33,000 nt of DNA, from the NCBI GenBank assembly GCA_030690545.1, contig JAUYGN010000107.1:1-33000 (forward strand). Direction: 5' to 3'. The stretch is from Solirubrobacteraceae bacterium (GTDB lineage Bacteria > Actinomycetota > Thermoleophilia > Solirubrobacterales > Solirubrobacteraceae). The notes beneath the pieces are model-generated. The model saw only the letters and a program-made list of their open reading frames with translations, was not told the DNA's origin and searched no databases. Shown here in pieces: positions 1 to 33,000 of the stretch; position 1 is the stretch's first letter, and each line of letters begins with the position of its first letter. The position numbers were made by a program, and so were the translations under genes.

Positions 1-1
1 C

Positions 2-136
2 GCGGCGCTTCTCGCGGCGGGTCGCGGGGCGGCTCGGGCAGCTGCGCCGCGGCGACCGGTGAGCGCCGGCGGAGCGGCGCTCGGTTTTGCGGCCTATCGC
101 TACGTGGTGCGCCGCGACGCATTCGGCACTCGCTGA
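2..136 (+). CDS. C-terminal end of an open frame, possibly a host gene (partial)
   Basis: The frame is open from the left edge and stops at TGA 134-136, giving 44 residues. It is rich in Ala, Gly and Arg and ends with AALGFAAYRYVVRRDAFGTR. The product is not recognised. It lies outside the candidate attachment site at 161-202, so it may be the last host gene before the prophage. The composition is biased enough that chance openness cannot be excluded. Confidence 0.35.
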   Translation, partial: AALLAAGRGAARAAAPRRPVSAGGAALGFAAYRYVVRRDAFGTR

Positions 137-160
137 CCGCCCGGGACCGTCTCGCGAGTA

Positions 161-202
161 AGGCGCCGTCCGGAATCGAACCGGAGGAGTCCGCCGTACG
201 AG
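161..202 (-). other. tRNA 3'-half-like sequence, candidate left attachment site (attL)
   Basis: Read on the minus strand, 169-185 is a perfect T-arm: stem TCCGG, loop TTCGATT, stem CCGGA. It is followed by CGGCGCC (162-168) where the 3' acceptor strand would be. It is preceded by a five-base variable loop (186-190), GGCGG (191-195) as the 3' strand of an anticodon stem, and CTCGTAC (196-202) as an anticodon loop with U33 and anticodon CGT (Thr). The matching 5' half (GGCGCCG, CCGCC) is absent to the right. A tRNA cut in the anticodon loop, with its 3' half kept on the left, is what integration by a tyrosine recombinase into a minus-strand tRNA would leave. The integrase and the rebuilt tRNA would lie beyond the right edge. 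Confidence 0.5.
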
Positions 203-250
203 GCCCTGGGCCAAATGTTGAGGGGGGGCCACCACCACTAGGAGGCCCTC

Positions 251-430
251 GTGACCCCGACACACCTCATCGCGACACGCGTCGCGACGCCTGACGACGC
301 GCCCGAGTCCGAGCCCGTCCTTGTCGAGGCCGCCGAAGCCGATGTCGACGTCGTACGCCTCGTGCTCGACGACGGCGCGGTCCTCGACTTCGACCGACGC
401 GAGCTGCTCAACGCCGTGCGGGCCGCATGA
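251..430 (+). CDS. small acidic phage protein, function unknown
   Basis: GTG start with a strong Shine-Dalgarno, AGGAGG at 240-245, five bases upstream. The product is 59 residues and strongly acidic, with a central stretch of Glu, Ala, Asp and Val and a C-terminal segment RLVLDDGAVLDFDRRELLNA. It resembles small early proteins common in actinophages, but I know of no function. The stop overlaps the next start (ATGA at 427-430), so it heads the first translationally coupled group. It is the first gene to the right of the candidate attL. Confidence 0.72.
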   Translation: MTPTHLIATRVATPDDAPESEPVLVEAAEADVDVVRLVLDDGAVLDFDRRELLNAVRAA

Positions 431-774
431 CGCGCGTCGCCGGCCGTTGCCCGATGGGCTGCGGCGAAACACTGTTCCTCGGTGACGGCGGGCACGTGAC
501 GTGCTCGCATCTCGACTGCCTTGCTCCGTGCGCGGTCGACGATCTGCTGCACGACCCTCACGCGCACGAGCACGTCGTCACGCTCGGCGAGGGGAGCTTC
601 GACATCCAGCATCCGCTCGCCGAGCGTGGTGGCGACCTCGTCGAGTGTCTCCTGCACCAGCACCTCGGTGCGATGAGCAGACCGCCCTTCCAACCTGGGC
701 GCTATGCGGTCGGCCGGAGTGAGGGTGGCAGCTGGGTCTGGCAGGTTCTCGGCGCGGAGCCGACGCCATGCTGA
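427..774 (+). CDS. DUF6085-like small zinc-finger-type phage protein
   Basis: 115 residues. The N-terminus has CPMGC at 8-12 and CSHLDC at 26-31, a pattern suited to one zinc ion. It is followed by EHVVTLGEGSFDIQHPLAER, a conserved block I recognise from actinophage and Streptomyces proteins annotated as DUF6085. The biochemical role of that family is unknown to me. It starts inside the previous stop (ATGA) and overlaps the next gene by seven bases, so it belongs to one coupled early operon. The C-terminal 25 residues are less conserved in style and may be a linker. Confidence 0.78.
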   Translation: MTRVAGRCPMGCGETLFLGDGGHVTCSHLDCLAPCAVDDLLHDPHAHEHVVTLGEGSFDIQHPLAERGGDLVECLLHQHLGAMSRPPFQPGRYAVGRSEGGSWVWQVLGAEPTPC

Positions 775-1157
775 TCAGCGTGCGGTACTGGCAGGCGGTG
801 TGCGACGCCTGCGCGATGAACCTGACCGAGGACGGCGAGTACAGCGCATGGGCGCACCCCGAAAGCGCCGTCGACGACGTCGACGGTTCCGAGGGCATCG
901 CCGTCGAGATCGCGAGCGACCCGCCCGGCCAGGCCGGCTACCTGATCGTCTGCCGGATATGCGTCGACGCCTACGTCGCCGAGCTCGAGCAGCAGGACGC
1001 CGAAGCTGGCGACCGGGCGATCGAGAACGTCGCTCGCGGCTGCGGTGACGCGATCGCGCGGCTCGCAACATGGGCACAGGGCCGGCAGGCGATGTTCGAC
1101 GAGCTCTCGCCGAGCGGCGCGATGCCTCATAACGGGGATTCCGGAGAGTCGCCATGA
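768..1157 (+). CDS. hypothetical protein with two CxxC motifs
   Basis: 129 residues. CDAC at 12-15 and CRIC at 62-65 form a likely four-cysteine zinc site that brackets an acidic middle region. The C-terminal half is helical and Ala/Gln-rich. The fold is probably a small treble-clef or rubredoxin-like knuckle, but no named family is recognised. It overlaps its neighbours at both ends (ATG 768 inside the previous gene; ATGA 1154-1157 at the end), which supports it as a real member of the early operon. Confidence 0.7.
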   Translation: MLISVRYWQAVCDACAMNLTEDGEYSAWAHPESAVDDVDGSEGIAVEIASDPPGQAGYLIVCRICVDAYVAELEQQDAEAGDRAIENVARGCGDAIARLATWAQGRQAMFDELSPSGAMPHNGDSGESP

Positions 1158-1372
1158 GCGCGCCGTTCGCGTGGTATGGCGGCAAGCAGCGCCTGGCCGG
1201 CCGGATCGTCGACCTGCTGCCGCCGCACAGCACGTACGTTGAGGCCTTCGGCGGCGCTGCCGCGGTGCTGTGCGCGAAGCGCCCGGCCACCCTCGAGCCC
1301 GGACTGCATCACGTTGAGCGGCTGTGGCCTGACGACCATGCGCCGCGGGCGAGCCAGGCATGTGGGAGATGA
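1154..1372 (+). pseudogene. N-terminal fragment of a D12-class (Dam-like) DNA adenine methyltransferase
   Basis: The first 48 residues match the start of Dam-type N6-adenine methyltransferases: FAWYGGKQRLAGRIVDLLP at 5-23 and YVEAFGGAAAVLCAKRP at 28-44, covering the SAM-binding region. After Glu48 the expected continuation (the acidic ND-L-D block, the target-recognition region and the catalytic DPPY) is missing. Instead there are about 24 unrelated residues and a TGA. Complete family members are about 250-300 residues. The start is a normal ATGA overlap, so it may still be translated, but methylation activity is not expected. An opposing gene follows 24 bases after the stop, so gene loss by insertion or recombination is likely. 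Confidence 0.72.
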
Positions 1373-1395
1373 CCGCGTTGCAACGGATCGATGCG

Positions 1396-1701
1396 CTACT
1401 CGGCGCCGGGCGGGATGTGCCAGCCGTCCTTCCAGAGCGTCAGCGCGTTCGCGCGGCGGTGCACGTCGCACCACAAGCACTCGTCGTACTTGCGGTGCAC
1501 CGGCAGCGGCCACGGGAAGCCGGGGTGCGCGAGGATGATCTCGCGCGCACGGCGGTCGATCTGCTCGTAGTACGCGCGGCTGCAGGGGCCGCAGCGCCAG
1601 CCGGACCGAAGCGGCGTCTGGCCGGGCCGTTCGGCGGGGTACGTGACGCCGCAGCGACAGCACGTCCGTGGCGGACCGACGTCAGTCCTTCTGGTGGACA
1701 C
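1396..1701 (-). CDS. zinc-ribbon-like hypothetical protein, opposite strand
   Basis: 101 residues from GTG 1701. It carries three cysteine pairs: C14-C17, C37-C40 and C75-C78 followed by His81, separated by a helix (YYEQIDRRAREIILAHP) and an aromatic segment (GFPWPLPVHRKYDECLWC). Third codon positions are almost all G or C in this minus-strand frame, unlike the opposing plus-strand frame, so I take this as the real coding strand. It is the only leftward gene in the left arm and lies exactly where the methylase gene was lost. It could be a small endonuclease or DNA-binding protein, but no HNH or GIY motif is visible. Confidence 0.6.
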   Translation of the reverse strand: MSTRRTDVGPPRTCCRCGVTYPAERPGQTPLRSGWRCGPCSRAYYEQIDRRAREIILAHPGFPWPLPVHRKYDECLWCDVHRRANALTLWKDGWHIPPGAE

Positions 1702-1715
1702 GAACGGATGTTCGC

Positions 1716-2018
1716 ATGACCGGCGACGTGTCGCGAAGCGACATCCTCGGCTACGTGCTGATGGCCGGCCGGCGCCTCGGAGTCGCGGACACGCGCGCGA
1801 TGCTGTGCGGACGCGAGCACCTCGACGTCGCGCGCGAGATCGCCGGCGCGCTCGCGCTCGGCGCCACCGTTGGTCGGGTCGATCCCGTCGCCGGTCAGGT
1901 CATCCGCGAGGCGGCGTACGCGGCGTACGCGGCGCTACACGGCGACGACGAGGCGATCGAGGGGATCGCTCACGACGTCGAGTCGGCGGCGCTCCAGCTG
2001 CCTGAGGAGTCGCTGTGA
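1716..2018 (+). CDS. hypothetical protein of the replication operon
   Basis: 100 residues from ATG 1716. The frame stays open upstream to 1668 but that part overlaps the opposing gene, so the internal ATG is preferred. It is mostly helical, with GYVLMAGRRLGVADTRAMLC near the start and an acidic, Ala-rich C-terminus. No family is recognised. Its stop overlaps the GTG of the replication-initiator gene (GTGA at 2015-2018), which suggests coupled translation and a replication or regulatory role. Confidence 0.65.
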   Translation: MTGDVSRSDILGYVLMAGRRLGVADTRAMLCGREHLDVAREIAGALALGATVGRVDPVAGQVIREAAYAAYAALHGDDEAIEGIAHDVESAALQLPEESL

Positions 2019-3079
2019 GCGTCGAGGCGCTGAGCTGGGTGTTCAGGCGCTCCCGCGCGGAGCATAGCGCCCGTCTCGTGCTGCTCTCACTCGCCAACCA
2101 CGCCGGCGGTGACGGCGGCCACACCTACCCGAGCATCGGCAAGATCGCGGCCGAAACGCGGCTCGGCGAGAGCACCGTCCGCGGCGCGCTCGAGCAACTG
2201 AAGGACCTCGGCGAGATCACGGAAGTCGGCGTCAGTCCACTGCGCACACGATGCTTCCGGCTACCGCTTGACCCCGCAGAATCTGCGGGGTCTGAGGGTG
2301 CAGATACTGCGGGGTCAGGGGGTGCAGAATCTGCACCCCCGCAGAATCTGCACCCCCGCAGAATCCAGCAGCCGACCCCGCAGATTCTGCGGTTTGACCC
2401 CGCAGAATCTGCACCCAAACCGTCCTTAACCGTCCATCAACCAAAAGAGGATGCTTCGCATCCTCGTCCGGTTCGGCCGAACCGGACGACGACCGGCGAC
2501 GTCACCAAGGTCTTCGATGAGTGGGTAACCGCCACCGGCAGGACCGGCCGTACACAGCTGACCGACAAACGTCGACGGATCATCCGTCGAGCGCTGGCGT
2601 CCCACGGCCTCGCTGACTGCCTTGACGCCGTCCACGGCTGGCGGCACTCCTCGCATCATCGAGGAGAGAACCAGCAGCAGACGGTGTACGACGACCTCGA
2701 GCTGCTGCTGAGAGATGCCCGACAGATCGAGAAGTTCCGAGACCTGCAGCGCAAGCACGGTGTCGGCGGCAACGTTGCCGGTGCCGCGGCCGCGAGCTGC
2801 CCGGGCTTCAGCAGCGAGCTGGCGGCGCGGTGGGCGCCACTCGCCGCGCGGCTCGCTGACCTCGTCGAGAAGGAAACGCACGACGTGTGGCTGCGACCGC
2901 TGCATCCGCACACCGACCTCGATGGCACGCTCGTCCTCGGCCTTCCGCCGGAGATCGCGCTCTGGGTCGGCGATCGCTTCCGAGGCGCGCTCGATCGCGC
3001 CGCAGCGGACGTCGGGGAGCAGCCCGTGAGGCTGATCGAGTGCGCCAGCAACGCGCTAGGCGAGGTCAACGCGGCATGA
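2015..3079 (+). CDS. replication-initiator-like protein: winged helix, iteron-encoded linker, DnaA-N-like C-terminus
   Basis: 354 residues. Residues about 36-72 form a winged helix-turn-helix (YPSIGKIAAETRLGESTVRG, then ALEQLKDLGEI), the type found at the N-terminus of phage and plasmid replication initiators. Residues about 86-134 are a low-complexity linker (repeats of DPAES/GAESAPP) encoded by the iteron cluster at 2270-2416. The C-terminal part from about 265 (ELAARWAPLAARL, DVWLRPL, GTLVLGLPPEIALWV) resembles DnaA domain I, which recruits helicase. Together this suggests an O-protein-like role: binding the origin inside its own gene and loading the helicase. The gene overlaps both neighbours (GTGA and ATGA). 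The helicase recruitment is inferred from fold likeness only. Confidence 0.72.
   Translation: MSVEALSWVFRRSRAEHSARLVLLSLANHAGGDGGHTYPSIGKIAAETRLGESTVRGALEQLKDLGEITEVGVSPLRTRCFRLPLDPAESAGSEGADTAGSGGAESAPPQNLHPRRIQQPTPQILRFDPAESAPKPSLTVHQPKEDASHPRPVRPNRTTTGDVTKVFDEWVTATGRTGRTQLTDKRRRIIRRALASHGLADCLDAVHGWRHSSHHRGENQQQTVYDDLELLLRDARQIEKFRDLQRKHGVGGNVAGAAAASCPGFSSELAARWAPLAARLADLVEKETHDVWLRPLHPHTDLDGTLVLGLPPEIALWVGDRFRGALDRAAADVGEQPVRLIECASNALGEVNAA
2270..2416. repeat. seven-copy iteron cluster, candidate phage replication origin
   Basis: The 11-base unit GCAGAATCTGC or a close variant occurs at 2276, 2300, 2324, 2341, 2358, 2380 and 2402. The start-to-start distances are 24, 24, 17, 17, 22 and 22. 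Most copies sit in a G- or C-run frame (GACCCC or CCCCC before, GGGGTC or CACCCC after). Copies at 2270-2292 and 2318-2340 are perfect inverted repeats with 11-base arms around a single A. The array is in frame inside the initiator gene and codes its linker, as in lambda-type O/ori arrangements. Confidence 0.75.
2417..2487. other. A/T-richer tract plus two perfect inverted repeats next to the iterons (candidate unwinding region)
   Basis: 2417-2449 is markedly richer in A and T than its surroundings (for example aaccgtccttaaccgtcc and catcaaccaaaaga). It is followed directly by GAGGATGC-TTC-GCATCCTC at 2447-2465 (8-base arms, 3-base loop). Then comes a perfect 22-bp palindrome at 2466-2487 with arms GTCCGGTTCGG and CCGAACCGGAC. 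The order iterons, A/T-rich, hairpins fits a replication origin with an unwinding element. Confidence 0.6.
2767..2780. repeat. dispersed palindrome copy 1 (CGGCAACGTTGCCG)
   Basis: Perfect 14-bp palindrome inside the replication-initiator gene, encoded as GGNVAG, about 350 bases downstream of the iterons. Confidence 0.75.
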
Positions 3080-3330
3080 CCGACCCGACCGTCAGCCACC
3101 GCGGCGTCGACGACATCCTCGTCGACGCCCACGCCAGAGTGCGGACGCTCGAGGCGCAGCTGCACGCCGCGAAGGTCGACCGCGCCCGAGCGTTCGCGAT
3201 CGCTCAGCAGCACCACGGCCGCAGCGCCGGCGACATCTCCCGCCTGCTCGGCCCGGCCGTCACCGCCGACCGCGTCGGCTACGACATCCGCGTCGGCCGC
3301 CGGCTGCTGCAGACGAGGAGCTCGTCGTGA
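3076..3330 (+). CDS. small helical hypothetical protein
   Basis: 84 residues from ATG 3076 (ATGA overlap with the initiator gene). A predicted helix (VDDILVDAHARVRTLEAQLH) is followed by HHGRSAGDISRLLGPAVTADRV, which looks like a helix-turn-helix or sigma-like recognition segment. No family is named with confidence. The stop overlaps the next GTG (GTGA 3327-3330). A small DNA-binding accessory to replication or transcription is possible but unproven. Confidence 0.65.
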   Translation: MTDPTVSHRGVDDILVDAHARVRTLEAQLHAAKVDRARAFAIAQQHHGRSAGDISRLLGPAVTADRVGYDIRVGRRLLQTRSSS

Positions 3331-3998
3331 TCCTCAAGCCCGAGCTCATCCGCCAGATCCGGAAGGGCAAGAAGACCGCGATGCGCGTGGTCGCCAAGCG
3401 AGGTCGGTGCTCGTACTACGTCGGTCATGACTACCCCGTTCGGTCTGGGCGTGACGAGAAGGCGGCGTGCACGATCACCGTTCTTGACATCGAGCGGCAG
3501 CGCCTCGGCGACATGACCGATGATGACGTTCGGGCCGAGGGCTTCCGCACGATCCTCGAGTACGCGAGGTACTGGCTGGCGGTGCACGATCGGCAGCCGG
3601 CGGACCCGGACACGTATGACTGCTGGCTGCGCCGGCACGGCGACACGCAGGTGTGGGTCGTCACGTTCGAGCGCAAACGCGCCCTCGAGCTCGCGCTTCC
3701 CGACAAGCCGGTCTTCCTGGCGCGCGACAGCAGCCGCGGGTACACGACCGACCCGAGCCGGATGCTGCACGGCGCCGGCGAGGTCATGGGTCTTGCGCCG
3801 ACGACCGGCTCCGTCGCGCGGGCGCGACGCGCGGCCGACGTAGCGCGGCGTCAGCAGATCCAGGAGGTTCACCGCCTCGTCGAGCGTGCGCGCACCGCGC
3901 TCGACGAGGCCGTCCTCACCGGACTCGAGCTCGGCCCCGACCTCGTTGCGCTCGAGCAGCACGTGCACGCGATCGAGCAACGGATCCGAGCGGCATGA
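3327..3998 (+). CDS. ASCH/PUA-like domain protein with C-terminal helices
   Basis: 223 residues from GTG 3327. The first 115 residues read like an ASCH-type beta barrel: MILKPELIRQIRKGKKTAMR, then CTITVLDIERQRLGDMTDDD and VWVVTFE. ASCH domains are thought to bind RNA or modified nucleosides. The middle has FLARDSSRGYTTDPSRMLHGAGEV. The C-terminus from about 165 is a long amphipathic helix (ARRAADVARRQQIQEVHRLV) suited to a coiled coil. Two of the actinophage ASCH hallmarks (LGDM-TDDDV-AEGF) are clear. The molecular target is unknown. It overlaps both neighbouring start/stop codons. Confidence 0.68.
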   Translation: MILKPELIRQIRKGKKTAMRVVAKRGRCSYYVGHDYPVRSGRDEKAACTITVLDIERQRLGDMTDDDVRAEGFRTILEYARYWLAVHDRQPADPDTYDCWLRRHGDTQVWVVTFERKRALELALPDKPVFLARDSSRGYTTDPSRMLHGAGEVMGLAPTTGSVARARRAADVARRQQIQEVHRLVERARTALDEAVLTGLELGPDLVALEQHVHAIEQRIRAA

Positions 3999-4156
3999 CG
4001 GCGTTCCGTCCGACGGGTCTGCGAGCTTGCCGCGCCAGAGTCATCGGCTGTCCGCGATTCGGGGCCCATCACTCGCCAGCTCTCCGGCGGTCCCCAAGTA
4101 CGAAGGGGTGTTCTGACCCAAGGGCTATAGCCCCCGGTACGCCCGCAGTCCGATGA
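3995..4156 (+). CDS. possible small Cys/Arg-rich ORF between ASCH and HNH genes
   Basis: 53 codons from ATG 3995 to TGA 4154-4156, with stop/start overlaps on both sides (ATGA 3995-3998 and ATGA 4153-4156) that favour translation. The sequence is basic with three cysteines (RACRARVIGCPRFGAHHSPA) and vaguely like the N-terminal Cys motif of small HNH proteins. Codon use is less biased than in its neighbours, and GGGCTATAGCCC, a perfect 12-bp palindrome, lies inside at 4122-4133. It could equally be a spacer with a regulatory palindrome. Confidence 0.4.
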   Translation: MTAFRPTGLRACRARVIGCPRFGAHHSPALRRSPSTKGCSDPRAIAPGTPAVR

Positions 4157-4446
4157 AGGCCTGCAAGGTCTGCGGCCGGATCGGTGAGCGTGACCGCTGC
4201 GACGAGCACGAGCTCGGCGAGCGGCCGCGGGGCCGCTCGTTCGATCGGCTGCGGCTGCGGATCGCCGAGCGCGACCACTGGACGTGCTACCTCTGCCGCG
4301 AGCACATCGACCGACGGTTGCGCCACCCTCACCCTCGCGCTCTGCACATCGGGCACGTCGTCAGTCGCACGGCCGGCGGCAGCGACGACGAGTCCAACCT
4401 CGCCGCCAGTCATGCCGAGTGCAACCTCGCGATGGGTGGCGGATGA
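4153..4446 (+). CDS. HNH endonuclease
   Basis: 97 residues. CKVCG at 4-8 and C16-x-x-H19 form an N-terminal zinc knuckle; CYLC at 45-48 and C90 are the structural cysteines of the fold. The HNH core is HIGHVVSRTAGGSDDESNL to ASHAEC (about 65-90), with catalytic His68, Asn82 and His87. Small HNH proteins next to terminase genes are required for specific cos cleavage in HK97-type phages. Its position about 430 bases before the small terminase gene fits such a packaging role. A free-standing homing endonuclease is the alternative. Confidence 0.85.
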   Translation: MKACKVCGRIGERDRCDEHELGERPRGRSFDRLRLRIAERDHWTCYLCREHIDRRLRHPHPRALHIGHVVSRTAGGSDDESNLAASHAECNLAMGGG

Positions 4447-4691
4447 CCACCGATGGAAAGGACGCACCGATGCACACTGCGACGCGGGCGCTGCTCGCCC
4501 ACTTCACGTACGACCACCTTCCGGAGCACCTGCAGGGCGTGAGCCGTCCGTTCTGCGAGCTGGCGCATGACATGGCCGGCCGGCTCGACGGCCCCGAGTG
4601 CACTGTCGGGTTGCGGAAGCTGCTGGAGGCGAAGGACTGCATGGTGCGCGCCGCGCTGAGCCTGCCGACGATGGCGGACCCGGCCTCGTAG
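4443..4691 (+). CDS. Acb2/Tad1-hairpin-like small protein (possible cyclic-nucleotide sponge)
   Basis: 82 residues from ATG 4443 (ATGA overlap with the HNH gene). The body has the pattern FTYDHLPEHLQ, SRPFCELAHDMAGRL, GPECTVGLRKLLEAKDCMVR, that is two long helices joined by a short turn. I recognise this pattern from phage proteins grouped in the Acb2/Tad1 hairpin family. Characterised members bind cyclic di- or trinucleotides and block CBASS or Thoeris immunity. Ligand-binding residues have not been checked here, so the anti-defence role is an inference from family likeness. It is the last gene before the terminase promoter region. Confidence 0.65.
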   Translation: MTTDGKDAPMHTATRALLAHFTYDHLPEHLQGVSRPFCELAHDMAGRLDGPECTVGLRKLLEAKDCMVRAALSLPTMADPAS

Positions 4692-4872
4692 GGGGCATCG
4701 GTTCGAAATTTTCGTTCGTGTGCTGGCGGTGACGCCCGAACTCGCTGTGGAAAACAGCCAGTCGAATAATCGGGGCTTGCTGGAGGTGGTCTAAGACATC
4801 AGGGGGCGGGCTCACACCGCCGCCGTGGACCACTGTCTGGCTGCCGCGCCCGGAGAAACCTGGAGATCGCTG
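4692..4872. other. 181-base gap before the terminase genes: possible late promoter or packaging (cos/pac) region
   Basis: This is the largest non-coding gap in the left half and is richer in A/T than its surroundings. It holds CGAAA-T-TTTCG (4706-4716), a small hairpin GCTGT-GGAAA-ACAGC (about 4744-4758) and AATAAT at 4765-4770, which could be a -10 element although no good -35 element sits 17 bases upstream. Cos or pac sites commonly lie next to the small terminase gene. None of these elements is decisive alone. Confidence 0.35.
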
Positions 4873-5610
4873 ATGAGCTTCAACGCCGAGAAGCGCGACC
4901 GCTTCCTGCAGCTGCTCGACGAGGGCCACACCGTCGCCCAGGCGTGCGTCGCCGTCGGCGTGTCGCGCACGACAATCAACCGCTGGGACCGGCTCGGGAT
5001 CGAGGGCGCCAACCCCGACGCGATCGAGTTCTCGCAGCGCTACGGCGCTGGTCGTGAGCAGCGTGCCGGCGCGCAGCACCGCGCCGGCTCGGGCAACCGC
5101 TTCACCCGCGAGAAGCGGACCGCGTTTGTGATCTTGATCGCCGCCGGCAGGACGCTCGCGCAGGCCTGCGACGACGTTGGTGTGTCGAGCGTGACCGTCC
5201 AGACATGGGACGCGCGCGGCCAGGCCGAGCACGACGACGAGACGACCGAGTTCGCTGCGCTGTACGCCGCCGCGCTCGAGGCGCGGCCGGCACCGGAACC
5301 TGACCCGCAGCTGGCGATCGCCGAGCCCGATCCTGACGCGATGACGATCACGCCGGCGAACGCGGTCACCGCGCACGGGCCGCCGCTGGGCATCCGGCCG
5401 CAGCCGCCGCGGGCGCCGCTGAGCGAGGAGCGGCTGATCGAGCTGCTCGAGCGCCAGGCACAGCGGGGTGTCGTCGGCGCGATCAAGTTGCTGCTCGAGC
5501 GGCCATGGGAGAGGAGGGCTGATGAGGACGACACACCCGCGCAGCCCTCGGACCCGTTCGACGACGCCCCGATCGACATCGCCGACGAGCGCCAGCGCCG
5601 GAGGGCCTAG
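4873..5610 (+). CDS. terminase small subunit with two helix-turn-helix modules
   Basis: 245 residues from ATG 4873, preceded by GGAGA at a seven-base spacing; an in-frame GTG at 4825 would add 16 residues but has no good ribosome site. Two similar homeodomain-like HTH units follow each other: residues about 7-40 (DEGHTVAQACVAVGVSRTTI) and about 80-115 (AGRTLAQACDDVGVSSVTVQ). The rest is a Pro/Asp-rich linker and a helical C-terminus (SEERLIELLERQAQRGVVGA) with an acidic tail, which typically contacts the large subunit. DNA recognition of the packaging site is the expected role. The 3' end overlaps the likely start of the large subunit. Confidence 0.78.
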   Translation: MSFNAEKRDRFLQLLDEGHTVAQACVAVGVSRTTINRWDRLGIEGANPDAIEFSQRYGAGREQRAGAQHRAGSGNRFTREKRTAFVILIAAGRTLAQACDDVGVSSVTVQTWDARGQAEHDDETTEFAALYAAALEARPAPEPDPQLAIAEPDPDAMTITPANAVTAHGPPLGIRPQPPRAPLSEERLIELLERQAQRGVVGAIKLLLERPWERRADEDDTPAQPSDPFDDAPIDIADERQRRRA

Positions 5611-7291
5611 CGCTTTCACGCACCTCGTTCGCCGCATCGTCTTCCTCGGTGCCGTCGCCTTCCTGCTGGCGGCGTTGCCAGCGACGACGTCACGGTCGAC
5701 CGCGCGCCGGGCCCCCAGGCGTCTGAGGCCACACAGCCTCGCGCACTTCGAGTGGTTCTGCCGGCGCTTCATCGTCCTGGATAACGGTAAGCCGCTGATC
5801 CTCGAGGCCTTCCAGCTCGAGATCCTCCGCGACTTCTTCGAGTTCGGCGAGCTGCGCGCCGAGCTACTGGACTTCCAGGGCACGCAGGAGACGCTCGTCC
5901 TGCTGCCCAAGAAGAACGGCAAGACGACGCTGCTCGCAGCGCTGGCGATCTACCACCTGATCTACACCGCTGACGCGGCGTGCTACATCGCCGCCGCCGC
6001 ACGCGACCAGGCGAAGATCATGTACGACCAGGCCTGCGGCTTCGTCGAGCGCAAGGACCCGCTGACAGGGCAGCTGCTCCCGCAGGCACAGGAGCTGCAG
6101 ATGCGCGTCGTGCTCAAGAAGGGCACGAAGGAGATTCGGTCAAGCCGCGACAACGGCTTCATCTGGGTCCTCTCCGGCGACAAAGACACCGCCGACGGCG
6201 TGATCCCGACCCTCGCGCTCGTCGACGAGCTGCACCGCCACAAGGACCGCGGCGCGCTGTACGGCGTCCTCGCCGACGGCCTCGGCCCACGCAACGGCCA
6301 GATCTTCACCATCTCGACCGCAGGCGAATCGATGCGCTCCGCGCTCGGACGGATCCGCCGCGAGGCCGACAAGCTCCCCCACGTCGAGCGCCGCGACGGC
6401 GTCTACACCTACGCCAGGAGCTCGACGACGAATGGCATGCCCGCCGCGTTCGTGATGCACGAGTACGCGCTCGGCCCGAAGGACGACCGCCGCGACCTGC
6501 AGGTCGTCAAGCGCGCCAACCCGCTGTCGACGAACACACTCGAGAAGCTCCGCGCGCGCCGCGACTCGCCGACGATGACCCCGTCGCGGTGGGCGCGCTT
6601 CGCCTGCGGCCTCTGGGTGCAGGGCGACGACGCCGCCGTCAGCGGCGTCGACTGGGCCGACTGCGGCATCCCGGGCCTGACGATCAAGGCCGGTCGTGAG
6701 ATCTGGCTTGGCATCGACGTCGGCTGGCGCTGGGACACGACCGCGATCGTGCCGATGCAGATCATCGACGCGACGCGCGTCAGGTTCGGCAGACCGACGA
6801 TCCTCACCCCGCCGCGCAACGGCTCATCACTGCCAGTCGAGACCGTCGTCAACGCCGTGCTCGAGTTCGCCGAGACCTGGCAGATCGCCGGCGTCGTGTT
6901 CGACCGCAACGCCGAGGGCGAGTTCCTCGCCGGCGAGCTCGAGAAGCACGGCATCCTCGTCGCCGAGCACAGCCAGGACCCCGCACCGATGGCCGACTCC
7001 TGCATGGGCCTGACCGAGGCGATCGGCCACAAGCTCGTCGAGCATCCCTGCGACGAGGAGTTCAGCGCCCACATCCTCGCCGCCAAGGCCCGCACGACCG
7101 CCGGAGAGCGCTGGCGCTTCGTCGCGCCCCAGCAGCACCGCGGCCAGCGCAAGAAAGGCCGCCAGGACGGCGACGACATCGAAGTCATCGACGCCGCGAT
7201 CGCCGCGGCGATGGTGCACAGCGTCGCACTGGCGAACTTCAACGACGCCGGCGACACGACCGACAAGCCCGCGATCGAGATCTGGACCTGA
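5522..7291 (+). CDS. terminase large subunit (HK97-type ATPase and nuclease)
   Basis: 589 residues if started at ATG 5522 (AGGAGG at 5512-5517). Homology begins only around HSLAHFEWFCRRF (about residue 69). The ATPase has Walker A LPKKNGKTT (128-136) and Walker B LALVDELH with Asp235/Glu236. The RNase-H-like nuclease has GIDVGWRWDTTAI (Asp399), VVFDRN (Asp461) and GDDIEVIDA (Asp552). It pumps DNA into the prohead and cuts it. The start is uncertain: from 5522 it overlaps the small-subunit gene by 89 bases and the N-terminus is Ser/Thr/Arg-rich with an odd hydrophobic stretch (FLGAVAFLLAALPA). A TTG at 5675 would remove both. Confidence 0.9.
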   Translation: MRTTHPRSPRTRSTTPRSTSPTSASAGGPSAFTHLVRRIVFLGAVAFLLAALPATTSRSTARRAPRRLRPHSLAHFEWFCRRFIVLDNGKPLILEAFQLEILRDFFEFGELRAELLDFQGTQETLVLLPKKNGKTTLLAALAIYHLIYTADAACYIAAAARDQAKIMYDQACGFVERKDPLTGQLLPQAQELQMRVVLKKGTKEIRSSRDNGFIWVLSGDKDTADGVIPTLALVDELHRHKDRGALYGVLADGLGPRNGQIFTISTAGESMRSALGRIRREADKLPHVERRDGVYTYARSSTTNGMPAAFVMHEYALGPKDDRRDLQVVKRANPLSTNTLEKLRARRDSPTMTPSRWARFACGLWVQGDDAAVSGVDWADCGIPGLTIKAGREIWLGIDVGWRWDTTAIVPMQIIDATRVRFGRPTILTPPRNGSSLPVETVVNAVLEFAETWQIAGVVFDRNAEGEFLAGELEKHGILVAEHSQDPAPMADSCMGLTEAIGHKLVEHPCDEEFSAHILAAKARTTAGERWRFVAPQQHRGQRKKGRQDGDDIEVIDAAIAAAMVHSVALANFNDAGDTTDKPAIEIWT

Positions 7292-7304
7292 AAGGAGGCC
7301 GGCT

Positions 7305-8669
7305 GTGACGATCCTCTCCGCACTGAGCACCGCATTGGACGCCGCCGACCGCGCGATCGCGACACGTCGCGCCGCTGGCGCCGGCGGCAACCGCGCCGGC
7401 GGCCCGTGGCCGCTCACCGTCCCCGTCCCGCACGACCAGCCCGTCCAGCTATCCGGCGAGAACCGGCTGATCACCTACGCCGACAGCGTCGCGACGATCC
7501 CCGTCATCTTCGGCGTCTGGTCGAAGATCCTGCGCGCGCTCACAACGACCGAGCTCGGCGTGTACCGCACCCTGCCGGGCACCGACAAGCTCGAGCGCGT
7601 CCACGGCACGAACCTCGAGGAGCTGCTGCACAAGCCGGGGCCCCGCAAAGGCCTCGTCGACCTGCTTCAGTGGTGGTTCAATCCGTACCTCGTGGAGGGC
7701 AACGGCATCACCGCGAAATTCCGCGAGGGCGGGCCCGGCACGCTGCCGACGAACTTGATCCCGCTGGACTGGCGGTACATGAGCGCGCTCGCGGTGCCCG
7801 GCGGCCCGGTCGAGCAATGGATCAGCTACCAGATCGGCGAGCCGCGCGCGATCGATCCGACCGAGGTCGTGCACCTCGCGTGGTGCTCGCCGAACGGCTC
7901 GGAGATCGGACCCAGCCCGTTGCGCGCGCTCGGGACGTCGATCAAGCTCGACGACGCCGCGCAGCGTTACCAGTCCGCGAGCTTCGACAACGGCTCACGA
8001 CCGTCCGGCGCGATGGTCCTGCCCAAGGACGCGGCGACATCGCCGGATGAGCGCGCGGAGATGCGCGAGGAGGTCAAGAAGCTGCACCAGGGCGTCGACA
8101 ACGCGTTCCGCCTCGCCGTGCTGTTCGGCGGCATCGAATGGCGCCCCATGAGCTTCAGCGCCGTCGAGGCCGAGCTGATGGGCACCCGCGACGTCGTCCG
8201 CGACGAGGTCATGATCGCCTACGACATGCGCCGCGGCGCGCTGATCGAGCCCAAGACCCCGGTCAAGGGACTGCTCGACGACGTCCTGCGCGACTTCGAG
8301 CGCAGCCTGACGGTGCATACGACGCTGCTGCAGAACGTCATCCAGCGCCAGCTGATCGACCCCGAGCCCGAGTGGGCTAGCGAGCGCTACGTCACACGCT
8401 TCGATCTGTCCAGGCTCGTCCGCGGCACCTACCGCCAGGAGCTCGAGTCCGCCACCTACAGCTACGTCAACGGCCTGACCGCGCGCGACGAGAGCCGCGA
8501 CCGCGTCGATCTTCCGGCCGTCGACCCGCCCGGCACCAAGCCGCTGGTCCCGCACGCCCAACTTCAGCCCGGCCGCGACGGCCGCACTCTTCCCCCAAGC
8601 GACGAGACAGACCCATCGTCGCCCGCAGCAGACGCTGTCCCCAGCGTCCCCACCAGCAGCACCCAGTAA
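7305..8669 (+). CDS. portal protein (HK97 type)
   Basis: 454 residues from GTG 7305, with AAAGGAGG about seven bases upstream. The order of segments is that of HK97-type portals: ATIPVIFGVWSKILRALTT, LLHKPGPRKGLVDLLQWW, GNGITAKF, then EVVHLAWCSPNGSEIGPSPL, the stem helix region with GVDNAFRLAVLFGGIEW, and EVMIAYDMRRGAL near the wing. The protein forms the dodecameric ring through which DNA enters and to which the neck attaches. The C-terminal 60 residues are a Pro/Ser-rich tail. It lies directly after the large terminase, the usual place. Confidence 0.88.
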   Translation: MTILSALSTALDAADRAIATRRAAGAGGNRAGGPWPLTVPVPHDQPVQLSGENRLITYADSVATIPVIFGVWSKILRALTTTELGVYRTLPGTDKLERVHGTNLEELLHKPGPRKGLVDLLQWWFNPYLVEGNGITAKFREGGPGTLPTNLIPLDWRYMSALAVPGGPVEQWISYQIGEPRAIDPTEVVHLAWCSPNGSEIGPSPLRALGTSIKLDDAAQRYQSASFDNGSRPSGAMVLPKDAATSPDERAEMREEVKKLHQGVDNAFRLAVLFGGIEWRPMSFSAVEAELMGTRDVVRDEVMIAYDMRRGALIEPKTPVKGLLDDVLRDFERSLTVHTTLLQNVIQRQLIDPEPEWASERYVTRFDLSRLVRGTYRQELESATYSYVNGLTARDESRDRVDLPAVDPPGTKPLVPHAQLQPGRDGRTLPPSDETDPSSPAADAVPSVPTSSTQ

Positions 8670-8723
8670 ATCCCCGTTCACCTCTCGCCGCCGAGGCGCT
8701 AATCCGAGTACGGAGGTCCCACT

Positions 8724-9521
8724 ATGCTGTTCACCCGCCTGTTCCCGCTCGTCGTCTTCGAAACACCCGGCAACATTGCCGGTGGCGCCGCGCCCCCGGC
8801 CGCGCCACCCGCGACGCCTCCCGCCACACCACCGGGCGCACCCGCGGCGCCCGCGCCGAGCGCACCACCACCTTCCGGCCAGCCGGCCGGTGAGACGCCA
8901 CCACCGGCACCCGCGCCGCCGGCCGCTGACCAGGCCGTGCCGTACGCGCGCTTCCAGGAGGTCAACACGAAGGCGCAGCAGGAAGCCCAGCGCGCCGCGA
9001 CGCTCGAGCAGGAGCGCGACCAGCTCAAGGCGCAGCTGACCGCGCAGCAGCGCGCCGGCCTGCCCGAGCTCGACCAGGTCAAGGGACAGCTCACCGACGC
9101 CCAGACCACGATCAAGACGCTCGAGCAGCGCGCCAGCACCGCCGAGACCAAGGCACAGGACCTCGAGCGCGGCGCATGGGTGCGCCAGGCCGCCGCGGGT
9201 GCGAACTTCCACGACCCCGAAGACGCCGTCCTGCGGACTGACCTCGCGACGATCGACAACCAGGAAGCCGCAACCCGGCACGTCCAGACGCTCGCCGCCA
9301 GCGACCAGCTCAAGCACCTCATCCGCCCCGCCGACCAGCCGAAGAACGCCAGCGACCTGCTGCAGCAGGTCCTCAAGCCCGCGACCGGCCCAGGCTCACA
9401 GCAAGACCAGCCCGTCATCGCCGCCGACCAGTTCAACGCGATGACGCAGGACCAGCACGTCGCGCTGGCAGAGGCAGATCCCAAGCTCTACGAGCGCAGC
9501 CTGCGGGCCGCCGCTCAGTAG
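8724..9521 (+). CDS. capsid assembly scaffold protein
   Basis: 265 residues. A Pro/Ala-rich N-terminal third (about 18-70) is followed by VPYARFQEVNTKAQQEAQRA and a coiled coil (LEQERDQLKAQLTAQQ and TIKTLEQRASTAETKAQDLE, about 90-155). A helical C-terminus includes DASDLL-like NASDLLQQVLKP. The layout, with the coiled coil just before the capsid gene, is typical of phage scaffolds, whose C-terminus binds the coat protein. No protease motif is visible, so the scaffold may leave intact or be cut by another enzyme. Palindrome copy 8767-8782 is encoded as PGNIAG. Confidence 0.78.
   Translation: MLFTRLFPLVVFETPGNIAGGAAPPAAPPATPPATPPGAPAAPAPSAPPPSGQPAGETPPPAPAPPAADQAVPYARFQEVNTKAQQEAQRAATLEQERDQLKAQLTAQQRAGLPELDQVKGQLTDAQTTIKTLEQRASTAETKAQDLERGAWVRQAAAGANFHDPEDAVLRTDLATIDNQEAATRHVQTLAASDQLKHLIRPADQPKNASDLLQQVLKPATGPGSQQDQPVIAADQFNAMTQDQHVALAEADPKLYERSLRAAAQ
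8767..8782. repeat. dispersed palindrome copy 2 (CCGGCAACATTGCCGG)
   Basis: Arms CCGGCAA/TTGCCGG around CA, in the scaffold gene, encoded as PGNIAG. Confidence 0.8.
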
Positions 9522-9543
9522 CAGAGGAAGCGGGCGGCCAGCA

Positions 9544-9587
9544 CGGCGTCCCTTCCTGACCTCACCACCCCACAAGGAGGGACGCCG
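9544..9587 (+). promoter_or_regulatory. hairpin covering the Shine-Dalgarno of the capsid gene
   Basis: Perfect 10-base arms CGGCGTCCCT (9544-9553) and AGGGACGCCG (9578-9587) enclose a 24-base loop. The 3' arm contains the second half of the ribosome site AAGGAGGG (9574-9581) and ends one base before ATG 9589. If formed in the mRNA it would mask the ribosome site of the most abundant virion protein. Confidence 0.6.
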
Positions 9588-9588
9588 C

Positions 9589-10485
9589 ATGGCGCTCATG
9601 AACAAGCCGACCATCTGGGCAACCCAGGTGCTCATCAATCTGCGGGCCGCGATCGTCTACGGCGCGCCGACCGTCACCAACCGCAACTACCAGGGCCAGA
9701 TCAACCAGGCCGGCGATCGCGTCAAGGTGACCGGTCTCGTCGATCCGACGATCTTCGACGTCACCCCGAACACCGACATCCCCGACCCGGAGACGCTGAC
9801 CGACACCGAAGCCGAGCTGGTCATCGACCAGAACAAGGGCTTCAACTTCCAGGTCGACGACGTCGACCAGCTGCAGCACGCCGTCGGCGGCATCCAGCTG
9901 CAGTCAGCCGCCAACGCCGCACGACGCCTCGCCGAAGTCGCCGACAACTCGATCGCGCTGAAGATGGTCAGCGAGGTCGACGCCGCCAACAAGATCGGCA
10001 CGACGGGAACGCCGCTCGACGTCGACGCCCCCGAGCCCGGCGTCGCGCTGCAGGCCGGCGCGACGAGCACCTACCGCGTGCTCGTGCGGCTCGGGATCAA
10101 GCTCGACAAGAAGAACGTCCCCTCCGCCGGCCGGTGGGTCGTCCTTCCGCCGTTCATGATGGGCGCGCTCGCCGTCGACCAGCGGTTCACCGCCGCGACG
10201 CAGCAGGGCGAGGACGTCCTGCGCAACGGCTTTCAGGGCCGCTGCGCTGGCTTCGACGTCTACACGACGTCCGCCGTCCCGGTGAGCGCCGACAAGTACA
10301 GCGTGATCGCCGGGTCGACGATCGCGACCAGCTACGCCGAGCAGCTGATCAACGTCGAGTTCTACCGGCCGCAGCTGCGCTTCGCGAACGCCGCCAAGGG
10401 CCAGCACGTCTACGGCCACAAGACGTTCTACCCCGAGGCGCTCGCCGTCGCGACGGTCCAGGACGTCTCGGACCTCGACACCTGA
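9589..10485 (+). CDS. major capsid protein (P22 gp5-like, HK97 fold)
   Basis: 298 residues with AAGGAGGG eight bases before the ATG. The sequence follows the P22-coat-like group common in actinophages: ALMNKPTIWATQVLINLRAA, NRNYQGQINQAGDRVKVTGL, ELVIDQNKGFNFQVDDVDQ, a basic helix AANAARRLAEVADNSIAL, GRWVVLPPFMMGAL, FQGRCAGFDVYTTSAVPV and a final KTFYPEALAVATVQDVSDLD. It assembles the icosahedral shell around the scaffold encoded just upstream. Length is normal for the group. A strong hairpin follows the stop codon. Confidence 0.88.
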   Translation: MALMNKPTIWATQVLINLRAAIVYGAPTVTNRNYQGQINQAGDRVKVTGLVDPTIFDVTPNTDIPDPETLTDTEAELVIDQNKGFNFQVDDVDQLQHAVGGIQLQSAANAARRLAEVADNSIALKMVSEVDAANKIGTTGTPLDVDAPEPGVALQAGATSTYRVLVRLGIKLDKKNVPSAGRWVVLPPFMMGALAVDQRFTAATQQGEDVLRNGFQGRCAGFDVYTTSAVPVSADKYSVIAGSTIATSYAEQLINVEFYRPQLRFANAAKGQHVYGHKTFYPEALAVATVQDVSDLDT

Positions 10486-10495
10486 TCAACCCCTT

Positions 10496-10523
10496 GCGTG
10501 ACCGGCAACCTTGCCGGTCACGC
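10496..10523. terminator. 13-base-arm hairpin after the capsid gene (also a copy of the dispersed palindrome)
   Basis: Arms GCGTGACCGGCAA (10496-10508) and TTGCCGGTCACGC (10511-10523) are perfectly complementary with only CC between them. It is the only copy of the dispersed palindrome that lies between genes. It could act as a transcription attenuator or mRNA end-stabiliser downstream of the capsid gene. There is no T-run after it. Confidence 0.55.
10501..10518. repeat. dispersed palindrome copy 3 (ACCGGCAACCTTGCCGGT)
   Basis: The only intergenic copy; arms extend to 13 bases (10496-10523) around CC, after the capsid gene. Confidence 0.8.
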
Positions 10524-10562
10524 GCATCCCCTTCTCGTAACCCTGAGTACAGGAGTAACCGC

Positions 10563-11111
10563 ATGCGCTACCTCAAGCACGCCGAAACTGGCGAAGTTCG
10601 CCAGGTCTCCCACGACGACGACTCGAGCTTCACCGAGCTCACCGCCGAACGCCTCGACAACGGTCAGCCCGTATGGGCACAGACCGGCCGGCAGGACCCC
10701 GACGTCGCCACCGCGATCGTCGCCGGCATCGACGGCATCGGCACGAGCACCCGCGCGCTCGGCGCCGGCATCACCAGCAGCGCGATCATCGCCACCGTCA
10801 ACCGGCCCGGGCGCGTCACCGCCGCTGTCTACATCCCCAAGGCCGCGATCACCGGCGCCGACACCAACACCCGCACCCTGACCATCGTCAACCGCGGCCA
10901 GGACGGCACCGGCACCACCGTCATCGCAACGCTCGCACTCACCGACGGCATCAACGCCGATGCATTCACCGCCACCGCGATGACGCTGTCCGGCGCCGCC
11001 GCGAACAAGAAGGTCGCCAACGGAGACGTCCTCACGGCCGTCTCCACACACATCGGCACCGGACTCGCCGACCCCGGCGGCCGCGTCCAGGTCACGATCG
11101 ACCCCGACTGA
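10563..11111 (+). CDS. beta-rich virion protein, probable head decoration protein
   Basis: 182 residues, AGGAG at 10551-10555. The N-terminus (MRYLKHAETGEVRQV and DDSSFTELTAERLDNGQPVW) is a short variable head. From about residue 60 there is a compact beta-sandwich-like region (ITSSAIIATVNRPGRVTAAV, TRTLTIVNRGQDGTGTTVIA, VANGDVLTAVSTHIGTGLAD and GGRVQVTIDPD) that recurs in actinophage structural proteins placed after the capsid gene. A capsid-decorating role is inferred from position and fold style. The gene is bracketed by two hairpins sharing GCGTGAC/GTCACGC. Confidence 0.65.
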   Translation: MRYLKHAETGEVRQVSHDDDSSFTELTAERLDNGQPVWAQTGRQDPDVATAIVAGIDGIGTSTRALGAGITSSAIIATVNRPGRVTAAVYIPKAAITGADTNTRTLTIVNRGQDGTGTTVIATLALTDGINADAFTATAMTLSGAAANKKVANGDVLTAVSTHIGTGLADPGGRVQVTIDPD

Positions 11112-11121
11112 TGCTCGCTCA

Positions 11122-11153
11122 CCGCGTGACTCGCCCAGCCGCGGGTCACGCGG
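11122..11153. terminator. hairpin after the decoration gene
   Basis: Arms CCGCGTGAC (11122-11130) and GTCACGCGG (11145-11153) with a 14-base loop, starting ten bases after the stop codon. No T-run follows. It may attenuate transcription before the fibre gene, and its arms share GCGTGAC/GTCACGC with the hairpin at 10496-10523. Confidence 0.5.
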
Positions 11154-11177
11154 AGCTGCGCCAACAAGAGGTTCCCC

Positions 11178-12548
11178 ATGGGTAACTACGCACGTCCCGC
11201 CAGCGGCATCGTCAACGCACACAACGCGTCCCCAAGCACGCACGCCGACATCCGCGCGGACATCACGGCACTCGACGAGACTCAGGTTGCGGAGTCTGCG
11301 GCACGTGAGGCCGCGGATGACGTGATTGCTGCTGCTGCGGCGTCCGCGCATGCGTTGGCGGAGGCGGCGGGGGTCAGCAGCGCGGCGCATGAAGCGCTGA
11401 CGACTGGGGCGCATGGCGGGATCGTCGCCGACACCGATTCGCGGCTGTCTGATGCGCGGTCACCGGTCGCGCACGCTCATTCGCAGAGCGACGTGACCGG
11501 CCTGCCCGATGTGCTGAGCGCTGCGCAGGCAGCGATCGATGCGGAGCAGTCGCGCGCGGAGTCAGCTGAGAGCGCGCTCGGCGATGACATCGCTGCCCAC
11601 GCTGCTGACGCTGCGCTGGATGGTGGTCCGCATGGCCTCCCGGCACTCGTGGAGGATGGGATGGGCTGGCGCCGAGAGAACGGTGAGGTCGTGGCGAAGC
11701 CGGTGGCTCCCGACGTGCAGGTGTTCAACGCCATGCCGGGCGGGGCAAACCAGACGTGGACGAAGCCGCAGGGCGCCACGATCGTCGGGGTGCTCCTGAT
11801 CCAGCCCGGCGGCGGCGGAGGCTCGGGGCGACGCGGAGCACCAGGAACCCCCCGCACAGGCGGTGGCGGTGGCGGCGCAGGAGGCGCCGCCTGGCACACC
11901 TACCGCGCCTCCCTCCTCAATGCAACCGAGGTCGTCCGCGTGGGACAGGGGCAGGCGGGTGCGCCACCCGTCCTCACGGACAACACAGACGGCGTGGGGA
12001 TGCACATCGCGGGGACCGGTGTGACGTGGTTCAAGTCGGCCACGTTCAGCGAGACTGGTGGCCCGCAGGGTGGATCGGGAGGATCAACGTCAAACGTCAC
12101 GGGTGGAGCTGGCGGCGTGGTTGGCGGGGCGTTCGCAACGCCTGGCGGTGCGTCATCGACCCTGGGCAACGGCGCCGGTGGTGCCAACGTCACGAATGGT
12201 GCTCCTGTGCGTCCGCCCACATCAGGTGGAGCAGGCGGATCGATGCCAAGCGGCAACGGCGGCAACGGCGGCGCGATGGGTTCCGGGTTTGGCGTCAGCC
12301 TGCTTGGCGGGGCTGGGGGCGTGGGATCGGGTGCCGCTGGGGGGACCGGGAACTCGCCAGCGAACGATCAAGGGGGGACCGGTGGTGGCGGTGGTGCAGC
12401 TGGTGGCACCGACGCGCCTGGTGGCAACGGTGGCGACGGTGGTTTCCCCGGTGGCGGCGGTGGCGGCGGTGGCGCGAGCGCAAACGGGTGGCCGTCGGGT
12501 GCTGGCGGCCGTGGCGGCGACGGACTGATCGTGGTCATCTCATGGTGA
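11178..12548 (+). CDS. glycine-rich fibre-like protein in the head module
   Basis: 456 residues. Residues about 1-160 are helical and Ala-rich with fibre-type units (DTDSRLSDARSPVAHAHSQS then DVTGL; DAALDGGPHGLP). About 175-245 has FNAMPGGANQTWTKPQGATI. From about 210 to the end it is a glycine-rich domain with many GG/GGG steps, closing with GRGGDGLIVVISW, as in glycine-rich phage adhesin tips built from polyglycine-II sheets. Such proteins bind the host surface. It sits between capsid and connector genes, not with the tail genes, so a head fibre is possible. G+C use differs from its neighbours in the middle (more G at third positions). Confidence 0.72.
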   Translation: MGNYARPASGIVNAHNASPSTHADIRADITALDETQVAESAAREAADDVIAAAAASAHALAEAAGVSSAAHEALTTGAHGGIVADTDSRLSDARSPVAHAHSQSDVTGLPDVLSAAQAAIDAEQSRAESAESALGDDIAAHAADAALDGGPHGLPALVEDGMGWRRENGEVVAKPVAPDVQVFNAMPGGANQTWTKPQGATIVGVLLIQPGGGGGSGRRGAPGTPRTGGGGGGAGGAAWHTYRASLLNATEVVRVGQGQAGAPPVLTDNTDGVGMHIAGTGVTWFKSATFSETGGPQGGSGGSTSNVTGGAGGVVGGAFATPGGASSTLGNGAGGANVTNGAPVRPPTSGGAGGSMPSGNGGNGGAMGSGFGVSLLGGAGGVGSGAAGGTGNSPANDQGGTGGGGGAAGGTDAPGGNGGDGGFPGGGGGGGGASANGWPSGAGGRGGDGLIVVISW

Positions 12549-12784
12549 GTCGCAAGCATGACCTTGCTGCCGAGCGCGAGCAGCAGCGCCTGGCGATCGT
12601 TGCCGAGGAGGCTCGCGAGCAGCAGATCCGTGAGAGCGTCGACCAGGCCCTCGACCAGCTGCGGGCGTACGTCGCGGCGTCATCTCCGACACAGGCGCAG
12701 ACCGTCGCTGTTGTGCGGCTGCTGTGCCGTGTCGTGATCCGGCTCGCCCGGCTGCAACTCGGCAAACTCGACGGAACGGACTAG
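12542..12784 (+). CDS. small coiled-coil hypothetical protein after the fibre gene
   Basis: 80 residues from ATG 12542, overlapping the fibre gene stop by seven bases. A charged helix (RKHDLAAEREQQRLAIVAEE, EQQIRESVDQALDQL) is followed by QTVAVVRLLCRVVIRLARLQ and a short LGKLDGTD tail. Small proteins of this shape follow fibre genes in many siphophages and may help fibre folding or attachment. No catalytic motif is seen. Confidence 0.65.
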   Translation: MVSRKHDLAAEREQQRLAIVAEEAREQQIRESVDQALDQLRAYVAASSPTQAQTVAVVRLLCRVVIRLARLQLGKLDGTD

Positions 12785-12792
12785 GTGACAGC

Positions 12793-13722
12793 ATGATCCA
12801 CGCCATCGCTGGTGCGCACCAGGTCGCGAAACTGCAGGGTGCCCCTATCGGCCTCGACATCGCGCCAGGAACCGACGACGAGGGATTCCCCCTTCGCGAA
12901 GGGCAACTGACCGCGCGTATCATCGATGGCGACGAGGTGCTGGTCATCGACCTTCCGATCACGGCCGGCCTCGACGGCGCAGGAGATCCGCTGGAGCTGT
13001 ACACCGCGGCGTTCACCGCACCGGCAACCTTGCCGGTCGCGATCGAGTGGTGGCAGCAGTTCACCGTGCTCCCGGCACCCGCGGAACGCGTGCTCTACGA
13101 ACTCGTGACCGGCGACCCGGCGCCGCCCGGCGACGGCGTGCTCTGCACGCTCGCTGACGTCCGCGGGCGCCGGCAGACCAGGGGCGAGGACGTCGCCCAA
13201 GACGCGGAGGTCCTGCGCGTGATCGCCGGCGTGTCCGCCGCGATCACCACCGAGCTCGAGCGGGAATTCACGCCCACCGACGACGCCACCCGCGTCTTCG
13301 AGCTGCGCGCCGGCGAAGACCGCATCGTGCTGACGCCCTACGAGATCCGCACGGTCACGCAGATCCGGATTAATCCCGATGCAGACGACCCGAAGATCCT
13401 TGCCGCGAGTGACTACAAGCTGTCGCCCGACCCCGCTGAGCACGGCACCTATCACCGCATCCGCCTGCGTACCGCAGTGACACCCGAGGCCGGCTGGCGG
13501 CACGTCGACCTCGAAGTCACCGGCGACTGGGGGATGGAAACGATCCCCGCCGACGTGCGGGAGGCCGCGATCATCGCGGTGGTGCACAACATGCGCACCA
13601 CCGTCGGCCAGTACAGCATCGCCGACGGCGCCGGCGGAGAGACCCGCTACGAACGCACCGAGATCCCGCAGGCCGCCCGCGACCTGCTCAAGCCGTTCCG
13701 ACGCCAAGCACGCTACGTCTGA
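12793..13722 (+). CDS. head-tail connector protein (gp6-like)
   Basis: 309 residues from ATG 12793. The N-terminal 100 residues are beta-rich and unlike classical connectors (LDIAPGTDDEGFPLREGQLT, then DLPITAGLDGAG). The C-terminal 200 residues match the gp6-like connector pattern: LCTLADVRGRRQTRGEDVAQ, VLRVIAGVSAAITTELEREF, YEIRTVTQIRI, DWGMETIPADVREAAIIAVV and a closing basic segment DLLKPFRRQARYV. Connectors dock under the portal ring. The N-terminal extension may be an added domain. Palindrome copy 13021-13036 is encoded as PATLP. The stop overlaps the next ATG by one base. Confidence 0.72.
   Translation: MIHAIAGAHQVAKLQGAPIGLDIAPGTDDEGFPLREGQLTARIIDGDEVLVIDLPITAGLDGAGDPLELYTAAFTAPATLPVAIEWWQQFTVLPAPAERVLYELVTGDPAPPGDGVLCTLADVRGRRQTRGEDVAQDAEVLRVIAGVSAAITTELEREFTPTDDATRVFELRAGEDRIVLTPYEIRTVTQIRINPDADDPKILAASDYKLSPDPAEHGTYHRIRLRTAVTPEAGWRHVDLEVTGDWGMETIPADVREAAIIAVVHNMRTTVGQYSIADGAGGETRYERTEIPQAARDLLKPFRRQARYV
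13021..13036. repeat. dispersed palindrome copy 4 (CCGGCAACCTTGCCGG)
   Basis: In the connector gene, read in a different frame from the other copies, as PATLP. Confidence 0.8.
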
Positions 13723-14162
13723 TGGCGACCACCGCGACCACAACGGTCCCCGCCGTCAAGGCCGCGCTCTACGACCTGCTCAAGGCCCGCCCCGGCCTCG
13801 CCGGCGTGCAGGTCGAGTGGGCGCGCCCATCACACGATGCGATGCAACCCGAGGCCGTGTGGTTCGAGGGCACGAAGACCAAGCAGCGTGCGCAAGCGAT
13901 GGGCCACCAGCGCCGCGACGAGACCTACATCCTCGAGCTGACCGTCTCGATCGTCCTCGACGGCGACGAAGCCCGGGCCTGCGAGTACCGCATGTGGCAG
14001 GTCGTCGCCGACATCGAAGCCTGCGTCCGCGAGAACCCGCGGCCGATCCCCGCGCCCCTCTTCGACGTCCAGTTCGACGGCGCCGACCAGCAGCCCGCGC
14101 AGGCCCCGGGCCAGCGCCTCAGCGAAGCAACCGTGCGGATCGCCGCACGCAGCCGCATCTAG
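13722..14162 (+). CDS. probable tail terminator / head-tail joining protein
   Basis: 146 residues. It has the alpha/beta pattern of tail-completion proteins: VPAVKAALYDLLKARPGLAG, VEWARPSHDAMQPEAVWFEG, a strand DETYILELTVSIVLDGD, a helix RMWQVVADIEACVR and a final strand LSEATVRIAARSRI. Such proteins cap the tail tube. The call depends mostly on position between the connector and tail genes. Start overlaps the connector stop (TGATG). Confidence 0.62.
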   Translation: MATTATTTVPAVKAALYDLLKARPGLAGVQVEWARPSHDAMQPEAVWFEGTKTKQRAQAMGHQRRDETYILELTVSIVLDGDEARACEYRMWQVVADIEACVRENPRPIPAPLFDVQFDGADQQPAQAPGQRLSEATVRIAARSRI

Positions 14163-14193
14163 CCACACCCACTCGACCCTCAGGAGGGTTCAC

Positions 14194-14598
14194 ATGCAGA
14201 ACGCCCGCTACAGGGGTGGCTCCGGCACCGGGGTCGACCTCACCGTACGCCTCGCGGACGGCCAGCTCCGCCTTCGCCACCTCGAGCAGGGAGAAGCGCT
14301 GCCCACCGAGATCGGCGGCGTGCCCGTCGACCCCGAGTACATCACTCGGCTGCTCGAGCAGTACCCCGAGTTCGAACCCGACGACGACGGAACCGTCGGT
14401 GAGGACCTCACCACGGACTACGACGACATGACGGTCGAGGAGCTGGCCGCGCTCGCCGCCGACCGCGACCTCGACATCCAGGGCACCGGCGCCGGCGGCA
14501 AGGTCCTCAAGAAGGACCTCGTCGACGCGCTCACCGCCGCGGACACCCCCGACACCCCCGACAACCACCACGACGACGAGAAGGACGGAACGTCATGA
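14194..14598 (+). CDS. small protein with HeH/SAP-like C-terminal motif
   Basis: 134 residues, preceded by AGGAGGG at 14181-14187. The N-terminal half is short beta-rich (VDLTVRLADGQLRLRHLEQG). The C-terminal half has MTVEELAALAADRDLDIQGT, then GGKVLKKDLVDAL, the two-helix pattern of HeH or SAP-type domains that bind DNA or peptides. The last 20 residues are acidic and His-rich. Similar small proteins occur between the head-tail and major tail genes of actinophages. The function is unknown. Coupled to the next gene by ATGA at 14595. Confidence 0.62.
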   Translation: MQNARYRGGSGTGVDLTVRLADGQLRLRHLEQGEALPTEIGGVPVDPEYITRLLEQYPEFEPDDDGTVGEDLTTDYDDMTVEELAALAADRDLDIQGTGAGGKVLKKDLVDALTAADTPDTPDNHHDDEKDGTS

Positions 14599-15599
14599 CC
14601 CTCGCATCCGGCCTTGGAACCCAGTTCGGGCTGACCAAGGAAGCCACCTACGGCACGCAGCTCGCCGCGACGAAGTTCTTCGAGATCGATTCCGCCGAGG
14701 CCTCGCTCGACCAGGCCTACCAGGACGGCGTCGGCCTCAAGGCCAACCGCATGTTCGCGCCCGCCGGACGGATGCGCGCAACGACGCGACAAGGCGCCGT
14801 CTCGACACCGATGGACGTCCCGACGAAGGGGTTCGGCGCGATCCTCGACCTCATGCACGGCCTCACCCCGACCGTCGTGCAACAGGAAGACACGGACGCC
14901 TACCTGCAGACACACATCATCGGCACGAGCATGCCGAACAAGAGCGCGACGCTGCAGCTCAACAAGCCGACCACCGACGCCGTCGACGTCCCGACGACCT
15001 ACCCCGGCTCGATCCTCACGGCCGCATCGTTCGCGATCGACGCCGCCGGACTGCTCAAGGCCACCCTCACCTGGGACGCGATGGACGAACGCACCCCGGC
15101 CACCACGCCCGCCGGCCTCGCGCTCGCCGCCGCCGCATACCCGACCGGCGTCACGTCATGGCTAGGCACCGTCACCGTCGTGATCACGATGAACGGCGTG
15201 CCCGTCGCGACGTGCCAATCGATGACGCTCGACTGGGCGCAGGGCTACCGCACCGACCGCTGGTTCCTCGGCTCCGGCGGCCTCAAGAAGCGGCCGATCC
15301 CGAACGCCCTGCAGGCCGTCACCGGCAACCTCGAGCTCGAGTGGTTCGACACCACCGCGTACGCGCTGTTTCGCTCCGGAGCGAAGATCGCCGTCAGCTT
15401 CGACTTCGCCAACGACGTCATCGAAGACGACTACCTCGAGCAGATCGTGTTCGCACTCAGCGACGTGCAGCTGCGCGGCGGCAGCCCCGGCATCCAGGGA
15501 CCCGACGTCCTCGCGGCCACCGTCCCGTACGTCGCCGGCGACAACGGCACCGACCCACCACTGCAGATCACCTACCAAAGCACCGACACCGCCATCTAA
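14595..15599 (+). CDS. major tail protein (tail tube subunit)
   Basis: 334 residues. The start LASGLGTQFGLTKEATYGTQ, the Ala/Gly/Thr-rich beta segments (TRQGAVSTPMDVPTKGFGAI, AASFAIDAAGLLKATLTWDA, LEWFDTTAYALFRSGAKIAV) and the end LQITYQSTDTAI match the major tail proteins of siphophages of this class, which stack as hexamers to form the tube. Length (334) is within the usual range. It lies just before the gp10-like and chaperone genes, as expected. Confidence 0.8.
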   Translation: MTLASGLGTQFGLTKEATYGTQLAATKFFEIDSAEASLDQAYQDGVGLKANRMFAPAGRMRATTRQGAVSTPMDVPTKGFGAILDLMHGLTPTVVQQEDTDAYLQTHIIGTSMPNKSATLQLNKPTTDAVDVPTTYPGSILTAASFAIDAAGLLKATLTWDAMDERTPATTPAGLALAAAAYPTGVTSWLGTVTVVITMNGVPVATCQSMTLDWAQGYRTDRWFLGSGGLKKRPIPNALQAVTGNLELEWFDTTAYALFRSGAKIAVSFDFANDVIEDDYLEQIVFALSDVQLRGGSPGIQGPDVLAATVPYVAGDNGTDPPLQITYQSTDTAI

Positions 15600-15604
15600 G
15601 ACCG

Positions 15605-15994
15605 ATGGCGGACGCCGTCCGCATCGAAGGCCTCGCCCAACTCCGGCGAGACCTCCGACGGATGCAACCCGAAACCCTGCGCGAAGTCCGCGGCGTCCTC
15701 AAAGACGCCGCGACCGTCGTCGCGCGCCGCGCCCAAGCAACCGCACCCAAACGAACCGGCAACCTTGCCGACTCCTACCGCGCCGGCACCGCCGGCAACA
15801 CCGCGTTCGTGCGCTCACGCCTGCCCTATGCCGGCGTCCACGAATACGGCGGAACGATCCGCCCACGCGGCACCCCGATCGTCATCAAACGCAGCGCACC
15901 AATCACTACGGCGCTACGCGACAACGAGGACCAGATCGTCAAGAAGGTCAGCGACGGCATGGACCGCGTCGCGCGCCGCAACGGCTGGCGCTGA
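15605..15994 (+). CDS. HK97 gp10-like tail completion protein
   Basis: 129 residues. RIEGLAQLRRDLRRMQPETL, then ARRAQATAPKRTGNLADSYR and YAGVHEYGGTIRPRGTPIVI form the clear signature of HK97 gp10-like proteins (the R-TG-L-S and Y-hEyGg blocks). These proteins help complete the neck or tail. It follows the major tail gene here rather than preceding it. Palindrome copy 15756-15770 is encoded in the conserved TGNLA. Confidence 0.82.
   Translation: MADAVRIEGLAQLRRDLRRMQPETLREVRGVLKDAATVVARRAQATAPKRTGNLADSYRAGTAGNTAFVRSRLPYAGVHEYGGTIRPRGTPIVIKRSAPITTALRDNEDQIVKKVSDGMDRVARRNGWR
15756..15770. repeat. dispersed palindrome copy 5 (CCGGCAACCTTGCCG)
   Basis: In the gp10-like gene, encoded as TGNLA; last base of the 16-mer differs. 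Confidence 0.75.
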
Positions 15995-16023
15995 ACCCAA
16001 CCCAAACGACAAAGGATTTCGCC

Positions 16024-16335
16024 ATGGCAGAGAACACGAAGGACATCACCGTCTACGTCGACGGTGAGAGCATCACCGTTGACAAGCTCACCTTTCGCGA
16101 GCGGCGCGAGCTCCGGAAGATCGCGCTCGAGCTCGCCGAAGACCCCGACGCTGACGACTACACCGTCGACGACGCCGTGATGGCGATGGTCGCCGTCGCG
16201 AAGCGGCGCAAGGACCCCGACTTCGACGCCCAGGTCCTGCTCGACCGGGCGCCCGACGACTACCTGATCGCCCCTCCTACCTCGGAGGCGTCCACCAAGC
16301 CCAAGGGCGCCGCCGCGAAGTCCAAGACCCGCTAG
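16024..16335 (+). CDS. tail assembly chaperone, first part (gpG-like)
   Basis: 103 residues: DITVYVDGESITVDKLTFRE, a helix RRELRKIALELAEDP, then DDAVMAMVAVAKRRKDPDFD and a lysine-rich tail ending KSKTR. It is in the standard place directly before the tape measure gene, and the length is normal for the short chaperone. The chaperones coat the tape measure during tail assembly. A -1 shift late in this frame joins it to the next open frame (16260-16484). Confidence 0.75.
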   Translation: MAENTKDITVYVDGESITVDKLTFRERRELRKIALELAEDPDADDYTVDDAVMAMVAVAKRRKDPDFDAQVLLDRAPDDYLIAPPTSEASTKPKGAAAKSKTR

Positions 16336-16484
16336 ACGCCCGCGCACGGTGGACGCCCGAGCTCGGAGAAGTGTTCGGGTGGTGCTCACCGATGGTGATG
16401 GATGACCTGCGCCCCAGCGAGTTCGCGGCCATGCAGACGCACATAACCGAGCTGGCAAGAAGGGAGGCTGCTGATGGCACGTGA
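16260..16484 (+). CDS. tail assembly chaperone, frameshifted extension (gpT-like)
   Basis: This open frame lies -1 relative to the short chaperone and ends at TGA 16482-16484, inside the tape measure start region. It has good coding character: RWTPELGEVFGWCSPMVMDD, then RPSEFAAMQTHITELARREA. In most siphophages the longer product arises by programmed -1 frameshifting. No classical slippery heptamer is seen in the overlap; weak candidates are the C-rich run near 16270-16277 and the CCCAAGG run near 16299-16305. Independent initiation at ATG 16392 is an alternative. Confidence 0.65.
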   Translation, partial: LPDRPSYLGGVHQAQGRRREVQDPLDARARWTPELGEVFGWCSPMVMDDLRPSEFAAMQTHITELARREAADGT

Positions 16485-19400
16485 ACTCAAGGTCGTCCTC
16501 GTCGGCGACACGAAGTCGCTGGACCGCGCGTTCGCGAAAGCGAGCGACGGCGCCGGCCGGATGGGTGCTGCCGTCGGCCGCGCCGCGAAGATCGGCGGCG
16601 CAGCGCTGCTCGGCGCCGGCGCCGCCGCGACGAAGATCGCGGTCTCGTTTGAGTCGTCGTTCGCCGGTGTCCGCAAGACCGTCGACGCCAGCGAGGCCGA
16701 GTTCTCGAAGCTGAGCAAGGGCCTGCGCGCGATGTCGCGCGAGATCCCGGTCACCGCCAACGAGATGGCCGGCATCGCCGAGGCCGCCGGCCAGCTCGGC
16801 ATCGAGACGAAGAACATCCTCGGGTTCAGCCGCACGATGGCAGACCTCGGCGTCGCGACGAACATGTCCAGCGACCAGGCCGCGACGTCGCTCGCGCGGC
16901 TGGCGAACATCACGCAGATGCCGCAGACCGAGTTCGACCGGCTCGGCAGCACGATCGTCGAGCTCGGCAACAACCTCGCGACGACCGAGGGCGAGATCGT
17001 CGAGATGGGCCTCCGGCTCGCGGGCGCCGGCAAGCAGGTCGGCATGACCGAGGACCAGATCCTCTCGTTCGGCGGCGCCTTGTCATCGGTCGGCATCGCC
17101 GCCGAAGCCGGCGGCTCAGCGTTCTCCAGGGTCTTCGTCGACATGGCCGTCGCCGTCCAGGACGGCGACGACAAGCTCGACCTGTTCGCCAAGACCGCCG
17201 GCATGACCGGCAGCGAGTTTCAACGAGCGTTCGAGAAGGACGCATCGGGCGCCACGATCGCGTTCATCGAAGGCCTCGGCAAGATCAAAGACAGCGGCGG
17301 CGACGTCTTCGGCACGCTCAAAGACCTCGGCTTCTCACAGCTCCGCGTCCGCGACTCCCTGCTGCGCGCCTCCGGCGCCGGCGACCTGTTCCGCCGCAGC
17401 ATGAAACTCGGATCGCAAGCGTGGAAAGAGAACAACGCGCTCACCAAAGAAGCCGAGCAACGCTACGACACGACCGAGTCCAAGCTGAAGATCCTCAAGA
17501 ACGTCTTCACCGACACAGGCATCGTCCTCGGCTCCAAGGTACTCCCGCCGCTCGCCGACGCCGCGCAAGCGATGGCATCGTTCGTCAGCAACGCGATCGA
17601 CGGCAAAGGCCCGATCGGCGACCTCAAGGACCAGTTCGACGGCCTCCGCGACAGCGGCAGCAGCGTCAGCGAAGCACTCCGCACGATGCTCTCCGACGGC
17701 TTCAAGGGCGTCAACTGGGACAAGATCGGCGGAACGATCAGCGACGGCTTCACCAAGGGCGTCGACTTCACCGGCAAACTCGCCCCAGCCGTCGCCTCAG
17801 GCATCGGCACGGCCCTCGGCCAGATCGACGGCAGGCAGCTGCTCTCCGGCCTCCTACGCGTCGTCAGCGAAAGCATCGAGGCACTGCTCAGCCCGTCGTT
17901 CTGGAAAGAGAACTTCGCCGCCATCTTCAGCACCGTCACGATCGTGTTCCCGGTCGCCAAGATCCTCAAGATCCCCGGCGCGAAGTGGCTGTACGACCAC
18001 ATCAGCAAACCGTTCTACAAGGCACTCGGATTCCTCGGCAAGGGGCTCCTCTCCAGCCTTGGCAAGATCGGTAGTGAGGCCGGCGTCGGGTTCCTCGCAG
18101 GGCTGGAGAAACTCGCGCCACGCACCGCTCACCTCCTCCTCGGTCTCGTGACTGGTACCGGCAAATGGCTGTCAGGGCTCCCTGGGAAGTTCAAGGACGG
18201 TGGGCGCCGCGCGGTCGACGGTCTCGTTGGCGCGATCGGCGACGGCATCGGCAAGCTCACCGGGGGGATCGGTCGGCTCATCGGTGCTGGTATCAAGAAG
18301 CTCGGCTCGCTTGTACCAGACTGGGTGCGAGTCGGAACCGCGTTCGCCGGAGCCATGATCCGCGGGGTCGTGAACGGCATCAAGGCGCTGCCCGGCAAGA
18401 TCGGCGGCGCGGTCAAGGGAGCGCTTGGTGCCGTTACTGGTTCGGGGATCGTCAACAAGCTCTTTGGCGACAAGGGCGATGGCATCGGTCGGGCCCTGGG
18501 CTCATCGATGCCATCGAGCGGTGGTGGGGGGAACTTGATGGGTGCCAATCCGGCGCTCGGCCCGATCGCTGGGCTCGCCGCGCGCCTGGGCGGCAAGGTG
18601 TCGTCCGGCCGCCGGCCCGGTGCGATCACGTCGTCGGGCAACCAGTCCTACCACTCGAGTGGTGAGGCGATCGACATCGTCGGTACGCCCGGGAACATGC
18701 TGCGGATCTTCCGCGCGCTGAAAGCGACGATGGGACCGCGGCTCGCCGAGCTGATCTACACCCCCGGGGGCACCGGGATCCGCAACGGCCGGCCGCATCG
18801 CTTCACCGGCAAGGTTGCCGCTGACCATCTCGACCACGTCCACGCCGCGCTCGATCTTGGCAAGCCTGGGCCGGGCATCGGCGACGGGTACGGCAAGGGC
18901 CAGATCATGAACCTCTGGACGCGTGCGGGCGGCTCACCGGGGATCGCGAACCTCGCCGCCGCAGTCGCGCTTGCCGAATCCGGCGGCAACAGCAAGGCCA
19001 TGAACCGCAACACCAACGGGTCGGTCGACCGGGGGCTGTGGCAGATCAACAGCATCCACGGGGCCCTGTCGACGTTCGATCCGACGGGCAACGCCAAGGC
19101 CGCGGTCAAGATCAGCTCCGGCGGCCGCAACTGGAACCCATGGGTCGCCTTCAAACGCGGCATGCACCTCAAGTTCCTCGGCGCGCCCGCCGGGAACGTC
19201 GGCGGCGGCAGTGGTACCCGCAGCACCGGCGGGAGTGGCGGCGCCGCGGCGGTATCGGCGCACACCGAGCGTGCGGGCTCGAGGATCGTCAACGCGCTGA
19301 CCAAGCGCCACAGCCCGGCCATCGACCGCGCTGTCGGTGCCGCGGCTCGTACCGGCACGCTGATCGAGGACGCCTCGACGGCCTACGGTCACATGGAGCG

Positions 19401-20193
19401 CCGCTTCAACCAGACCGACGAGGACCTCAGCACCGCCGCGGGCCGGGAGCAGCGGCTCTCGGAGATCGCGGCGCTCAAGCAGGAGAAGTCCAAGCAGCTC
19501 GCTCGCGCCAAGCGCCGTGCCGCGCACCTCAAGACCGCCGTCTCGCGGCTCAACGCGCTGATCAAGCAGGCGCGCAAGCAGCGCGACAAGGCCCGCGGCG
19601 CGACACGCGCCCGGATCGCCGAGCGCATCCGCAACTTCGAGGACCGCCGCACCGACCTCGCCGCCGAGCTCAAGGGCCTGCAACTGCAGGACATCCCGGA
19701 CCTCGAGCTCGATCTCGGCGATCTCACCAAGGAAGCGCGGCAGGTCGCCTCGACGCCCGACGCTGAGGGGCCGTCGCCGACGGACCTGCTGTCGCAGCAC
19801 ATGTCGGACATCGATCTGCAGGAACGCGCTGGCGTGATCACGCCGGCGACGGCGAACGCGCTGCGCGGCCAGGCGCTGCAGGCCGCGCTCGCCGGCGCGT
19901 GGGGAGCGCTTGATCAGCGTCAGCAGTGGGACGTGATGGGCCAGCAGCGCGAGCTGCAGCAGGCCGCGATCGATGCGCAGCAGGCGAACACGCAGGCCGC
20001 GAACGAGGTCGCGCAGGCCCTCCGAGACGTCAAGGCGTCGATCGATCAGCAGAACGCGATCGCGAACTCGACGATCGGGATCCAGCTACGCGAAGCGACC
20101 CGGGCGCTGGGTGACCTGATCGGCGGCGAGCTCGGTCACCGTGCGGGGAACCGATCGATGATGCCCGGCTCGGGCCAACTCTCACGACTCTAG
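16474..20193 (+). CDS. tape measure protein with M15-like peptidase and lysozyme-like domains
   Basis: 1239 residues. The N-terminus is typical (AAATKIAVSFESSFAGVRKT, then MAGIAEAAGQLGIETKNILG). Hydrophobic Gly/Ala-rich segments occupy about 490-680. Residues about 705-800 look like a D,D-carboxypeptidase of the M15 type: YHSSGEAIDIVG with His727 and Asp734, LAELIYTPGG, and DHLDHVHAA with His790. Residues about 810-910 look like a transglycosylase/lysozyme domain with Glu835 in ALAESGG and RGLWQIN. A long coiled coil follows from about 985. The protein sets tail length and probably opens the wall during DNA entry. Palindrome copy 18806-18820 lies in the M15 region. Confidence 0.88.
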   Translation: MARELKVVLVGDTKSLDRAFAKASDGAGRMGAAVGRAAKIGGAALLGAGAAATKIAVSFESSFAGVRKTVDASEAEFSKLSKGLRAMSREIPVTANEMAGIAEAAGQLGIETKNILGFSRTMADLGVATNMSSDQAATSLARLANITQMPQTEFDRLGSTIVELGNNLATTEGEIVEMGLRLAGAGKQVGMTEDQILSFGGALSSVGIAAEAGGSAFSRVFVDMAVAVQDGDDKLDLFAKTAGMTGSEFQRAFEKDASGATIAFIEGLGKIKDSGGDVFGTLKDLGFSQLRVRDSLLRASGAGDLFRRSMKLGSQAWKENNALTKEAEQRYDTTESKLKILKNVFTDTGIVLGSKVLPPLADAAQAMASFVSNAIDGKGPIGDLKDQFDGLRDSGSSVSEALRTMLSDGFKGVNWDKIGGTISDGFTKGVDFTGKLAPAVASGIGTALGQIDGRQLLSGLLRVVSESIEALLSPSFWKENFAAIFSTVTIVFPVAKILKIPGAKWLYDHISKPFYKALGFLGKGLLSSLGKIGSEAGVGFLAGLEKLAPRTAHLLLGLVTGTGKWLSGLPGKFKDGGRRAVDGLVGAIGDGIGKLTGGIGRLIGAGIKKLGSLVPDWVRVGTAFAGAMIRGVVNGIKALPGKIGGAVKGALGAVTGSGIVNKLFGDKGDGIGRALGSSMPSSGGGGNLMGANPALGPIAGLAARLGGKVSSGRRPGAITSSGNQSYHSSGEAIDIVGTPGNMLRIFRALKATMGPRLAELIYTPGGTGIRNGRPHRFTGKVAADHLDHVHAALDLGKPGPGIGDGYGKGQIMNLWTRAGGSPGIANLAAAVALAESGGNSKAMNRNTNGSVDRGLWQINSIHGALSTFDPTGNAKAAVKISSGGRNWNPWVAFKRGMHLKFLGAPAGNVGGGSGTRSTGGSGGAAAVSAHTERAGSRIVNALTKRHSPAIDRAVGAAARTGTLIEDASTAYGHMERRFNQTDEDLSTAAGREQRLSEIAALKQEKSKQLARAKRRAAHLKTAVSRLNALIKQARKQRDKARGATRARIAERIRNFEDRRTDLAAELKGLQLQDIPDLELDLGDLTKEARQVASTPDAEGPSPTDLLSQHMSDIDLQERAGVITPATANALRGQALQAALAGAWGALDQRQQWDVMGQQRELQQAAIDAQQANTQAANEVAQALRDVKASIDQQNAIANSTIGIQLREATRALGDLIGGELGHRAGNRSMMPGSGQLSRL
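18806..18820. repeat. dispersed palindrome copy 6 (CCGGCAAGGTTGCCG)
   Basis: In the tape measure gene, encoded as TGKVAA; centre GG is the complement of the CC form. Confidence 0.75.
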
Positions 20194-20202
20194 GGGGTCC
20201 GA

Positions 20203-22200
20203 ATGGCTGATCGCGAAGCGCTCGTGCTGGACGGGCTCGAACTGAACGACGGGACGGTGTTCTCGCTTGACAAGGTCGATCTGACGCCGCCGGCGGAGCT
20301 CGAGGAGTGGGTCAAGGGCGCTGACTCGCATGGTGCGATCCTCGCGCGCGAACCGTTGGCCGAGAACCGCGTCATCACTGCGGAGCTGCAGGTCGAGCCG
20401 CAGGCCACGATGGACCTCGCGCTGCACTGGGTTGGCGAGCTAGCCGACAGGCTGAAGGAGTGTCAGCGCAACCGCAACGGTCTCCCGCTGACGTGGGTGC
20501 CGGCGGGGTCAACGCTGTCGCCGATCACGTTTCGCTGTCTGTCGGGGCAGATCACTGGGTTGCCGATCGATGTGACGAGCGGCTGGCTCGCGAGCGCGCC
20601 GTCGATCACGGTCAAGTTGACGTGTCTGCCGTTCGGAGAAGGCACCGAGACGCTGTTCGGCTCGATCACGTCGAGCGCACCGTTGATCGCACTCGAGCTC
20701 GCGAGTGTCGGCGGCGACGTCGACGGTCGGGCACGCCTGGTCGTCACGGACGCGGCGGCGCAGGCGCGGCGGCTTGTCGCATGGGGGCTTGAGTCGCGGT
20801 GGTTGCCGACGAGCGACCCGCCGTCGCTGATCGTGGACTCAGCGGCGATGGTGACAAGTGGCTACGCCGGGGCGACCGCGACCCGTGCGGGGGCCTACGG
20901 GGGTGCTACGAACAACGTGATCTCCGCGACGCTTCGGACGCGGCCGCAAGCGATCTGTTCGTTGGGGAGCCTCGCGCACGTCGGGGCGTTCCGGCCGCAA
21001 CTGCGGTTCTGGGCGTCAGAGACAACGATTGCCGTGCGGTTGCGCTGGCAGGCCCTCGACGGGCCGTTCCGCGCCCTGTCGTACAAGTTGCCGGCTGTCG
21101 TCGGGTGGAACCATGTCGACCTCGGCTTGATCGACGTTCCACCGACGACGATGGGGGCGCAGCGCTGGGTGGGTGTTCTAGAGGCCCACTCTACGGCGGT
21201 GGGCGGGGAGACGTTTGCCGTCGACGCGGTATGGATGATGCCGGCGCAGCGGTTTGGGAGGACCCGCGGCGTGTACGCCTATCGGCCTGGTGTATCGCAA
21301 CTGATCGACGATTTCGACGGCCGGTCACCCGGCGCGACGCTTGGTGGCACGGCGTTACAGCTTGGCGGGTCATGGGCGACGTCGGGCGCCACCCCAGATT
21401 TCGTCGCCGCGGCCGGTGCCATGCGTCGCACTGCATGGCCCGACGGTGGGTTCCCCACAGGGCCTCGCTTTGCGATCGCGGGAGCTGCGAGCTACGCAGA
21501 CACCGAGGCCAGCATCGACGTCAGGGTTGACGGCCACACCAACGGCCCGAATCAGGCCGTGGTCGTGCGCTGGGTGAACAACCAAAACTACCTCATACTC
21601 CGCAACAACGACGGCCAGATCAGTCTTTCGCTCTACATCGCCGGGTCCTTCACGAACGTCCATCACCCCGATGGGGTGATCCCGGGCCTGGTCGGGTCAT
21701 GGTTTCGCCTACGCCTGGTCGCCTACTCGTCCGGGCACGCGTTCGGGTGGGTCCTGACACCGTCTGGAGGCGTGCTGGCAGAGCTGCAAATCAGCCACTC
21801 GGCACTCCGGGCAGGAGGACCGCTCGCAAGCGGCCGACCGGGCTTCATGGACTGGAACGTCGCGGGCCCGCTGACCCGCGACTACGACAACTTCTACGCC
21901 GGACTACCGGCGCCCGAACCGATCGTCTGTCACTCCGGGCGCTCGATCGAGTTCCGCCACGACAACGCCCTGCGCGCCGACGCGACCGGCAACGTTGCCG
22001 GGCCACCACCCGAATACGTCGGCAGCCGATTCTTCGTCCCGCCGGCGGGCGGACCGGATCGCAATACCCGCGTCGCCGTGATCGCCAGACGCAACAACGT
22101 CGAGGCTGGTGCCGATAACGATCTCGTCGGCAACCTCACGATGGACAACACCACCGTCCAGGCGTACGTCACGCCGCGCTACCTCGTCGTGCCGCGCTGA
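20203..22200 (+). CDS. distal tail-like protein with an inserted concanavalin-like region
   Basis: 665 residues. The N-terminus (REALVLDGLELNDGTVFSLD, then LTPPAELEEWVKGADSHGAI) resembles distal tail (Dit-like) proteins of actinophages that follow the tape measure gene. The middle about 365-560 (DDFDGRSPGATLGGTALQLG, then NQAVVVRWVNNQNYLILRNN) has the beta-sandwich style of laminin-G or concanavalin-like sugar-binding regions. The C-terminus (SGRSIEFRHDNALRADATGN) is again Dit-like. Host-surface binding is therefore likely. The region 20760-21900 uses more G at third positions than the rest. Stop and next start overlap by one base. Confidence 0.68.
   Translation: MADREALVLDGLELNDGTVFSLDKVDLTPPAELEEWVKGADSHGAILAREPLAENRVITAELQVEPQATMDLALHWVGELADRLKECQRNRNGLPLTWVPAGSTLSPITFRCLSGQITGLPIDVTSGWLASAPSITVKLTCLPFGEGTETLFGSITSSAPLIALELASVGGDVDGRARLVVTDAAAQARRLVAWGLESRWLPTSDPPSLIVDSAAMVTSGYAGATATRAGAYGGATNNVISATLRTRPQAICSLGSLAHVGAFRPQLRFWASETTIAVRLRWQALDGPFRALSYKLPAVVGWNHVDLGLIDVPPTTMGAQRWVGVLEAHSTAVGGETFAVDAVWMMPAQRFGRTRGVYAYRPGVSQLIDDFDGRSPGATLGGTALQLGGSWATSGATPDFVAAAGAMRRTAWPDGGFPTGPRFAIAGAASYADTEASIDVRVDGHTNGPNQAVVVRWVNNQNYLILRNNDGQISLSLYIAGSFTNVHHPDGVIPGLVGSWFRLRLVAYSSGHAFGWVLTPSGGVLAELQISHSALRAGGPLASGRPGFMDWNVAGPLTRDYDNFYAGLPAPEPIVCHSGRSIEFRHDNALRADATGNVAGPPPEYVGSRFFVPPAGGPDRNTRVAVIARRNNVEAGADNDLVGNLTMDNTTVQAYVTPRYLVVPR
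21986..22001. repeat. dispersed palindrome copy 7 (CCGGCAACGTTGCCGG)
   Basis: Perfect 16-bp palindrome in the distal tail gene, encoded as TGNVAG. Confidence 0.82.
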
Positions 22201-23831
22201 TGCTGCCCGATACCGAGCTCATCGTGATCGTCACGGACGCCGATGGCACGACCAAGACGCTCGACTCCCACGCCCCGGACCCAGGTGACCGGCCACGCGG
22301 AATCCAGTTCGCGACGCAGCTGGGGTCGGGCTGGACGACCGGAGGCTTCGACCTCGCACGCGCGATCGACCGCGACAACGACGACCTGCACCTCCTCGAC
22401 CACATCGACATCGTCGGCGCGAACGGCGACACCGCCTACGAAGGGTTCGTCGCCGCGATGCCGCGCTCGATGGACGCAGACCACACCCTCACCGTCACGA
22501 CCGCCGGCTGGATGGCAAGCGCAGCCGACGAACCGTTCACCGAGATCTTCGTCGACCGTGACCTCGGCGCGTGGGGTGCCGCCGCGACCAACCGCCGCGC
22601 CGACCTCCTTGGTGCTGGGTTTGCGCAAGTCGTCGAGCCGTCGACGATGACCGACGCCTCGGGCCGCGGCGCCCTCACGACCGCGGTCACCGGCACCTGG
22701 ACAGCGGGCCGGCCGATCTGCGAGGCCTGGTACGACGCCGGCCCGGGCAACGCCATCGGCCGGATCACCGGCACCTGGACCCGCGGCCCATACACCTCCC
22801 ACACCGACGCGAACTGGTTCTGGCAAGCCGTCCTCAGCACCGACGACCGCGCCGGCGCGTTCAACACCAGCGGCAACCTCCGCGCCGCCGGCCCCGGCAC
22901 CTTCACCCTCACCGCCCCGGCCGCCCGCCGATACGCGATTCTGCAATTCAATTACGCAGCTTCGGCCGGCGGCATCGACGGCGTCGAATGGAACATCGAC
23001 TGGTCAAGCCTCGCGGTCTACGGCGACCACGGCCTCCCGCTGATCGGCGACCCGGCCGGGGTGGCCGCCAGCGACGTCATCCGCTACCTCATCGCCCGCT
23101 ACTGCCCACTGCTCAACACACGCGGCGTCCGCGACACCACCTACCCGATCTCGCAGCTCGCGTTCAAAACGGACACCACTCCCTACGACGCGTTCCTGAA
23201 GGTCAACAGCTACCACCAGTGGGCACTCGCCGTCTGGGAAGACCGCACGCTGCATTTCGCGTCGATCGACCTGACCGACTGGGACTGGGAGATCCGCCAC
23301 GACGACGTCGGCAACACGATCGGCCTGCAAGGCGACGAATACACCGACCTACGCAACCACATCCGCGTCCAGTTCGACAACGTCGTCACCGGCGTGCCCG
23401 AGGTCCTGACCGGCGACCAGCACCCCGAGCTACGCGACGACTCGATCGACAACCCGCTCAACGAGCACGGCCGTCGACGCAGCGGCGAACCGTTCCACAT
23501 CCCGTTCCCTACCACTCGAGCCAACGCGCTCGAGCTCGGCCGGCTCCGCCTGATCGAGGACAACCAGCCCAAGGCGCCAGGCTCGTTCACCGTCGACCAC
23601 TATATCCGCGACCGTGCCGGCATCCTGCAGCCAGCGTGGAAGGTTCGCGCCGGCGACCGCATCCGCCTGACCTCGAGCGCGAACCTGTCCGACCGTCCCC
23701 GCCTGATCCACGAGACCTCCTACACCCACGACGGCGCCAAGCTCACGATCAGCGTCGACGCGCCCGCCCGCGTCGTCGACGCCCTCCTGGACCGCAACAG
23801 CACCGCCCTCCAGGCCGCCGGCATCGCATGA
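22200..23831 (+). CDS. tail-tip / hub-like minor tail protein
   Basis: 543 residues. Segments in order: IQFATQLGSGWTTGGFDLAR (early beta-barrel), DHIDIVGANGDTAYEGFVAA, an inserted region about 175-280 rich in Gly and Trp, DVIRYLIARYCPLLNT, YDAFLKVNSYHQWALAVWED, and a C-terminal KVRAGDRIRLTS with FTVDHYI. This resembles the gp27-like hub proteins that lie below the distal tail protein. The insertion could be a carbohydrate-binding module. No catalytic motif is visible. Tightly coupled to the neighbours (ATG in stop; ATGA at 23828). Confidence 0.7.
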   Translation: MLPDTELIVIVTDADGTTKTLDSHAPDPGDRPRGIQFATQLGSGWTTGGFDLARAIDRDNDDLHLLDHIDIVGANGDTAYEGFVAAMPRSMDADHTLTVTTAGWMASAADEPFTEIFVDRDLGAWGAAATNRRADLLGAGFAQVVEPSTMTDASGRGALTTAVTGTWTAGRPICEAWYDAGPGNAIGRITGTWTRGPYTSHTDANWFWQAVLSTDDRAGAFNTSGNLRAAGPGTFTLTAPAARRYAILQFNYAASAGGIDGVEWNIDWSSLAVYGDHGLPLIGDPAGVAASDVIRYLIARYCPLLNTRGVRDTTYPISQLAFKTDTTPYDAFLKVNSYHQWALAVWEDRTLHFASIDLTDWDWEIRHDDVGNTIGLQGDEYTDLRNHIRVQFDNVVTGVPEVLTGDQHPELRDDSIDNPLNEHGRRRSGEPFHIPFPTTRANALELGRLRLIEDNQPKAPGSFTVDHYIRDRAGILQPAWKVRAGDRIRLTSSANLSDRPRLIHETSYTHDGAKLTISVDAPARVVDALLDRNSTALQAAGIA

Positions 23832-24262
23832 CCCGCGACGACGGTGAACTCTGGCGCGCGATCGAGAGTGTCCGCGTCCAGCTCTCAGCGATCGGCACCA
23901 GCGTCGGCCAGGTCGTCGCGCACGACGTCGAGCTCGACGCCCTGAAAGACAGCCTCCACATCCACGAGAAGGTCGTTCGCGAAGGCTTCGCCCGCGGCGA
24001 ACGCGACGCCAAAGAACGCTTCGACCGCGTCTTCCACAAGCTCGACAACATCCAACGCCAGGTCCAGGAAACCAACGGTCGCGTCACCGACCTCGAGAAG
24101 GCTTCCGCCGTCGACGACGCGCTGCGCCAAGCCGCCGCCGTCGCCGTCGAAGAACGACGCAAGACCCTCGCACTCCAGCTCGCACAGCACGGCTGGATCC
24201 GTCCAGCGATTGCCGGCGCCGTGACTGCCCTCCTCGTCACGGTCCTCGCCTCACTGATCTAA
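23828..24262 (+). CDS. coiled-coil protein with C-terminal membrane segment
   Basis: 144 residues. A long heptad helix (WRAIESVRVQLSAIGTSVGQ to VFHKLDNIQRQVQETNGRVT, about 8-95) is followed by a basic helix and one C-terminal membrane segment (AIAGAVTALLVTVLASLI, about 127-144) that ends the protein. It lies between tail and lysis genes. It could be a tail-tip part, a holin-associated membrane protein or an antiholin-like protein. The single C-terminal anchor argues against a classical two-helix holin. Followed by a strong hairpin. Confidence 0.6.
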   Translation: MTRDDGELWRAIESVRVQLSAIGTSVGQVVAHDVELDALKDSLHIHEKVVREGFARGERDAKERFDRVFHKLDNIQRQVQETNGRVTDLEKASAVDDALRQAAAVAVEERRKTLALQLAQHGWIRPAIAGAVTALLVTVLASLI

Positions 24263-24316
24263 CCGCGCCGCACGCGCAACAGCGCGTAGCCGCTGACGCC
24301 CCTTCTCGTCCGACCG

Positions 24317-24346
24317 GGCGCGCCGTCTGTTCCCGAACGGCGCGCC
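24317..24346. terminator. strong hairpin between tail and lysis genes
   Basis: Perfect arms GGCGCGCCGT (24317-24326) and ACGGCGCGCC (24337-24346) with a 10-base loop. It lies in a 124-base gap after the last tail gene and before the holin-like gene. No T-run follows, which is common for terminators in G+C-rich actinobacteria. Confidence 0.65.
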
Positions 24347-24386
24347 ACCCCTCTGCAGCACCCACCCCGACAACGGAGGCATACCC

Positions 24387-24569
24387 ATGCCCGAGAACAA
24401 GACCCCTGTCCCGAAGGTCGCTGCTGCCGGCGCAGCCGGCGCGGCCGCGACCGTGATCGTGTTCCTCGCCAGCCAGTTCGACGTCGAGATGTCCGCCGAA
24501 GTTGGCGGCGCGTTCGCGACGCTGTTCGCGTTCGCCGGCGGCTACCTCAAGCGAGACACGCCACGATGA
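24387..24569 (+). CDS. small holin-like membrane protein
   Basis: 60 residues, GGAGG at 24375-24379. Two hydrophobic stretches, AAGAAGAAATVIVFLASQF (about 12-30) and EVGGAFATLFAFAGGYLK (about 38-55), are separated by a short acidic turn, with a charged tail KRDTPR. Two membrane helices, small size and position right before the endolysin are the pattern of a holin, which makes the timed hole in the membrane. The stop overlaps the endolysin ATG. Confidence 0.68.
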   Translation: MPENKTPVPKVAAAGAAGAAATVIVFLASQFDVEMSAEVGGAFATLFAFAGGYLKRDTPR

Positions 24570-25348
24570 GCGCGCCCCGGACGTTCAAGATCACGTCGCC
24601 GCACATGCGCGGCGACGACATCAAGGCCTGGCAGCGTGAGATTAAGCACGAGTTCTCGCGCATGGACATCAACTGTCCGATCGTCGCCGACGGCATCTAT
24701 GGCGTCGCGACCCGCGCCTACAACGCCAGCCTGTGCCACGCGATCGGCATGATCGCCGGCGACGTCATGAGCAAGGGCATCACGCCCGAGCTACGCACCC
24801 GGATCCGCAACCGTCGCCTGACGGCCTACGAGCGCACACGGATGGCCGGGCGCGTCGCATGGCGCCGGGCTCTGCGGGTCCGGTACGCGGGCGAGTCAGG
24901 CGGCGGCGTCGCACGGCCCGTGAGCAAGATCATCGCGGACTCCTGGGGCTACCACCCCGGCGTGCACGACGGCATCGACGTGATCTGCCCTGCCGACGCT
25001 CCGATCTTCGCGATGGTCCGATCGACGGTCGTGCGCGTCAGCGCCGGAGGCTGGTGGGGCAAGGCACCGTCCGGTGACGTCACCAAGGGCGACGGCATCA
25101 TCATCCTGCGCGTCCTCGAAGACGTCGGCCCGTTCAAGCGCGGCATGCACATCGGCTACGGCCACGCCGAGAAATCCGCCGTGAAGGTCGGGCAGGAAGT
25201 CCGGGCTGGCCAGCAGATCGGACACGCCGGCCTCGCGGTCGCGTGGCACATCCACATGATGCTCAACGGTGGCGGCCACCCCGCCACGACCGGTCGCGGC
25301 GACCGTGACCCGCGCGCCATCCTCGACTACGCGATCAAGCACGGATGA
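24566..25348 (+). CDS. endolysin: peptidoglycan-binding-like N-terminus plus M23 metallopeptidase
   Basis: 260 residues. The N-terminal 60 residues (MRGDDIKAWQREIKHEFSRM, then VADGIYGVATRAYN) match peptidoglycan-binding domain 1. Residues about 127-235 are an M23 (LytM-type) zinc peptidase: H134-DGI-D138, YGH with His200 and HIH at 228-230; also VKVGQEVRAGQQIGHAG and APIFAMVRSTVVRV. It would cut peptide cross-links of the wall. The arrangement differs from the common GlyH-type lysozymes in being a metallopeptidase. It is coupled to the holin-like gene (ATGA) and to the next small gene. Confidence 0.85.
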   Translation: MSAPRTFKITSPHMRGDDIKAWQREIKHEFSRMDINCPIVADGIYGVATRAYNASLCHAIGMIAGDVMSKGITPELRTRIRNRRLTAYERTRMAGRVAWRRALRVRYAGESGGGVARPVSKIIADSWGYHPGVHDGIDVICPADAPIFAMVRSTVVRVSAGGWWGKAPSGDVTKGDGIIILRVLEDVGPFKRGMHIGYGHAEKSAVKVGQEVRAGQQIGHAGLAVAWHIHMMLNGGGHPATTGRGDRDPRAILDYAIKHG

Positions 25349-25479
25349 CCCGCCACCATGCGATCGCCGCGGCCACGGTGATCGCCGTGATCGCCGTGGC
25401 AGGCGCATTCCTCGCGTACCTCGAGGCCAAAGCGGACCACACGACCTGGCCGTGGAACCGACTCCCGCTCTCGTCGTGA
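25345..25479 (+). CDS. 44-residue single-pass membrane protein of the lysis module
   Basis: ATG 25345 overlaps the endolysin stop (ATGA) and its own stop overlaps the next GTG (GTGA 25476-25479). One hydrophobic helix (IAAATVIAVIAVAGAFLAYL, about 7-26) is followed by a charged, Trp/Pro-containing tail. The length and position suit a second small membrane lysis protein (holin, antiholin or spanin-like), but the sequence alone does not say which. Confidence 0.6.
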   Translation: MTRHHAIAAATVIAVIAVAGAFLAYLEAKADHTTWPWNRLPLSS

Positions 25480-25898
25480 CCACGCAACGACTCGTCGCCG
25501 CGGCCCTGACCGCGGCGACGATCGCCGCCGCGCTCGCGGGAACCAACGCCACGACCACCGCGGCGCACCACGACTGCCACACCAAGGCCTGCGCCGCCCG
25601 CGTCCAGCACCGCGCCCTCGAACGCCACTACCAGCGCACCTGGCGCGCCGCACCGCCAGCCGTACGAGCGCACCTGCGCCGCATCGCCCAATGCGAATCA
25701 CGCGGCAACCACCGCGCCACCTCACCGAGCGGACGCTACCGAGGCCTGCTGCAGTTCCTCCCCGCGACATGGCGAGCCGTCGGCGGTCGCGGCGACCCCG
25801 CCGCCGCCACCCGCTGGGAACAATGGGCACGCGGCGCACGGCTCTACCTCCGCGCCGGGCCCGACCAATGGCCCGCCTGTTCCAAGCGCACCCGATGA
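25476..25898 (+). CDS. secreted Rpf/transglycosylase-like muralytic protein
   Basis: 140 residues from GTG 25476. Signal-like N-terminus (TTQRLVAAALTAATIAAALA, about 2-21). Residues about 64-135 match the transglycosylase-like / resuscitation-promoting-factor domain: RRIAQCESRGNHRATSPSGR with catalytic Glu74, YRGLLQFLPATWRAVGG, then WEQWARGARLYLRAGPDQWP. Such enzymes cut the glycan backbone of actinobacterial peptidoglycan. It would complement the peptidase encoded upstream. It is coupled to its neighbours, so it is a phage lysis or wall-processing enzyme rather than a stray host gene. Confidence 0.82.
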   Translation: MTTQRLVAAALTAATIAAALAGTNATTTAAHHDCHTKACAARVQHRALERHYQRTWRAAPPAVRAHLRRIAQCESRGNHRATSPSGRYRGLLQFLPATWRAVGGRGDPAAATRWEQWARGARLYLRAGPDQWPACSKRTR

Positions 25899-26293
25899 GC
25901 CGCGACCGCGCCCTCGAGCACGCCTTCCTCACCGCAGCCCAACACCGCGCCAGCGGCCGTGGTGACTACCCCGCGCGCGTCCAAGCACGCCTCGAACAAG
26001 CCGAACGCACCTACGGCGCCGACAGCTTCCGCACCCGCACACCCACCGAGCTCGCCGACGAGATCCGCGAAGAAGCACTCGACATCGGCGGCTGGGCAGT
26101 CCTCCTCCTCCAAGTCCTCGACGACACCGACACCCCGCCCGCGCGACTCGCCCGAGCACGCGACCAACTCGAACGGATCGTCAGCATCGCGGTACTACTC
26201 GACGGACTCGTCGATCGCGTCAGAATCGACACGTCCGCACCGGCAACGTTGCCGGCTGAGCGGCCGGCGGGTCTTATCGGAACGAGTACCTGA
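25895..26293 (+). CDS. helical hypothetical protein (MazG-like pattern possible)
   Basis: 132 residues from ATG 25895 (ATGA overlap). All-helical: ALEHAFLTAAQHRASG, RVQARLEQAERTYGADSFRT, ELADEIREEALDIGGWAVLL, ARDQLERIVSIAVLLDGLVD. The E-x-x-EE-x-x-D-x-x-x-W spacing resembles MazG-type NTP pyrophosphatases and related phage proteins, but this is not certain. Palindrome copy 26240-26255 is encoded near the end as PATLP. Its end overlaps the convergent nuclease gene by 20 bases, so transcription from both sides meets here. Confidence 0.62.
   Translation: MSRDRALEHAFLTAAQHRASGRGDYPARVQARLEQAERTYGADSFRTRTPTELADEIREEALDIGGWAVLLLQVLDDTDTPPARLARARDQLERIVSIAVLLDGLVDRVRIDTSAPATLPAERPAGLIGTST
26240..26255. 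repeat. dispersed palindrome copy 8 (CCGGCAACGTTGCCGG)
   Basis: Perfect 16-bp palindrome near the end of the 25895 gene, encoded as PATLP; identical to copy 7 but in another frame. Confidence 0.82.
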
Positions 26294-26891
26294 ATCGCGT
26301 GCCGTCACAGAAGCGGCGCAGCTGGTTGCCGAGGCTGGCGCCGTGCGAGCGGTTCTCGCCGCTTGGCACGAGCTGAACGTGCGCCAACCAGCCGATCGGG
26401 CTGATCCCGCGCACGAGGCCGCGCTGGTTGCCGTTCGCGCGTCCCCTCCCGACCGCTGCGGGGTACTCGTCGCGGTCACGTCCCGCCGGCGGCGATGGCT
26501 GGTTACGCATCAGCTTCGCGCGACGCGCATCCGCGCCCCTACGGTTCAGGACCATGATCCGCGGCCATCCCGCCCTTACGGCGACGTCGACGTGCCGCTT
26601 GATGTTCGGGTACTTCGCGGCACTGAACCGCAGCGACTGCACACCGCTCGGTCGTGAACATGACGGCTTCTTCGGCGTCGCCGGCGCTGGCGGTGGGCTT
26701 GGGCTCCCAGGCTTCAGGCACGGGCACGGCAAGCTCTCGCAATAGATGCCGTCGCCGTCGGCGTCACGGGTGTCTGCTGCGCGCTGCGCATCAGCTTGGG
26801 TCCTGTGGTCGCTGCACCGCGCGGCGCTCGCTGCGCTCGGGATGAGCAGGAGGGCAGCGAGGGCGAGCACGACCAGGGCGACTCTCTTCAT
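26274..26891 (-). CDS. secreted Excalibur + NucA/NucB-type nuclease
   Basis: 205 residues. Signal peptide (VALVVLALAALLLIPSAASA, about 4-23), then an Excalibur-type calcium-binding motif (residues about 25-58, DADGDGIYCE) and a Pro-rich linker. From about 89 to the end it matches NucA/NucB deoxyribonucleases: YPNIKRHVDVAVRAGWP, RDRDEYPAAV at 138-147, GNQRGLVRGISP, and GASLGNQLRRFCDGTRFRYS. It is predicted to be exported and to degrade extracellular nucleic acid. AAGGA precedes the start. It is the distal gene of the leftward lysogeny region, so probably expressed from the prophage. Confidence 0.75.
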   Translation of the reverse strand: MKRVALVVLALAALLLIPSAASAARCSDHRTQADAQRAADTRDADGDGIYCESLPCPCLKPGSPSPPPAPATPKKPSCSRPSGVQSLRFSAAKYPNIKRHVDVAVRAGWPRIMVLNRRGADARRAKLMRNQPSPPAGRDRDEYPAAVGRGRANGNQRGLVRGISPIGWLAHVQLVPSGENRSHGASLGNQLRRFCDGTRFRYSFR

Positions 26892-26986
26892 GCGGATCCT
26901 TGCAGCGTGGCCACGTGGGCGCAGCCTCTACGACGAGGGGCGCTACGTCAAGTTTCACAGCACGTCGCCGAGTCCCCCGGTGAGGC

Positions 26987-27394
26987 TCAATGGCAGCGAC
27001 GCCAGTGCACTCTCGCGCGTTTGCCGCTATAGCCATTCACGCGCGTCAGACGGAAATCACACCTGATGACGGGCGGGTTGCGCGGATAGCTCAGGATCGC
27101 GACGCCGTACCACTCGAGATCTCCGGCGAAGAACACCGGCCGGCATCTGAATGCACGTACGTGGATCCGCCGACACGCTTTCCGGCTGAAGTGGATCCCA
27201 TAGTCCGTCTTCGCGCGCGCCGCCATCTCTACGAAGAATCGCGCTTCGCAGAGCGTCATCACAGTCGGTATCCGCTTGCAAGGCACCGCTGCGCTGCTCG
27301 ATGCTGGCAGCAGCGACAACACACACAGAACGACGAGCACGGCAATCCAAGTGCGCCAGAGGGGTGATTCGCCGACGAGCGTCCGAAGGGGCAT
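26987..27394 (-). CDS. secreted six-cysteine protein of unknown function
   Basis: 135 residues from ATG 27394 (CAT at 27392-27394); the frame stays open further upstream but that part reads as non-coding. Signal or anchor segment TWIAVLVVLCVLSLLPASSS (about 15-34), then a basic mature region with Cys39, 49, 74, 84, 112 and 134, enough for three disulfides. Segments: ARFFVEMAARAKTDYGIHFS and RPVFFAGDLEWYGVAILSYP. No family is recognised. Located between repressor and nuclease genes in the same direction, it is a candidate lysogenic-conversion gene. Lower G+C than the late genes. Confidence 0.62.
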   Translation of the reverse strand: MPLRTLVGESPLWRTWIAVLVVLCVLSLLPASSSAAVPCKRIPTVMTLCEARFFVEMAARAKTDYGIHFSRKACRRIHVRAFRCRPVFFAGDLEWYGVAILSYPRNPPVIRCDFRLTRVNGYSGKRARVHWRRCH

Positions 27395-27680
27395 GTACGT
27401 TCTGGGCCGAACTATGGACCGCTTGATCGGGGAACAGCTTGAGTTGACAAGCGGAGGTCTACGGGCGCTGGCCGATGACCTCCTAGCCCAGGAAGCACGC
27501 GCAAGCCGCGAAGCGTGGACGCATGTGCTCGACGGACTGCGCCGCGCGCTCATGACACCTGGTCTGTCCGAGCAGGATCGTCGGCTTCTGGGGTCGTGTC
27601 TTGGTGACTGTGCTGACTCTGCTGGGCAGCCTCTCGTATCTTCGTCGCCGTTCGCGTCCGTGGATCTTCGGGCGCTTTAG
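27393..27680 (+). CDS. possible small helical ORF opposite the lysogeny genes
   Basis: 95 codons from ATG 27393, which shares bases with the divergent minus-strand ATG 27394 (CATG at 27392-27395). The translation is helical and plausible (MDRLIGEQLELTSGGLRALA, then DDLLAQEARASREAWTHVLD). It overlaps the 3' end of the repressor gene by 131 bases on the opposite strand and has no clear ribosome site. Codon bias is weak. It could instead be just the 155-base spacer between repressor and the six-Cys gene. Confidence 0.35.
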   Translation: MYVLGRTMDRLIGEQLELTSGGLRALADDLLAQEARASREAWTHVLDGLRRALMTPGLSEQDRRLLGSCLGDCADSAGQPLVSSSPFASVDLRAL

Positions 27681-27993
27681 CGTCTAGGCCAGACTCGATC
27701 CGGGCGAGTCGATCGCCGAACTCCGCGAGCGCCTGCTCAATGCGGTCGAGCTGCCCAGGGTCGTCGCCGACTCTCGCCTCGCCACCACCATGCATTAGGT
27801 ACTCGACCGTGGTGTTGAGAGCGGCGGCAAGCTTGCCGTAGTTCTCCCATTTGATGCCGCCGCCGGCCTCCCACTCCTGGTAGGCGCGCAAGCTGACGTC
27901 GCAACGGTCGGCGATGACGGGCTGTGGGATCAGGCCGCGTAGCTCGCGGATGCGAGCAGCCACTTCCTGCTGATGCTGGATGTCGAGTGCCAT
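27550..27993 (-). CDS. XRE-family transcriptional repressor (candidate immunity repressor)
   Basis: 147 residues from ATG 27993 (CAT 27991-27993). An XRE/Cro-CI helix-turn-helix occupies about 12-67: VAARIRELRGLIPQPVIADR, CDVSLRAYQEWEAGG, IKWENYGKLAAALNTTVEYL. A coiled segment (LDRIEQALAEFGDRLARIES) follows, then a polar tail; there is no LexA-type protease domain, so it would not self-cleave. It lies divergent to the ribbon-helix-helix gene across the operator-like region at 28011-28118, the usual plan of a lysogeny switch. Palindrome copy 27825-27838 lies in its HTH-distal part. Confidence 0.78.
   Translation of the reverse strand: MALDIQHQQEVAARIRELRGLIPQPVIADRCDVSLRAYQEWEAGGGIKWENYGKLAAALNTTVEYLMHGGGEARVGDDPGQLDRIEQALAEFGDRLARIESGLDAKAPEDPRTRTATKIREAAQQSQHSHQDTTPEADDPARTDQVS
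27825..27838. repeat. dispersed palindrome copy 9 (CGGCAAGCTTGCCG)
   Basis: Perfect 14-bp palindrome in the leftward repressor gene, encoded as GKLA on the minus strand; centre GC. Confidence 0.7.
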
Positions 27994-28068
27994 GCGAAGC
28001 GCGAGCGTACGGGCGCTTCGTGGCCGCCGCGACGAACCGGCGGCGTAGCGGGACTTCGCGCTGCTGAG

Positions 28069-28118
28069 CTTCGTGTTTGACTTCGTGGTCACTACATGCA
28101 ACAGTACGCGTAGTGACC
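28069..28118. promoter_or_regulatory. operator/promoter region of the lysogeny switch
   Basis: GGTCACTAC (28087-28095) and GTAGTGACC (28110-28118) form a perfect inverted repeat with a 14-base spacer; the right arm ends at the ATG of the rightward gene. CTTCGTG is repeated at 28069-28075 and 28081-28087, and CTTCGTGG also at about 28017-28024. TACGCGTA (28105-28112) is a smaller palindrome. TTGACT at 28077-28082 could be a rightward -35 element, though the -10 (about 28101-28106) is poor. Confidence 0.6.
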
Positions 28119-28325
28119 ATGAAGCGCAACATCGTGATCGGTTCCCCAGATGTCGTGACGTCGATCAGGCTCAGCGCGGTCCAGCACGCCCGGCTGAAGA
28201 AGCTGGCCGCGAGCCAGCACCGCTCGTTGACGCAGCAGATGCGCGTCATCGTCGACGCGGCACTGGACGCGGCCGCGTGCCCTGAGGGCGTCGAACCGGT
28301 GCTGCCACGCGAGGGCACAACGTGA
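28119..28325 (+). CDS. Arc/CopG-like ribbon-helix-helix regulator
   Basis: 68 residues from ATG 28119 (GTG 28113 is an alternative). A short strand TSIRLSA is followed by two helices, VQHARLKKLAASQHRS and LTQQMRVIVDAAL, the ribbon-helix-helix fold that binds DNA as a dimer. It is divergent from the XRE repressor and its start lies in the inverted repeat, which suggests autoregulation and a Cro-like or early switch role. No good Shine-Dalgarno is visible, so the start could be leaderless. Its stop overlaps the next GTG. Confidence 0.72.
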   Translation: MKRNIVIGSPDVVTSIRLSAVQHARLKKLAASQHRSLTQQMRVIVDAALDAAACPEGVEPVLPREGTT

Positions 28326-28564
28326 CCATCTTCGTCCGGGCGTGCGTGCTGTTCTCCTCCGCTCGCCGTACGCCATCGAAGCCGGACGAGGCCATCGGGA
28401 GCTGCCACCCGGTGGTTGCGGCCGCTGCTGCGTCTCGTGCCTCTCGGGGCGTACGCGGCGGCCGCGAGCTTTTTCAGGAGCGTGCCGCGCGCGAGGCGTT
28501 GCGGCCCCGTGGCGGCGTAGACGTCGCGCCGGTGCAGTGCCCGGTTGAGGCGGGGCAGCTGTGA
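28322..28564 (+). CDS. hypothetical small early protein
   Basis: 80 residues from GTG 28322. The start overlaps the RHH stop and the stop overlaps the next GTG (GTGA at both ends), which argues for real translation in the early operon. The sequence is Ala/Arg-rich with three cysteines (VRACVLFSSARRTPSKPDEA; VQCPVEAGQL) and has no recognisable fold. Two other frames are open over part of this stretch, so the frame choice rests on the overlaps. Confidence 0.48.
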   Translation: MTIFVRACVLFSSARRTPSKPDEAIGSCHPVVAAAAASRASRGVRGGRELFQERAAREALRPRGGVDVAPVQCPVEAGQL

Positions 28565-28908
28565 CGGGCTCGAGCAGGCCTGCTGGCGTGCCGGTGCTGA
28601 CGCGCAAGGAGCAGTTGCTCGACGCGTTTCGTGAGGCCGGCAAGCGCGGGCTGACCGGGCTTGAGATGCAGGGCGTCGTCGGGGTGTTCTGGCGGCTGCG
28701 GCTGCGGGAGCTGCAAGACGACGGCGTCGTGTTCCGAGAGGATGCGTCGAAGGTCGCGCATCCGCGTGGCGGGCGGCACATCTTCCGGTGGGTCCTGGTG
28801 TACGAGCCGCCGCCGGCAGCGGACGACGACGATGCGGGGACGCCGGCGTTGTTCGAGGCGCCGCCGCCGCCGCCGGCGTCGGCGATCGGTGGTGAGCCGC
28901 CGTGCTGA
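28561..28908 (+). CDS. winged-helix hypothetical protein
   Basis: 115 residues from GTG 28561. Residues about 14-78 form a winged-helix pattern: TRKEQLLDAFREAGKRGLTG, LEMQGVVGVFWRLRLRELQD, DGVVFREDASK and GRHIFRWVLVYEP. Similar small DNA-binding proteins (a 'mutagen-free' early regulator type) are common in actinophages. The tail is Pro-rich (LFEAPPPPPAS). It probably acts as a regulator or replication accessory. Overlaps both neighbours. Confidence 0.68.
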   Translation: MTGSSRPAGVPVLTRKEQLLDAFREAGKRGLTGLEMQGVVGVFWRLRLRELQDDGVVFREDASKVAHPRGGRHIFRWVLVYEPPPAADDDDAGTPALFEAPPPPPASAIGGEPPC

Positions 28909-29147
28909 TCGACGACCTCGTCGCGGCGGCGCAGGCCCGCTGCGGTGCGCTGGTGCTGCGCCGTGAGGCCGGCATGGTCGTCGCCGAGATCGTCTGCGAG
29001 GTCGGAGCTGTGCAGGGGCGCGCGTGGACGCCGAGCGACGCGCTGCAGGCATTGCGCGACGAGCTTGAACGGCCGGCCTCAGGGCTGGTGACAACGCGTG
29101 GTGGCGATCGGCCGCCGCTTCGATTGGTGGAGGACTCTCATGTCTGA
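28902..29147 (+). CDS. hypothetical protein
   Basis: 81 residues from GTG 28902, overlapping the preceding gene by seven bases. A helix (LIDDLVAAAQARCGALVLRR) is followed by a small alpha/beta stretch (VAEIVCEVGAVQGRAW, DALQALRDELERPAS). No family is recognised. Its end overlaps the next start (29140) by eight bases, so it belongs to the coupled early operon. Confidence 0.6.
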   Translation: MLIDDLVAAAQARCGALVLRREAGMVVAEIVCEVGAVQGRAWTPSDALQALRDELERPASGLVTTRGGDRPPLRLVEDSHV

Positions 29148-29424
29148 CCGTGTGCGCGGGAGCGGCCAGCTGTCGCTCGTCGTGCTTCCTGACCCGAGCC
29201 TGACCGCGGATGCGTACATCGCCGGCGGGCTGAAGCTCGCCGGCGAGCTCGTCTGCCCGCAGGACCTCAACGCCGGCGACGAGATCACCGTCACCGTCGC
29301 TGACGCGGACGGCACCGTCATCGCGCAGGGCACGGCCCGCGCGACGGTACCCGCGTTCCGCGAGATCATGGACCGCGACGAGGTCGTCGGGACCGAGCGG
29401 ATCAACCGGGCGAAGATCCAGTGA
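29140..29424 (+). CDS. small beta-rich hypothetical protein
   Basis: 94 residues from ATG 29140, with GGAGG at 29129-29133. The sequence alternates strands (GQLSLVVLPDPSLTADAY, LKLAGELVCPQDLNAGDEIT, VTVADADGTVIAQGTARATV) like a small OB or SH3-type barrel; the last residues form a helix. It may bind nucleic acid. No family is named with confidence. Coupled to the next gene by GTGA at 29421. Confidence 0.6.
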   Translation: MSDRVRGSGQLSLVVLPDPSLTADAYIAGGLKLAGELVCPQDLNAGDEITVTVADADGTVIAQGTARATVPAFREIMDRDEVVGTERINRAKIQ

Positions 29425-29600
29425 GCGCGGTCGTGCTCGTGCTGCTGGTGCTGCTCGTGTGGACCGTCCTGCCGTTCGCCGCGGTCGCGGTGTGGCTGTG
29501 GGCAACGCGGCCGCGCGGCCGCGGCGCCGCCGTCGTGGTGGACTTCTCGCGGGCACGCGGGACCGGCAACGTTGCCGATCCGGGCCGGGTGCGGTCATGA
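29421..29600 (+). CDS. 59-residue single-pass membrane protein
   Basis: GTG 29421 overlaps the previous stop (GTGA); the stop overlaps the ParB start (ATGA 29597). One strongly hydrophobic helix (VVLVLLVLLVWTVLPFAAVA, about 4-23, continuing to VWLW) is followed by a basic patch (TRPRGRGA) and a tail containing the palindrome as TGNVADP. Function unknown; it may be an anchor for a nearby early protein. Confidence 0.6.
   Translation: MSAVVLVLLVLLVWTVLPFAAVAVWLWATRPRGRGAAVVVDFSRARGTGNVADPGRVRS
29563..29577. repeat. dispersed palindrome copy 10 (CCGGCAACGTTGCCG)
   Basis: In the small membrane gene, 20 bases before the ParB-like start codon; encoded as TGNVAD. Confidence 0.8.
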
Positions 29601-31900
29601 CGACCGCGACCGTCGACGCCCTGGACGCGACGTTCGTCGCGATCGAGCTGCTTGACCCCGATCACTGGCCCAACCCACGCGGTCCCGTCGACACGACCAG
29701 CGCGAAGTATCTGGAGCTGAAAGCGTCGATCGCGGCGCAGGGCCTGTTGGAGCCGATCGTCGTCGGCGCGCCGCTGCCCGAGCTCGACGGCCGCCACGCG
29801 ATCGTTGCCGGCTGGCGGCGGTACACCGTCGCGAAGGACCTCGGCCTGGCGGGCGTGCCGGTGCATCAGCGCAGCGACATCACCGACGCCAGGGGGGCGC
29901 TGCTCGCCGCGCTCGCGGAGAACATGGCCCGCGAAGACATGACCCCGGTCGCGGAGGCCTCAGCGATCGCGCGGCTCGTCGAGCTCGGCCTGACGCAGGC
30001 CCAAGCTGCCGCCGCGGTCGGCGTGAGCGAGCGCACGGCACGCAACCGGCTGCAGCTGCTCGCGCTGCCCGAGCCGGTCCGCGTCATGATCGATACCGGC
30101 GCGGTGCCGTCGACGGCGGGGACACGGCTCGCGCAGATCGGGGCCGCGTCGCCGGCCGCAGCGTCGATGATCGCCGAGCGCCTCGCCAACGGCGGATCGG
30201 TCGTCGGCGACCTCTTCGACGACGACCTGACCAACGACCTGCTGTACGACCTAGGGCACGAGGCGTCGGAGTGCCTGCTCGTCTCGCTGCGGGAGGACGT
30301 GAGCGCCCATCAGGCAGGGCAGTGGTTCGAGGGCTGCGGCGGCCGGGCGTTCGCGCGGCGTATCAAGGGCCTCGTCGGCGAGTACCGCGGCGTCGCGCTG
30401 AGCCTCGACGACGAACGCAACAGCTACCTCGTCGACCGCGCCCGCGAGCGCGGCCGGCTGCTCGAGCTCGGCACCTACACCTACATCACCGACCTCGACA
30501 TCGTGCGTGAAGCGCTCGACCTCGCCATCGAACGTGGCATCGAGGCCAAGAGGCAGGCCGAGGAGGACGCCGCCAAGGCGCGCAATAAGGAGACGAACGA
30601 CCCCCGGGCCGTCGACGATCCGATCGCCAGCGCGGAGGCCGATCGCGACGCGCACGCCGCAGCGGTCGACGAGCGTGCCCGACCGCACGCGATCGCGATG
30701 AACGCCGAGCTCGCCCGCCGACTCCACGGCCTGAAGACCTGCAAGATCACCGGGCCCCTCGAGCAACTGCTGCTACATCTCCTCGTCCGCCGCGGCGGAT
30801 CGTGCGCGGATCTCGCGCAGCTCGCGCAAGACGGGTACGCGTACCTCGACCCCGACGCGCTCGTGCTGTCGAAGGACTGGTGCGAGAGCGGCCTGCCGAC
30901 CGTGATGGCGCACATCGTCCGGGCCTACGTCGCGTTGGCGTTCGCCGACCCGCGCGCCATCGGCAACGGGCCAGAACGCAGCAGCCATTGGCAACTGCGG
31001 GGGCTTCCCGGCGGGCTGTTACGCGACGTCGCCGACAGCCTCGACCTGCTGCCCACACGCGCGCAGGACCTCGACGCCGCACGCGACCGGCTGAGCGAGC
31101 AAACACGGCTGCATCGCGCCGAACCGGCCCGCCGCCGCGTCCTGCTCGAGCTCAGCGAAGCACCCCGCGCCGGTCTCAGCCACACCGACCTGCGCACACG
31201 GACCTCGACGTACCGCCAGCTCAAGGACACCGATCCGCCCGGCGTCCAGGCCTACACGCTCCGCGGTGGCGGCGGCCTTGGCGACAGTGAGTCGCTCGAG
31301 GAGATCCTCGGCGCGCTGCTCGAGGCCAAGCACCTCACCGCGACCGCCGCTGGCTACAAGATCACCGCGGCCGGCCGCAAGCAACTCACAGCGCTGCCCA
31401 GCGTGGCGCCCGTCATTGACGAGATCGACACCGGCCCCGTCGACAAGCACCAGGTCACGATCGACACCGTCATCAAGCGCCCCGAGCGATCCGTCCCGCC
31501 GGCCAAGCGCCGCGGCCGCGTGCTCGAGCTGATCGCCGAGCACCCCGGCATCACGATTCCCGACCTCGCCGACGCGATCGCGGTCAAGCAGGGCTACCTC
31601 TACCGCCTCCTCCCGGCGCTCCTCGACGACGGACTCGTCCGCAAGGACGGCCGCGGCTGGCACCCGGTCACCGACGACGAGGCCGGTAACGCCGCGGGCG
31701 GCGCGGCGGCGCCGGCCGGCGTGGTGCTCGTGCACGTCACGCCGACCAGCGGCGGCGACCCCGTCGAGGCCGAGCTGCAGCCCGACCCCGCGAAGGGCGC
31801 CAGCAACTCCCGCAAGGTCATCTACACCGCCAGCCGCACCGCCGCCTGGGTCGCCGAGCACCGGATCACCGATCTCCCAGCCGAAGCACCGCCCTCATGA
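29597..31900 (+). CDS. large ParB/Spo0J-like DNA-binding protein
   Basis: 767 residues. The ParB N-terminal (CTP-binding) domain is clear at about 12-120: LKASIAAQGLLEPIVV, GRHAIVAGWRRYTVAKDLGL with GWRR at 72-75, and ALAENMAREDMTPVAE at 106-120. The central helix-turn-helix is LTQAQAAAAVGVSERTARNR (132-151). The middle (about 180-500) has no clear domain but many charged helices. The C-terminus has further winged-helix units, about 510-620 and about 636-690 (GITIPDLADAIAVKQGYLYR). Typical ParB is about 300 residues, so this one is much longer. ParB proteins slide from parS palindromes; here it may serve partition, transcription control or replication. The 11 palindromes in the window are candidate sites. 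Confidence 0.85.
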   Translation: MTTATVDALDATFVAIELLDPDHWPNPRGPVDTTSAKYLELKASIAAQGLLEPIVVGAPLPELDGRHAIVAGWRRYTVAKDLGLAGVPVHQRSDITDARGALLAALAENMAREDMTPVAEASAIARLVELGLTQAQAAAAVGVSERTARNRLQLLALPEPVRVMIDTGAVPSTAGTRLAQIGAASPAAASMIAERLANGGSVVGDLFDDDLTNDLLYDLGHEASECLLVSLREDVSAHQAGQWFEGCGGRAFARRIKGLVGEYRGVALSLDDERNSYLVDRARERGRLLELGTYTYITDLDIVREALDLAIERGIEAKRQAEEDAAKARNKETNDPRAVDDPIASAEADRDAHAAAVDERARPHAIAMNAELARRLHGLKTCKITGPLEQLLLHLLVRRGGSCADLAQLAQDGYAYLDPDALVLSKDWCESGLPTVMAHIVRAYVALAFADPRAIGNGPERSSHWQLRGLPGGLLRDVADSLDLLPTRAQDLDAARDRLSEQTRLHRAEPARRRVLLELSEAPRAGLSHTDLRTRTSTYRQLKDTDPPGVQAYTLRGGGGLGDSESLEEILGALLEAKHLTATAAGYKITAAGRKQLTALPSVAPVIDEIDTGPVDKHQVTIDTVIKRPERSVPPAKRRGRVLELIAEHPGITIPDLADAIAVKQGYLYRLLPALLDDGLVRKDGRGWHPVTDDEAGNAAGGAAAPAGVVLVHVTPTSGGDPVEAELQPDPAKGASNSRKVIYTASRTAAWVAEHRITDLPAEAPPS

Positions 31901-32085
31901 CCGCACAGCCTTACGCCCGGGTCGCGGTCACCGCGCAGGGTGGCCGGTTCGTCGCGCACAAGGCGACCGGCGACACGACCGCCTGCGGAATCCAGCTGTC
32001 CGGGACACGCGTGCCCGCGCCCGACGACCTGCCCTGCCACCTCTGCAAGAACTGCGCGAAGCAGGGACGCGGTCGTGCTCGCTGA
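31897..32085 (+). CDS. small zinc-ribbon-like protein
   Basis: 62 residues from ATG 31897 (ATGA overlap with ParB-like gene). A short strand region (VAVTAQGGRFVAHKATGDTT) is followed by CG and then CHLCKNCAK (about 47-55), giving a likely four-Cys zinc site with Cys30. Similar tiny proteins occur in actinophage early operons. Function unknown. Confidence 0.62.
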   Translation: MTAQPYARVAVTAQGGRFVAHKATGDTTACGIQLSGTRVPAPDDLPCHLCKNCAKQGRGRAR

Positions 32086-32404
32086 CACCGCGATCTACGA
32101 AGTCTTCGTGCAGTGGGCCGCCTACGGCGAGCTCTGCGAGCGCCTCGGCGACCAGGACGCACGCACCAGCGACCCGCGCGACCTGATCGGCAAGGTTGCC
32201 GCCTACGGCCACGGCCGCGCGGCCGCCGCGATCTTCGCCGCCGGTGTGACCGCCGACTACGCGGACGCCCAGCACGTCCTCAAAGAGCTGCTCGACCTCG
32301 CCGCGCACGGCCGCCGCCCGCGGTACGGCAACGAGGTCGACCCCGACTTCTACGCCCAACTGACCGGGGCTCACCCGCCTCACGAACCTGGAGGAACCAC
32401 ATGA
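32075..32404 (+). CDS. helical hypothetical protein
   Basis: 109 residues from GTG 32075, overlapping the previous gene by 11 bases. Helical: TAIYEVFVQWAAYGELCERL, DLIGKVAAYGHGRAAAAIFA, ADAQHVLKELLDLAAHG; the end is polar. The palindrome copy 32188-32201 is encoded as IGKVAA. No family is recognised. The stop overlaps the next ATG (32401). Confidence 0.58.
   Translation: MLADTAIYEVFVQWAAYGELCERLGDQDARTSDPRDLIGKVAAYGHGRAAAAIFAAGVTADYADAQHVLKELLDLAAHGRRPRYGNEVDPDFYAQLTGAHPPHEPGGTT
32188..32201. repeat. dispersed palindrome copy 11 (CGGCAAGGTTGCCG)
   Basis: In the 32075 gene, encoded as GKVAA; centre GG. Confidence 0.7.
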
Positions 32405-33000
32405 CCGCCGTCGTCCTTGCCGACCGCCTCGCCGCGCTGCCCGAACTCACGCTCTACCGCGGCGGCCACAACCCGCCGCCGGCAAACACGGACGCCGCAG
32501 ACCTGCAGCTGTGCATCCGCGAGGCGATCTCCTGGGTCGCCGGCGAGCCGCACTCCGCCCAGCCCGCGTGCCAGTGCCCGGTCATCGGCACCGCCATGCT
32601 GCGATTCAACGACCGCGTCGACGACGCCACCCGGCAACTGCTGCTGCAGCCCAAGGTCTCCGGCGACCCGAAGACATCGCTCGGCGTCCGCTCCGTCGGC
32701 ACCCGCGACGACGGCTACCAGACCCAGCGCGGCTACATGGCCTCCGACTTCGCCGTGCGCATCGCCCTGCCGATCTGGCTCGACGCATCCGGACGCACCG
32801 ACGCCGCCCAACGTCTCCGCGACCTGCCGGAGATCGTCGACCGCGCAACGGCGATCGCCGCGAGGGACATCGTCCGCGAGATCCGCAATGACCTGCCCGA
32901 CTGGTGGGCGTGGCGTAGCGAACTGCGCGCCAAGGTTCACGCGACGGTGCTCGATGCCCTGAAGAACCGGTCCGCCGACGCCGCCGCCGCCGCCGCCGCC
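32401..33000 (+). CDS. actinophage early protein with conserved Cys motif (partial, runs off the right edge)
   Basis: ATG 32401 (ATGA overlap), open for 200 codons to the window end. The early part LTLYRGGHNPP, then LCIREAISWVAGEPHSAQPA and CQCPVIGTAMLRFND is a motif block I have seen in actinophage hypothetical proteins ('LYRGAH ... CVMEA-WVAGE-HSD-P-C-CPVI'). The function of that family is unknown to me. The later part is helical (AAQRLRDLPEIVDRATAIAA, then RDIVREIRNDLPDWWAWRSE). The window ends in a run of Ala (GCC) codons. Confidence 0.75.
   Translation, partial: MTAVVLADRLAALPELTLYRGGHNPPPANTDAADLQLCIREAISWVAGEPHSAQPACQCPVIGTAMLRFNDRVDDATRQLLLQPKVSGDPKTSLGVRSVGTRDDGYQTQRGYMASDFAVRIALPIWLDASGRTDAAQRLRDLPEIVDRATAIAARDIVREIRNDLPDWWAWRSELRAKVHATVLDALKNRSADAAAAAAA

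Follow-up and report, generated by a model that had tools for sequence, protein, structure and literature searches.

What reads a short palindrome that recurs along a phage genome, and what would it do there? The question is raised by a contig of a Solirubrobacteraceae bacterium, whose 33,000 nucleotides, the whole stretch analysed here, are called the window: eleven copies of one palindrome are scattered among phage genes, one of which encodes a ParB-like protein. These palindromes are putative loading sites, parS- or O_B-like, for the phage's own orphan ParB-like protein, an assignment that we hold to be highly probable. A preliminary description had already proposed that the protein at 29597-31900 uses the dispersed sites, and the comparative evidence strongly supports this proposal.

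A dispersed palindrome in phage DNA

The 33-kb contig holds 11 exact matches to CGGCAANNTTGCCG (CGGCAA-NN-TTGCCG), the number given in the preliminary description, where dinucleotide shuffles of the window give 0.01 by chance (the earlier estimate was well under 0.1). The window contains no copy of the 14-mer with one mismatch, and two-mismatch matches are at background only. Among gapped palindromes it is by far the strongest of the window (log10E -28), whereas control stretches from the host and from portal relatives reach a log10E of at most about -2. The full consensus, ACCGGCAA-NN-TTGCCGGT, has the geometry X7-N2-X7' (16 bp), and its 18-mer form is ACCGGCAACGTTGCCGGT. The extension of the core exists, and it is weaker than the 'mostly extended' core first reported, with the left C in 8/11 and the right G in 6/11 sites and, next out, A in 8/11 and T in 6/11. 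The central dinucleotide varies (CG 4, CC or GG 5, CA 1, GC 1).

The first site (2767-2780, CGGCAACGTTGCCG) lies within a replication-initiator-like gene (2015-3079, named by PHROG/Pfam), the second (8768-8781) in the scaffold gene (8724-9521), and the third (10503-10516) forms the centre of a longer palindrome of 24 bp, GTGACCGGCAA-CC-TTGCCGGTCAC, where ORF 10498-10881 begins; its position had been given as 10502, the ten others being right. Then come sites in the head-tail adaptor gene (13022-13035, gene 12724-13722, PATLP frame), a neck/tail-completion gene ending at 15994 (15757-15770), the tape-measure gene (18807-18820, gene 16474-20193), an ORF between tape-measure and lysis genes (21987-22000, ORF 20203-22200) and the 3' end of ORF 25691-26293 (26241-26254, again in the PATLP frame). 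The ninth (27825-27838), with unextended flanks, falls on the HTH codons of a cI-like phage repressor ORF (27550-28101, minus strand). The tenth (29564-29577) is separated by 19 bases from the parB ATG, a placement conserved in relatives, and the eleventh (32188-32201) lies downstream of parB in ORF 31940-32404. Ten copies had been placed inside genes, correctly; the remaining one, upstream of parB, is also in a frame, a 59-aa ORF (29421-29600, plus strand) overlapping the parB start, so that 11/11 sites fall in reading frames.

Eight forward-strand sites encode x-G-[NK]-x-A-x and two PATLP; the use of at least two frames (TGNVAG and PATLP) noticed earlier holds, and the site of the cI-like gene adds a minus-strand reading, GKLAA. 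When synonymous codons are shuffled within the coding sequences, sites number 0.3 on average and never more than 2, compared with the 11 present, which makes the array a DNA-level signal and bears out the earlier view that selection acts on DNA and not on a protein motif. Spacing is more regular than random (CV 0.46, P=0.006), with a minimum gap between neighbours of 1584 bp (P=0.0005) and an average of about one site per ~3 kb of phage DNA. In the host assembly (3.53 Mb in all), a single extra copy lies outside the window (C86:10795), far from the equal density on the host chromosome that the preliminary description had named as contrary evidence. The sites are real, confined to the phage, under DNA-level selection and evenly spaced. 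As to circularity, the contig ends share no exact overlap between 10 and 200 bp in length.

The ParB-like protein and the phages that share it

The orphan protein (29597-31900, plus strand, 767 aa) is composed of ParB_N with the CTPase fold, HTH_ParB, a long middle, a C-terminal winged HTH and a conserved tail. In Pfam, ParB_N (PF02195) scores 34.3 bits for a cut-off of 26.3, relatives being likewise above it, and HTH_ParB (PF17762) 38.5 bits for a cut-off of 22.6; at E 0.001, PF17762 is not listed by Pfam for L345 and L346. A profile built from the six members of the family recovers structures of CTP-bound ParB, Noc and KorB (6sdk, E 1.7e-28; KorB 8qa8, E 1.6e-12), and a fold search agrees with the ParB/KorB match (KorB 8qa8/8qa9). 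The nucleotide-binding motifs GxRR and ENxxRx[DE]M are kept in 6/6 members, which range from 597 to 767 aa. Judged by ParB_N, HTH_ParB and these motifs, the window protein is a member of the ParB family. At the second position of the GERR box, the six members have W, H or N in place of E, and their nucleotide specificity could therefore differ.

The recognition-helix region of the ParB HTH is SERTARNRLQLLAL (residues 144-157, 30026-30067, plus strand), and a second candidate for reading the palindrome is the C-terminal winged HTH (HTH_24, residues about 639-685 of 767, 31511-31651, plus strand). Residue 152 was considered as a specificity determinant, being L in CCGGCAA phages and E or Q in CCGGCAG phages, and was set aside, as six related sequences cannot separate residue from phylogeny; residue 147 varies among T, S and G without following the half-site.

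Scanning 2.9 million viral contigs for the motif yielded 111 stretches. The top contig, with 4 copies, encodes a full-length ParB homologue 47% identical over 780 columns, whereas its TerL/portal are only 21-29% identical to those of the window. A profile of the ParB relatives led to three further contigs, each with a predicted palindrome, CCGGCAG-NN-CTGCCGG or a near variant: 9 copies in 42 kb, 8 in 35.6 kb and 2 in an 8-kb fragment, against 0 for the reversed-pattern control. In G508, 8 copies compare with about 0.03 in shuffles. The shift from CCGGCAA to CCGGCAG is one symmetric base change per half-site, and the half-site varies jointly with the ParB subfamily. In an all-against-all comparison the ParB-like gene is the sole gene detected in 6/6 site-bearing phages. 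In 5/5 phages whose sequence covers the region (the window, G511, G508, G555 and G557), the parB ATG is preceded at 14-41 bases by a palindrome. Relatives keeping the ParB-like gene without the motif had been announced as evidence to the contrary; 5/5 of the closest carry the sites or their symmetric variant. In the sequences compared, site presence tracks the long ParB-like gene across divergent phage backbones.

Phages inside each ParB subfamily are partly related, and half-site changes are thus not all independent events. A prophage without recognisable ParB, G520, has 3 copies of the 14-mer. The weak ParB relative G558 has no palindrome, and no X7-N2-X7' family rises above shuffles in several phages whose ParB-like proteins are shorter or more distantly related (Gordonia phages Bowser, Dogfish, Kiko and Opie, Arthrobacter phage Maja, Bbif-1, ctl617, Taranis and MinM1); the link between ParB and palindrome is therefore not universal among phage ParB-like proteins. 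Versailles was rejected as a further case, its repeats forming a local cluster at 1.5-1.9 kb only. Searches of IMG/VR gave no close relatives of the window TerL and MCP, nor any relatives for its ParB taken as single query, and a ParB search of 146 family and 399 class genomes returned only chromosomal-type ParB. The portal search covered phage records and genomes of the host family and order; the portal relatives of three family genomes (L144-L146), on partial contigs, show no palindrome family and no window-type ParB match.

A separate group of Burkholderiales prophages, that of VarioGold and Aval, has a different ParB-like protein paired with a 16-bp palindrome of its own, RTGCANACGTNTGCAY, in 44/46 records. 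In four host genomes RTGCANACGTNTGCAY has 9 copies in total, 8 of them on contigs with the prophage parB locus. Like the window phage, as the present analysis shows, VarioGold and Aval carry a long ParB-like gene and dispersed 16-bp palindromes, with no ParA found; unlike it, they have a different ParB subfamily and half-site (RTGCANA), and by Pfam the C-terminal winged HTH is absent. VarioGold, of which an isolated phage and a Variovorax laboratory host exist, has six sites of the form GTGCANA; its paper does not mention palindromes (PMC9658991). Within the Burkholderiales parB, one site overlaps the codons for a conserved stretch, SADLCTD; protein coding may in part have dictated this copy, which was left out of the independent evidence.

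Competing explanations

Among the alternatives, the one that survives best, improbable as it is, would make the array a dispersed centromere through which an extrachromosomal prophage is partitioned in plasmid style, with a ParA that either comes from the host or is encoded on sequence that is missing. The ParB fold and the parS geometry are consistent with it, as are the replication-initiator-like gene of the window, among whose scanned genes no integrase was detected, and the Yong-DA record, which has ParA and ParB with 5 dispersed 16-bp palindromes. Among known systems, phage-plasmid N15 has a SopB-like ParB-family protein and a number of centromere sites scattered along its genome; it differs from the window phage in having ParA (SopA), living as a plasmid and bearing few sites. 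Yet ParA is absent among the window genes scanned, the open contig ends meaning that part of the phage may be missing, and it is found (PF13614) in 0/47 related phage records. Nor do the six family proteins have the ParA-binding motif (L/F/I)G(K/R)G(L/F/I) in their first 60 residues. Moreover, VarioGold, Aval and their relatives integrate, as indicated by integrases and/or location in host contigs. Since no ParA was found, classical ParA-driven partition is disfavoured.

Phages with dispersed repressor sites are known, and one of our sites overlaps the cI-like gene, which makes it conceivable that this immunity repressor silences the prophage through the sites, as in mycobacteriophage L5. The L5 stoperators, however, are asymmetric and oriented, the present sites are in reading frames and not near promoters, and the repressor has no homologue in the other five site-bearing phages, all of which have ParB; this alternative, raised in the preliminary description, is quite unlikely. 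Hardly better placed, and if anything a little behind, is recognition by a phage protein other than ParB, such as the replication initiator, at dispersed origins or packaging signals. A site does lie within the initiator gene in the window, G508 and G555, but all-against-all comparison did not recover the initiator among the shared genes of G511, G555 or G556, origins would need no 8-11 evenly spaced copies, and what the large fragments have in common is tail/tape-measure sequence, not DNA-binding. A host-encoded cause (nucleoid-protein, methylation or restriction site, part of which had been suggested before, or a codon-usage artefact favoured by the single frame with host-like codons of eight forward-strand sites) has a negligible probability, as such a protein or methylation site should be common in the host while only one other copy exists there, codon shuffles give so few sites and the half-site is shifted in relatives.

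Probable loading sites of an orphan ParB: known systems and possible mode of action

The reading as loading sites for the ParB-like protein has parallels in several systems. Chromosomal parS is a 16-bp palindrome with a two-base centre, mostly CG (TGTTTCACGTGAAACA; PMC5450999). ParB-parS systems such as Spo0J and Noc, of the family usually associated with chromosome segregation, share with the window this geometry, ParB_N, HTH_ParB and the GxRR and ENxxR motifs. They differ in the half-site, in the CG centre of most parS where that of the window varies, and in parS clustering near the origin whereas window sites tile the whole phage genome; the window, besides, has neither a ParA found nor a canonical ParA-binding motif. 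KorB of the IncP plasmid RK2 binds 16-bp palindromic operators (O_B) near and far from promoters, and its O_B-dependent sliding clamp acts up to 1.5 kb away (PMC11790492). The ParB-family CTPase fold with HTH, the size of the palindromes and the profile match to its structures bring KorB close to the window protein. By contrast, KorB belongs to a plasmid, the phage family is distinguished by its added C-terminal winged HTH, no KorA-like partner was identified, and the window sites are dispersed, one upstream of parB and others mostly in genes, late structural ones included. VirB of Shigella is a ParB-related virulence regulator that acts with virS, free of ParA, as a CTP-dependent switch against H-NS silencing (PMC10770331). 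Its sites lie upstream of target promoters whereas those of the window are mostly inside genes.

Among phages and prophages, ParB-like proteins that lack a ParA partner occur widely and are of largely unknown function; the available part of a 2025 survey describes such orphans with a ParB-CTPase fold, outside parAB like the window protein, as common on prophages and other mobile elements and usually devoid of a ParA-binding motif, and in that part no DNA sites are reported for phage orphans and 'palindrom' is absent (PMC12704722). In the present analysis, two orphan groups are assigned predicted dispersed cognate sites from sequence alone.

By analogy with characterised relatives, a dimer would bind each 16-18-bp palindrome through the ParB HTH, close as a nucleotide-dependent clamp (with CTP in those relatives), slide off the site and spread over the kilobases between sites. 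Clamps loaded at every site, ~3 kb apart, would cover most of the phage genome. Such a clamp could control transcription and its own expression and/or organise phage DNA in early lytic growth, and the working mode is probably KorB- or VirB-like rather than that of a ParA-driven centromere. That the sites are evenly spaced even across late structural genes speaks for a protein that acts on the entire phage genome rather than at one centromere or promoter. More tentatively, and with somewhat less than even confidence, we suggest a ParA-independent phage nucleoid organiser: the orphan clamp, with its genome-tiling parS array, would coat the replicating phage genome end to end and mark, insulate or condense phage DNA with respect to host DNA before packaging, a strategy that at least two ParB subfamilies would follow, each with its own half-site. 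Together with the predicted sites, the series of naturally matched changes in ParB and half-site opens function to direct test. Finally, the site beside the parB start suggests autoregulation of parB.

Palindromic sites as a DNA signal

The preliminary description had counted eleven dispersed palindromes in the window, and a pattern search with CGGCAANNTTGCCG recovers exactly this number against 0.01 in shuffled sequence, with no one-mismatch copy in the window. Among gapped palindromes of the window, compared over all combinations of arms of 5-7 bases and gaps of 0-12, the site palindrome stands alone at log10E -28, while the best one in control stretches (host, portal-relative) reaches at most about -2. 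The extended consensus is ACCGGCAA-NN-TTGCCGGT. The window is the complete contig C14, open at both ends, of a high-G+C assembly of 3.53 Mb in 149 contigs. Counting the motif in the host chromosome had been proposed as a check, and the remaining assembly holds a single exact copy (C86:10795), about the chance expectation.

These sites are a DNA signal, as had been claimed, and not a protein motif. All 11 lie within reading frames, but in several of them: eight forward-strand sites translate as x-G-[NK]-x-A-x, two are read in the PATLP frame, and the one in the cI-like repressor gene (27550-28101, minus strand) gives GKLAA. Synonymous-codon shuffles within genes, preserving all protein sequences, yield a mean of 0.3 copies (maximum 2). 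Inter-site gaps are 1.6-6.0 kb (mean 2.9 kb, CV 0.46), more even than random (P=0.006), the shortest being 1584 bp (P=0.0005). The tendency is also displayed by related phages: summed over seven genomes, 0 of 20,000 random placements were equally even, a figure that is indicative since these genomes are partly related.

Elsewhere in the window, an ASCH-domain protein gene (3327-3998) separates the replication initiator from the HNH/terminase genes. A tRNA-Gly called by ARAGORN (10035-10133) falls inside the major capsid gene and is probably a false positive.

The ParB-like protein and its probable half-site

The parB gene (29597-31900, plus strand) encodes 767 amino acids with ParB_N and HTH_ParB domains above Pfam cut-offs and a winged HTH at the C-terminus. 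The profile of its six-sequence family matches crystal structures of ParB, Noc and KorB. In the AlphaFold2 model (overall pLDDT 59), confidence is limited to the winged HTH and to residues of about 10-200, which make up the ParB part; Foldseek ranks structures of ParB, Noc and KorB with bound CTP or CDP highest. All six members have the nucleotide motifs G-x-R-R and E-N-x-x-R, and none carries a canonical ParA-binding motif in its first 60 residues.

Scanning 2.9 million IMG/VR contigs with CCGGCAACSTTGCCGG returned 111 stretches. In 50 of the records returned the 14-mer was counted: 46 hold a single copy, G511 four, G520 and G521 three each, and G509 two, 30 bp apart. The viral contig G511 (IMGVR_UViG_3300018432_000036, 29 kb) encodes a full-length ParB homologue with 47% identity to the window protein over 780 columns, while its terminase and portal reach only 21-29%. 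Its sites lie at 4109, 11576, 20390 and 25561, the last directly upstream of parB. Another viral contig, G508, was retrieved through one copy; its ParB is more divergent and shows the same arrangement of domains, and CGGCA[AG]NN[CT]TGCCG occurs eight times on the contig (shuffles about 0.03).

A protein scan with three ParB sequences, in which relatives were picked without regard to the motif, gave three further full-length relatives, all with the G508-type CCGGCAG-NN-CTGCCGG or a slight variant of it: nine copies in 42 kb (G555), eight in 35.6 kb (G556) and two in an 8.1-kb fragment (G557), the reversed pattern being absent from each. The weak relative G558 has no copies. The half-site thus changes symmetrically along with the ParB subfamily: the window and G511 have CCGGCAA, and G508 and G555-G557 have CCGGCAG/R. 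Moreover, parB is the sole gene detected in all six site-bearing phages by all-against-all ORF comparison (G557 as a fragment only); the five large ones share a tape-measure sequence and no repressor. Both observations argue for the earlier proposal that the ParB-like protein uses the dispersed sites. A site is also found upstream of the parB start codon, at a distance of 14-41 bases, in the window, G511, G508, G555 and G557, the five phages whose sequence covers this region (that of G556 starts at parB). Such a position suggests autoregulation.

The prophage G520 has three copies of [CG]CGGCAACGTTGCCG[CG] (L338:4053, L338:8433, L339:11456; ggtggt precedes two) and no recognisable ParB; these copies may be accidental or serve as operator for a different protein.

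A replication-initiator-like gene with one site is found in the window (2015-3079), G508 (L340:2649-3557) and G555 (L349:6915-7919). In G555 it immediately follows parB, which agrees with the window contig representing a permuted cut through a single early region. The last ~57 ParB residues (~708-764; window 31718-31888; VVLVHVTPT...DLPAE) are about 90% identical in G511, far above the whole-protein value, and are perhaps a partner-binding element. The winged HTH (31511-31651) shares 58% identity with part of a short ORF in the host (G000:C37:40019-40189), and other genomes of the genus also contain stretches like it.

A second ParB group

Variovorax phage VarioGold encodes a 771-aa ParB-like protein and an integrase, without ParA, and carries GTGCAGA-NN-TCTGCAC at six dispersed positions; Acidovorax phage Aval has GTGCACA-type copies at four to five. 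The X7-N2-X7' geometry, in most cases with CG at the centre, matches published parS sites (PMC5450999). Searching with the ParB of these phages gave 80 viral and 5 bacterial contigs, and near-exact sites of this type number 211 in 87 records versus 8 in shuffles. Of 46 whole viral records, 44 contain RTGCANACGTNTGCAY, each with 1-6 copies. Four host genomes (4-7 Mb) hold nine copies in total, eight of them on contigs with a prophage parB locus; in Acidovorax CF316 five copies lie on a single contig. Two Burkholderiales prophage stretches, L268 and L284, carry TACCGA-N2-TCGGTA palindromes (clustered at 5479-6311 in L284), likely repressor operators distinct from the ParB-linked motif.

A possible clamp without ParA

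Early lytic genes lie beyond the repressor on the opposite strand, and parB has this position relative to the cI-like gene. In ParB and KorB, loading at a 16-bp palindrome is followed by closure into a CTP clamp and by sliding, and KorB can reach a promoter at a distance of up to 1.5 kb (PMC11790492). With gaps averaging 2.9 kb, most of the phage genome could come within reach of the clamps if each of the eleven sites were loaded. Given this precedent, the site spacing and the position of parB, we favour a ParA-less clamp acting on the entire phage genome, with predicted binding and nucleotide use. It would either control transcription, with autoregulation, or organise the replicating phage DNA.

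The claim concerns the two ParB groups, since no such palindrome family is found in several phages whose ParB-like proteins are shorter or less closely related. In a control set of 51 contigs (each at least 10 kb long), a family with at least four copies occurs in two, in both cases without a two-base centre.

ParA was absent from 47 phage records searched with the AAA_31 model, which detected it in 14 of 14 control genomes and in the ParAB-bearing Yong-DA record; a PHROGs scan of the window genes (contig ends open) matched no ParA family. The Yong-DA record itself (L153; ON073792, "Aphanizomenon phage Yong-DA") looks like a plasmid, because polysaccharide-synthesis genes predominate, Rep and ParAB are encoded and virion genes are missing; five GTTCAGANNTCTGAAC sites are dispersed over it.
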